Positions 1-64,000 of a DNA stretch of 64,000 bases are shown piece by piece (positions within the stretch are counted from its first letter, which is position 1; the number at the start of each line of letters is the position of its first letter). The notes beneath the pieces were generated by a model. It searched no databases. It was not told where the DNA came from and saw only the letters and a list, made by a program, of their open reading frames with translations. The stretch is from Tethya wilhelma (Eukaryota; Porifera; Demospongiae; Tethyida; Tethyidae): assembly GCA_964030475.1 (NCBI GenBank), contig CAXIPT010000004.1, positions 605,422 through 669,421 of the forward strand. Reading direction: 5' to 3'. Made by a program: the position numbers and the translations under genes.

Positions 1-76
<76 letters not shown>
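1..76. repeat. (CA)n microsatellite
   Basis: About 38 CA units at the window edge, within an intron of gene A. Confidence 0.98.
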
Positions 77-78
<2 letters not shown>

Positions 79-545
79 ATCACTTACTAATAAAGAAGAA
101 TCAGTGCCACTGTATTGCCTAGCCATGGCCTGAGGTGGCAGTGGTCTTCCCTGGATAGTGCCCACCATCCCCTGACCAGCAGCACTGCCTTGATGCTGCT
201 GTACATCATGATGTGGTTGTATCTCATGTTGATAGTGTCCACCAAGTTGAGCCATTGAGGAGCCATATTGTTGACCCTGATAAAAAGGTTCCTGTCCAAA
301 CGCTGTTGCAGAAATATAAACAAAAGAAGTACGTTCACAATAGAAGTATTTGAGTATGGAGTCTAGACTTGCTATAACACTAAAACTTAATAATGACATG
401 TATATACCTTGTTGAACACTTTCAACACTCCCCTGTGGTTTGTAAAATGGAGGTGGTAGTTGCGAACTCCTTTGGTGAGTGGAAGAAGTTGATGGCATAG
501 GTTGTCCATAAGGTTGGCTGTTCATCTGCTGAGTAGGCTGTGAGA

Positions 546-591
<46 letters not shown>

Positions 592-3500
592 ATAGTGGTC
601 ATGGTTGAGGGATGATTTTTGAAAAATGTTTATCTTACTTTTGACTCAGCTTCTTCATGTGTTTGTTCCAGTGTCTCTTGGTACAACTGAATTTTATCTT
701 GTAAAGCACTTCGTGTCTTCATCAGTTGACCTCTTGTCCTGTCTAGCTCGACATAGGTTTCAGTGTATTGACCTTTGACCCTCTCTAGCTCAGCTCTGGT
801 GCTATTCAGTTCACCTCTGTACTCTTCCACTTGTTTCCTGATCTGTTTCACTTGTTGGTTTTTGCCCATCACCTCAATATTCCTTTCTTTGACAGTTTCA
901 TCTAGTTGTTGCTTGAGTTTGGCAACTTCTTCTTGCACTCTTTCAAATTGTTCATTCAGAGCTGCCTTCTCCCTCAGTATTTCCTGGCAAGCTGCCTGCA
1001 AACAAGCAACTTCATCATTGTGCCGTCCAGCTGCATCTTCACGATCTTTCCTTTCTCTTTCAAAATCTTCTTTATACTGTATTGCCTGTAAAAAATCCAG
1101 TATGAATATACATAACTGTATAATACCATGAATTATGTATACCTGGTGTCTAGCAACTTTAAGTTCATCTTGTAGGTCCCGGGTCCGTTTATCATTCTCC
1201 TTGACTTTAGCTGTAAGAGTTGAAACTTGTGTTCTGAAATGTTCCAATTGTCCTTTGATTCGATCAAGAGGTTCTTGTTGAACCATTAACTTATGATGCT
1301 CCTGTTGGATCTCTTCAAATCTCTGCTTTAGAACAATATTCTCTCTGCCAACCACAGCCAGATCTTTCTCTTTCTGAACAATATCAGCCCTCAATGCTTG
1401 TAGTTCAGCCTGCATGGCCAGCAGGACAAAAAATATATCTATTTAAAACAACCAACAAGCATAGCAGACAATATCCTTACATCAACTAAATTCTGCTGTG
1501 TCTCCACTTGGCCAAAAGCTACTTCTCTTTCAGCCAATTCTTGTTGGTAGGAGTCATACTGAGATCTACGATTTGCAGTTATTGTTATTGAACAATGCAT
1601 GTTACTTACCATTAGGCGTCTTTCTTTTAGTCGACTTTTCAACTTTTGAACTTTTTTTCCAAGAAGTTCTTTGTCTGTTTTGAGAAAGCTGGCCTCCTTG
1701 GCATTAGTTTCTACTAGCTCTTTAAGTACAAATGCCATTTCTTTGAAAGTTCCATACTGTTCTTTTAGGCTCTCAAATGTAGAGAATTGCTCATTCAAAG
1801 TCTGAAAATTTCTCTGCCAAATCCCTGCTTGTAAACTGATTTCATGTAACTTTCGATTACTTTCCTGTCAAAGAAATAGATAGTAATGGAAAAAAAAATA
1901 TGATAAGATTATTACTATAGGCTGTCTATAGCTTTAGCTAATCATTAAGGCAGCCAATTTACATTTAGTTGAGATTGAAGTTGAATTATAGCTAGATTCT
2001 TGTCCAAGATTTCTTGATAATGATCTTTAAGAGGCTTGCTTTCATGTACAGCAGCTTGCAAACTCTCCATGGATTGCTGTATAAGCTTCAGATACTCATA
2101 CAAAACATACCGTGGCAAAAGTTGCCCATACTATACTGGCTAACCTCTAGTTTGCTAATAGTGTCTTTTACAGCATCATTTTCTTGCTTCCAGAGACGTC
2201 CATCTTCCCTTTCATGCTATATATTAAAATTTTAAAAAAAGTTACTATCCCTGCATGCATTAATAATTATTATGCTAAACATTACGAATTAATTCCTTCA
2301 AGTTATTATACTCACATCAAGAGTATATTGTAGTTCTTCTACTTTATTCATGAAAACATCAATTTCTAACTATATTAATGAAAGAAAGTGTTATGCAAAA
2401 TTTGATTAATAATGCATGATTGTTATAAGATTTTTCCTGGTTTATATTCATCTTATATTATACACATCACCCTAATAATTATTATAATGAACCTGAGATG
2501 TCTCGAGCTTGTCTTTTGATTCATTCAACTGCATTTGAAGAGTTTCAACACTGCAATTAGCTGCTTTTGACTTTCTTAAAACATGAAGTTCTGCCTAAAA
2601 AAATTTCAGGTTTATAATAGGAATAATTTATTGCCATTCATACACACATTACATGCATTTCTTTCAGACACACTATACTGATTCAGGACATCAATCTCAT
2701 TGCATGGTTGAAAATTAACCATGTTAACAGAAAATTTAATAATAATTTATAGCAACAGTTACTGCTGTAATAATGATCATCATCAAGCATGCATCCATGC
2801 ACACATTACCTTAGCTTTGCTAAGATCAGCACTTAAACTCTTCACTCTGCTCTTCAGAAATGGAGAGTGATCAGCGGCTTGCAATCTTACTTGAGCCTCT
2901 AAGGTCTGTATCTTCTTGTCTTTTTCCTCAAGAACTTCTCTTATCTGTTTTTCTGTCTCGGCTGATTCGGTTTGAAGTTTAGCTAGCTTGTCCTGCAATT
3001 CTTTCAACTGTTCATCTGTCTCAGCTAATTTGGCTTTCAATGTTTCATTTTGCTGTTCAGTTTCTTGTGTCTGTCTCATGGTTTTATCAATTGTACTCTT
3101 TAGATTCTTTTCTCCCTCTTTTTTCACCTCAGCTAACTTGCACTCACTTTCTATTTGCATCTCAGCTAATCTTTCTTCCATTTCTTTCTTGTGTTTGTTA
3201 GTAGCTTCAGTCAAAATTCTCTCAATTTCTTGTCTTTTCTGTTCTTTATTCTCAGCTCTAACTCTATCAATTTGTTCCCTACTCTCCTCTCCTGATTTGG
3301 TCTTCACATCATTTTGTATGCAAAATGCAGCACTTCCTTTTGTCAAATCTATCATTACATCACCACCAGTTGCTGTGGGAGAATCATTGATGGATGAAGA
3401 AATTTCAAGAGGATGAGGATGACAACTGCCTGACTTGGTGTTGGATAGTTCACAGATTGTGGTTCAGATTTGTAATCCTTAAATGGAAACTCATGTCCGA

Positions 3501-3846
3501 TAGTACTTTGAGGTGATGCCGTTGTGTTCTTCATGCTACCACCACTGCTTGACTTTCTTGAAGATCGTCCAGTCACTTTCTTTGCTTTGGAAACTAATTT
3601 CTTAATTGCACTTTTCTTCTTTGGTTTAGCACGAGAAGAACTGCTAAACGCTCTATGATGGTCAAAATCCTCTTCTAGCTCTCCCTGTTCAAGGGGTGTG
3701 TCTCCAGAGGGAGATGGACTGACTGCGGATAGAGGAGTTGCCCCGCCTACTTCATGTACCTCACTGCCATGATCTGTTGTTTTGTGCGTGTGAGGGTCAT
3801 CTTTGTTTCCTTTCTTTTTGCTTTTTTCAGGCTTGCCTGCGTCCAT
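1..3846 (-). CDS. Gene A: UBAN-like coiled-coil adaptor, 3' end outside window
   Basis: The start (MDAGKPEKSKKKG) is at 3846; the gene runs leftwards off the window. The N-terminus is Ser/Pro-rich with a TPL/SP cluster and a basic stretch (KKLVSKAKKVTGRSSRK) shared with gene B. Coiled-coil exons follow at about 3400-2810, 2594-2493, 2370-2312, 2220-2146, 2085-1963, 1865-1612, 1565-1482 and 1412-1142. Exon 1085-639 holds YKEDFERERKDRE, the UBAN-type motif. Two Pro/Gln-rich exons (about 548-411 and 302-88) join in frame through a phase-1 junction, and a GTAAGT donor at 87 shows the gene continues. The Pro/Gln-rich part matches the region before the zinc finger in E, H and J, so a zinc-finger ending is expected but not seen. 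The frame is broken near 3410-3445 between exon 1 and the next segment. Exon boundaries come from GT/AG sites and paralogue alignment by eye. Confidence 0.75.
549..590. repeat. (GT)n microsatellite in gene A intron
   Basis: An unbroken GT run of about 42 bp between the UBAN-like exon and the first Pro/Gln-rich exon. Confidence 0.97.
639..1085 (-). other. UBAN-like exon of gene A
   Basis: A 149-codon phase-0 exon starting AIQYKEDFERERKDREDA; the UBAN-type core is intact. It ends at a GTAAGA donor beside a (TG)n microsatellite. Confidence 0.65.
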
Positions 3847-3879
3847 AATGATGACAGGGCGATCAACGAACTATGTTGT

Positions 3880-3957
3880 GGGCGGATCAAAAGTTCATCA
3901 TGTGCGCATGCACAGAGATTGTTTACGTATAATTAGGGGAAATTTTGGGAATTTCCC
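3880..3957. promoter_or_regulatory. Gene A promoter module: GGGCGG, TACGTA, kappaB
   Basis: GGGCGG at 3880-3885, TACGTA at 3924-3929 and GGGAATTTCCC at 3947-3957, which fits GGGRNNYYCC. It lies 34-111 bp upstream of the start of A. Confidence 0.6.
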
Positions 3958-4242
3958 TAGCTGGTTATATATACTACGTTGACCGTGCAATCAAAGTGTC
4001 CTAAACCCTTGTAATCAGCTGACATGTAATCCTCTGATTCATACTAAAAGATGGAGAGAGAAACAAAGCCAGAAGGCCTAATCATGATGGTGTACAGTCT
4101 AGTGCTGGTAAAAGACTAAATATCAAAAATTAATCATAAACTTCCTCTTGGTGACATAATATCAGGGTGCACAGAAAAAAAAATCAAAATCACTATAGTT
4201 ATCTACAAGAACAGACAATTGTAACAAACATGGGTCTACAAG

Positions 4243-5196
4243 CTACAATGGAATCATACCAAGTTTATTCAGTTGAATCAACACTTTGTTGAGGTCTTGA
4301 AGTTTGCGTGGAAACTTGCCACTGAGTTCTTTCATCATTGTGTTCAGTTCCATGGTACTTGGTCTTGCCTTGCTGTCATCTTGAAGGCACTGGTGAATGA
4401 GAGGATAGAGGAAATGTTGGTTTCCGATCTTAGACATCCACTGTCTGCGTTTGTAGAGCTCAGATTCTCCTTTAGTTACGATAACATCTGGTACGTTTTG
4501 CCATGAGAATTCTGGGAACTCTTGTAAAGCAACAAACAAAGCTAGTACACCAAACGAAAAGATGTCTAACTTTAGATTGTACTCTGGTTTGTCTTGAAGA
4601 GCCTCTGGAGGCATGTAGCCCATGGTACCAGGAGTTTTAGAGAGTTCTTGTGAGTGTCGAGCTTCAACAATCCTTGAGACACCAAGATCGGCTATCTTGG
4701 CTCGTAGGTTTGAAGTAAGAAGGATGTTGCCTGCTGTCAGATCGCGATGAAGGATCGATCGGTTGTGGAGATGAAGAAGACCATAGGTCACATCGACAAG
4801 AATGGAAAACCTAATTGAAAGAGGAATGAAAAGTTTTTCCACTTGATATGTTTCAAGACACTTTTTAAGATCTATTGGTAGACGCTCCATGACAAGAGTG
4901 AGATCGTACTTGTCTCGGCCGTATCGTACCCCCATGAACTGTACGATGTTAGGATGTCGAATCTTGCTCAGGAGGATGCATTCTTGACGAAACTTTTCCT
5001 CAATGCCTCTTCTTTGCAGCCCTTGTACATCGTAGTGCTGAGCAGGGATGAGGATGTCTTGAACTCGTTTAGCGATGCACTGAATCCCGTCTATTTCAAC
5101 AGCATAGACAGTTCCATAGCAACCAGTTCCCACTTTCCTACTAGCAGGTAGGGGGTCTTGAAAGTGAAGTCTGTACGGAGCTAGTTCATCATCAAC
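4243..5196 (-). other. Kinase-domain exon of gene B
   Basis: A single exon carries the whole kinase. Visible motifs in order are a Gly-rich loop GTGCYGTVYAV, the beta-3 Lys in CIAKRVQ, an alpha-C Glu in FRQECILLSKIRHPN, the catalytic loop HRDLTAGNILL, DLG in KIADLGVSR, a GTMGYMPPEAL P+1 loop, DIFSFGVL and ARPSTMEL. The Lys usual in Ser/Thr kinase HRDLKxxN is Thr here. The N-lobe insert DILIPAQHYDVQGLQRR is shared with gene G but not with D or F. Confidence 0.9.
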
Positions 5197-8100
5197 CTAA
5201 ACAAAATGAGCATATTATTGTCACACTGACTGCATGTGATGAGCGTTTCTAAAAATCTTTTAGCTTACAGAAGTTTGATTTTTCTTTTGAAGTTCTCCAC
5301 GGTGCCACTGAAGTTGAGATTGGTATTCTTGTACTGCGGTTCTGCTTCTCTGCAAATCTTCCCTCAACCTGGCAGTCTATATATGCATACCAAGTAAGCA
5401 TGCACACATCACATCATAGGAGTGTTAATTTGAATAGTTAACTTACTACTTGTGTCTCTTCTTGAACTCTTGCTTGGGTTTGCAGTAGTTGACCGCTCAC
5501 CCTGTCTAACTCTATACAGGTTTCAGTGTATTGACCTTTGACCCTCTCTAGCTCAGCTCTGGTGTTATTCAGTTCAACTCTGTACTCTTCCACTTGTTTC
5601 CTGATCTGTTTCACTTGTTGGTTCTTGCCCATCACCTCAACAGTCTTCTCCTTCACAGTATCTGCTAGCTGTTGCCTGAGCCGAGCAACTTCTCTTTGAA
5701 CTCTTTCCAGACTATCTTCGATACCTTTCTTCTCATGTAGTGTTAGCTCAAGATTCTTTTCTTTTGTCTGCCTGTCTTCATCAATTTCATCAACTTTAGT
5801 TTGCAAGCTTTCATTTGTCCCAGTCATCATCTGAAGCTCCTCCTTCAGGTGGTCAAGCTGATCGCTGAGGTGTGCTGCACTTTGTTCAAATCCAGCTTTA
5901 GCTTGTTTTGTGATTTCTAGTTCTTTGTTGAGCTGAGCAAGATGCTGTGTACTCTCATCTCTGGCTTCCTCAAAGGTCTTTCGCTGGTTGTCAGTCTCCT
6001 TTTTGAGTTCAGTTATCCTTTCTTCTTTTTGTAAGTTTTCTACTTTCAGTTTGTCAATCTCTGCCTTCAGTAGTTCCTCTTGAGTGCGAAGTTCATCTGC
6101 TACTTTTTGACTGTCCACTTGCCAGCGAGCTTTGTCTTGATCATAACGTCCAGCAGCTTCTTCACGATCCTTTCTTTCTCTTTCAAAATCCTCTTTGTAT
6201 TGAGCCGCCTATTCAGAACAAAATATTGGTTTAGTGATCTATAAATTAATGTATTTTTCGTACCTCCAGTTTTCTGACTTCAATTTCAGTATACAACTCT
6301 TCAACAACGTCCAGTAAACGATTTCTTTCAGCAGTAATTTTGTGCAACTCTTCTTTGATAGCTTTTAACTCATCATTCAGTGTTCCTTTGATATCTATTG
6401 CCTGCATACACGATGAGCAAAATAAATTATTACAGTCACATGCAGTCAAACAATTTGACAATGTCCTAAATTACCACTATTTTTCTTGCTTCAAGTTCAT
6501 CTTCCAACTGTTGAACTTGTTTCAGTAGCTCTTCTTTCTCTTGTGTGAGAGTGCTGGCTTTATTAGCAATAGTCTCTACCTGCTCTTTAAGACTAGTAGC
6601 CATCTCTTTGAAAATTTCATACTGAGACTTCATACGGTCAAATCCAGAGAGTTGATCATTTAATCTCTGGTTAGATCTACGAAGAGAATCATAATGTCCT
6701 CGTAGATCTTCTAATTCAACATTAGCTTCACGTAACTTCCGATTATCCTCCAGTTTTACTACCTGTAAAAAAAAACGACAATAAAACACACACACATGGC
6801 AATAAAGACACATGACTAAAGTATTATTTTTAAATGTACATGACTATTACTAACCTCTAATCTCTTAATGGTATCCTTTGCACCATCATTTTCTTGTTTC
6901 CAAGTAAGGCTTTCACCCTCAAAATGTGCTATTTCATGCTACAATTAAGTTTATGATAAAAACGTGAATAATTATTATATTCAATCAGATAAGTGAATTG
7001 ATTCCTGCTCACATGAAGATCTTGCTGCTGGTCTGTTACTTTGAAATTCACTAAATAGTACAGTGCACACACAATATACCTTTGCTTTTTCGAGCTGCCT
7101 TTTCAATTCCGTCACTATCCTGCTCTGTTCTTTAGCACCTACTAGCTTCTCTCTCTTACTGGCAATTGTCTGAAATGACCTCACTTGAACCTCTAGACTC
7201 TCTATCTTCTTGTCTTTCTCTTCAACAACTTGTCTCAGTCGGACCACCTCTGTCTTTGGATCATCACCTGGTGAGAGACTGCCATCAGCTCTCAAGGAAC
7301 GAGTCACATTAAGGTAGGCTTCACTAGTGCTGGCTTTTTGATCACATAACTGCTTCAATTCTTCATCTCTAGATTTAAGCTTCTCTAGTAACTCCATCTT
7401 TTCTCCATGCACTTTCAGGTAGTTCTTTCGTAAACGTTCTAAAGTAGCTTGTTGCTCAGCCTCCTCTCTGTCCTGGTCATCTTGTGTCTGTATTGACTTC
7501 CTCAGACGATCTAATTCCTCTCGGAGTTGGTCTGACTCTTGACGAAGTCTCTCTGATTCCTGCTGGGTGTCTTCCAACTGTTTCTCTAGCTGCTCCACCT
7601 TCTGAGTATCAGTCAGGTTGGGGGGCTGGTTAGGGTAAGGGTGAGGGAGAACATTGTGATACACCTTGATGTAACAAGTAGTAATACGTACTGTAGGAAT
7701 GGGCAGTGCTGTAAATGTAAGACTCTGAATTTCGGCACATGACTACTGTATTTTCATTCTGTGATGGACTGCATGAATTCATAAGTCAGCATATTGCATC
7801 ACGTCAAAATTATAGCCATGCAGGTTATTGCAACCATTATAATATTCATGACTCATCGATCAGAATCAGATACAAAAGACTTGGATAAAAAAAATGAGGT
7901 AGTCATGAGCCGAAATTCAGAGCTAGCCCTACCTTTACCCCCTGAAAAACCCTGTAATATGGTATAAGCATGCAAATTAGAACACTGCCTAGATTTTGTT
8001 TGTGGATNTGTGTGTGTGTGTGTGTGTGTATGTGTATCAGATAAAATCAACCATTGCTGATGTACCATACATTATGGGTTGTCAATAGCTCAATGGTAGT

Positions 8101-11100
8101 AAATGTCACACAATGTCATGCCAAGATAGTAAAGGAATGGGTGTAGTTTACATGAAGTTAACTTCAAACAGAGGAAGTGGCCATAACTACAAACCACTTC
8201 ACTGCTGAGTCAGCAAAAAAAATGGAACTGCTGACTTAGCAACTAACTTTTAGGAAAGAATTAACTCACATGTGGTAGTTGTAGCAGTGGTTCATCAGGA
8301 TCAGCAGAGGAGCTAAACCCGGGAAGTGGTGGACTAGCCATTTGTTGTTTCATGTCAGCAATCACTTTCAACTGATGAAACTCTTCCTTCAGTTGTTCAT
8401 GTTCTTCTTGTAGCTGTCTGAACTGTTCTTGAAGATCTTCATCACGCTGATTGTATTTAGCTTCTTCCTTCAGTCGTCTAATCTCCTTCTCAGACTTCTC
8501 GACTAGTCTTCGCAAGTACTCCTTTTCAGCTGTGGCACCATCCAGACTGTCTTCTTTGTCTTTTAGCTGCTCTTTCAGCTCTTTATACTTAGCTGTATTT
8601 TGCAGCTCTTGTAATTTTTGACTATCACTTGTTTCTTTCACAGTACTTTGTAGTGTCTTCAGTTTCATTTCCATTTCAGCCGTTTCATCAACATGTCTCT
8701 TGTTTTCACTTTCAATCTGTGCTTGGAGCTCCTTGACAGTTTTGTCGTGTTCCTCAACCATTAACTTTTTCTCTTCATCATTGGTTTGCTTTAGTTGTTT
8801 GATTTCGTCTTCATGTTGTTGCTGAAGTTCAACTTGTATTTCAACTCTTAATGTTTCAATCTGTGCATCTTGAACACTACCACCAGCGAGGTCAATTTCT
8901 TTTGCTTGTTCAGCCAATTCTAGTTGGTCTTGGAGCTGTTTGATCATCTCATCTTTCTGTTCTATGTCAGCTCTGAGCTTTTCAGTTTCATCATTTTTGT
9001 GAATATCAGCCAATTGTTGCTTTAGCTCTTCCAATTCTTGTTCTTTTGCTTGTTGCACATTCCTCATTTCAGTCAACTTGGCTTTCAGTGTTTCATTCTG
9101 TTGTTGAGTTCCTTTCAATGTTCTTCCAGTTGCAGCAGCCATTTGTCTTGTGGTATTGCCAATTGCAAGCTTCAGATTCCACTCACCCTCCCTCATGACC
9201 TCAGCTAATCTTTCCTCCATTTCTTTCCTGTGTTTGTTAGTAGCTTCAGTCAAAATCCTTTCAATTTCTAGTCGTCTTTGTTCTTCACTCTCACCTCTAA
9301 GTCTATCAATTTGTTCCATGCTCTCCTGACGAAGTCTTTGGATAGTGTCTTCTGCTTCACTTTGTCTTCGTATCAGATCACTATGCTCTCTTTGTAACCT
9401 TTCATACTCTGACTCATCTCCTGGTTTGGTCTTCACATCAGTTGTACTGCTGTCATTTTGTAAGTAAAACATAGCACCTTCTTTTTGAGTACTATCTTCT
9501 CCAGAGACATCAGGTGTTGCACCATCTCCACCATGGGATGTCTTGCTACCATCAACAGGTGATCCTGGTTTGTCATCAGCACTGCTTGAGGTAGGTTCAT
9601 GTTGTAGATCAGGTACAGTTTCTATAGTGGTGTTTCCACCTCCTTCTTGCTCTGTACATATACTTGGTCCTGGTGATCCAGCTCTCAGACCACGAGGAGT
9701 CTGGCCACTTATAAGGAATGGCTTAGATTCGTCATCAGTACTAGATTTGAACACAGTTTCAGTTTCGTTTTCCCCCAGAGGTGGCTTAGGATCGGTGGCT
9801 GTGGGTGTGGCATTATTAGAATCATTGGTTTGAGAATTCTCCAGAGGATGACGTCGAGGATTGGTTGGTGTCTGACCTGGAGTTGTTGGGTTTGAGGGAG
9901 TTAATACTATCTGATCATGTGAAACATCTTCCTGAGATCCTGTTTCTTTCTTGAGAGTTTCCTGATCTTTCAATTGTCTAACTTGTTCCCTTGACTCTGC
10001 CAACAGTTGATCTCTCTGAGCTAGCTGAGCTCTCAAGGCTTCAATTTCTTGTTGAGTGTTTGTTGGTGTTGCAACAGGGGTAGCAGCTGAGCTAGAAGGA
10101 GTCAGAGTGTTTGTTGGTGATGACAGCTGCTGGTCATATGACTCTTTTCCTGGTAGGTGAAGATCCTGTGTACAACAGGAGATACAAGAATACCAAAAAT
10201 GGGTTACACATACAGTATAATGTAGTGTAATTAAAGTATGATATAATAATTCCGAGCGAAGCGAGACTAGATTTGCTGTATACAAAAAAAAGTTATGCAA
10301 GTGGTGGTAGTGGTGGTGGTGGTGGTGGTGGTGTCGACACACCTTGCCGAGAACTGGACTCTGGTAGAATAGCTCAACAAAGTAAGTAGATTTTATTGGC
10401 TATGTATGGCTCGAAGATCCGAGTCAGTCTCTGGAGTGACTTTTAAAGACAGATTCCATTGCTAAATGGCATTTTTGGCCAACTGACGGCAAACCTAAAA
10501 GTAGTTTTTAGAATTGACGATCCGATCCTGTCTGAAAAATGGACTCTGGTAGATCGAGAAACTAAGCAAAATTAACAAATTTTACTAGCTTGAACAGTCT
10601 CTTGGCCAACTTCTAGCAATGGTTTCCATTGCTAACTTGCATTTCTGGACTAAACCTGAAAGTAATTTTCTAAATTGACGATCCGATCCTTTCAATTTTG
10701 ACTCATGTTAGTCTTTTGTTTTCTTTCTTGACGATCCAGTCCTATTAATATAATAACTATAGCATGCATGTATGAGCAGAGTGCAACTGGCGAGCATGCA
10801 GTGCGTGCAGGAGCGCTGAGCGAGATTTATGCATCACGTATACCCCTAGTTATAGTATGCATCCTTGTATACAAGTCATAATCTTCAAATAACTGATTGG
10901 TAGACTTTAAAAAACACACCATGATTAATTTTATGTGTTCACTTACCAATTTTGGAGCCACTGTGTCAGATTGGGCAAGTGTTGATGGGAACTTTGTGGA
11001 TGATGGTTCAAATTTGTAGTCCTCCAGTGAAACAACATCTTCAGAGTCTTTCAAGTGAGGAACATCTTCAAATGATGAGTAAATATCTGGTCGTGAGGTC

Positions 11101-11699
11101 AGCTGTTTCTGTAAGGGAGACACTACACATTGAGGTGATGTAGGACTCCATATGCTACCACTGCTAGACTTTCTTGAAGATCGTCCTGTTACTTTCTTTG
11201 CTTTGGAAACAAATTTTTGAAAACGATTTTTTTTCTTCTGCTTTCCAGAAGCTGAGCTATCATTACTGGCTCCATCATCAAATTCTTCACCATCTTCATC
11301 TAGCTCTCCATGAAGGGGTTGATCATGAGGTGTGTCACTAGGGTGTGGGAGTGTTTGCTGTGCATTTGGAGACAATGGAGTAACACCACCTTCCTTTACA
11401 ATGTCATGTACTCCTTCTTTCTTGCGATGATCACCGCCCTGTTGACTGGATAATTTCTTACTGAGCTCACTTTTCTTTGGCCTGTCAGGAGTAGAACTGG
11501 TATTTACCCCATCATCATCCTCTCTCTCTCCTTGTTGAGACTGTTCAAGGGGTGTGTCCTCAGAGGGAGGTGGACTGACTGGGGACAATGGAGTTGCTCC
11601 TTCTCCTACAGGTACTCCTTGGTCTGGAGTTTTTGGAGGATCATCTTTGGACTTATTTTCTCCTTTATTTTTGTCTTCCTTTGGCTTGCCTCCACCCAT
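4243..11699 (-). CDS. Gene B: UBAN-like coiled coil fused to C-terminal TKL/RIPK-like kinase
   Basis: The start MGGGKPKEDK is at 11699. Exon 1 (11699-10947) is Ser/Pro-rich, acidic and basic in turn, with repeated TPLSP motifs. Exon 2 (about 10166-8270) is a 630-residue Gln/Glu/Lys-rich coiled coil. Exon about 7626-7080 starts PPNLTDTQKVEQLEKQ; short coiled-coil exons lie between 6900 and 6250. Exon 6208-5447 carries YKEDFERERKDREEAAGRY (UBAN-type) followed by further coil. The last exon (5196-4243) is a full kinase domain ending GMIPL. UBAN coils in NEMO, optineurin and ABIN bind linear ubiquitin; kinases with a DLG motif include RIPK1. I infer a cytosolic signalling kinase with its own ubiquitin-reading coil. 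An exact kappaB consensus lies 150 bp upstream. Very close to D in layout. Confidence 0.82.
5447..6208 (-). other. UBAN-like exon of gene B
   Basis: The exon opens AAQYKEDFERERKDREEA. The D-F-x-x-E-R-x-x-R-E core matches the UBAN core of NEMO (D311, F312, E315, R316, R319, E320). About 240 residues of coiled coil follow, ending with the shared stretch GKNQQVKQIRKQVEEYR. This is a family-level inference from the motif; no alignment was run. Confidence 0.65.
7626..8269. other. Gene B intron with (TG)n and ambiguous base
   Basis: A 640-bp intron. (TG)n lies at about 8008-8028 with an N at 8007. The stretch 8116-8215 is homologous to 20070-20310 in gene D. Confidence 0.7.
10168..10946. repeat. 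Gene B first intron: two degenerate direct repeats and a (GGT)n tract
   Basis: A (GGT)n tract is at about 10302-10332. Two roughly 170-bp degenerate copies run about 10353-10530 and 10540-10700; both contain GGACTCTGGTAGA, TTCCATTGCTAA and TTGACGATCCGATCCT. Confidence 0.6.
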
Positions 11700-11787
11700 G
11701 GTGAGGAAAAGCGTAAGAGGGTAGACTAGCAGTAATCTTACTCGAATGTATACCAGCTGTTTTTCCTGATTTGATGTACTATAACGT

Positions 11788-11859
11788 GGGCGGGTCTCAT
11801 CACGAGATTGTATGATTACGTTATTATCATTTCAGTTGTGAGAAATTTGGGAATTTCCC
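11788..11859. promoter_or_regulatory. Gene B promoter module: GGGCGGG, TTACGTTA, kappaB
   Basis: GGGCGGGTCTCATCACG at 11788 is shared with the D/E promoter. TTACGTTA is at 11816-11823 and GGGAATTTCCC at 11849-11859, an exact kappaB consensus 150 bp upstream of B. Confidence 0.6.
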
Positions 11860-11916
11860 TGTGCATACACGAACACACAAACACTAATTTTTTTCCCAAG
11901 TACTTGCATACTGATA

Positions 11917-12305
11917 TCATACTAAGCTGCAATCAGAAAACTGATAGATAGGTTTGATTTCCCAGTCAGTCTGAAGTCGCACATCCTCCCATTCATCGTC
12001 AAGTTGTTTCATCACTTCTTCACTACCCCTAACCACAAACCACCAACGTAAGGGTTTATCTTTGTCAGTAGATTCCTTGTACTTGCGCTTGACTTGAAGC
12101 TCTTCCTTTGGGATGCTAGTAAGTGCCGTCAGTGTGGATAATACTGCTGAAACTGTGGTTGTCTTCAACGTGCCCCATATCTTTCTTGCTCCTTCTACTC
12201 TTTCTTTTTGTCCTGATGTGGTACTGTCAAGAGAATTCAAAATCTTAGGTTCAGGTTCTGCTCCTGTAACTTTCTGTGTGGGCTTTCTCCGCCTGGTGCT
12301 CCGTC
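11917..12305 (-). other. ARKIWGTLK domain exon of gene C
   Basis: About 90 residues with conserved blocks ARKIWGTLKTTTVSAVLSTL, VKRKYK, WWFVVRGSEEVMKQLDDEW and LQTDWEIKP. The same domain occurs in gene I (56300-56570) on the other strand with near-identical DNA. I do not recognise the family. The mix of Trp-rich strands and charged helices suggests a small folded module. Confidence 0.6.
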
Positions 12306-15300
12306 TCTTTCAATCAATTACATGTACATGCATGTATGTGTGAGGGCAGACATATGTAATGTGTTATTTGCCAGAAATCATGAAACTCATTCTCTCATGA
12401 TCATGCACTCTACCTCTACACTTACCACCATTCGTCTTGTTTCCAGCTGATATTGCAACTCTTGAACCTGTTTTTCTAGCTCTTCACTCTCTTGTTTGTG
12501 GGAGCTTGCAGCATTGACATTAGTTTCTACTGCATCCTTAAGGGCATGAGCCATCTCTTTGAAAGTTCCATACTGTTCCTTCAAGCGCTCAAACACAGAG
12601 AGCTGCTCATGCAAACTCCGATTATTTCTACGAAAAGTTTCCGCTTGTACATTAGCTTGGTTTTTCTCCAATCTTTCTGCCTGTTAAAAAATAACAATTG
12701 GTTAACATGCATGTGGTATTGTTCATTGTTCATAAGAAAAAGAACCTGGAGAGTTCTATATATAAGACAGTGCTTCAGGTACAAAGAGATCAACTCATAC
12801 ATGCACGTGCGTGAACAGGGAGTTTGAAATTGGATACAAATAAACCATTATTAGAGGGTTCTTAAAGGCTATCATACAAGTTGGGAGCAATTTGTTGCTT
12901 GCAACATCTCAAAGTACAGCAGACATTGAGAGATACAACATGTTGCTTGGATTAAAAAGGTTTTCTATGTTAGGCAACATGTTAATGTCAAAAGCAACAA
13001 AATTGGTGGCAACTTGTTGCCTAGTGTATGACACCCTTTAGTCACAACAAACTGAGAAAACCGGTATTATTTAATGATATTCATGCAGCTATTGATGTAA
13101 TAATTAAACAGCAGACTGAGTGAATATTTACCTCCAGTTTATCCTTTAGTTGCCTTATTATTAAATCTTTACCACCCAATTCTTGCTGATAATGATCTTC
13201 AAGAGGTTTCGTTTGGTGGACAACAGCTTGCCAACTCTCAATGGATGACTGCATAAGTACAAATTTCATTGGTAGGTACTAAATGTACAAAAATTGGTCC
13301 ATGCATATTGTCTGTCAACCTCAAGATTGTTAATCGCCAGATCATTTTCTTGCTTCCAGAAATGTTTTTCATCTTCATGATGTATCTTTTCGTGCTGTGT
13401 AAAGATATAATTTTTTCATCTGTATACATTTGCAGCCTGATAGTGATTCATAATAGCTACTCACTAGCCTTGTACCCAGGTCAAAGGAGAGAGCCTGGGC
13501 ACGAGGCTAGCTATATACTCACATCAAGAGCACACTGTAGGTCTGCTAAATTTGTCTTCAGGTCATCAATTTCTCTATTAAGGGCAGCATTCTCATCCTA
13601 TACATATACAATAGGACAATTATGGTGTGTGTACTATTGTTAATAATTATTAAGGGGGGAAGAAAAAAATCATTAAACATGAATGTATTATAAGGTATAT
13701 AAACAAAATGTTACCTGAGATGCTTTGAGTTGTTTTTCTGATTCCACCCACTTGAGTTGAAAAGGTTTGACGGTATTAGATCCATCTCTAAACAACCGAA
13801 TTTCTTCCTGCAGATTTGAATATTGTGTGTAATAATAATAACTTACTAATCATTTATTTATAATACAGGCACACACATGAGCTTGTTCAAGATCTTGTTC
13901 TAAATTCTTCACTCTCATATGCAGAAATTTTCGCTGTGTCTCACTCTCAACCTCTAGGCTCTCTATCTTCTTGTCTTTCTCCTAAACAACTTCTCTCAGT
14001 CGGACCACCTCTGTCCTAAGATCAAAAGAAGAAAGACTAGCAATTTGTGCATCTTGAACTTCAATATCAGATTTGTCAAATTCTTCTTTCATGTGTTTCT
14101 CTTTCTCAACTGATTCAGTGTTAGTGAGTAGTTTAGCTAGCTTGTATTGCAATTCTTCCACTTCTTGTTCACTCTCAGCTAACTGGGCTTTCAGTGTTTC
14201 ATTCAGTTGTTGAGTTCCTTTCAATGTTCTTGCATTTGTAGCAGCTATTTGTCTTGTGGTATTATCAAGTGCAGCCTTCAGATTTCTCTCTCCCTCCTTC
14301 TTCACTTCAGCTAATCTTTCTTCCATTTCTTTCTTGTGTTTGTTAGTAACTTCAGTCAAAATCCTCTCAATTTCTTGCCTTCTCTGTTCTTCACTCTCAG
14401 CTCGAACTCTATCAATTTTTTCCATACTCTCCAGACGAAGTTTTTGGATAGTGTCTTCATGTTCACGTATATGTTCTTTTTGTAACATTTCATACTCTGA
14501 CTCATCTCCTGATTTTGTCTTCACATCAGTTGTACTGCTGTCATTTTGTAAGTAAAACATAGCACCTTCATTTTGAGCACTATCTTCCCCAGAGGCATCA
14601 GGTGTTGCACCATCTCCACCATGGGGGGTGTTGCTGCTATCAGCAGGTGATTCTGGTTTGTCACCATCAGCACTGCTTGAAATAGATTTAGACACAGTTT
14701 CTGTTATAGTAGTGTTACTTTCCCCCAGGGGTAGTTTAGAATCTGTCGCTGTGGGTGTGGCACTAGTAGAATCACTAGTTTGAGAAATCTCCAGATGATG
14801 ATGAGGATTGGTTGGTGTTTGATTTAGGGTTGTTGTGTTTGACGGAGTTTTCTTGTCTATCACTATCTGATCAGGTGAAACATTTTCCTGAGATCCTGTT
14901 TCTTTCTTCAGAGTTTCTTGAGCTTTCAATTGTCTAACTTGTTCCTTTGACGCTTCCAAATGCCGATCTCTCTGAGTTAGCTGAGCCTTCATGGCTTCAA
15001 TTTCTTGCTGATGGTTTGTTGGTGTGGCAACAGGTGTAGCAGCTGAGCTTGAGGGAATTAGAGTGTCTGTTGGTGATGACAGCTGCCGGTCATGTGACTC
15101 TTTTTCTGGTATAGGAAGATTCTAAACATAGCCGGGAAGTAACGTAATATTATGACATAATTATGCACAATGTCATGGTGAATAATACATTGTCAAGTAT
15201 ACGTATAATCCTATACAAAGTAAATCGCTATATACAGTAGGATCCAAAAATGATTTGCTTAAGACACTCTATCACTCACCAGCTTCCTAGTCGTCTTAGA

Positions 15301-15882
15301 CTGCTTTGAAGGTGAGGCACTAAAATTGGATGTTTTCCCAGCCGTCTCTGGAGGGTGCTGCTTCAACTCATGATCAGGTGGTTCAGTATCAAACTCTTGC
15401 ATTGTCATTGTATCTGATTCACTGTGCCGATCAGAGTCAGGAACTGGAAGTACTTCGTATGAGGACGTAAATTCTTCAGTAATGGCGGAATTTGAAGCTC
15501 CTTGTTTTGGTAAGGAAGATACACTAATTTGAGATGATGTCAGACTCTTTACGCTACCAGTGCTTGTTTTCCTTGGACCAAATTTGTCTTTGTCCTGATC
15601 CTTATTCTTTTTGAAAGGGTTTCTCAATCGACCTTTTTTCTTCTTTGTAGGATCAGGAGTAGAACTGGTAAATGCTCGCAGATCATCATAATCTTTACCA
15701 TCAGCTTCTTGTTGAGATTGTTCAAGGGGTGTGTCCTCAGAGGGAGGTGGACTCACTGGGGACAATGGAGTTGGTCCTTCTCCTACAGGAACTCCTTGGT
15801 CTGATGATCTTTGTGAACCATCTTTGGACTTATCCTTTTCTCCCTCTTTGTCTTCCTTAGGCTTGCCTCCACCCATGATCAT
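11917..15882 (-). CDS. Gene C: truncated family member with in-frame stop; coiled coil plus unknown C-terminal domain
   Basis: Two possible starts lie at 15882 and 15876 (MIMGGGKPKEDKEG). Exon 1 (to about 15284) is the usual Ser/Pro-rich N-terminus with TPLSPVSPPPSEDTPLEQ. Exon 2 (about 15121-13900) is coiled coil, but TAG at 13984-13982 replaces the GAG of its paralogues (VVEEKDKK becomes VV*EKDKK). Downstream exons near 13797, 13597, 13394, 13250 and 12670-12428 stay open and keep splice sites. The last exon (about 12305-11917) encodes the ARKIWGTLK domain. There is no UBAN exon, no kinase and no kappaB site; a TTACGTAA lies at 16012-16019. It may be a young pseudogene, may encode a shortened protein, or the stop may be a sequencing error. 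Confidence 0.65.
12855..13037. mobile_element. Foldback element in gene C intron
   Basis: The ends TAAAGGCTATCATAC and GTATGACACCCTTTA form imperfect inverted repeats; the interior has repeated TTGTTGC/GCAACA blocks. MITE-like, with no coding capacity. Confidence 0.45.
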
Positions 15883-16200
15883 GTTGAGGACAAGCAGCAG
15901 GTCAGAGAGTAGACTATATATAAGCCGCTAGCACTGCCTCTAGCAGTATTTAGACTAGTTGATCCTAGAGAAAGAGTCTTAGATGGAGAGAAAACAGATC
16001 AGTGCCATAATTTACGTAAAAGTGGCCTCCTCACAACTATAGGTAATGATAGCCAAGTGAATAAAACACAAAACACCATCACATGATCGGGATCATGAAC
16101 AGGAATTAATTTTCATTATATCTATATAATTATGTACAAAACAATGAACTATATAGACAATATAGTATCTTACAATCATAGGTATTTAAGACTCTACATG

Positions 16201-17157
16201 CTACAATGGAATCATACCAAGTTTATTCAGTTGGATCAACACTTTGTTGAGGTCTTGAAGTTTACGAGGATATCTTGCACTGAGTTCTTTCATCATTGCA
16301 TTTAGTTCCATGGTACTTGGTCTTGCCTTGCTGTCATCTTGAAGGCACTGGTGAATGAGAGGATAGAGATAGTGCTGCTCTCCAATCTTAGATATCCACT
16401 TCCTGCGTTTGTAAAGTGCTGTCTCTCCTTTAGCTTGAACTTCAGCTGGTGCATCTTCCCACAAAAATATCGGAAACTCTTGAAGAGCCACAAAGATAGC
16501 TAGCACTCCAAATGAAAAGACATCCAGCTTTAGATTGTATTTTGCACTACCTTTAAGAGCCTCTGGAGGCATATAAGCGATCGTGCCAGGAAGAGTGGAG
16601 AGTTTTTGTGAGTGTTGAGCTTCAATGATCCTTGAGACTCCGAGATCAGCGATCTTTGCTCGTAGGTTTGAAGTGAGAAGGATGTTGCCTGCTGTCAGAT
16701 CTCGATGAAGGATTGACCGGTTGTGGAGATTAAGAAGACCATAGGTCACATCGACAAGAATGGAAAACCTGATCGAAAGAGGGATGAAAAATTTGTCCTT
16801 TTCACACTTTTCCAGACACTTTTGTAGATCCATTGGCAGACGCTCCATGACAAGAGTGAGATCGTACTTGTCTTGGCCGTATCGTACCCCCATGAACTGT
16901 ACAATGTTAGGATGTCGAATCTGGCTTAGGAGGATGCACTCTCGACGAAACTTTTCCTTTATGGCTATTGTTTCTTCTCCTCCAACAGCTTCCTGTCCTC
17001 CCTCACCTAGGAGGATGTCTTGAACTCGTTTAGCAATGCACTGAATCCCATCTATTTCAACAGCATAGACAGTTCCATAGCAACCAGATCCCACTTTCCT
17101 ACTAGCAGGTAGAGGGTCTTGAAAGTGAAGTCTGTAGGGAGCTAGTTCATCATCAAC
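16201..17157 (-). other. Kinase-domain exon of gene D
   Basis: Full-length kinase: GSGCYGTVYAV loop, CIAKRVQ Lys, RRECILLSQIRHPN, HRDLTAGNILL, KIADLGVSR, GTIAYMPPEAL and DVFSFGVL. The N-lobe insert (DILLGEGGQEAVGGEE) is of the type found in F, while the C-terminal tail (LNKVLIQLNKLGMIPL) is the type found in B. Confidence 0.9.
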
Positions 17158-20100
17158 CTAAACAAAATGACCATAATATTATTTTCACACATACCGTGAT
17201 GATCGTTTTCCTAAAATCTTTAGCTTACAGCAGTTTGATTTTTCTTTCGAAGTTCTTCACGGTGCCACTGGAGTTGAGATTGGTATTCTTGTGCTGTGGT
17301 TCTGCTTCTCTGCAACTCTTCTCTCAACCTCGAAGCCTATGTACATGTATGTACCATACATCATGCACAAAATATTTATTACATGAGTTTGAACACATAT
17401 TAAATAGGTAACTTACTACTTGTGTCTCCTCTTGAATTCTTGCTTGAGTTTGCAGCAGCTGACCTCTGACCCTGTCTAATTCAGCATAGGTGTCAATATA
17501 TTGTCCTTTGATCTTCTCTAGCTCAGCTCTGGTGTTATTCAGTTCACCTCTGTACTCTTCCACTTGTTTCCTGATCTGTTTCACTTGTTGGTTCTTGCCC
17601 ATCTTCCTTTCCTTGACAGTTTCTTCTAGTTGTTGTTTGAGTTGAGCAACTTCTTCTTGCACTCTTTCAAATTGTTCATTCAGAGCTGCCTTCTCCCTCA
17701 GTATTTCCTGGCAAGCTGCGTGCAAATGAGCAACTTCATCATGGTATCGTCCAGCAATATCTTCACGATCTTTCCTTTCTCTTTCAAAGTCTTCTTTGTA
17801 TTGTAATGCCTGTAAAATCCAGTATGAATATACATAACTGTATGAAACCATGAATTATATATACCTGGTGTCTAGCAACTTCAAGTTCATCTTGAAGCTC
17901 ATTAGTTCTTTTGACATGATCCTTAAGTTTAGCTGTAAGAGTAGCAACTTGTGCTCTGAATGTTTCCATTTGTCCTTTGATTCGATCTAGAGACTCCAAT
18001 TGAGCCACTATGTTGTGGTACTTCTCTCTGAGCTTTGTGACTTCCTTATTTCTCTGTTTTAGAACGGCATTCTCTCTACCCATCACAGCCAAAGCTTCCT
18101 CCTTTTGAGTCATTTCAACCCTCAGTGAAAATAGCTCAGCCTGCATGCATATATACACGGTGAATATTAACCCAAAAAAAACAGAAAGAAACTAACTTGC
18201 ACTCGCTTGGTATTTTCTCTTTCTCCTTCCACTTCTTTTCTCCAACTGATACTTTCATAAGTCTTGTCGTGCTATATATTTGAAATATATAATATTTTTT
18301 CCAAGTGCATATGTCAATATAATTTATGGTACATATCAGAATGATCACATATTTTCAAAGCCGATGATTGTTCAAGTCCTATACCTCAGCTGAAGAAAGT
18401 CTCTTATCCACTTGCTGCAACTTTAGTTGGAGAGTTTCAATCACTTTGGTAGCTTCAGATTCATTTCTGAGGACATGAATCTCTTCCTATAGTTGTACAT
18501 TGGAATAAGAGTAATAAACACATTATTAATTTCCCAAAAGTACCTTAGCTTGTTTAAGTTCCTGTTTCAAATCCATCACTGTCCGGCTTTGATTTGAACT
18601 GAAATGACCTTGAAGCTGTTCTCTCTCACTGGCAGTTGGTTGAAATGACCTCACTTGAACCTCCAAGATCTTAATCTTTTTGTCTTTCTCCTCAACAACT
18701 TGTCTCAGTCGGACCACCTCTGTCTTTGGATCATCACCTGGTGAGAGACTACCATCAGCACTCAAGGAACGAGTCACATCAGGGTAGGCTTCACTAGTGC
18801 CGGCTTTTTGATCATGTAACTGCTTCAGTTCCTCTTCCCTAGCATAAAGTTTCTCTAGTAACTCCATCTTTTCTCCATGCACTTTCAGGTAGTTCTTTCG
18901 TAAACGTTCTAAAGTAGCTTGCTGCTCAGCCTCCTGTCTGTCCTGGTTATCTTGTGTCTGTGTTGACTCTCTCAGACGATCTAGCTCCTCTCGGAGTTGG
19001 TCTGACTCTTGACGAAGTCTCTTTGATTCCTGCTGGGTGTCTTCCAACTGCTTTTCTAGCTGCTCCACCTTCTGAGTGTCAGTCAGGTTGGGGGGCTAGT
19101 ATATCAGAAGATTATGCATTGAGGGGGAGAGAAGGGGAGGGAGGGAAAACAATCATAACTGTAATTGTCATGTTACATGTATTAAAAAGTATGTGTATCT
19201 TACCCATAAACCAGTATGGAATCTATGTTCCTCCTCTGTATTTTCACGATCAGCTTTGTCTCTCTGTGGTAGTTGAAACTGTCCACTGGTATAATCTAGT
19301 AGCATTGATTGGTCAGAATAGTCTGCTGCTGGGAACACTGCAAACACGAAGTCTGAAGCTCCACCCACTGGTCCGTCTCTCATGGCTTGGGTGATCCCTC
19401 GTACCTCCCCTGGGTTTAGGGGGCGTGGCTGGGTTTCATAGACTGATGGGTGGGGATCAATCAGGTCGGAGATTTGACGAGCAAAGTTGAAGGCATTGGA
19501 AGGAAGATCCTAATGTGTGTGTGTGTGTACAGAGAAAGAATACGTCCAAGCAACCATTATACCATAAGTACTGTATGCAACAATAGTATAAACATGCACT
19601 TTATTCTCACAATAGTTCAAGAAAGCCTCTCCCTGCCACTAGCCTCCTTCCTGGCTTAGTTCATTGGCAATCTATGTACCATCTATCATTCATGCTGGAA
19701 TGGTATAGCCTCATCTCCAGGCCCTCTGCGTGCCACTATTGTTGATTAATTACGTTGACAATCCTTACCAGCAGCACGCAGAAGGCCTGGGAATGAGGCT
19801 AGAAGAGGAGGTTGCAAGTGCTCGCAATTAGAGATGATGTGGATAACGTTAGTTGCTTAAAAATTGCTGAGTCGGCAATTTTTTTCTGCCTGATCAGCAA
19901 GTTTTTTCTCCATGTACTGTGGGTATACTCATAGATAATATATTCCCCACATATAATATATAATATTATTTCCGTAAATGTTGCTGAATCAGCAGAAAAG
20001 GATTGCTGACTCATCAATTTTTAAAGCAAATCAACGTTATCCGTGTCCTCTGCATCTGGCTAGAATAGTACATGCCAGATACCACGATAGTAAAGGAACC

Positions 20101-21297
20101 AGCGTGTGTTACATAGGTCAACTTCAAACAGAGGAAGTGGCCAGAACTACATAGCCTCGTTCCATGGCTCCCTAGCTCCTACCGGAAATTAAGCGAGAGA
20201 GAAAAGGAATTGCGCACTTCCATTTCATTTCCGGAGAGGGAGCCTGGGAAGGAGGCTAAGAACTACATACCACTGACTGGAGCAGCTCACCACTTACTTG
20301 CTGAGTCAGAAAAATTTGACCTAGCGAAAAGATAGCCTCTGCCCAGAGGAGGTACGACACGAGTGTGCCTTTGCTGAGCTGGCAAGTCTGTTAATTACAT
20401 TCCAATCATGTGACCGCAATAATGAGAATTGATCACGTGCACCTACTTTGCCAGCTCAGCAAAGGCGCACTCGTGTCGTACCTCCTCTGGCCTCTGCCCA
20501 GGCCCCACTCTCCTGGAAAGGTCAAAAAGCAACAAAGGCTAACAAAACGCTTATAACTCACCTGTGACTGTACTATCAGTGGTTCATCGGGATCAACAGA
20601 GGTGCTAAACCCAGGAGGTGGTGGACTGGCTGAAGGCATTTGTTGCTTCAAGTCAAATATCACTTTCAACTGGTAAAATTGCTCTTGTAAATGTTGATGT
20701 TCTTCTTGTAGCTGTCTGTACTGGTCTTCAAGATCATCATCAGGCTGGTAATATTCCTCTCTTGGTTTAGTTCCCTTCCCAGCCTTCTCTAGTCTTCCTC
20801 GTAGAAACTCTTTTTCAGCCATGGCTGCATCCAAACTGTCTTCTTTGTCTTTTAGCTGTTCCTTCAGCTGTTTGGTCTCACCAATGTAACGTAGTTCAAG
20901 AATTTTACTTTCTGCCTTCACAGCATCACAAGCATCTTGTAGTGTCTTCAGTTTCACATTCATTTCAGCAATTTCTTCAGAATGTTTCTTGTTTTTAATT
21001 TCAATCTGTGCTTGGAGCTCCTTGACAGTTTCCTAAAGTGAAAATGTGTGCACAGTGTATATGTGACATTGTATATGTGTGTGCATGCATATTTTTGCCA
21101 TTGCCTAGCAACCAAAGTTTTCATAGGCTAATTACCGGCTAATTGCTGGTTACTGGCTAAGTGGAGGTGGCAATAGAGTAGCTAGAGTTCACAGGGGGTC
21201 AATGGCAAACAAACTAGTTGCATACCCCCAAGTGGGGGGCACTCAATGTATGCTGGAGTGCCACACACTTAAGGGCATGCATGCAACTATAATATTT

Positions 21298-21335
<38 letters not shown>

Positions 21336-22015
21336 CCTCGTCCCCAGGCCCTCTGCGTGCTACTATTGTTGATTTATTACGTTGACGATCCTTACCAGAT
21401 GATTTTATTTAAGCACGCAGAGGGCCTGGGAAACGAGGGTAGACGCATGGTAGACAAGTGATTTTGCGCGTGGGCAGGACTGCTTAGACTGCCCACGTAT
21501 TTTGCATATGACATCATCAGTTTGTGAATAATTTTGTGAGCCAATGCTGCGCGCAAGCGCTTTGGCCTGGAGGTAGACTACAAGCGCAGCCAATCTGAGC
21601 TTGAAGGCCAGATGACAGAAGTCAAAAGATCAAGACCAGACAAAACAGCCAAGTAAACATAAATTTGGACTTAGTCACCTTAGATATGAGTGATATGTCC
21701 AGACATCGGTTCTTTTTGCTCAAACTTTCTTGCTGCTTTGAGACATTTTGGCAGGCATTCCCTAGCGCAGTGCTGTGCTACTCTGACAAAAAACGCTGCT
21801 CTTTTGTCTTGCTTCGCGGGCTTGTTCACAAGAAAAAAATCTTCAAGTCTTGCTTGCGGTTAGGCCGCCTACGCTACAAGTTTTCTGATGTCATTCACGT
21901 GATTTCGTTCACCAGGCCTTCTGCGTGCTAAAAAATTACGAAAATGGTAAAGATCGTCAACTTAATAAATCAATACTAGCAGCACGCAGAAGGCCTGGGA
22001 ACGAGGCTGTGTGTG

Positions 22016-22046
<31 letters not shown>

Positions 22047-24660
22047 CTGTCTGTGTGTGTGCAGAACCCATGTTGACTCAGCAAATTAATCATGACATTG
22101 GCCAATGCAATAACTCACCTGTGACTGTACTATCTGTGGTCTATCAGGATCAACAGATGTACTAAACCCAGGAGGTGGTGGACTAGCTGAAGGCATTTGT
22201 TGCTTCATGTCAGCTATCACTTTTAACTGGTCAAATTGCTCTTGTAAATGTTGATGTTCTTCTTGTAGCTTTCTGTACTGGTCTTCAAGATCATCATCAT
22301 GCTGGTCATACTGTTCTCTTGGTTTAGTTTCCTTCTCAGCCTTCTCTAGTCTTCCTCGAAGAAACTCTTTTTCAGCCATGGCTGCATCCAAACTGTCTTC
22401 TTTGTCTTTTAGCTGTTCCTTCAGCCGTTTAGCCTCAACTATATAATGTAGTTCAAGAGTTTTACTTTCTGCCTTCAGAGCATCACAAGCATCTTGTTGT
22501 GTCTTCAGTTTCACTTCCATTTCAGCCATTTCATCAACATGTCTCTTGTTTTCACTTTCAATCTGTGTTTGGAGCTCCTTGACAGTTTTATTATGTTCTT
22601 CAATAGTTTTTTTCTCTTCTTCTTTGGTTTGCTCTAGTTCTTTGATTTTATCTTCATGTTGTTGTTGAAGTTCAGCTTGTATTTCAGCTCTCACTGTTTC
22701 AATCTGTGCATCTTGAACATCATTACCAGCAGTCTCAACTAGGAGGTCTATTTCTTTTGTTTGTTCAGCTACTTCTAGTTTGTCTTGGAGCTGTTTGATC
22801 ATCTCATCTTTCCGTTCAATATCAGATTTGAGTCTTTCAGTTTTATTTTTATGATCTTCAAAGCTTTGCTTCACCTCTTCAAAATTTTTGGCAAAATCTT
22901 TTAGCTGTGCTTCTTTCTTAGCTAATTCAGTGTCAGTGTGGTCCTGTGCATTTTTGACTTGAACTTGTAACTCTTTCAGCTGTTGATCTCTCTCAGCCAC
23001 AGTAGCTTTCAGTGATTCAATCTCTTGTTGATTCACTTTGAAAGTTTTTCCAGTAACTGATGTCACACGTTTAGTGGTTGTGTCAATTGTCTTCTGCACT
23101 GCCACTTCATTTTGTTTTTCCATCTCAGCTACTCTTTGCTTCATTTCTGCCCTGTGCTTGTTAGTAGCTTCAGTTAAAATCCTCTCAATTTCACTGTGTC
23201 TCTGTTCTTCACTCTCAGCTTTTAGTTGCTGGATTTGTTCCATGCTCTCCTGACGAAGTCTTTGGATAGTGTCTTCTGCCTCACTTAGTCTTTGTATCAG
23301 ATCAAAATGCTCTTTTTGTAACCTTTCATACTCTGATTCATCTCCTAATTTGGTCTTCACATCAGTTGTACTGTCATAATTTTGTAAGTAAAACATAGCA
23401 CCTTCATTTTGAGCACTATATATATCTTCTCCAGAGGCATCAGGTATTGCACCATCTCCATCATGGGGTGCCTTGCTGTTATCGATAAATGACTCTGGTA
23501 TGTCATCAGCACTGCTTGAGGTAGATTTAGACACAGTTTCTGTAGTGGTGCTTTCCCCCGGGGGTGGTCTAGTATCAGTGGCTGTGGGTGTGGCACTATT
23601 AGAATCACTAGTTTGAGAAATCTCCAGAGGATGATGAGGATTGGTTGGTGTCTGACCTGGGGTTGCTGGGTTTGAGGGAGTTTTCTCATCAAAAGACAAC
23701 GTTAACACTACTTGCTCAGGTGAGATATCTTGTCGAGATCGGGTTTCTTTCTTGAGAGTTTCCTGATCCTGCAATTGTCTAACTAGTTTCTTTGACTCTG
23801 CTAACTGTTGATCTTTCTGAGCTAGCTGAGCCTTCAAGGCTTCAATTTCTTGTTGAGTGTTTGTTGGTGTTGCAACAGGTGTAGCAGCTGAGCTTGAAGG
23901 AGTCAGAGTGTCTGTTGGTGATGACAGCTGCTGGTCATGTGACTCTTTTCCTGGTATATGAAGATCCTAAATATAACCGGGAAGTAGCATATGGCATAAT
24001 TATGCACATGCATGGTGAAATAATAGATTTTCAAGCATTTACATACACATTGTATAAACCTATTTGCTTAGACATTGTATCACTCACCAGCTTCCTAGTC
24101 GTCTCAGACTGGTTCCAAGGTGGGACACTATATTTTGATGTTTTCGCAGCTGTCTCTAGAGGATGCTGCTTCAACCCAAGTGGTTCACTATCAAATTCTT
24201 GCATTGGCATTGTAGCTGATTCGTTATGTTCAGAGTCTGGAACTGGTACTACTTCATACGAGGACGTAAACTCTTCAGTAATGGCAGAATTTGAAGCTCC
24301 TTCTTTTGGTGAAGAAGATGCACTAGTTTGAGGTGATGTTGGACTCTTTACACTGCCAGTGCTTGTTTTTCTGGCACCAGATTTATCTTTGTATTTATAA
24401 GATTTTGCTAGTTTACCACCAAATGACTGTAATCGTCCCTTCTTCTTCTTTCTAGGTGTAGCTCCATCATCGAAATCTTCCCCTTCTTCTTCCAGCTCTC
24501 CATGTTGAGACTGTTCAAGGGGTGTGTCCTCAGAGTGAGGTGGACTGACTGGGGACAATGGAGTTGCTCCTCCTCCTACTGGTACTCCTTGGTCTGGAGT
24601 TTTTGGAGAACCATCTTTGGACTTATTCTTTTTGTCTTTCTTAGGCTTGCCACCACCCAT
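16201..24660 (-). CDS. Gene D: UBAN-like coiled coil fused to TKL/RIPK-like kinase, with extra exons
   Basis: The start MGGGKPKKDKKNK is at 24660. Exons: 24660-24091 (Ser/Pro-rich N-terminus), 23966-22119 (about 615-residue coiled coil), 21032-20562 (a second copy of the 3' part of that exon), 19509-19204 (an exon not seen in the paralogues), 19095-18544, about 18488-18385, 18272-18196, 18141-17867, 17809-17417 (UBAN-like, YKEDFERERKDRED), about 17333-17228 and 17157-16201 (kinase, ending GMIPL). All junctions I checked are phase 0. The gene shares a divergent promoter with E, containing an exact kappaB consensus 187 bp upstream of the D start. The likely role is the same as B: a coiled-coil, ubiquitin-reading signalling kinase (inference). 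Confidence 0.82.
17417..17809 (-). other. UBAN-like exon of gene D
   Basis: It starts ALQYKEDFERERKDREDI and continues as coiled coil with LREKAALNEQFERVQEE and KQIRKQVEEYRGELNN, nearly identical to the gene A exon at 1085-639. The DFxxERxxRE core is intact. Confidence 0.65.
19706..19801. mobile_element. TAGCCTCG-type foldback element
   Basis: Inverted arms TAGCCTCATCTCCAGGCC and GGCCTGGGAATGAGGCTA with CTGCGTGC/GCACGCAG inside. Confidence 0.65.
19825..20050. mobile_element. Palindromic element in gene D intron
   Basis: Arms of about 45 bp around GATAACGTT and AAATTGCTGAGTCGGCAA, matched inversely at 19998-20050 (TTGCTGACTCATCAATTT and AACGTTATC). Confidence 0.55.
20152..20258. mobile_element. 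TAGCCTCG-type element with target-site duplication
   Basis: TAGCCTCGTTCCATGGCTCC to GGGAAGGAGGCTA, flanked by the direct repeat AGAACTACA at 20143-20151 and 20259-20267. The homologous intron of gene B (about 8180) reads AACTACA only once. Confidence 0.75.
20351..20490. repeat. Inverted repeat with 41-bp arms
   Basis: GAGGAGGTACGACACGAG and TTTGCTGAGCTGGCAA at 20351-20391 recur inverted at 20449-20489, with a loop of about 57 bp. Confidence 0.8.
21333..22008. mobile_element. Pair of TAGCCTCG-type foldbacks in gene D intron
   Basis: Copies at 21333-21441 and about 21905-22008 share CAGGCC(C/T)TCTGCGTGCT arms. They bracket about 460 bp with no supported gene. (TG)n tracts flank both sides (21301-21332 and 22008-22061). 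Confidence 0.6.
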
Positions 24661-24918
24661 GATGATGAGAGTCTGTAGCAGCAAGATGGAAGCTGTAACC
24701 TTATTATGTTAGTATCTGTCAGCAAAGATGATGGACTCTAACACGCCTGATGGATTGTTCTCCCAAGATCCATACACAGCTATGGGCGGGTCTCATCACG
24801 GGATTTGCGTCATAACGTCATTACGTACGTATGTGGGGGGAAATTTGGGACTTCCCCTGTCTTGCATGTTGCCGTCTATCGTCAACAAGAACTCAAACCT
24901 TCACAAACAAAAAAGAAA
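24661..24918. promoter_or_regulatory. Divergent D/E promoter with GGGCGGG, ACGTCA, TTACGTAC and kappaB
   Basis: The 258 bp between opposed start codons hold GGGCGGGTCTCATCACG at 24784, ACGTCA at 24815, TTACGTAC at 24821 and GGGACTTCCCC at 24847-24857, an exact kappaB consensus. Both genes must be controlled from here. Confidence 0.65.
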
Positions 24919-27791
24919 ATGTCTGATGCCAGCGACAGATGGAGAGAAAAAACAACTGGGACGTCTCGTCAGTCTAGTGTAAAAGACAGATGGCCTCCTG
25001 CTTCAGACAAAGACACTAAATCGTCAGGTAGCGGCTCAAAGCGAGAATCATCGCGGACAGCCGAACAACAACACAAGAAACCGCCCTCTGGTAGACCGTC
25101 TACTTCTTCACACTCGTCTACAGCTAGTAAAACTGGACAAACTGGTTTATCAAGCTCAACTAGTACTTCAACAGGGGGATATGAATTGCGGTCTTCAAGT
25201 TCAAGAAGAAATGAGCAAGATAAGTCGCATAGGAGTTCTTCTAAAGGTCTCTCACCAGAACCACCACCACAAGATGGCGGAGCTGTTGGTACAGAGAGAA
25301 AGACACACACTTCTTCTAACTCCAAGACAATTCCCCAAGCAAAGCAAATCATGGTCGGTGCAAGTCCTACACACAAGACAACCCTTCTTATTGCCAGCAC
25401 AAAGACCAGTGGACGAGGATCAAAGAAGACTGATACTCTCATTACGAGAAAGGTCGCAAAGTTGGGATCATCTTCAAGGACTCCCAGTCCAGAACTACCT
25501 CCATCTGTTGTCAACGTACAGGTTAGTACAGTGCAAAAATACTTTGTTAGTATGTACACGTGCAGTACACTGTACACAAAATACATATTGGTGGGCTTTA
25601 TTTGGAATTTTAACAAGTACTGAATTACACAATGGCAGGATAATAGTATGTTATTGTACACACACAAACATCGCTACAGCAGCAGTCCTCTGACTCTCGG
25701 CCTTCTACTGTCCCCCTCCCTCACCACCCTCCCCCCTCACACCATCACAATATCGGCCATATACCAGACTCTCCGACCACACCCACTTTACACAGTGGTG
25801 ACATGTCATCTGGTAGCCTGGGGGCATCAACTCTCAATGATCAGGTAAGTATTCAACAGACTGTGTGTGAGTGTCTACATTTCAATACTGAATGACATTG
25901 TGTGTATTCTGATCACCTTTTTGTGTGTAATGTATAGAGCTAGTACTAGCCTTGTGCCCAGGCAAATGAGGCTGTAACTGCTGCTGGTATGCATACATAA
26001 TATATTAGCTATAGTTATTGTTCTTTAGAGTTAATGGAAGCTATTTGTAGTTTTTTTGTATGAGATTGAAAGAGAGATAAAGGATAAAAGTGGGTTCACA
26101 ATTTCCAGTGCTGCATCGTGTAATACTTCACATTCGGCGATACAAAGCAACACAATGTGCTGGCACAGATTTAGAAAATTTTCCAAATGTACGTTTAATA
26201 CGTTGCGTTTCAGTGTATCTGCAGGTGAATAATTTTTACGTGACGCAACAGAAAATATTGTGAAGTTACAACCCTTTGAGATTTGATATAAACTTAAATG
26301 TGCAAGTTTGTTTCCCTCCCAACAAAAGTGCCTCACTGTATAAATGGTAGAAAATTATGATATACAATAGGGTAAGATTAATTCCTATTAACTTCTTGTT
26401 TCTGATGATCTCGGTTTCATTTGTCTTGGCTAAGGTTGAATTTTGATCCTATGAAGAAACTCCCTTGCCATATTTCTCAAGAAACCATGGTCTGAAGTCA
26501 TTTCCTTTCTGGCCTAGTTTCTTGTTCACAGACCAGAAATATCTGTCATTGTTTGTGCAGCCTTCTTTGCTTGTACAACACCAAGTTTCAGTATGCCATG
26601 GGGGAAGTCTCTTTCATTATTATAACATAATTTGTAAACCAACATGGGTTTCTTTTTAAAACAGGAAAATGTGTTTTTTGCCTATACCATCCATCTATAT
26701 AGTATGAATTTAGCATTCAATACATTCATGTACATTTGTTACGTATGTTACTGACTGAGTTTATATAATTATACTCTTAAGTCATGTAGTATCTTGCTTG
26801 TAGTTAATTGTGCGAGTGAGGGGGCTGTTTGGTTGTCATGGTAACAAAGATTTTCTCGTCGATAGAGCATGTAGTTACATTGTTGCATGCTTGTGTCTGT
26901 GTGTGTGTGTGTGAATATTATGTATACAATGGTGCCCACTCAGCTTCTGTAAACAACTGCAGCTGTATGTGTATTCTTTGACAGTCAACACATGTATTAT
27001 GTGTGCCCATTGGATGCCTAGTAACCAAAGAATGACTATCACAACCTTGGTATGCTCTAGTACTAGCCTCGTAAACCAGGCTCTTCCCAAGCATTGTGTA
27101 TTGTTGAAGTATATAGCAGGGAAGGCCTGGTTTATGAGAGTACTGTAGTAGTACTGGTTTAGTTGCAAAGATTCTGTACTTGTGTTCTAAAACTCTTCAA
27201 CCCTGGACAAGATTGACTTGCTAATAATATCAGGCTCTGTTGTACATGGGATAGCCGTATTACAGCAACAAACTTGGTCTCTCCATATACAGTCCGATAT
27301 AGTGGAGCCTCTGAGATAGCTAGGGACACTGTATTATAAACCTCTCAACAAAGGACAATTCTTAGTTCCCAAAAAATATCCAATTCCCTATTGTAGCAAT
27401 ACAAACAGAACCTCCAAGAAGAGGACAACCTCTCTACAAAGGACAAACAAGCTAAATTTATATTGTCCCTAAAGTGTCCTTTGTTTGGAGGTTTCACTCT
27501 ACATAACCACTTCTATGAGTAGCTAACCATTGCTACATGTGCGTGCATGGGGTTGCATTAGTTTGGGTCCCTCCCTAGTTATGAATAGAATTTTGTGGAT
27601 TGTTGATTTTCCCCCCCAAAATAACATAATCTACTCAGTTTCCTATGTTTATATTCATGATGTAATCTTATACACTGCCACTGCTGACTGTGTGGTGTGC
27701 TATAAATAGAATATGCAGAGCTAGTGTGAGGGGATTTCCCTTCTTCAAAACATGTGACAATAGGTGTTATAATGATAGTGCATAATGTATC

Positions 27792-27839
<48 letters not shown>

Positions 27840-30550
27840 CCCACCGCCCCTATGGTCCTCCTGTGACCTGCACTTCTGGTGTCAAAGGTCAGACAAATCC
27901 ACAGTCAATGGTAAGTGAAGTTTGTGTTTGCTTAATTGTGTGTGACTAACTATATATGTGTGCTTGTATTGCATGAGAGTGGCTATATATCTTTTGTTGA
28001 AAATCACGTATTAAAATTGGTCCAAAGACATTGATCCGATCAAATATCATCCATTTTCAGCTAGTTGCTGTACTGCTCTGAGATGACCGAAATCTTTCAG
28101 CAGCTAAGCATAATATAGAGAGTTTTAATTTCTGCTCATAATATCCCAGTGCCTGCTCTCTTTTGGACATCTTCAACAAAAGACAGAGCCACTCAGGTGC
28201 CTGCCTGTAGGCTTGAGAACTAGTTCAGTAGGTCTGTCGTGTATAAACAAACTTTGTAGTTAATATATATCCATGCATCCCTGTGCCTAGCTAGCTTGAT
28301 CACGAACATACCTACCTCAAAAGTTAACCGTCACTTAATTCTAATTAGTTCATTTGTTCTATTTTCTTCAATCAAACGTATTTTTAGTTGAATTACTGTA
28401 CGTACAACCCATTCATATATCCTCTAGTGCCTGCTTCAGGCACACCTCAAAATTTAACCACCATCAGCAATTTATCATGCAACATTTTATACCTCTTTAG
28501 GATGGCAAGGCTAAGGTGGTCATAGGAGGTGTAGGTCCCCAGTCCTATGAGGTGGACCCTCATACCTACCACCTCACCAAGACACCAGAGAAAGAGAGAT
28601 CAAACCTGAAGGAACTTCAAGACTTCCGTACAGCTTCCACAGACAGCAACTCTTCTTCTTCGACCGATAAACTTGTCACCCCAGAAGGTTCGATTCACCT
28701 CACCGAAGACAGGCGTAAAGTATTCTCAGGTACTCAAACTGCTACCGTACAATCTCCTGATCAGCTTACAACAAACATGAAGAGACGTGGCACTTTGGAA
28801 CAAAACGATGAAAATTGGGATGATAGCTTACGTGTGGAGATTAAGCCAGAACCAGGTCGACACGATAAAAGATATTCAGGTCAAGGAAGTGGACCTGCAG
28901 GTCAACTTGGTATTCATCGTATGTCCTATGACGGAGCGACCATGAGACTGCAGTCAATGGATAGCAGAGATGGTGTGGAAGATGAGAAAGATGAAAATGG
29001 CAGTGGAGAATCAGATAATGGTGATCGAAGTGACAAGTCAGATCATGAAGAAGAAGAAGTGAAAGAGAAGAGACCTGGTGATTTCCAATTAAAGCCCACC
29101 AAGCAAGCCAGTGATGATGGTTGTCATGGCGATCCTGAAAAGGGTGGTGCTAATAAGATACTTTGCCCCGGGCGTTCTTTTGATTTGGACCATAGTGGTA
29201 AGGCAGTGACAACAGACCATAGACACACCCATCCGGTAGACGGGAGGGATGGTGCTGAACCTTCTACTCACGGAGTCGAACTAGTTGCTAAGCTTCAGTC
29301 TGAGCTACGTGTGAAAGAAGCTGAAATAGCTGCTTTGAAAGAAGACAGTGAACACAAGAAACAGACAATTGAGACACTTCAGAAAACTGTCAAGCAAGGC
29401 CATCAATCTGGTAATCAGCAATGGGTGCAAGCTAAAGATGTAGCTTCAATCAATGATGGTGCTTTTCAGTTGACCATTCAGATCAGTGCACTGGAGAATG
29501 AGCTTGTCGAAAAATCGAAACATATTGCTCAATTAGAACAGGAAGTTAAGAAGGTGGGTGGAGCTTCAGTGTCTGATACAAGAATAAGAGATCTTGAGAC
29601 TGAGAATAGCCGTCTACTCGTACGAATTCGTGAACTAGAAAAACACGTTTCTACACCTGGAGCATCTGGTCATAAAGAACGAGTAGAAAGAGCACTAGAG
29701 TCGTCAAACCGGTCTGACAGCCAACCTTCACTGGAGTACAACCACCAGAGACAGATCCACGACCAGCTGAACAAAATCCCTGAGCTTGAGAAGCAGATAG
29801 AGAAACTCAACACCCTGCTAAAACAATCTCGTGAAGACGCCCAAAAAGCCGACGAACAAGTCATTGAACAGATCACTGCTTCAAGTTTGCTTGAGCAAGA
29901 AAACAGAAAGCTCAAAGATGACTTAGAGATGCGAAGTTCTCATCTAGCATCCATAGAAGGCCAGCTGGAAACAAGTCAGCAAGAATGTGAGCACCTGAGG
30001 CAGAAAGTGAGACACCCCAGGAGTCACCCACCAGCCACTTGTGAAAGAGAAGCTAGCGGACTAAATGACAGCATTAGTGAGGTTGTAGCTGGACTAACAT
30101 CAAGAATGGAAGAACTAGAAGGAGAACTTCAACACAAGGATGAAATGATGACTCGTCTAAGGAAACGTGTGGCAGAGCTGACCGTGCCATCATCAGATCC
30201 AGCAGAGGGGTCAGGTAGTGGTGACCCCCAGCACGAAATGTCTCAAGGGGGCAACAAAACAGCTCCTCGACTATCCAGCCCACAAGGTGATGTTGAAAAT
30301 GAAACATTGCCACAAAGTTCCAGTCCTTCGGAGGAAGACAGGAGGAGTCATGATGAAGAGACTGCACAACTGAGAGCTAAGGTGACTGCTCTTCGTGTTG
30401 ACGTGAAAGAGAGAGATATAAAGATTGATAATATGACTCAACAGCTACAGAGTTTGGCACAATTGGCAGATCAGCTCGCCAAGATTCAGAAGCACTCTAA
30501 AAAACAGAGTGGAATTGTTGCTGGATTGAAGGGAAAGCTTGAAGAACAAG

Positions 30551-30602
<52 letters not shown>

Positions 30603-33600
30603 GTGTGTGTGTGTTTGCTGCCTGCCATGTTTTGTTTACATAATAACACGTACTCTTTCTTCGTTAATTTACTCATGACAATAATAAATATCGGTACACT
30701 TCAGAAAACCACAATGGAACTTGCCCAGACTTTGACTCAAACTCAAGATGAGAACAAGGAGCTTATCTCTCAACAGATCAATTTTGATTCTACCATTCGT
30801 AAACTTCAAACCAAAAATTCCGAACTTCAGCAGAAGTTGAAGACACTAACTGAAAGGGGACAGGATTTTGCTACTTCAAAGTATGAAGAAACTGAACGTC
30901 AGCGTCAACAGCTAGAGAAACAGGTCAAGGAGCTTCAGGTTACCATGGAAACCCTACAAGAGGAGAGAGAAAGCTTTAAAGAGATGATTGAGAAGATGGA
31001 CAAAGTTCGAGAAAGAAGAGACTACCTTGAACAAGTGGTGATCAGCCAAAGTGCACTGATTACCAATGATCGACAGGTGTGTTGATGTATGTGACTCTGT
31101 GGGTTTGATATACAATGTGACCACACATACCGTATAGCTCCAAATTTTCGTGGTACAATATTTTCGTGAATTTCGTGATTTGACCGTATATCACGAAAAT
31201 TTTCTCCACGTAAATTTAGAAAACCGTATATCGGCAATATAATTTCAGAGATCGTGATTCACGAAAATTAGCTCAAAACGGCAAAGACAGACTTTTCACG
31301 AACTTTTTGAACCACGAAAATTTGGAGCTATACGGTATGCAGTTGTGTAACTCAAGTTGACAGTTATAACTAAAATGTACACATATGCAGTTATAACTGG
31401 ATCAGACTTGGCAGAACTTTATACCGCATAGTGGGAAATTTTCATTGGTGCAAAATTTCGTATAAATGGTTAAAACGCGCCTGAAAATTTTTTTGTAGTT
31501 TTAAATTTTGTATGCTTTTACTGTAATTTTTGTATAATTCAAATGGCATACGAAAAATATGAAAATTTCCACCATACGAAAATTTCCCGCTATACGGTAA
31601 CTAAAACATAAATGTGCACAAGTTGTAGTTCAAAACATACAACTCAAACATGACAGTTATAACTCAGACTATCAATTATAACTTAAACATTTGTAGTTAC
31701 AGCTCAAGCATGACAGCTATAACTCATGTGTGAATTAACATATTTTTTTATATAATACCCATTCCCAGGCACTGTATACGTTTCTATTTAATGTCCATGT
31801 ACTGTATACCCATACAAATTGTCTGCCAGGGGTGTGTTTCTATATAATGCCCACCCCATATAAAAATACTTATCCTACACTGTATGTTAGGCTTGTCAAG
31901 CTGCTCAGGAGAAGGCTACTGAACTAGTCAAAGAGAAAGACAGTTTACAGCATCAACTGATGCAAGCCATGAGAGACAAACAAGAGATACAGAATGAACT
32001 TGAAGTGCACAAAGTGATGGTAAGTCATGTGACAGTCACATGTGTATGCACAATTGATAGATTATGCAAATACTGATTTTTCAAATGTACATGTACGTAC
32101 AAGTCTGAAATATTGTGTACTATGTGCACATACACACAGGCCAATACTTTCCAAGAAGACTTTGAAAGTGAACGTAAGGATCGCGAGAAGGCTCACTCCC
32201 AGATTGCTGCTCTGGAAACCCAGTGTGCTCAGCAGATAGAGGTACTCACCAAAAGACTGGAGGGCGTGGCCAGAGAGAGGGATACCCTGAGGGGGTCACT
32301 AAGGGAGGTGGAGTCAAAGTACCAAGCTCAGATAACGACTCTCCGAGGTCAGACTGATGGTATGAGGAAACTGATGGCCGACAAAGAGGTATGAAATAGC
32401 ACAGATAGAAATTATAGGTATTAATTTCTTCCAAAATGATATTACAGTACCAAAGATTGTGCAAACAATTACATGTACATGCATGTATAAAAAAAGTTGT
32501 TGAAGTTTGTGTAAGAAAAACTGTATGATGAAAATCACCCCTATTCAATGGGTTACTAGTATCACAATGTAAATCGCGAAATTTTCGTGTTAAAAATTTT
32601 TCGTACGTTAAATTTTCGTGTTGAATAATTTCGTAGTATCGCCGCGTTACGCAGCCCCACCCACTATTTTGCAATTTTTCGTGCGTTTAATTTTCGTACT
32701 CTGCAGCGACTACGAAAATTTATCAACTACGAATTTTTCACAATTTACGGTACTGATCACATACATTGTACGTCTATATCCATATAGGATGAGGTCCAGT
32801 CTCGCACCCAACAAGGCAAGCAGTACAAGAAGATGATCGAGTCTTACAAGGAGGAGCTGGCAGCTAGCAAGGAACAGGCTGAGGCTCACAAACAGCAGGT
32901 ACAGAATCAGAATTTTCATGTAGAGACATGAACAAAAGACATTACCGTATAGTCAAAAATATTGACAGTGATTTTAATTTCACGGTTTGACAGTCAAAGT
33001 CCAAATCATTATAATATTTTGCCACCATATATGCATATACTATGCGTGCACATGTGCAAATCACCAAATTTAAATTCGTCAATATTTTATTTTATATTGT
33101 GTGGAGCAAACTGTCAAATTTTTTGACTGTCAATATATTTCTGGCTGTACGGTATATATTATTATTAGAAACTTTGTTTATGCTTGTGTGTTTACAGATT
33201 GAGGTATTTGCCATCAAGGCAGACACTCTAAAGAAGACGTGTGATGAATATCGCCGTGAGGTGGAGACCCTCAAGTCTCGTGGGCACCACCACATGTCCT
33301 CTCAGGGACCCTCTGTCTCTCTGGCTGAGTTCCAGAAGGAGAAGATAAGGAGAGAGGAGATCGAGAAGCAGTACCTCAACCTGGAGAAGATGTACGATGA
33401 AATGTTGGTCAAACTTGGAGTAAGTAAAAAAATAATAATATTGTACAGTACATGTATAATTATATACTCTATGCAAGTTTGCAGTCCAAAATCTTCAGAT
33501 ACTTAGTCACATTTATTTGGTTGCCATAACGTAAGATTGTACATACATGTAAGTTTACGTTTCTTAGCTATAGATTAAATAGTTAGCTTCTTTCTTCAAG

Positions 33601-34013
33601 ACATGATACGATGATAAATGTATTTACTAACTTTATTTTTGCATTGTCTTGTTTATTCCAATAGCTGCTCACCTCTGAAAATGACCAGTACAAGAAGCAG
33701 CTTGGTGCTAGCCAAAGATCACCACCATCATCATCATCTTCTTCTTCTTCAAGTGGCTACAATGTCAACCCCAACCTCCAAAGAGGAGGCCTAACCACAG
33801 CAGGGGGTCAGGAAAGAGTGCTTTATGGACAGGTATGTATGTATGTACTTGTTTACCTTCGTGTTTTGTCAATAGATATAGTGTCTATCGATCCGTAAAT
33901 GTGGGCATTATTTAGAAACCAATGTACCTATATTGATTAAGGAATTGCATTTGCAGATCTTTCACAAAATGGCAGTATTGTGATTAAATAGAACTAGTAT
34001 ATTGCTTGACTAN

Positions 34014-34097
<84 letters not shown>

Positions 34098-35896
34098 ACT
34101 TACAGCCTCAAACTCAGTCACCCATCCCGACTGCTAGGAAGAGACTCTCTCAAAAATCAGCCTCAGTAGATGTCCAGCCTGTCCTCAATTCCCGCGGTCA
34201 ACCAGACCACCTAGGCAGAAACCTCACACCTCGAATTTCCGATTCCAACATTTACTCCCCACATTCCGACGACCCAACACGACAGTTTGCTCAACATTAC
34301 AACATCGGAAATACTCCTCAAGCTCCGCCCCCTGGGTCAAATTTGGCCGGCGGGCAACCTTTTTCAGGCATTTACAACAGGGACGGTCGACCTCATACGG
34401 CAGTCATGGGTTCCTTGCAGGGAAGTGGAGGATATGTGGCACCAGCCTCCCGACAGAGTCACGATGATATGCACCTTTCATCCGGTAGCAGGTTAAATCC
34501 CTCGCAGTATGGTGCTGGGAGCAATTATGGTGGGGTCAAAGGTCAGGGTGGTGAGCGTTTTGCTAGCATGCAGGGGATTGTGGCTGCTACGAATGTTCCC
34601 CAGTCTTCACCAGCTCATGGTATGCATCCTCCTTCACGTCCTGAGCATGCTCATTTGGGAGCACCACATTCTGAGCATGCTCAGTTCTATCAAAACATCC
34701 CTGGTAGTAGCAGTGGTCCTTCATCCATGTCGAGGTTCACTTCTCCCTCTCCCTATCAACACCGAGAGAAACAAGTACGACCGGATCTACATGCTATGGA
34801 TCTTGCTGGTGCTGGAGAAATGGGTCGTTTCTCGGAAGACATTGTCGAAAAAGATTGTTCTCCTCCTAGCTCGCTAGGCTATAGAGATGGAGTGGTCAGC
34901 CCGAGTGGACATAGCTCTCTGAATCTAGAGATGCTGAGTAGCTACCACAACCAGCAACACTTGCAGCCAGCTCAGTCACCAAGGAGGTCGAGTTACGATG
35001 TTCATAATCCAGCAATTAGGGGGGCACAGGGGAGTAATTTCCCCCCGAATGCAGGGGGTGCTGGGGGGTCATCTCACATGTCTGCTCACGATCAGCAAAG
35101 ATTGTCACAAATGAACCGTCAAGATAATTTCCAACAGCGATTGATGCACCAGCAACAACAGCACCATTTTGCCCGAGGTCAAGCTATGACAGGCGGCGGT
35201 GCTATGAGAGCTGCTGGGGGAAATGTACCAATTAGAGGCACCATGGGTCAGTCACCCGCCGGGCTCATGCACCAGTATACACCACAGCCTCAACCACAGC
35301 ACGGTCTGGATGTACACCACCATCAACAGCAGCAACACCCTAACACAGCCGATTTGAGCTTCTCACGTGCGAAACAGCAACATCCTTCGAGCAACGTCGT
35401 CCGTACCTCATCAGACATGTATACCTCACGAGCTCAACAAGCTTCACAGCCGCCAAAACACCCGACACAAGAATCTTCCTCTTTGTCCGAATCTTCTCAA
35501 AGACAACTACCGTCGGCTATTCACAACACGAGCCAAAATGTCTTCTCTCCTCAAGGGCAAGCATCTCCTGCTTCTAGCAACGCAGGAAGGGGAGGAGGTG
35601 GAGGGAGTGCCTCTCGATATCCCGAAGCAGACAGCAGTGCTAGTAACCTTGACGATAGCCAGAATAGTAGCTTCTCTGCTACGAATAAACTTGAGCGTGA
35701 TATTGATTCTGAGATCCATCAGGTGGCCAATAGTGTGAAGAAGCAGGTTGGAGGGAGGGAGAGTGTGGAAGGTGGTGGATTGGTTGATGAACGTCCTTTT
35801 GACCCTAACTTGATTTGTCCGACTTGTAAGACTCAGTTTAGGATCGGAGAGATCCAGAAGTACCGGAAACACGCAGCATCATGCATCAAAGAATAA
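24919..35896 (+). CDS. Gene E: large UBAN-like coiled-coil protein with C-terminal C2HC zinc finger
   Basis: The start is ATG at 24919 (MSDASDRWREKTTG). Eleven phase-0 exons: 24919-25521, 25680-25844, 27839-27910, 28501-30552, 30705-31076, 31891-32019, 32140-32388, 32788-32898, 33198-33419, 33665-33832 and 34106-35896, giving about 1976 residues. The first 280 residues are Ser/Thr-rich and disordered. Coiled coil runs from about 470 to 1350 and includes HSKKQS and, near residue 1135, FQEDFESERKDREKAH (UBAN-type). A Ser/His/Gln/Pro-rich stretch of about 500 residues follows, then RPFDPNLICPTCKTQF...KHAASC, a C2HC finger. It is the most intact and divergent member and may be closest to the ancestral adaptor. 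Three introns have microsatellites at their splice sites. It shares the kappaB promoter with D. Confidence 0.85.
25845..27838. other. 2-kb intron of gene E
   Basis: Contains a TAGCCTTG remnant near 25948, a foldback at about 27064-27136 (TAGCCTCGTAAACCAGGC) and a second at about 27299-27503 with ends TAGTGGAGCCTC and GAGGTTTCACTCTA. A (CA)n tract (27795-27836) forms the 3' end. No gene is seen. Confidence 0.6.
27911..28500. other. 590-bp intron of gene E
   Basis: AT-rich, ordinary intron sequence with a clear TTTAG acceptor at 28500. I see nothing else in it. Confidence 0.7.
30553..30614. repeat. (GT)n that supplies the splice donor of gene E exon 4
   Basis: The exon ends CAAGAG and the intron begins at once with GTGTGTGT, about 31 units interrupted by one C. 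Confidence 0.8.
31128..31337. mobile_element. TACCGTA foldback element 1 (gene E intron)
   Basis: TACCGTATAGCTCCAAATTT at one end and AAATTTGGAGCTATACGGTA at the other; 210 bp, non-coding. Confidence 0.85.
31422..31599. mobile_element. TACCGTA foldback element 2 (gene E intron)
   Basis: TACCGCATAGTGGGAAATTT to AAATTTCCCGCTATACGGTA, 178 bp. Same subfamily as the copy in gene H. Confidence 0.8.
32140..32388 (+). other. UBAN-like exon of gene E
   Basis: An 83-codon exon starting ANTFQEDFESERKDREKAH, with the D-F-x-x-E-R-x-x-R-E core intact. It lies in the C-terminal half of the coiled coil, as UBAN does in NEMO and optineurin. Confidence 0.65.
32566..32752. mobile_element. TACCGTA foldback element 3, degraded (gene E intron)
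   Basis: The right end TTCACAATTTACGGTA pairs with the left GTAAATCGCGAAATTTTCG; the left terminus is eroded. Confidence 0.55.
32943..33154. mobile_element. TACCGTA foldback element 4 (gene E intron)
   Basis: TACCGTATAGTCAAAAATAT to ATATTTCTGGCTGTACGGTA; 212 bp. Confidence 0.75.
34014..34098. repeat. (CT)n tract before gene E last exon
   Basis: About 85 bp of CT with an N at 34013; the acceptor TTACAG follows at 34100-34105, so the repeat acts as the polypyrimidine tract. Confidence 0.95.
35792..35893 (+). other. C-terminal C2HC zinc finger of gene E
   Basis: The motif is CPTC-x14-H-x3-C, preceded by RPFDPNLI and ending two residues after the last Cys-Ile. Spacing and hydrophobic positions resemble UBZ-type fingers of TAX1BP1/NDP52 and recall the terminal C2HC finger of NEMO and optineurin. 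Confidence 0.7.
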
Positions 35897-36217
35897 GATG
35901 TTAGAAAAATACTCATATAGTTGAATTGTTTTTTTATTGATTGTCTTATTGTATAGTCTGGGCTACTGAACTGAGTACATTTTTGCAATAATTGTTTCTG
36001 TGGGATTGTTATCTTTGTTGTCTATTACCCATAAATTGCATAAATCAGTGAATATTAATGTACCAATAATGATATTATTATTGTGTATAAGTCACGTAGC
36101 TGATGAAAAATGATCTACAAACAAAATTTAATATAGGTAGTATAATTATAGGGGACAATTTTTTTAAAATTTTGTTTTGCATTCAATTTTGGGCAATACG
36201 GATACAATTTGAGATGA

Positions 36218-36242
36218 TTACGTAAGCTAGAGGGTAATCCCC
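36218..36242. promoter_or_regulatory. Gene F promoter remnant: TTACGTAA and kappaB-like site
   Basis: TTACGTAA at 36218-36225 and GGGTAATCCCC at 36232-36242 (one mismatch to the kappaB consensus), the same pair as upstream of H. The expected TATA is replaced by GTTAAAAT. Confidence 0.45.
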
Positions 36243-36275
36243 GTTAAAATTTCTTTTGGCCATCATGATATTTTT

Positions 36276-36683
36276 GCAGGGTTGGGTCTCGAGGCTGTTT
36301 GGTTAAAATACTAAAGACCCAAGTTGTTGCTGAGCAGACTGGCCACACTGAACCAATGCTACACTTCGAGGCTGGTGATGGATTTCTAGATGTTGATGTA
36401 ACTGAAGTAAGACAATTAACAATGTCATACAACTTCTATCCAAAAATTAAACTATTAGCTATTTATATTAGGCTACTTATTTGCAACAAAATGATGTAAT
36501 AATATTACTCACAGGGAGAATCAGATGATGATGATAGTGCTCTTGGTCAGGCTATAAAGGAAAATGAGAAGCTACACTCAATGCACGGTAGCAACTTGAA
36601 TAAAGATTGCCGAGCTAGAACGAAGGCTCAAGATCAAAGATGCTGAGTTGCAAGCCTTAAAAGAGCGGGGTTCAAATAAGCCA
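36276..36683 (+). pseudogene. Damaged 5' exons of gene F
   Basis: DNA clearly homologous to the first two exons of H (for example the block encoding AGDGFLDVDV and the block encoding DDDSALGQAIKENEKL) is present, but the first exon loses frame and meets TAA after VSRLFG. The second has one extra base near 36600 that leads to TGA at about 36642. Downstream of 36648 the frame is open again. Either the F 5' end is decayed or the assembly holds indels. Confidence 0.6.
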
Positions 36684-39663
36684 ATGTCTTCTGGATATCT
36701 GCTAAGAGCCAGTTCTGTAGACAGTGCAACTCTCAAAGAAAAAGATGCTAAGATTCGCTTCCTTGAACGTCAAGTAAAGCATGCTAAAGCTTTTGAAGAA
36801 CAAATTACTGAACTTACAATTCAAATGACCCTAAAGGATGAAGAAATCAGTCAACTTAAAAAGGCTAGTGGAAAAAGTGTTTCTAGACCAGGAAAAATTC
36901 AAGTTCAAGAGCCTCAGAATGTACAAAGTTTAACTGCTGAACTTGAAAAATGGCGTGGACATTCCAAAGACCAAAGTCGAAAAGTACTTGCCCTAAGACA
37001 AGAATTGGATGCTCTAAAGGTGTTGCTATGTATTTGTTTTTGTGGTGTCTTTTCATACTTATACATCATCCAATGCATTATGTTGTTTGTTGTTGCTATG
37101 TAAACAGTTGCAGACTGTAGAAAAGAACTCATTGGAAGGATTATTAGAAGATGCAGAGGTAGGACACTGTAGACTGCTCTTTTGTTCAAACATTTCATAT
37201 CAGTATGCATGTGCAGAGGGAGAAAAGCTCCTTATCTGAACAGTTGAAGATTGTGAGAGCTGAAAGAGACAGACTCAAGAGGAGTCAACATCAGCTAGAG
37301 AGAGAAGTACAGGTCATGAAACAACAAGAGATGGAAGCATCACAAAAGTCTCAGCTCCTTGAAGTAATATTATTTAGCATCTTTAAAATTGTGCTATTAA
37401 GTCACAATTATGATATGACATTGTGGCTGTCATAGGCCCAGATGGATGACCTAGATGCCAAATGTCCGAAGCGTGCTTTTACAGAGCTGAGAAAGGTGTA
37501 CAATGCTGTCAAAGTTGAAAATGATAAGCTTCGCCAAAACATATCTTCACTTTCACGAGTTAGTGATGAACTCACAGCAAGTGGGAAGATACTCTGTGAA
37601 CAAAGCAGACAAATAGAAGATTTACAGAATCAAGTGACTATTGCTCAAACACAGGTATAATTATCATAATTATTGGGGGGGTTGTTGTTGTTGTTGTTTT
37701 TTTACTCAATTGAGGTGACTTCCAATAATACCATATAGGCTACAGAGGCAAAATCACAGTATAGACAACAAATTGCTAATCTTCAAAAAGACTTAGCTAC
37801 TGCAAGAAAAGTGTTGAAATCACACCAGGAAGAGCTAGCACGTCTTGAGAAGTACAACAAGAAGAAGGTAGATGAAAATATTAAGCTGGAAAAGGCATTA
37901 AAGCAAGCTAATGACAAATCAAAAGTGAAAGCAGAATTTCAAGCTATTGCCAAAGAGCATCAAGCTGAAAATGAAAGACTAAAGATGCAGGTAATTTTAT
38001 CATCCATGACTTAGTGATTACCGTAAACGTGGAAATATTGGCGGACATTTAATTTGGCGATTTTGCTCAGACCGCTTCCCACAAAAATATTGGCGTTTTT
38101 AAATTTGGGGTTTTCCTCCATTGCGCAATGTATTGCAATAGAGCGAAAAACAGTTTGCACGCATTTAATTCGGCGTTTTTTGCGCCAACCGCCAAACCGC
38201 CAAATTTAATGTACTGCCAATATTTCCACGTTTATGGTAATCATAATTATTATGTGTGGTATATATATATTGTTACAGCTAACAGAAAAAGCCAAGACTT
38301 TAGAAACTTTGACACAAAAACATGCTCAACTGCGTGCCAGCAAGCAACAAGTTGAAGACAGGCTTCAAACTCTACAGGCTAAAAGAGACGATACTACAAA
38401 ATATATACAAGAGTTGCAAGTAAGACTTTAGTACTTAGTCTTATAATTATAAGTCTCAGATTATGTGACTACACAACTATGTCATACCCTGCACGATTAG
38501 TGTTTAATCACACAATAAATGCATAATTATAGGTAATAACTGACAAATTTATACCCATGGTTATATATACACATACTGTATAGCATGCATGCATGGTCGA
38601 TGTCTCTCGTGAATTTTAGCTTTCAAACTTAAACTCCACGGCATCGCTAGCCTATACAGTAATACATGTTTTCATTGTTTGTGTTTTGTTGTTGTAGTTT
38701 CAAGCTATGACTGGTGATGAACTAGCTCCATATATCATTGAGGTTCAGAATCCAGTTGATAGAAAAGTTGGATCTGGTTGCTATGGAACTGTCTTTGCTG
38801 TTGAAATAGACGGGATTCAGTGCATTGCTAAACAAGTTCAAGATATCCTCTTAGGTCAAAGGGGCTATGAGACTGTGGATGAAGAAGAAAAGGTAGCAAT
38901 TCAGCAAAAATTTCGTCAAGAATGCATTCTGATGAGTAAGATTCGACATCCAAACATTGTACAGTTCATGGGGGTACGATACGGCCGAGACAAGTACGAC
39001 CTCACTCTTGTCATGGAGCGTCTGCCAATAGATCTACAAAAGTGTCTGGAAAAATGTCAGAAGGGTCAATTTTTCATTCCTCTTTCAATCAGGTTTTCCA
39101 TTCTTGTCGATGTGACCTATGGTCTTCTTCACCTTCACAACCGATCAATCCTTCATCGTGATCTGACAGCAGGCAACATCCTTCTCACTTCAAACCTACG
39201 AGCAAAGATAGCAGACCTCGGCGTTTCAAGAATAGTGGAAGCCCGACACTCACAAGAACTGTCCACTCTTCCTGGCACGATTGGCTACATGCCTCCAGAG
39301 GCTCTTAAAGACAAACCAGAGTACAATCTAAAGTTGGACGTCTTTTCCTTTGGAGTACTAGCTTTGTTTGTTGCTCTTCAACAATTTCCAAACTATTCCC
39401 ATGAGCGTGCCCCAGATGCTATTGCTGCCAAAGGAGAGTGTGAGCTTCACAAACGTCGGCAATGGATGTCTAAGATTGGAAATAAGCATTTCCTCTATCC
39501 TCTCATTCACCAGTGCCTTCAAGATGACAGCAAGGCAAGACCAAGTACCATGGAACTGAACACAATGATGAAAGAACTCAGTGGCAAGTTTCCACGCAGA
39601 CTTCAAGACCTCAACAAAATGATCGAACAACTTCACAAGCTAGGAATACCAATAGTCTTTTGA
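36684..39663 (+). CDS. Gene F: coiled coil fused to TKL/RIPK-like kinase, 5' end damaged, UBAN motif lost
   Basis: The first in-frame ATG after the damage is at 36684 (MSSGYLLRASSVD). Exons: to 37020, about 37110-37159, 37217-37363, 37437-37655, 37739-37989, 38279-38419 and 38698-39663. The coil shares with H the blocks LERQ, ELEKWRGHSK, REKSSL and LSRVSDELTAS. Exon 37739 begins ATEAKSQY, whereas the matching exon of H begins AELNKADFEQERKDR, so the UBAN-like motif is missing here. The kinase is complete and ends LGIPIVF. A kappaB-like site with one mismatch lies upstream at 36232. It could still be expressed from the internal ATG. Confidence 0.7.
38019..38239. mobile_element. TACCGTA foldback element 5 (gene F intron)
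   Basis: TACCGTAAACGTGGAAATAT to ATATTTCCACGTTTATGGTA; 221 bp. Confidence 0.85.
38698..39663 (+). other. Kinase-domain exon of gene F
   Basis: Complete kinase: GSGCYGTVFAV, CIAKQVQ, RQECILMSKIRHPN, HRDLTAGNILL, KIADLGVSR, GTIGYMPPEAL, DVFSFGVL and ARPSTMEL. The open frame and intact motifs argue that the kinase is still under selection despite the damaged 5' end of its gene. Confidence 0.9.
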
Positions 39664-39953
39664 ATTAGGTTTGTTTTGTGGTGTGTGAATTTCCAAAGTT
39701 ACTCACATAGCCTACTGATAACCGTCTTATTTTTGCACAGTGTTTAGTATACGTACACGGTATCTTTGCACAATAGTGTATGTGTGAGATTCAGAATATA
39801 TTTTTTAATACAGTTTGGATATATGTACATGCATCAACAGTGTTCATGCTGCTCATGCTGTAGTATATAATAAATTATACAGTGCGCAATTGCAATTATA
39901 TAAAAGTTAAGGATATGGTTGCCCCACATGTACACATTGCAATTGGTAAGGGT
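39664..39953. other. Intergenic F-G
   Basis: AT-rich DNA with possible AATAAA-like signals (AATAAATT near 39870). No gene; the G promoter module follows. Confidence 0.5.
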
Positions 39954-40000
39954 CACGCCCATGCATGCAAAACAAAGAATTACGTCAATGGGGATTCCCC
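39954..40000. promoter_or_regulatory. Gene G promoter module: CACGCCC, TTACGTCA, kappaB
   Basis: CACGCCCA at 39954-39961 (GGGCGTG on the other strand), TTACGTCA at 39980-39987 and GGGGATTCCCC at 39990-40000, a palindromic kappaB consensus. Confidence 0.6.
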
Positions 40001-40168
40001 TTGCAAGTACCTGAGAGGCGTACGCGTATCTTCAAGATTCACTTTTGTGGAGCCTATCTTGAGTGAAATACTTGAAACAATCGAAGTAAAAAAATTGCTG
40101 AGTCAGCACCTGTTCTTGGTTTCCCAATCGCCTGGTTGACTTCTCTGAGAGGTCGTGAGAGTGCAGCT

Positions 40169-43100
40169 AATGGCCAGTGGTGAGAGTGACCAGTCTTCAA
40201 ACTGAAAAACAAGGATATATAGCTAGTGGTTACCAAGCAGTTCAAGGATTTTCGGGAGCTGTTTTAGGACTAGTTTCTCGACGTCTTGCTGAACAGCCAC
40301 CTTCAAGTGAAAGATCTGATCAGAGTGGAGTAGCGGTGATGCAGCAGTCTTCACAGTTTGACACTGTTGAAGAATGCGTCAAAGTAAAGGTAAATATCAC
40401 ATGATTAGCATGATTCATGCTGCACGGTCAACATAATATCATTTATCACTAATTTATGTAGTCTAAAGAGAGTCATGGTGGTACTATCTTTCACATTGAT
40501 TCTGATGAAGATGATACAGCTTTTGGAACAATTCTCAAACAGAATGAAAATTTGCATAAAAAGCAAGGCAGTTTCTTGAGAAGAATTTCTGAACTTGAAA
40601 AGAAAGTTAAGGAAAAGGAGGCCGAATTGAAAGCTATGAAAGTACAAGCTTCACAGTCTGCTTTGTGTAAACCACCTTCTCCTGTTGGACAAGAGGGTGA
40701 TGCTCTTAAAGAAAAAGACAAGCGAATACATAAACTTCAACGTCAGGCTGACAATGCTGTGAATTTTCAAGAAAGAGTAACTCAACTGACAATAGAATTA
40801 TCAAGGAAAGAAGAAGAGATTAATCAGTTGAAAAAATCTCAAAAATTGCAAGGTGGTGTGCCTGCCATGGCTGAGCGGCGTATCCAAGAACTGAATGCTG
40901 AGTTGGAAAAATTACGTCAACACTCAAAAAGTCAAAGTCGTCAAGTGCTTCTCCTTAAGCAAGAAGCAGAGGGATATAAGGTATCAGTGATGCATGATAA
41001 TTAATGAAAACAACTCACACCAGATCAATGGGCGTGGCCTCGAATCTAAGCGCTCAAAGAAGAAAAAAAGCCTCAAATCTCAGAAACTACAGTGTTTTGG
41101 ACAGTATTTCTACAAGATCATTCAGACTTACCATCAATTTGGTCGCTATAGAGCTGTCTTTCTTGAGATTTCAATGAGACAGACAGCAGACAGACAAAAC
41201 GACTACTGTAATCCTCTGCATGTGCTATGCATGTGCCGAGGCTTAATAAAGTACATACTACTATATATAATGAGTTGAATTTCAGCCCAACATGCATATC
41301 AATACTGTAGACTTGAGTTAATTGTTTAGCATGTGCACATATTAGGATATGGAGTGGGTGCAATCAAATATTATTTCTGTATAAATTATGGTAAATGTAT
41401 AATGAATTGTTTCCCATTAACTATGTGTGCACTTTTATTCAATAGTTGGAAACAGAAGAGAGAATGCAATCGATGGAAGGCTTATTGGCATATGTGGAGG
41501 TACTTTGTTTAAATTTAAATTAAGTTTGAAGATTTAACATTATAGTTTTCTACTACAAACTATCTTGTATGCATATACATATATAGAAGGAGAAGAACAC
41601 CTTGTATGGACATTTGAGGAGTGTAAGAGAAGAAAGAGATGAACTCAAGAGGGTCAAAGTACAGCTAGAGAAAGAAGTTGACTCTTTGAAACATCAGAGG
41701 AAGGATCAGAACAAGCTTGCTAATCTTGAGAATGATGAATCTACCTGTACTAGACACGAATGTGAGACAAGTCGAATTAAACTTGCACAAACGAGAAAGA
41801 TCGTAACAGAACTGACGGACAAGGTGGAAATTGCACAGGCACAGGTTTGTAGTTAGTCAACTCTTATTTTCAGAATTTGGCTAAAATTAAGAATAAGCCT
41901 ATTAACTTTATTTTAGGCTGCTTCAAACAAGGCTGACTTTGAAGAGGAAAGGAAAGATCGGATGAAAGCTCATAGCAAGTTTGCAGATCTTGAAACTGAA
42001 GCCGCTAAAGCCAAGTTATTCTTTCAAGAAGAAAGAGCTGCATTTGAAAAACAAATCCTTAGTCTTCAACAAGATTTGGATATAGTAAAAGAACAGCTGA
42101 AGACACACACACAAGAACTGGTTCACATGGCAGAGTACAGCAAAAAGCAAGGAAAGCAAGTCAAGGAACTCACTGAGCAAAAACACCAACTGGAAAAAGA
42201 GTTAGCAAAACATCCTAAAGTAAGCAAGACTCCAGAGAGTACTCAGAAACAAGTAAAGACAGAAAATGATCGACTTAAGACCCAGGTATAGAGATACTGT
42301 TGGCATGCTATATATGCCAAAACAGTGACCCAATGATATATTATTATAATTATTGTTACAGCTAACTGAGATGGCCAAGACTTTAGAAACCTTGACACAA
42401 GAACATGCTGAACTGCTTGCTAGCAAATGTCAAGCTGAAGACAGAGTTCAAACTCTACAAACCGAAAGAGATGATGATATGAAACACATGGAAGAGTTGC
42501 AGGCTGTGAGTTCTAGTTAGCCTTTATTTTTGGCATTAGGTAATTTTGTGCATGTATAGTTTGCTTGTCGGCTCCACATGGTTTAATTTTCACAAAATTT
42601 CCTGATCTACACGTACCACTTATACAGGAACTACTTAATATCAATACTATGGGTGTTTTTTTTTGTTTTTTGTTTTTTGGCACATGCAGAAGTACCACAA
42701 CATGGTGGCTCAATTGGAGTCTCTTGATCAAATCAAAGGACAAATGGAAACATTTAGAGCACAAGTTGCTACTCTTACAGCTAAAGTCAAAGATAACGAC
42801 AAACGAACAAAGGAGCTACAAGATGAACTAGAAGTTGCTAGACACCAGGTATATAACTTTTGTAGTAATTATAGCTCAGCATATTGTATAGTGCAATGTT
42901 AAGCTATTATTTATTATAATATTTTGTATAGACATTACAGTACAAAGAAGATTTTGAAAGAGAAAGGAAAGATCGTGAGGAAGCTGCTGGAAGACATGCC
43001 GAGGAAGTTGCTGCTTTGCAGTTGGCTCATCAAAGAATTGAAGATGAGCAACAAAATAAACAAGCACAGAGAGACCTTGACCTACAAATACAGAGTTACC

Positions 43101-46100
43101 AAGAGCAGCTGAGAGAGAAAGATGAACAACTGCAAAGACAAAGGGTATAATAATTGATAAATTTTTGCTATATGTTTTACTAAAAATCCCTGCTCTTAAT
43201 AATTATCAGTATAGTTTGCTTTTGTGGACAATAAAATCCCACAATCGATTCGCCTGGCCTGCAATTTTGTCTGCTAATAATACCAATCTTTACCTTATTA
43301 TTATAGGCTAATACCATTGATGAAGCTCAAGCTAGAAGAGAGGCTGAGACTACCATCCATGAGTTGCGCCAGTCAATACGTGATCTTGAGCAGAGGATTA
43401 GCGAACAGCAGGTGGGTAGGATCTGTACCAGACTCTTCCATTCATTGCGAAGGCAAGCCAGACTAGATTGTACATGTATTATTTTTTTAAACTACAATAA
43501 ACTTAGGCTGTGTATGCAGGTACAAATGGGTGGGTCTACCTGTGTTAAACGTGAATGTGAAAGTTTGAGAAAGAACTACACTTCACTTGCTGCTGAGAAT
43601 ACAACACTTAAAGCAAACTTGGCAAAGATCAGTAAACAACTTTCTGCAAGTGAAATTAAACTTGCAGAAAAGCACAAAATCATAACAGAACTGATTGACA
43701 AGGTTGAAATTACACAATCACAGGTTAGTAAAAGTTCAGTCTCATATTTAGTGATTTAAACTTGATCTCTATTGTTTTTAGGCTGCTTCAAACAAGGCAG
43801 ACTTTGAAGAGGAGAGAAAAGATCGGATGAAAGCTCACAGCAAATTTGCCGAGCTTGAAACTGAACTGGTCGACATGGAAGAGCGCAGTAAAAGGCAGGG
43901 AAAGCATGTGCAGGAACTGGCTGTACAAAAACACAAACTGGAGAAAGAGTTAGCAAAGCGTCTTAAAGTAGGGAACACAGTGGAGGCTACTTATAAACAA
44001 CTTAAGATTGAAAATGATCGACTTACCATCCAGGTATTATTAACAATTCACGTTGATTAGTGGCCCATCATGAGTCATGACCAAAACATCAGTAACCTGA
44101 CATTGTAATAAATTATGATTTTGTATATATAGCTTGCTGAAGCAAAGAAAAGTGTGATGGTGATGGCTGAAGAGATGAAGAAAACCAAAAGTAAAAAGAA
44201 ACAAATGAGTGAAGAGCATTTGAAGAGGTTCAAGAGATTGGTATCAAAATCGGGTGAAGAGAGTATGGAATGCAAGCTCACTGAAGCTCGCAATTTGATT
44301 GAAGTAAGCAACTATAGCTAACCCACTCTGTCATACTTGTAAAATTAATGCCCATCATTTTCACATAGATGATGTGTGCTACTAATGAAGATTTGGAAGC
44401 AAAAGTGATTGCTCTTACTGTAGCCAATAATGAACTGACAAAAATGGAATCTGCTTGGGCAAAAATTCCAAAACAAAGTTCATTGCATGTTCCACATGAG
44501 GTACAGAAATGAATCAAACTGTGTAATACTGCTATACACTTAATTGACTTGTCAATTTTTATAGAGCTCAGAGCCAAATTCAATTGGCGATGAAAAATAT
44601 TTCTTTTTTACTGATGTGGTATGTGTGCATGTCCATGTTATTTGCACATCAAATGAAAGCATTGCATCCACAAATTATAGCTAATTCACAAGAATATTTT
44701 TGTTTGTACTATTCTCTCTTTCACAGAACACTGCAGGACTTCCTTACATCGAGGAACATGCAGTTGCTGGAGCTGGGCAAATGGCTACTGATCCAAAACA
44801 AACTGGTTATCGATCGACACCTACTGAAGGTGACCAGCTCTCTCTCCTTCCACATCACTTCTCAGCTACAGGAGGACACGCCTACAAAGAGGACATACGT
44901 AGGAGCAGTGATCCAGAACTGAGACCCTTGACCAAACCTACATCTAAAACCTTATCCTCTGCTAAAGATGAACTGCTTCCTCCTATAGCTGGTGAAATGC
45001 AGCAACATCACTTTAACCCATCGTCTAGTAACCCAGAGCCTCAGAGAGCAAATGTGCCTTTATCTTTTGCCGCTAATCTCCTTCAGGAACCTTCTCTAAC
45101 AGCTGGAGGAGTACCACAAACAGCTGCTGATTCAAAACAAACTTTCATGATGACACCAACGCTTGCCGAAGGTGACCAACTCTCTCCCCTTTCTCCTTTA
45201 AGTGATCTCTCAACTACTGAAGGAAACACCAACAAAGGGGATATCAGTGAAGAGGAAAAGGCATATAAGATACATGTACATATCACAAAGCTTCAAACAG
45301 ACCTGAGTACCGTAAAAAAGGAGTTGAAATCTCACCAGGCTCAGAGTGCTGTCAAAGATCTTGAACACCAAAAAGAAAATGAGAGATTTAAGACACTGGC
45401 AAGTTACTCTTAATTTGCATTGTCATTTAGACATACTGCATGTAATTATATTAATCACTGAATAATTCAATGATATTTAATTGTTACAGCTAACCGAAAC
45501 ATCTGAGACTTTAAAAACCTTGAGACAAGAACATGCTGAACTGTGTGCTAGCAAACAGCAAGTTGAAGATAGAGTTCAAACTCTACAAACTGAAAGATAT
45601 AATGCTACAAGACAGCTGCAAGAGTTGCAGGTATATAAGGCTATTATTACTTGAATTTTGTCATAAATTGTGTATGGTGTTATGTGTGATCACATAATGC
45701 ATAAAATGAATGATGGTTCGCGCCCCAAATGGTCTATTATGCATGGAATGTATAAGCTTTTGTATGTGCATATATAATTATTCTGTAATATGTGCATACA
45801 CCAGCGTTTCAATAACATTTTGTTCTTTTCCTTTGTCAGGCTACAATTGGTGATGAACTAGCTCCTTATAGTGTAGTGCTTAAGGAGCCTGAGCTAGTTG
45901 ATAAAAAAGTTGGATCTGGTTGCTATGGAACTGTCTATGCTGTTGAAATAGACGGGATTCAGTGCATCGCTAAACGAGTTCAAGACATCCTCATCCCTGC
46001 ACAGCACTACGATGTACAAGGGCTGCAAAGAAGAGGCATTGAGGAAAAGTTTCGTCGAGAGTGCATTCTGATGAGTAAGATTCGACATCCTAACATCGTA

Positions 46101-46814
46101 CAGTTCATGGGGGTACGATACGGCCGAGACAAGTACGATCTCACTCTTGTCATGGAGCGTCTGCCAATGGATCTCCAAAAGTGTCTGGAAAGATGTGAGG
46201 GTTGTAAATACTTCATCCCTCTTTCAATCAGGTTTTCCATTCTTGTCGATGTGACCTATGGTCTTCTTCATCTCCACAACCGATCAATCCTTCATCGTGA
46301 TCTGACAGCAGGCAACATCCTTCTCACTTCAAACCTACGAGCGAAAATTGCAGACCTAGGAGTTTCGAGAATCTTTGAAGGTAGCCATACGCACTTGCAA
46401 AACCTCTCCAAAAATCCAGGCACAGTAGCTTACATGCCTCCTGAAGCTCTGAAAGAGAAGCCCGTATACGATCTAACATTGGATATCTTTTCATTTGGAG
46501 TACTAGCTTTGTTTGTCACTTTGCAGACATTCCCGGCATTTTCGTGGGACCATATTCCTGATTCTATCGCAGCCAAAGGAGAACGCGAATTGTTCAAACG
46601 CAAGCAGTGGATGGATAAGATTGGTAGCCAACATTTCCTCTATCCTCTCATTCACCAGTGCCTTCAAGATGACAGCAAGGCAAGACCAAGCACCATGGAA
46701 CTGAACACAATGATGAAAGAACTCAGTGCAAGGTTTCCACGCAAACTTCAACACCTCAACAAAATGATTGAACAACTTTGCAAGCTAGGAATGTCCAGTA
46801 TTCTTTTATGCTAG
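40169..46814 (+). CDS. Gene G: coiled coil with three UBAN-like motifs, fused to TKL/RIPK-like kinase
   Basis: ATG at 40169 aligns with the start of H (MASGESDQSSN) but reads into TGA after 11 codons. A one-base shift restores TEKQGYIASGYQAVQGF, homologous to H. Later exons include about 40462-40980 (HSKSQSRQV motif), 41587-41846, 41917-42285, 42361-42505, 42691-42848, 42932-43144, 43307-43411, 43519-43722, 43782-44033, 44132-44303, 44368-44500, about 44726-45398, 45490-45630 and 45840-46814 (kinase, ending SSILLC). UBAN-like cores occur three times. The exon ending at 45398 appears to use a GC donor (GCAAGT). An exact kappaB consensus lies 169 bp upstream. Confidence 0.75.
41917..42285 (+). 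other. First UBAN-like exon of gene G
   Basis: It starts AASNKADFEEERKDRMKAH; the DFxxER core is kept but the last Glu is Met. Almost the same start recurs at 43782, so this is an internal exon duplication. Confidence 0.55.
42932..43144 (+). other. Second UBAN-like exon of gene G
   Basis: It starts TLQYKEDFERERKDREEAA, the full motif, matching the B and D exons on the opposite strand. It is preceded, as in A and D, by the exon ending KELQDELEVARHQ. Confidence 0.65.
43782..44033 (+). other. Third UBAN-like exon of gene G
   Basis: Starts AASNKADFEEERKDRMKAH, a near copy of exon 41917-42285 with a shorter 3' part. Confidence 0.55.
45840..46814 (+). other. Kinase-domain exon of gene G
   Basis: Complete kinase with GSGCYGTVYAV, CIAKRVQ, RRECILMSKIRHPN, HRDLTAGNILL, KIADLGVSR, GTVAYMPPEAL and DIFSFGVL. 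The activation segment is slightly longer than in the others (EGSHTHLQNLSKNP). The N-lobe insert matches gene B; the tail (LNKMIEQLCKLG) matches gene F. Confidence 0.9.
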
Positions 46815-46943
46815 AATATTTGGTATTGTCTGTGTGATCTATAGCAATAATATCTACGTGTGATAGTTAATGTTTTGAGAATTAAAAGTTTGGTGGTTTT
46901 TTTTCGTTTTTTTTTATTTTGCAGTTTGGAAATATCATAAGTT

Positions 46944-47018
46944 GGGCGTGCACCTATACGTAACACACATTCATTATTCATAAGCTAGATATTACGTAAG
47001 AGGGTAATCCCCTTATAA
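46944..47018 (+). promoter_or_regulatory. Gene H promoter module with kappaB-like site abutting TATA
   Basis: GGGCGTG at 46944-46950, TACGTAA at 46957, TTACGTAA at 46992-46999, GGGTAATCCCC at 47002-47012 (one mismatch) and TTATAA at 47013-47018. Confidence 0.55.
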
Positions 47019-47289
47019 CGTAATGAGAGGCGTTTTCAATTGAAGAAACAAGAAGACTACCACATCATCAGCTTGTGTCACTGCTGTGTCGAAATTTGAT
47101 TGAGAAAAGACTTTTACAATTGGTGAAATTGCCAAGTACAGTCAGAAGAACATTCAGAAAAGGAAACAGAAACCGATCAAGTTACAGTTAAAGTGCTGAG
47201 TCAGCATTTGTGGGATTGGCAAGTTTTTGGGAGATTCTTGTAGAAAATCACAGCAACTCTTTGAGTTAGTGCTCCTGCTAATTAGATAA

Positions 47290-50200
47290 ATGGCCAGTAG
47301 TGAAAGTGGCCCATCATCTTCAAATCAAAGCACCGAAAGCAAAGGTTTTGTAGCTAGTGTATTTGGTGGTGTTGCCTCAACTGGACAAGTAGCAGTTCAA
47401 GGATTGAGTGGAACTGTTTCCAGACTTTTTGGCTACAATAAAACACAAGAAGAGACTTTCACTAAAGATCCTAGTCGTGGTGATATGGCTCAGCAGACTG
47501 GCCACACTGGAGCAAAGCCACCGGGCCGTTTTTCAACCACAGAGGCTGGTGATGGATTTCTAGATGTTGATGTAAAGGTGAGCCAATTAAACTCTAAGTT
47601 CTAAAGTACAGCTATAATCATATGTATGTATATTACATCATTCATAGGATGATGATAGTGCTCTTGGTCAGGCTATAAAGGAAAATGAGAAGCTACACTC
47701 AATGCATGGTAACAACCTGAGAAAGATTGCCGAGTTAGAACGAAGGCTCAAGAGCAAAGATGCTGAATTACAAGCCTTAAAAGAGCAAGCTTCAGGCAAG
47801 CTGATTTCTGGACGTCTGCAAAAAGTGGAATCTGTAGACAATACAGAGGTTAAAAAAGATGCCAAGATTCGCTTCCTTGAACGTCAACTGGAGCATGCTA
47901 AAACATATGAGGAAAGAGTTGCTCAACTAACTATTGAAGTGACCCAAAAGGATGAAGAAATCAGTCAACTTAAAAAAGCTAGTGCTTCTGGATCAGGAAA
48001 TAGTCAAGTTCAAGTGCCTCAGAGTGTACAAGGTTTAACTGCTGAACTTGAAAAATGGCGTGGACACTCCAAAGCCCAAAGTCGACAAGTACTTGCTCTA
48101 AGACAAGAACTGGATGCAATAAAGGTATATTGTTGTATGTTTTTTGGCGTCTTTTCATATTACATGTGTTTCCTCTGTTCAATGTATACTTATTTCCAGC
48201 ATAAAATCTATATATGTGTTATCGCCATGATTGCTATATTTGTTGTTGCTGTACCAACAGTTGGAAGCTCAAGATAAACAGTCATTTGAAGGCTTACTGG
48301 AAGTGGCAGAGGTAGGGTAATGTAGACTGTTCTTTGGTTCAAATATCAATATAAATTTTCTGCTATGCATGTGCAGAGGGAGAAAAGCTCCTTATTTCAA
48401 CAGTTGAAAGCCATGAGAGCTGAAAGAGATGAACTCAAGATGAGTCAACAACAGCTAGTGAGAGAATTCCAGGTCATGAAACAACAAGAGATGGAAACTA
48501 CACAAAAGTCTCAGCTTCTTGAAGTAAATGAATTTGTGCTATTAAGTCACAATTATGATATGACATTGTGCTGTCATAGGCCCAGATGGATGACCCAGAT
48601 GCCAAATGTTCGAAGCGTGCTTGTACAGAGCTGAGAAAGCTGTACAATACTGTCAACACTGAAAATACTAAACTTCGTCAAAACATTTCTTCACTTTCAA
48701 GAGTTAGTGATGAACTCACAGCAAGTGAGAAGAGAGTCTGTGAACAAAACAGAGAAATGGAAGATTTAAACAGACAAATAGAAGATTTGCAAAATCAAGT
48801 CGCTATTGCTCAAACACAGGTATATATAATTATATTATGCATAAACTTTGTACATGTGTGAATTTTCATTCATATGACTATTCATGATAATAGGCAGAGT
48901 TGAATAAAGCAGACTTTGAACAGGAGAGGAAAGATCGAACCAAAGCTCATGGCAAGTTTGCTGATCTGGAAACTGAGGCTGCAGAGGCCAAATCAGAGTA
49001 TAAAAAACTCATTGCTAATCTTCAAAAAGACCTGATCACTACAAAGAAAGAGTTAAAGTCCCATCAAGAAGCAATGGCTCACCTTGAGAAGTATAGCAAG
49101 AAGAAAGCAGAAGAAGCTGCAGCTGAAAAGAAGAAGCTGAAAACAAAAGCAGAGGGTATGATTAAAGAATTAATGAAAGAAAATGAACGCCTCAAAGCCC
49201 AGGTACTAGTTATTTGAAATATATTTGTTGTCAATGGTTAATATTCGTCTTTGCATTTTTAGCTTTCCCAAGCTGCTAATAGCATGGTTGCAGTGTCTGA
49301 AGAAATCAAATCAGACAAAAAAGCAAGAAAGAAGATCGGGGAAGAAATTTCAAAGGGTGTTAAGAAGTTCAAAAGTGTACTATCTGCTAAACAGAGTAAG
49401 GAGGCCATGGAACGGGAAATGAGAGAAACAGAAAATTTGATTGATGTGAGTTGACAATTGCATGTATCACAAGTCTATATCCATGCATTCAATGTATTTT
49501 AAATTCTCTGTGTAGAAGCTGACCAAAACAATTGATGAAAGAGACAATGAAATTCGTCAGCTTCAAAAAGCCAATGAAGAGATGTCCAAAATACTCACAG
49601 CTGGTCCTAAAGCAATGAAGAAGTTTTCTTACAAAGAGGTATACATGTATATATATATTTCATGCATAATATAATGTACAACCATGCATGCAGGAACAAG
49701 GCTATAGCTATCATTAATTTTGTTAATGTGCAATGTTTTTCTTTTAATTAAGAATGAACAACCAACCTCACTGAGTGAAGATCCATCTTTCTCTCTTGAC
49801 ATGGTATGACAATCTGGTATCTTTGTAGTTGTTATTACTTATCCATATAAGCACAAAACTATTAATTATGCAGGATATTGAAAGATCTGAGAAACATACA
49901 GCTGGACTTGGACTCAATATATTGCCTGGCGATTATAAACAACCATCCTTAACCGAATCACCTCGATATCCATCAACGATAGCCACCAGAGAAGATCAAT
50001 TCTACCCTCTCCCACAAGCTGCTGGTACACTCCCAGTGCTTGGAGAACAGTTCAAAAGTGATTTTCGTCGAAGCAGTGATCCAGCTCTGAGTGTTCAGAA
50101 GTTTCCTTCATCTTCTGCTCAAGGCAACCAAGCTCCTTCTAGAGGTCTTCAACCTCCACCCCCAATGGTGCGATTCCATAGCACTCCTGGTCCACAGAGT

Positions 50201-51721
50201 TCGTCATCAGATCCTTCGAGAGCTTCTGTACCTCCGTCTTCTGCTGCTAATCCCCTGCAGGATCTTACTTCCCAACAATCTGCTCTTACCAGGCCACCTC
50301 TAAGAGCTGGTGGAGTGCCACCACCTACTGTACATGTGTCTAACCAAAGTGGCTCAGATTATCCAACTCCTCCTGGTGTAAAAATCCCACCTAAAATGCG
50401 CAGTGCAGAGCTGTTACAGCAACACCAAGATATTCCAGTGGTTCCTCGACCAGTTCATAGTCAACCTCAGCAAGTGCAGCAACAGATCAGGAATGAGAAG
50501 AATTTTGTCCCATCCAATGCTCACCCCCACCAGGCTAACATGACTCCACGTAGTACGTACCCTCAGGGCACTACTGGAGGAGGACAGCAACTTCAAACTC
50601 CTCAAGGAAGACCTCATGTCCACAGTGACTATCAGGAGTATACCTCTGGCGGCCAAGATGCTACTCATCAACCTGAAATCAGTCACACTCCCCACAGCCA
50701 TCCGATACAAAGTCCCGCTGGTCAACACCATTCAGGCGGTGGGAAAAAACCAGGTAATCTACATTTACATGCACTATATATATACCGTATAGCGGGAAAT
50801 TTTGGTATGGTGGAAATTTTCGTATGTTTTGTATGCCGTTCAAAAAAATTTTAGCGTGCGCATTTACTTTACATGAGCGCGTGCTGCATATATGAAATGA
50901 AAAATTTTTCTGCCGCATTTTCAACAATTTATATGAAATTTTGCACCAACCAAAATTTCCCGCTGTACAGTATATAGTTTCATTTGGAGTGATTCTACAA
51001 TGTGGCAGTGTCTCTATTCCTACAATAACTGTAATGTTTGTTTATTGATTTCTTTGTGTATTGTGACTCAGATATTAAAGTTTTCATATTTTCATCTTCA
51101 ACTTATTCAGCCGCTCTACCACGTTCAACTACTCCTCGTGGAATCTCTTCTCAAATCAAAGTCCCTGCTTCAGAGCTCTACAACCCAGCTGATCTTCAAC
51201 CTGGAGGCAATGCTGCCTTGAAACAACAGCAACCACCTAACAAACAGTCAGCTGATTATGTAAACTTTGAAGTTGTGGAAGAAATGGCACAAGAAAGTCG
51301 ACAAAAAGCTCAAGATACAAGTTCTGCTAACCCTCCAGCTCTGCCTCCTAAAACTACTCGTGCTCCACAAGCAAGCCAAAAGCCAGCAGCATCTCAACCT
51401 TCACCTATTCCTGCAGAGAGTTTGCCTCAAGGTTCTGACAAACTTGCAACTGACATCGACGATGACATTGAAGATACTGCAGCTGAAGTACGAGAACAAG
51501 TTAGTTCAGGTCGTGAACGACTTATGACGGACACCAAACGTCCTTTTGATCCCAACTTAGTGTGTCCGATGTGTAGCAAGGGGTTCAGAATTGGAGAGAT
51601 TCAAAAGTTTCGCCGTCACGTGAACCAGTGTGAAGGAAAGAAGGATACACCAGGAAGAAGAGCTGTCAGGCCACAGGGCAGTCAGGATCAATATGATGAT
51701 GATCAGGGAAGCTTGGTTTGA
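47290..51721 (+). CDS. Gene H: UBAN-like coiled-coil adaptor with C-terminal zinc finger
   Basis: The start is ATG at 47290 (MASSESGPSSSNQ). Exons: 47290-47577, 47648-48124, 48261-48311, 48377-48523, 48580-48819, 48894-49202, 49263-49445, 49516-49638, 49753-49803, 49874-50753 and 51111-51721, about 1119 residues. The last intron is phase 1, the others phase 0. The N-terminus contains SKGFVASVFGGVAS, likely amphipathic. The coil has ELEKWRGHSKAQSRQV and, at exon 48894, NKADFEQERKDRTKAH (UBAN-like). A Pro/Gln-rich region precedes RPFDPNLVCPMCSKGF...RRHVNQCEGKK. Its coil is close to that of kinase gene F, so the 3' module was swapped between paralogues. A kappaB-like site directly abuts a TATA box upstream. 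Confidence 0.88.
48894..49202 (+). other. UBAN-like exon of gene H
   Basis: A 103-codon exon starting AELNKADFEQERKDRTKAH; DFxxERxxR is kept and the following Glu is Thr. Confidence 0.55.
50783..50972. mobile_element. TACCGTA foldback element 6 (gene H intron)
   Basis: TACCGTATAGCGGGAAATTT to AAATTTCCCGCTGTACAGTA; 190 bp, sister of element 2. Confidence 0.85.
51539..51640 (+). other. C2HC zinc finger of gene H
   Basis: RPFDPNLVCPMC then x14-H-x3-C (HVNQC), followed by a charged tail of about 30 residues. CPMC/F/HV positions resemble TAX1BP1-type ubiquitin-binding fingers. Confidence 0.7.
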
Positions 51722-51971
51722 ATGGCTATGTTTGTGGCAGTACTGTATAGCTAGTGTGCTACAGGAATCAGTATATAATTATATATAGATGTTTGAGTGA
51801 TTTAAAACAGCCTGTCTGTATTGAGAAAGTTGATTTGTTTGTGTGTACTATAACCACTTTATTAGCTAGCTGTCTAGTAGCTCTGTATTGTATGTTTTAT
51901 GTATGTAAGTTTGTTGATTTTCCCATGCTTCCATTGCTCTTGAGTCAATGACTGCACATGTATGATTGCAT

Positions 51972-52017
51972 GGGCGTGGCACCATGTACGTTACAGATTC
52001 GGGGATTCCCCTATAAA
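51972..52017 (+). promoter_or_regulatory. Gene I core promoter: GGGCGTGG, GTACGTTA, kappaB, TATAAA
   Basis: GGGCGTGG at 51972, GTACGTTA at 51986-51993, GGGGATTCCCC at 52001-52011 and TATAAA at 52012-52017 with no gap, 40 bp before the start codon. Confidence 0.65.
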
Positions 52018-52056
52018 CGTAGCACTTTCTGACTCATTAAAACGCTGTAGCTGTTT

Positions 52057-55000
52057 ATGGCTTGGTCTGGTCGAGGCTACGTTCATTCATTTAATCCTGA
52101 AGAAGAAAACCAAGAAAAACCTAGAAAAACAGACTCAGAGAACGAAAAACGTTCACGAGGAGGTAGCATCTTAGGGAACGTGATGAGTCTCTTGAGCGGC
52201 GGTCATAGTCAGGGTCAAACAAAAACTCGTTCTCCAAAGCAAAACCGGCAGAAGGCTAAAGCTGTTACCACTCAGCCAACCTCTAACAGTCCCGGACTAC
52301 AAAAAGCGTTTGATTTGCCTGATGAACAGACTGTCCCGGCCTCAGAGAGAAAACATGACCGTCAAAACCAGTATGAGGGATGGGTGGATACACACTCAGA
52401 TAAGGTAAGTGCTGTGAAGTACATGGCCATTTTAGTTTATTTCCCCCTGCTTTTATTTAGGTAATGCCTGACAGGGACTTTAGCAACCCCAATCATGAGG
52501 TTATGGCACCACAAGTGGCAGTAGATCCCAGTGACACTTCTGAGGTTGGCACGCATCAAGAGGAGACTGATTTTTTCAAAGGCAAGCACCACAAAGGGTC
52601 TGGAGTGTCTCGAGATGCGACTCGTTCTCCCCAGCCTCGAAAGAGAGGGAAGGATTTAACTGAAAATGAAAGACAGCTAATGGAAGCCATTGATGAGAGG
52701 ACTATGGAAAAGAGCGAACTGCAAGAAAAACTATCCAAGGCCAACCAAGAAATACTTCATCTACCTGATCAGGTTAGGCAGCTGGTAACTGAATCAGAAG
52801 AAAGAATGACACAAAAGAGATCTAAGGAAGGGAGTGGTGACCATCAATCTGCTGAAGGTGAAACTGATCATTTGAAGCAGAGAGTTCATGAACTTGAGAG
52901 TCAGCTTGCCAAACTCAAAGAACACTCAAAATTTCAAAGTCGTAAGGTTTACAAGTTGAAAGAAGAGGCAGTAGGACCTGAGGTATAATAGTTTGTTATT
53001 GATTGCATGTTTATGTAGTCAAAATGATTGTGTTCATTTTACAGATGCAGGAAGAGACAATACAGTCTTACGAAGGCATTATTCAGGATTTAGAGGTAAG
53101 TATCCATGCTAGCTAATGATTTCTAATGAATATTATTGCTTTTTAGTAGAAACGTGAAGAAAAGTTACAAAAGGATCTTCGTAGCACTCGTTCAGAATTA
53201 GAAACCATGGTCTTTGAGAATGACTTTGCTGATGAGAGAAGAGATAGAGAAGCAGCTCATGGCATAATAGCTGACCTGGAGAAGAAACTGGCTCATCAGG
53301 AAAATCTCTTTACTGAAGAGAAGGCAGAATACCATCGACAGCTGGCCATAGCTCAACAGTATGCTGAAAGTGCTAGGAAAGAGTTTGAGCAAGCCAAGAA
53401 AGAGATGGAAAAACTTAAATTTGCCATAAGTAAGAAACAGAGAACAAAGGAAATGGAGGATGTTGATTTCTGGCGTGGCCAAGCAGCTACACTGCAGCAT
53501 CAAATACAAGAAATATCTAACTATATTTCTGACTTAGAGCAGTCACTATCTCATACCACAATCTTGCAGAAAGACTGTCAAGACAAAGATACCCTGATAG
53601 AACAGTTGAGGAAAGAAATAGAAAAAAAGGTTAGTTAAGGTATATGTATATATGTCACTCTTAAGACGTTGTTTGTTGTTTTTTGAATCAGAGTAAGGAT
53701 CTTGACAAAATGACAAAGAAAGTCAATAATTTGGAAGAAGAAATTAAGAAGAAAAAGAAGAAAGACTCTGGTGCAGAAGCTCCCCAAGAAACAGTGGATG
53801 CTCAGAAACTTGCAAGAACCGAACAGCCGGTATACAATAATGCTAGTGTTGAACTTCAGGTACACCTATCAGGTTTGAGATGCTATATGGAATGACAATA
53901 TTATATCTCTCTCCTCTAGGAATTGCATAAAGAGTTGAGGAAATGGCAAGGAAGATATCAAGTAAGGAGGTTGCTTGGAATGATTTTGAAGTTTTACCAC
54001 ATTATATTTTCGTATCTCTATATTCCCAGCAATTGCAGAATGAAAATAGTGAGCTGAAAAGACAAGTTCAAGCAATGCAAGTCAGCTTTAAAGAACAGGT
54101 ATGTAACAACTGTCAATTGATACTTATCAGAAAATGTACAGAGATATAGGAATGAGTATACGTATGTACCCACATATAGGACAAACAAATCCAAAAGATT
54201 GCCACCACTCCGAATCCCTCACTAGCTATAGTCAACCACCAGCTCCAGATAAGTGACATACAAGACCACCAAATGGTACATGTATGTAACCCTGCAACAT
54301 AATATATATACTATATTCCATTCTGCTTCCATACATGCATGCACACACGTGATTGCAAAAGTTACCACCAGACCTTCAAATTGCCAAAGCTCACATTTCC
54401 AACTCCTCTTCAGAGCACAATGGATATTTATCAACACCAATATATAGAGAATCTGACATAAATATGGAAAGCGTAAAAGGAGCTAGAAAGATATGGGGTA
54501 CCTTGAAGACGACTACAGTTTCAGCAGTGTTATCCACACTGACGGTACTGACTAGCATCTCACAGGGAGACATTAATTACTTCATCTACCTGATCAGGTT
54601 AGGCAGCTGGTAACTGAATCAGAAGAAAGAATGACACAAAAGAGATCTAAGGAAGGGAGTGGTGACCATCAATCTGCTGAAGGTGAAACTGATCATTTGA
54701 AGCAGAGAGTTCATGAACTTGAGAGTCAGCTTGCCAAACTCAAAGAACACTCAAAATTTCAAAGTCGTAAGGTTTACAAGTTGAAAGAAGAGGCAGTAGG
54801 ACCTGAGGTATAATAGTTTGTTATTGATTGCATGTTTATGTAGTCAAAATGATTGTGTTCATTTTACAGATGCAGGAAGAGACAATACAGTCTTACGAAG
54901 GCATTATTCAGGATTTAGAGGTAAGTATCCATGCTAGCTAATGATTTCTAATGAATATTATTGCTTTTTAGTAGAAACGTGAAGAAAAGTTACAAAAGGA

Positions 55001-58000
55001 TCTTCGTAGCACTCGTTCAGAATTAGAAACCATGGTCTTTGAGAATGACTTTGCTGATGAGAGAAGAGATAGAGAAGCAGCTCATGGCATAATAGCTGAC
55101 CTGGAGAAGAAACTGGCTCATCAGGAAAATCTCTTTACTGAAGAGAAGGCAGAATACCATCGACAGCTGGCCATAGCTCAACAGTATGCTGAAAGTGCTA
55201 GGAAAGAGTTTGAGCAAGCCAAGAAAGAGATGGAAAAACTTAAATTTGCCATAAGTAAGAAACAGAGAACAAAGGAAATGGAGGATGTTGATTTCTGGCG
55301 TGGCCAAGCAGCTACACTGCAGCATCAAATACAAGAAATATCTAACTATATTTCTGACTTAGAGCAGTCACTATCTCATACCACAATCTTGCAGAAAGAC
55401 TGTCAAGACAAAGATACCCTGATAGAACAGTTGAGGAAAGAAATAGAAAAAAAGGTTAGTTAAGGTATATGTATATATGTCACTCTTAAGACGTTGTTTG
55501 TTGTTTTTTGAATCAGAGTAAGGATCTTGACAAAATGACAAAGAAAGTCAATAATTTGGAAGAAGAAATTAAGAAGAAAAAGAAGAAAGACTCTGGTGCA
55601 GAAGCTCCCCAAGAAACAGTGGATGCTCAGAAACTTGCAAGAACCGAACAGCCGGTATACAATAATGCTAGTGTTGAACTTCAGGTACACCTATCAGGTT
55701 TGAGATGCTATATGGAATGACAATATTATATCTCTCTCCTCTAGGAATTGCATAAAGAGTTGAGGAAATGGCAAGGAAGATATCAAGTAAGGAGGTTGCT
55801 TGGAATGATTTTGAAGTTTTACCACATTATATTTTCGTATCTCTATATTCCCAGCAATTGCAGAATGAAAATAGTGAGCTGAAAAGACAAGTTCAAGCAA
55901 TGCAAGTCAGCTTTAAAGAACAGGTATGTAACAACTGTCAATTGATACTTATCAGAAAATGTACAGAGATATAGGAATGAGTATACGTATGTACCCACAT
56001 ATAGGACAAACAAATCCAAAAGATTGCCACCACTCCGAATCCCTCACTAGCTATAGTCAACCACCAGCTCCAGATAAGTGACATACAAGACCACCAAATG
56101 GTACATGTATGTAACCCTGCAACATAATATATATACTATATTCCATTCTGCTTCCATACATGCATGCACACACGTGATTGCAAAAGTTACCACCAGACCT
56201 TCAAATTGCCAAAGCTCACATTTCCAACTCCTCTTCAGAGCACAATGGATATTTATCAACACCAATATATAGAGAATCTGACATAAATATGGAAAGCGTA
56301 AAAGGAGCTAGAAAGATATGGGGTACCTTGAAGACGACTACAGTTTCAGCAGTGTTATCCACACTGACGGTACTGACTAGCATCTCACAGGGAGACATTA
56401 AAGTCAAGCGCAAGTACAAGAAATCTACTGACAAAGATAAACCTTGTTTATATTGGTGGTTTGTAGTTAGAGGTAGTGAAGAAGTAATGAAGCAACTTGA
56501 TGATGAATGGGGAATTGTATTGCTGCAGACAAACTGGAAAATTAAACCTGTTTTCAAATTTTCTGATTCAATCTCTCAAGGCACTACTGGACAGCAGCTT
56601 CAATCTCTTCAAGTAAGACATTTCGACAGTGACTACCAGCAGTATACCTCTGGTGGCCCAGATGAGGCTACTGGTCACATTCCTCACAGCTACCCGATAG
56701 AAGGTCCTGCCCGTCCGTGGCATTTAGATGGAAAAGTACCAGGTTAACTTTTTGTTAATACATGCACACTATTTTTGTACAATGTGCATGAATCATGTTG
56801 CACATTCAGACACAGATGTAGAACAAGAAGATCATGAATATGTAAACCAACAAGGAATAGACAATGATCTACTAGAGGATTATATTGTTCCTCAACACTC
56901 TGAACACAGGCTCAGAAGTCCCACTAGTGAAAGATATGCTGGTGGAAAGCCTCCAGGTATAATTATTATTATTATTATTTGAATTACACACCACAAATAA
57001 TATTATATAAATTACTACATCACTTTTCACTTACAATTCTTTTTTATGTAATACAGTTCCTAAACCACGTACAATTGCCCCTCATGCCAGCAAAGTCCCT
57101 GCTTCAGAGTTCTACAACCTAGCTGATCTTCAACCTGGAGGAAATGCTGCCTTATCACAACAACTTGTACAAGACGATCATGATTATGTAAACCAAGAAA
57201 TGGAAGATGATCTACTAGAGGATAATATTGTTCCTCAACACTCTGAACACTGGCTCAGAAGTCCCACTAGTGAAGGATATGCTGGTGGAAAGCCTCCAGG
57301 TATAATACTAGTAGTATGATGCCTTGCGTCGCTAATTAATGCACTCGGCAATTATATGGATAATTAATTACTGTGTCACTTCTGAGTGACTTCTCATTAA
57401 TTTTACCACAATTCAATACAGCTCCTACACCACGTACAATTTCCCTTCATACCAGCTCTTCTCAAATCAAAGTCCCTGCTTCTGAGGTCTACCACCCAGC
57501 TGATCTTCAACCTGGAGGAAATGCTGCCTTGCCACAACAGCTTGTTCAGCCTCCTGAAGCTGATTGTACACCCCAACTTGTACCAAGTCTGAACACAGAC
57601 ACAGATGTAGTACAAGACGATCATGATTATGTAAACCAAGAAATGGAAGATGATCTACTAGAGGATAACATTGTTCCTCAACACTCTGAACACTGGCTCA
57701 GAAGTCCCACTAGTGAAGAATATGCTGGTGGAAAGCCTCCAGGTATATGTTACTGCATCACTTCTCTTTACAATTATTATTATAAATTGCTAAGTCATGA
57801 TTGCAATGATGATGATTAATTTTCAATACAGTGGCTACCCCACGTTCTCATGTGCACGTGGTAGCTCAAGCTCAAGACAACGGCTCTTTGAAAGTTGATT
57901 CGATGGAACCTTCACCTCTTCCATTGGACTCCAATAAACTTATGTCTGACATTGATGATCCCAACTGTTTGATGTGTCCGGTGCCACGATGTAATGAAAG

Positions 58001-58115
58001 GTTCAGGATTGTAGAGATTCAGAATTTTCTTCGGCATGTTGACAAGTGTCGACTTAATAATAATGATTGTGAAGATAATGAGAATAATTTGTTTCTATAT
58101 CCCTCTAATATATAG
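52057..58115 (+). CDS. Gene I: mosaic family member with internal 1825-bp duplication, unknown domain and zinc finger
   Basis: The start is ATG at 52057 (MAWSGRGYVHSF). Exons: 52057-52404, about 52461-52984, 53045-53095, 53150-53629 (NDFADERRDREAAH, UBAN-like), 53692-53858, 53920-53961, 54030-54099 and 54180-54273. The set from mid-exon 2 onward is then repeated 1825 bp downstream. The last duplicated exon (56187-56742) encodes ARKIWGTLKTTTVS and WWFVVRGSEEV. Four phase-1 exons follow (56810-56956, 57057-57299, 57422-57742, 57832-58115); the first three repeat VPQHSEH and AGGKPPG. The end is a C2HC-like finger with altered spacing. Copy 1 of the unknown-domain exon runs into a stop at 54613, so the mRNA must skip part of the duplication, or the duplication is an assembly artefact. 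Confidence 0.75.
52753..56402 (+). repeat. Tandem direct duplication, two 1825-bp units, inside gene I
   Basis: Unit 1 is 52753-54577 and unit 2 is 54578-56402. All lines I compared are identical, including introns. The first unit starts inside a coiled-coil exon and the last base of each unit differs. The junction cuts the ARKIWGTLK-domain exon after ISQGDI. Only a 1-bp overlap is visible at the breakpoints. Confidence 0.9.
53150..53629 (+). other. UBAN-like exon of gene I, copy 1 (copy 2 at 54975-55454)
   Basis: KREEKLQKDLRSTRSELET leads straight into MVFENDFADERRDREAAH. In gene J these two blocks lie in separate exons 340 bp apart, so I lost an exon end, an intron and an exon start. The core is DFxxERxxRE. 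Confidence 0.6.
56187..56742 (+). other. ARKIWGTLK-domain exon of gene I (intact copy)
   Basis: Contains GARKIWGTLKTTTVSAVL, VKRKYKKSTDKDK, WWFVVRGSEEVMKQL and WKIKPVFKFSD, then a segment (QYTSGGPDEATG) matching the Pro/Gln-rich exon of H. It ends in phase 1. The truncated sister copy is at 54362-54613. Confidence 0.65.
57955..58050 (+). other. Atypical C2HC-like zinc finger of gene I
   Basis: DDPNCLMCPVPRCNERF then RIVEIQ and HVDKC. Aligned with H, the first pair is CPVPRC (Cx4C) instead of CPMC; an extra Cys two residues upstream of MC gives an alternative CLMC pair. Confidence 0.55.
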
Positions 58116-58160
58116 TGTGTATATATATATATATATATACACACCGTGATTACATTTGTT

Positions 58161-58287
58161 GTTATTACATTCAGAATCATGTAGAATCTATTATACATTA
58201 TTACTTAATTTATGTTAAACATAAATTAATTATTTTTAAGTATATAATAATGTATAATAGATTCTACATGATTCTGAATGTAATAAC
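58161..58287. repeat. Near-perfect palindrome between genes I and J
   Basis: 43-bp arms at 58161-58203 and 58245-58287 match exactly; the 41-bp loop is itself near-palindromic (AATTTATGTT/AACATAAATT). It starts 46 bp after the stop of I. MITE-like or a hairpin in the I 3' UTR. Confidence 0.85.
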
Positions 58288-58421
58288 ATGGATTATAATA
58301 TCCATGGTAATAATAATTGTTCTTGATCATCATCAACGACACATATTATGCATGCAGCGTGCAAGTAAGCATACAAAATCATCATCAATCTTGGTGCTGG
58401 CCAAAGCAAATGACCTGCAAT

Positions 58422-58468
58422 GGGCGTGGCACATGTTGGGCTGGGAATTAGGGTATTCCCCTTTATAA
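58422..58468 (+). promoter_or_regulatory. Gene J core promoter: GGGCGTGG, kappaB-like, TATA
   Basis: TGGGCGTGGCAC at 58421 as in I, GGGTATTCCCC at 58451-58461 (one mismatch) and TTTATAA at 58462-58468. No ACGT element is visible. Confidence 0.55.
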
Positions 58469-58531
58469 CGCGTGATATATGTATATAGCTGCTCGCTCGC
58501 TCCTGAGTCATCGATATAAATTTATCTTTGT

Positions 58532-61500
58532 ATGGCAGGCTTTGTAGCAAGTTTTCATCAAACTCCGCTTCCTGAACAACTCGATCAACCTAAAGAGAAA
58601 GAGAGTGGACCTGATAAGCCTAGAAAGCCAAACTCAGAGAAAGAGACTCGTTCACGAGCCGGTAGCATTCGGAACATGTTCAATTTCTTTGGTCATTCTC
58701 AGGGTCAGAAATCTCCTCCTCCAAAGCAGAAGCAGAAGTCAACTAAAACTTCTGGAACTGTTACAACTCAGCCAAAACCGTCAAACACTCCTGAACTACA
58801 CAAAGCATTTGATTTGTCTGATAACAATCAAAGCCAGTATGAGGGATGGGTGTATCCACACACAGATGAGGTAAGTTTTAAACTAAATGGTTTGACCATA
58901 ATTTTATATTTCCTGCTGATGTTAGGTAATACCTGATATAGACTTCAGGCCTGATCATGGGATGGTGGATCCTGGTGGCACTTCTGAGGTTGGCACACAT
59001 CAAGAGGAGACTGATTATTTCAAAGGCAAGCACCACAAAGGGTCTGGAGTGTCTCGAGATGCGACTCGTTCTCCCCAGTCTCGCAAGAGAGGAAAGGATT
59101 TAACTGAAAATGAAAGACAGCTGATGGAAGCCATTGATGAGAGGACTATGGAAAAGAGTCAACTGCAAGAAAAATTATCCAAGGCCAACCAAGAAATACT
59201 TGTTTTACGTGATCAGGTTAGGCAGCTGGTAACTGAATCAGAAGAAAGAAAGAGATCCAAGGAAGGGAGTGGTGACCATCAATCTGCTGGAAGTGAAAAT
59301 GATCTTTTAAAGCAGAGAGTTCGTGAACTTGAAAGTGAGCTTACCAAACGTAAAGAACACTCAAAATCTCAAAGTCGTAAGGTTATGAAGTTGAAAGAAG
59401 AAGCAGTAGGAGCTGAGGTATAAATATTATTGATTGCATGTCTATTTAGTCAAAATGAATGTCAGCATGTGTTTATTTTAATTACAGATGCAGGAAGAGA
59501 CAATACAGTCGTACGAAGGTATTATTCAGGATTTGGAGGTATGTATCCATGCTAGCTAATGATTTCTAATGAATATTATTGCTTTTTATTTGCAGAAACG
59601 TGAAGAAAAGTTACAAAAGGATCTTCGTAGCACTCGTTCAGAATTGGAAACAGTTACAAAGTACAAGGAGCTTACTGAAAGAGAGCTTATAGCGATCAAA
59701 GAAGAGGCGTTTCGTGCAAAAACTGAAAATGAAGACCTACGAGATCAAATGCAGAGGCTTTCAAAGTCCATTGAAGGCCAAAACAATCTAAAGAGAGAAA
59801 ACCACAAACTTTCAAATGAAAATAAAATGCTGAAAGATCAGCTAGAAACTACTAAAGCCCAGGTACGTGTGACATGTAATATATGTAATCTATTGTTACA
59901 TGTGTGTATAGACATGAATGACAAATTTGCATTTTCATTCATTTGTGCAAACCATACAATCTGTCATATGTCACTATACCATTATTTATAATCATAAATT
60001 ATTCACTCCAGGCATGGATAATAATTATGTTAATGTTGATTAAGTCATATGTTAATGTTGATTAAGTCATCAGTGACTTTGCAATAACAATTCTTGAATG
60101 TTTTATATTATATTGTTAACTAAATGCACACATGTTTTCTAAATAGTACACACCAAAGGCTATTGGGTGATTTTCTTAATGCACAAACTTTCACAATCCA
60201 TAGGTCGTGGTCTTTGAATCTGAGTTTACTGATGAGAGAAGAGATAGAGAAGCAGCTCACAGTAAGCTAGCTGATCTAGAGAAAAAACTGGCTCAACAGG
60301 AAGGGCTTTATACCGAAGAGAAGGCAGAATACAATCGACAGCTGGCCATAGCTCATCAGGAGGTTGAGACTACAAGGAAGGAGCTTCAACATGCTAATAA
60401 AATGCTTCAAAAACAAAACAAGACTACACTAAGTAAGAAACAAAACACAAGTGAAGCTGATGACGTTGACTTTTGGCGAAACCAAGTAGTTACATTGAAA
60501 CATAAGATAGAAGAGACGTCAAAATATGTTTCTGAATTGGAAGAGTTCAGATCTCGTATCACAGATTTGGAAAAGGACTGCCAAGACAAACACAACCAGG
60601 TGGAACAGTTGAGGAAGGAACTAGAGAAAAAGGTTAGTTGAGGTAAACTGCATGTATGTATAGATTATTATTTAGGTATAACTTTTCTGAATCAGAATAA
60701 GGATCTTGACAAGATGACAAAGAAAGTCAATAAGTTAGAAGAAGAAGCCAAGAAGAAGAAGAAGAAGAAGAAAGACTCTGGTGCAACAGTTCCAGAAGTG
60801 CCACCTCCTCAAGAGAGTGTAGAAGCTCAAAAACGTGCAAGAACTGAACTGCTGTACAATGATGCTAGTGTTGAACTTCAGGTATACCTATCAGTTTTAA
60901 AAAAATACTTTGGAATGACAATAATTATCTCTCTCCTCTAGGAATTGCATAAAGAGTTGAGGAAATGGCAAGGAAGATACCAAGTAAGGAGGTTTTTTTT
61001 AAGTTTTACCACATTATATTTTCGTATCTCTATTCCCAGCAATTGCAGAATGAAAATAGTGAGCTAAAGCGACAAGTTGAGGTAATGCAAGTTAGCTTTA
61101 AAGAACAGGTATGTAACAACCATATCAATAATTATCACAAAATGTATACATAATAAGTGAAGATGAGTACGAGTGATTTAACTATATGTACCCACTGCCA
61201 TAATAGGACAAACAAATCCAAAAGATTGCCACTACTCCTGATGATCCCTCACTAGTCAACCACCAGCTCCAGATAAGTGACACACAGACAGGAGATATCA
61301 CAAATGATGTTCCTGCTCTGAGAAACATCCCTAACCTACCTCTGAGAGCTACTGCTACTGCTATGTTTGATGCTGACGTTGTTACTGACTCAGCCAGTCC
61401 ACGCCAAACGTCTAAAGGACCTCTAAGAGCTGTTGATCCAAATGTTCAGTCTGACAATCTACCATCACCAAATCCTTCTGGTCCAACCAACGAACCGTTT

Positions 61501-62835
61501 CCCAGTCAGGGCACTCCCCTCCCTCATGTGTCTGCTGATACAGTGCCAGCTGCTACCAATTATCACCAGGGACAGCCTCTCACTGTCGCTGACCAGATGC
61601 AACGATTTGGATCTGTTATGCAACCTTGTGGCCAAGTTAATCCTGGAACTGTCCTACCTCCTCAAGTACGTACTGCTCCTCCTGGTCCAGTAGGTCCACA
61701 TGGAATGAATGATTATGTCAATATAAACCAATTTCATCAACCACAGCAACCCTTTCAACCACAACCAGGCTATGCTCCTGGTCAACAAATGGTTTCAGAT
61801 TCACAATACCCAGCTCAACAAGGTTCAGGTGAGAATGAATTTGAGGCACTGTTTCAAAAACAGAGGCTGGAACGAGAGCAACAGAAACAGTACCAACTTC
61901 ACCACCAGCAAGTAAAAGAAGAGGAGTATCAATTCCAGCAGCAAGAAACCCAAGCACGAGAGCTGAGAATTGCACAGCTTCGTCAACAACAAGCTCAGGC
62001 TCAGGCCTACCAGCAACCTGTTCAAGGCCAACTTCAGCAGCAACCTGTTCAAGGACAAGCTCAAGGCTACCAGCAGAAATATGTTCAGGGTCAAGTAGTT
62101 ACCTATGAGAACACTGGAATATCTCAACACAACTTCCCTCCTAGCCAAGCTCCTTTCAACCAGGCACCTCCTGACCAGCAGTACAATCATCAAGGTGGTG
62201 CTACAGATCCTAACAACCTCCAATACCAACCCAATCCTGTTCACGTTGCTGACACCGATGGATTCAATTCAGCCGGGACACCATCTGAAACTCCAGAGGA
62301 GGGAAATTTCGTTCAACCCCAAGAAAGTAGTAATGGAAGTGATCAGGCAACTGACTCACTAGTTGGTGGGCAGAAACTTTCAGTTGGAGCTGCCCCGCGA
62401 CCTCATAGTGATGATGTGTCGTCCAACAGATTGAATGAAGAAACAGTTCAACCTAAATCGAAATCTACTCCATTCCAAAGTTCATCAAATGACGAAACTT
62501 TTCAAGAAACTCCTCCTCAAGAAGTTCTCACTCCCTCGGAAGAAGCTCCCCCTAACCAAACCAATCCTAGTCTCCCCCCTGATGTTGATCCAAGCGAAAG
62601 CCTCGGAGATCAGAGATTTGCCAACGTCCTCCAAGACTCCATTGATACTGACATTTCTCAGCATGCAGCTGAAGTGATGGAGCAAGTTAGTTCACGTCGT
62701 GAACGTGAAGTCACAAACACTGATCGTCCTTTCGACCCCAACTTGGTGTGTCCGATATGTAACAGAGCATTCAGGATTGGAGAGATTCAGAAATTTAGAG
62801 CTCACGTGAACCAATGTGAGGGGAAGAAAAATTAA
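58532..62835 (+). CDS. Gene J: UBAN-like coiled-coil adaptor with poly-Gln-rich region and zinc finger
   Basis: The start is ATG at 58532 (MAGFVASFHQTPLPEQ). Exons: 58532-58870, 58926-59417, 59488-59538, 59596-59862, 60204-60632, 60698-60881, about 60942-60983, 61040-61109 and 61208-62835. The coil includes KEHSKSQSRKVMKLKEE and VVFESEFTDERRDREAAH, a variant UBAN-like core with Glu for Asp. The last exon encodes a Pro-rich part and then a Gln-rich helix-like stretch (about 61830-62090), and ends RPFDPNLVCPICNRAF...AHVNQCEGKKN. J is the undisturbed version of I and gives the reference exon order. A kappaB-like site abutting a TATA box lies 71 bp upstream. Confidence 0.87.
60204..60632 (+). other. 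UBAN-like exon of gene J
   Basis: VVFESEFTDERRDREAAHSK at the exon start; Asp of the DF pair is Glu, the rest of the core is intact. Confidence 0.5.
62725..62832 (+). other. C2HC zinc finger of gene J
   Basis: RPFDPNLVCPIC then x14-H-x3-C (HVNQC) and a short basic end (EGKKN), as in H. Confidence 0.7.
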
Positions 62836-63260
62836 AACATAAGATTTCTGTTTGTTTGGTTTGAACCTAGGCTTTTGGAGAGAAATGTTGTTCTGTTTTT
62901 TTCTAGGCAGTGTTCTATAAGACTACTCTAATGCTGTACGTAATGGTTATGTACAAGTAATTATCAATTTTTTGGTTTGTTTATTTGTGTGTTTGCTTCT
63001 GTTTGCTACCTTTGCTTGAGATTCAGTCCAATGGGATATAATTATGTAGCTAGTACAACAACTATGGTTTATACACTGTACACATGTAGTACAATGTGGT
63101 TTGCTGAGTGGCTCAGTTGTTTGTGACACAGATGTTTATCTCAAATAGCTATGTCAACATCTAACTCATGATTATCATCACTCCATCGTGTGATGTTGCG
63201 TAAGTATCTTGACTCATTGCGCATGCGCATGCTGACTATGAATATCATCACGAGGAATTC
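62836..63260. other. Intergenic J-K
   Basis: The 3' UTR region of J and distal promoter of K. No gene or repeat that I can support. Confidence 0.5.
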
Positions 63261-63280
63261 ACTTCCGGTTGATGACGTCA
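63261..63280 (+). promoter_or_regulatory. Gene K promoter: ETS-type and CRE sites
   Basis: ACTTCCGGTT at 63261-63270 (ETS core) and the CRE palindrome TGACGTCA at 63273-63280, about 160 bp before the start of K. There is no kappaB site. Confidence 0.5.
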
Positions 63281-63437
63281 AATCAAAATGGGTGGGGCTT
63301 ATTAATTACCTCCTAATGAGCATTGATTGGGGTGAAATTTCAAGACACTACCACCATAATCTATGCTACCACTACTTCTTGGCAAAGAAAAACTGTACAG
63401 TGAGTCTTTTGTTTGGTCTGGATAGAAGGCTAAATCA

Positions 63438-64000
63438 ATGAAGCGACTCTTTTCGGCAAGCTCACACTCCAAGCCGCTCAGAAAGCAGCACTTATCTGTG
63501 GAAATACCCGCGGAAACCGCCTCTCAGTTCATAAGAGCAGATAAATTCGAGAAATCAGAGCAGGGCGGCTCCCAGGAGTGCAACCTACGCTATGCAGCAG
63601 CTGCTATACAAGGCTTTCGTCCTCACATGCAAGATGACTACGCCTGCACGCCCAGTTTGACGCTGAAAGGTGAAAATTTTTCTTATTTCGGTGTCTATGA
63701 TGGACACGGGGACCATGGGGGTATAGTGTCACAATACTGTAGTGATCACTTGCTGAAATGCATACTCAATCGCAAAGCCATAAGAACTGCAAAGCACGTC
63801 AGCGAAGAAATGATTGTCGCTGCACTTCGTAAGACTCTGGTAAAGTTCGATCAAGAATTACTCAATGACTCTCAGCGTGGTCCAGGGCAAGAAGTCAAGT
63901 TCGACCTGGACTATAGTGGGACAACAGCAACGATGGCACTGATATCGACCGGACAGATTTTCATTGCAAACGTGGGCGATTCTCGCACGATTCTCTGCCG
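63438..64000 (+). CDS. Gene K: PP2C-family Ser/Thr phosphatase, 5' part
   Basis: The start is ATG at 63438 (MKRLFSASSHSKPLRKQ), open for 187 codons to the window edge with no intron seen. Landmark PP2C motifs are present: GFRPHMQDDY near residue 60, FGVYDGHGDHGG near 84-95 (metal-binding Asp-Gly), DYSGTTATMAL and FIANVGDSRT. PP2C enzymes are Mg/Mn-dependent phosphoprotein phosphatases. The 3' part is outside the window. It is unrelated to genes A-J and has a different promoter (CRE and ETS type). Higher GC and third-position use differ slightly from its neighbours. Confidence 0.93.
   Translation, partial: MKRLFSASSHSKPLRKQHLSVEIPAETASQFIRADKFEKSEQGGSQECNLRYAAAAIQGFRPHMQDDYACTPSLTLKGENFSYFGVYDGHGDHGGIVSQYCSDHLLKCILNRKAIRTAKHVSEEMIVAALRKTLVKFDQELLNDSQRGPGQEVKFDLDYSGTTATMALISTGQIFIANVGDSRTILC

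Follow-up and report, generated by a model that had tools for sequence, protein, structure and literature searches.

A clustered Tethya wilhelma gene family that couples UBAN-type coiled coils to kinases or C2HC fingers

Gene content of the array

The window analyzed here, 64,000 nucleotides of the Tethya wilhelma contig CAXIPT010000004.1 (positions 605,422 to 669,421, forward strand), holds ten paralogous genes, A to J, belonging to an array that exceeds it: the array occupies about 565–727 kb of the same contig (C4), and further copies lie on other contigs. Gene models were produced by a home-made gene finder trained on the window, in per-gene runs, and have the following layout.

Gene A, 639..3846, minus strand: basic N-terminus, coil and UBAN motif (1041-1067); modeled, the 3' part lying beyond the window's low end.
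Gene B, 4243..11699, minus strand: coil, UBAN (6164-6190) and kinase (4243-5196); modeled.
Gene C, 11832..15876, minus strand: paralogous N-terminus and coil without UBAN, then a C-terminal domain of the 'WWFVVRG' repeat family.
Gene D, 16201..24660, minus strand: coil, UBAN (17765-17791) and kinase (16201-17157); some small model exons are doubtful.
Gene E, 27014..35896, plus strand: coil, UBAN (32158-32184), disordered stretch and C2HC finger (35816-35884); 5' end uncertain.
Gene F, 36356..39663, plus strand: coil and kinase (38698-39663), without UBAN.
Gene G, 39965..46814, plus strand: coil with UBAN motifs G1 (41935-41961), G2 (42950-42976) and G3 (43800-43826), then kinase (45840-46814).
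Gene H, 47290..51721, plus strand: coil, UBAN (48912-48938), disordered stretch and C2HC finger (51563-51631).
Gene I, 52057..58115, plus strand: coil, UBAN (53222-53248; 55047-55073), 'WWFVVRG' domain and irregular C2HC finger (57966-58049).
Gene J, 58532..62835, plus strand: coil, UBAN (60222-60248, EFTDERRDR), disordered stretch and C2HC finger (62749-62817).

Long coils had been noticed in nine of the ten genes; on a rough measure (stretches of more than 120 residues free of P, W and C) all ten models qualify, gene C among them. Gene F, which ends in a kinase, and gene H, which ends in a finger, share 59% identity in their coils over 234 aa. Exon chaining suggests that G is a single gene, and the second UBAN copy of gene I sits in an exact 1,802-bp tandem duplicate. 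An apparent stop in gene B was traced to a splice choice in the model: the exon junction 7080/6762 leaves the frame open.

Identity of the coiled coil

A six-frame scan for [DE]F..ER..R found the motif in eight of the ten genes (A, B, D, E, G, H, I and J), as the initial annotation had stated, and none in C or F. Eleven matches were observed in 12,640 modeled residues against 0.015 expected from composition, although these are paralogues rather than independent events. The search pattern itself demands F, E, R and R; unselected neighboring positions are nonetheless kept across three sponges, with Y/F at −4 in 22 of 28 segments, D at +6 in 27 of 28 and Q at −8 in 15 of 19, the latter two agreeing with ABIN. 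The first motif position, where the pattern allows E, is D in 26/28 sponge segments. The second, identical segment of gene I was left out of the segment sets, and locus L017 out of the UBAN exon count.

Profile searches point in the same direction. Matches to the CC2-LZ profile at E<=1 were obtained for all ten window segments versus at most 4 of 18 control coils, and for seven of ten at E<=0.01 when longer stretches were used. Matches include those of gene H (33.4 bits, E 6.1e-8, profile positions 7-99 of 100), D (E 2.2e-6, positions 6-81 of 100), E (E 2.6e-6), A (E 5.3e-4, over 151 residues from which a short intron had been taken out, following the example of D) and J (E 0.0017); gene B gave no match at E<=0.01 over a 170-residue stretch, and no window segment reached the Pfam cut-off of 35.3 bits. 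Genome-wide, four matches fell at E<=0.001, all from the UBAN family of the array, and one match, adjoining a family kinase, passes the curated cut-off. A 14-row sponge profile searched against the PDB placed 20 UBAN chains (ABIN2, NEMO, OPTN, ABIN1) first at E 8e-10 to 3e-6, the best non-UBAN coil following at E 0.078. The first four PDB rows for a 10-segment window profile were ABIN2, ABIN1 (twice) and NEMO, in register, and hhalign aligned the sponge set to ABIN2/ABIN1/NEMO with 97.7% probability versus 35% for control coils. The heptad register equals that of NEMO and ABIN in a 45-column sequence alignment, and in each of the four sets compared, hydrophobicity peaks at positions 0 and 3 modulo 7, counted from the Phe.

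Could the motif be a convergent trait of ordinary coiled coils? Charged coils do yield inflated E-values—in PDB searches of this kind, unrelated ones get as low as E 1.1e-6—so the E-value by itself carries little weight, and the argument rests on the identity of the proteins matched. On that count convergence is highly improbable: the UBAN set matches UBANs first, UBAN proteins are absent from the best 60 of 360 PDB rows for 18 control coils of the same genes, the few control coils with a possible CC2-LZ match have been noted, and the genome-wide CC2-LZ, hhalign and sponge-profile tests all argue strongly against it. Judged by sequence, the coil is a UBAN. The HMM search proposed in the initial annotation thus came out in favor, as did profile–profile comparison and register; a missing profile hit or a coil buried or out of register was not what the sequences gave. 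The label 'NEMO/optineurin-like' fared less well, since ABIN2 is the top individual match and 'ERxDRE' is the version typical of ABIN.

Ubiquitin contacts and the fate of the binding face

The UBAN proteins named in a 2020 review are NEMO, ABIN1-3 and optineurin (PMC7226360). ABIN1-3 (TNIP1-3) bear a coil UBAN of the 'DFxxERxDRE' form, as does the sponge family. We know of no ABIN with a kinase, and we take TNIP1 D472 to be the motif Asp. For optineurin, a further paper gives D474, E478, R479 and R482 as ubiquitin-contact residues (PMC4999505). Matched by spacing, the sponge equivalents of these four are mostly kept, with E, R and R being part of the search pattern. By analogy, the sponge coil would form a parallel dimer binding Met1-linked, and perhaps Lys63-linked, ubiquitin chains.

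An alternative is that the coil is of UBAN descent but has lost ubiquitin binding in most copies, serving as a mere dimerizing scaffold for the kinase. For instance, Asn replaces the Tyr-site residue in G1, G3 and H, the last Glu is lost in 8 of 28 segments (Met or Thr standing instead in some copies), gene F keeps coil and kinase without the motif, and six I/J-type pairs of UBAN exons rise to dN/dS 0.29-0.62. We nevertheless regard this as unlikely: the unselected neighbors at −4, +6 and −8 are conserved in three sponges, and 15 other UBAN-exon pairs show dN/dS of 0.13-0.42. Kinase pairs, ten in number, gave 0.21-0.33.

The kinase domain

The kinase ends ascribed to B, D, F and G were borne out, by Pfam for B (E 1.2e-34) and F (E 3e-36) and by reading of the models for D and G. 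All four carry the catalytic lysine (IAK), the HRD and Asn (HRDLTAGN) and the DxG motif (DLG), and are predicted from these key residues to be active. Their closest relatives vary with the method: among PDB kinases, plant CTR1 comes first for B and F and IRAK4 is the first animal one for F, and IRAK4 also gives gene B its best BLAST score among ten human kinases, to which the gene B domain is 23-31% identical; for the kinase of a Halichondria protein, STK11 ranks first.

The references for the trees were ten human kinases, of which five sequences were verified. The kinases of the family form a sponge clade. A steady nearest animal relative did not emerge: a first tree joined the sponge kinases to IRAK4 (89/85) and then to RIPK1/2 (87/91), on long branches, and a second, omitting PKA and RIPK2, did not recover the IRAK4/RIPK grouping. 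IKK beta was placed with PKA and CDK2 in the first tree and with CDK2 in the second, both joins flagged as long-branch, and a clade of sponge kinases with IKK beta was not rejected (p-AU 0.116). The first-tree reading, a kinase on the IRAK/RIPK side and not the IKK side, was borne out neither by the clade test nor by the second tree. The nearest animal relative appears to differ between trees, with IKK neither favored nor rejected, and as this kinship is not robust, the analogy with RIPK/IRAK activation is a loose one.

The C2HC finger

C2HC fingers had been claimed at the ends of E, H, I and J, and all four are there. A strict pattern finds them at the C-terminus of E (35816), H (51563) and J (62749); that of gene I is irregular (CLMCPVPRC...HVDKC, 57966-58049), was missed by the pattern and was read by eye from the DNA, outside the computed gene model. 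The final exon of gene E looks low-complexity and, used as a query against proteins, gave no match at E<=0.001. Against PDB sequences, the finger profile ranks the UBZ fingers of TAX1BP1, Pol kappa, NDP52 and FAAP20 first, at E 0.0027 to 0.4 only, and Foldseek puts NDP52 and TAX1BP1 on top, both rankings being below significance. In the alignment, the sponge fingers share the C-x2-C-x14-H-x3-C spacing of the Pol kappa UBZ finger but differ at the Asp of its H-x-D-x-C: five of six aligned sponge fingers have N, A, Q or E there, and D occurs only in gene I. A weak resemblance to ubiquitin-binding UBZ fingers is thus suggested. Five fingers compared with Pfam (E<=10) gave no row named for NEMO or OPTN, nor did the PDB sequence rows of the finger profile, and the fold matches list neither finger.

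NEMO (IKK gamma) resembles the sponge finger members in overall layout, with a UBAN in the CC2-LZ region, a disordered linker and a C-terminal finger. It serves IKK as a separate protein, and its finger spacing differs from that of the sponge finger; the N-terminal, IKK-binding domain of the NEMO family had no match at E<=0.1 in H, J or a gene at C4:564 kb. Optineurin likewise shares UBAN and C-terminal finger with the finger members and, unlike the kinase members, has no kinase; according to the same review, it is phosphorylated by a separate kinase, TBK1, and is an autophagy receptor as well as a UBAN protein (PMC7226360). Together with the ranking of TAX1BP1, Pol kappa and NDP52 for the finger, this invites a rival reading, which we consider rather doubtful, that the family consists of selective-autophagy cargo receptors of UBAN descent (OPTN-, NDP52- or TAX1BP1-like), whose kinase would act on receptor or cargo and not in an NF-kB-like or immune pathway.

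UBAN and kinase in one predicted chain

The initial annotation proposed that sensor and kinase are joined in one chain in the kinase members. This is upheld for the models of B, D and G, and fails for F, which has no UBAN (three of four). Beyond the window, a gene at C4:564-567 kb is modeled with five exons and 553 residues as coil-UBAN-kinase. Protein records provide further cases: Halichondria P0011 and P0019, the latter carrying no species label, are UBAN-kinase proteins, and the Ephydatia record Em0002g1319a reads kinase-UBAN-finger. Where the kinase precedes the UBAN exon, as at four loci (L018, L069, L019, L025), the joined model keeps only part of the kinase, and the case for fusion is built on the order of the exons and on the Ephydatia records. 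For full-length Em0002g1319a, an AlphaFold model has a mean pLDDT of 52.6, and most of the kinase scores below 50.

These truncated kinase-first models, and the use of a gene finder trained on the window, lend some substance to the suspicion that UBAN and kinase are separate adjoining genes misjoined by exon chaining. Such an error is very unlikely to explain the whole, as the UBAN and kinase exons at C4:565 kb belong to a single open model with 112 bp between them, and the Halichondria and Ephydatia records, predicted by others, hold both parts in one chain. Predicted proteins thus point to a known family of ubiquitin readers in a new architecture, common to at least three sponges. Neither a UBAN-kinase fusion nor a sponge UBAN was described in the titles and abstract openings among the open-access PMC matches listed, and to our knowledge the known TKL kinases (IRAK4, RIPK1/2, CTR1) lack a UBAN. 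A Halichondria UBAN-kinase is publicly named 'cyclin-dependent kinase 11B-like', and the public records carry no family name.

Proposed function

While UBAN homology, register, contacts, catalytic residues and the joint frame can be read from the genes, chain binding, clustering and pairing are what we infer from them. The reading we prefer, and hold to be somewhat probable, is a demosponge UBAN family with adaptor and sensor-kinase branches whose kinases are activated by chain clustering. Here the coiled coil would bear the UBAN face, one branch leading on to a C-terminal C2HC finger (the adaptor form) and the other to a TKL-like kinase (the sensor-kinase form). Binding of ubiquitin chains by the parallel coil dimers would cluster them and so let their kinases phosphorylate one another, and kinase-free finger members may pair with kinase members via their related coils, tuning the signal.

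A broader proposal is more tentative, and we would not yet bet on it: that kinases gated by ubiquitin within a single chain (a UBAN joined to a TKL-like kinase, in some cases with a ubiquitin-binding finger) evolved in demosponges as an alternative to, or early form of, the vertebrate NEMO-IKK/RIPK arrangement, the tandem array with its swappable ends and related coils permitting mixed dimers that decode the signals of HOIP-type ligases. The layout suggests direct sensing of ubiquitin chains by the kinases; if true, this would be, as far as our literature searches show, a new coupling of ubiquitin chains to phosphorylation. It would also make a simple model for asking if the binding of chains is enough to activate a kinase, and would bear on the origin of the split NEMO-IKK system. 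Genome searches gave no match for OTULIN or the IKK dimerization domain, which does not imply their absence. Exons for the RING2 and LDD of a HOIP-type linear-ubiquitin ligase are present in the genome, as are Rel-homology exons.

A UBAN coil nearest to ABIN

The motif of the ubiquitin-binding coil (UBAN, or CC2-LZ) of NEMO, OPTN, and ABIN1-3, searched as [DE]F..ER..R, occurs 11 times in 12,640 modeled residues against 0.015 expected; because the genes are paralogues, these copies count as one origin. A profile of 10 window segments retrieved ABIN2 first from the PDB (E 2.7e-7), followed in register by ABIN1 and NEMO, with vimentin the best unrelated coil (0.0033). With the profile widened to 14 segments (nine of this genome, three of Ephydatia, one of Halichondria, and one further), the top 20 chains were all UBAN (E 8e-10 to 3.1e-6), and keratin came next at 0.078. 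Unrelated coils among our controls reach E 1.1e-6 in the PDB search, and the identity of the matches thus weighs more than E. Profile–profile comparison to ABIN2, ABIN1, and NEMO gave 97.7% probability, compared with 35% for the controls, 18 coil segments without UBAN taken from these genes, for which no UBAN protein appeared in the best 60 of 360 PDB rows. Likewise, Pfam CC2-LZ was matched at E≤1 by 10/10 UBAN segments versus at most 4/18 control coils, a ceiling set by CC2-LZ lying outside the controls' 25 commonest Pfam families.

When single UBAN stretches of at least 150 residues were searched against CC2-LZ at E≤0.01, seven of ten matched (A, D, E, H, J, and G2 and G3, the second and third motifs of gene G), while B, G1, and I did not. 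Gene F, which lacks the motif, gave no match at that threshold. No window segment exceeded the curated cut-off of 35.3 bits, gene H coming nearest with 33.4 bits (E 6.1e-8) over positions 7-99 of the 100 in the profile. Genome-wide, CC2-LZ has four matches at E≤0.001: three sit in the array on contig C4 (gene E and two further copies), and the fourth, on contig C3, scores 39.6 bits and adjoins a kinase of the same family.

Residues that the search left free also agree with known UBANs. Among 28 sponge segments, Y or F occupies position -4 in 22, D position +6 in 27 (the ABIN form), and E position +8 in 20; of the 19 rows that extend to position -8, 15 have Q there, a residue invariant in ABIN2, ABIN1, and NEMO. 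The motif E, R, and R are invariant, yet were fixed by the search pattern. The motif aspartate, to which D472 of TNIP1 presumably corresponds, is D in 26 segments and E in two. D472N attenuates binding by TNIP1 (PMC11940065), and D474, E478, R479, and R482 make contacts in an OPTN–linear diubiquitin crystal (PMC4999505). Counted from the Phe, hydrophobic residues are most frequent at positions 0 and 3 modulo 7 in each of the four sets; as judged by sequence, the predicted UBAN face is thus not out of register, the outcome that the initial annotation had named as refuting. Judged by sequence, the putative reader module is a UBAN, nearest to ABIN. In the coils of A, B, and D, a second motif, approximately VKQ(Y/I)xKQVExY(K/R), lies after the UBAN, and an HSKxQSRxVxxLK-like motif lies upstream; both recur in several family members, Ephydatia proteins included.

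Related coils, alternative C termini

Exon chaining placed ten genes in the window (C4:605422-669421; 124.6 Mb in 204 contigs were searched), A-D on the minus and E-J on the plus strand. As originally proposed, B, D, F, and G terminate in a kinase exon, whereas E, H, I, and J terminate in a C2HC finger; the finger of I is irregular and came to light on direct reading of the DNA. The coils of F, a kinase gene, and H, a finger gene, share 59% identity over 234 residues, and those of G and H 34% over 519; related coils therefore carry either terminus. Across the genome, the kinase of gene B has 17 close matches (77-100% identity) and another 115 at 33-51%, 14 of 15 finger matches lie on C4, and at least 21 UBAN motif copies were read, 11 inside the window and 10 outside. 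Gene G has three motifs; gene I owes its two to a block of 1,802 bp present as exact tandem copies (52762-54563 and 54587-56388), which were either duplicated very recently or stem from assembly or haplotypes. Between I and J, an inverted repeat (58180-58290) resembles a small MITE by eye. Two genes also contain a compact domain:

11932-12198, minus strand, 'KIWGTLKTTT...WWFVVRG' compact domain, gene C
56298-56567, plus strand, 'KIWGTLKTTT...WWFVVRG' compact domain, gene I

This unnamed, heavily repeated domain has 65 genome matches at E≤0.001 and no Pfam match at E≤10.

UBAN and kinase in one predicted chain

The proposal that sensor and kinase share one chain is supported by a gene model and by protein records from Halichondria and Ephydatia. 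A model of five exons and 553 residues at C4:564-567 kb leads from coil through UBAN to kinase with no stop, its last two exons separated by 112 bp. Among the 120 of 315 matching proteins examined, at least five join UBAN and kinase: UBAN leads in P0019, in Halichondria P0011, and in Ephydatia P0063, and kinase leads in Ephydatia P0031 and P0059 (Em0002g1319a; kinase-UBAN-finger). The latter order marks a second branch (P0059, P0031, P0121, and the locus L018, C4:715-718 kb, where a kinase lies upstream of UBAN on the same strand), with a finger sometimes last. Joined gene-finder models at L018 and three other kinase-first loci contained no whole kinase. Ephydatia P0121 and P0122 combine a kinase-like part, UBAN, and finger; P0125-P0127 have UBAN and finger only.

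The four fusions with an organism name, from 7,991 candidates scored, are all sponge. Names among the 120 matches were Halichondria panicea, Ephydatia muelleri ('Em0002g...' labels being taken as Ephydatia), and Geodia barretti only; lineage records class the first two as demosponges, as Geodia is too, and the source of the window is very probably one as well. As far as the listed titles and abstract openings show, the kinase fusion, the kinase/finger swap, and the array are new here.

Kinship and integrity of the kinase

Placement of the sponge kinases near IRAK4 and RIPK is not stable across trees. A 29-row tree, with ten human reference kinases (sequences of five verified), gathers them in one clade (100/99), with IRAK4 (89/85) and then RIPK1/2 (87/91); IKK beta groups there with PKA and CDK2. 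When PKA and RIPK2 are left out, the clade stands alone, with neither the IRAK4 grouping nor another clear human neighbor. Neither a sponge-IKK beta clade (p-AU 0.116) nor a sponge-RIPK1/2 clade lacking IRAK4 (p-AU 0.127) is rejected. By score, B and F both match plant CTR1 best among PDB kinases, and the leading animal kinase for F is IRAK4; the Halichondria protein, in contrast, scores highest with STK11.

The catalytic Lys, HRD...N, and DLG are all present in B, D, F, and G. Ten kinase pairs give a dN/dS of 0.21-0.33; for UBAN exons, the range is 0.13-0.42 over 15 pairs of the A/B/D type (dS saturated in some) and 0.29-0.62 over six of the I/J type. The DxG Asp is absent from the kinase parts of P0121 and P0122, which are still joined to UBAN and finger and are likely pseudokinases.

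A possible signaling role

The most likely mechanism, we infer, is that dimers of the coil would read ubiquitin chains of the linear or Lys63 type, that chain binding would cluster dimers, and that the attached kinases would then activate in trans; finger-ended paralogues may serve as adaptors or competitors, acting via related coils. The main rival is a role in autophagy reception instead. Alongside the proposed chain-reading kinase, the genome holds exons of a linear-ubiquitin ligase, which we take to resemble human HOIP:

C1:4764381-4767491, HOIP-type ligase with RING2- and LDD-like exons (locus L067; PF18091 above its cut-off)

Rel-homology exons are likewise present above cut-off.
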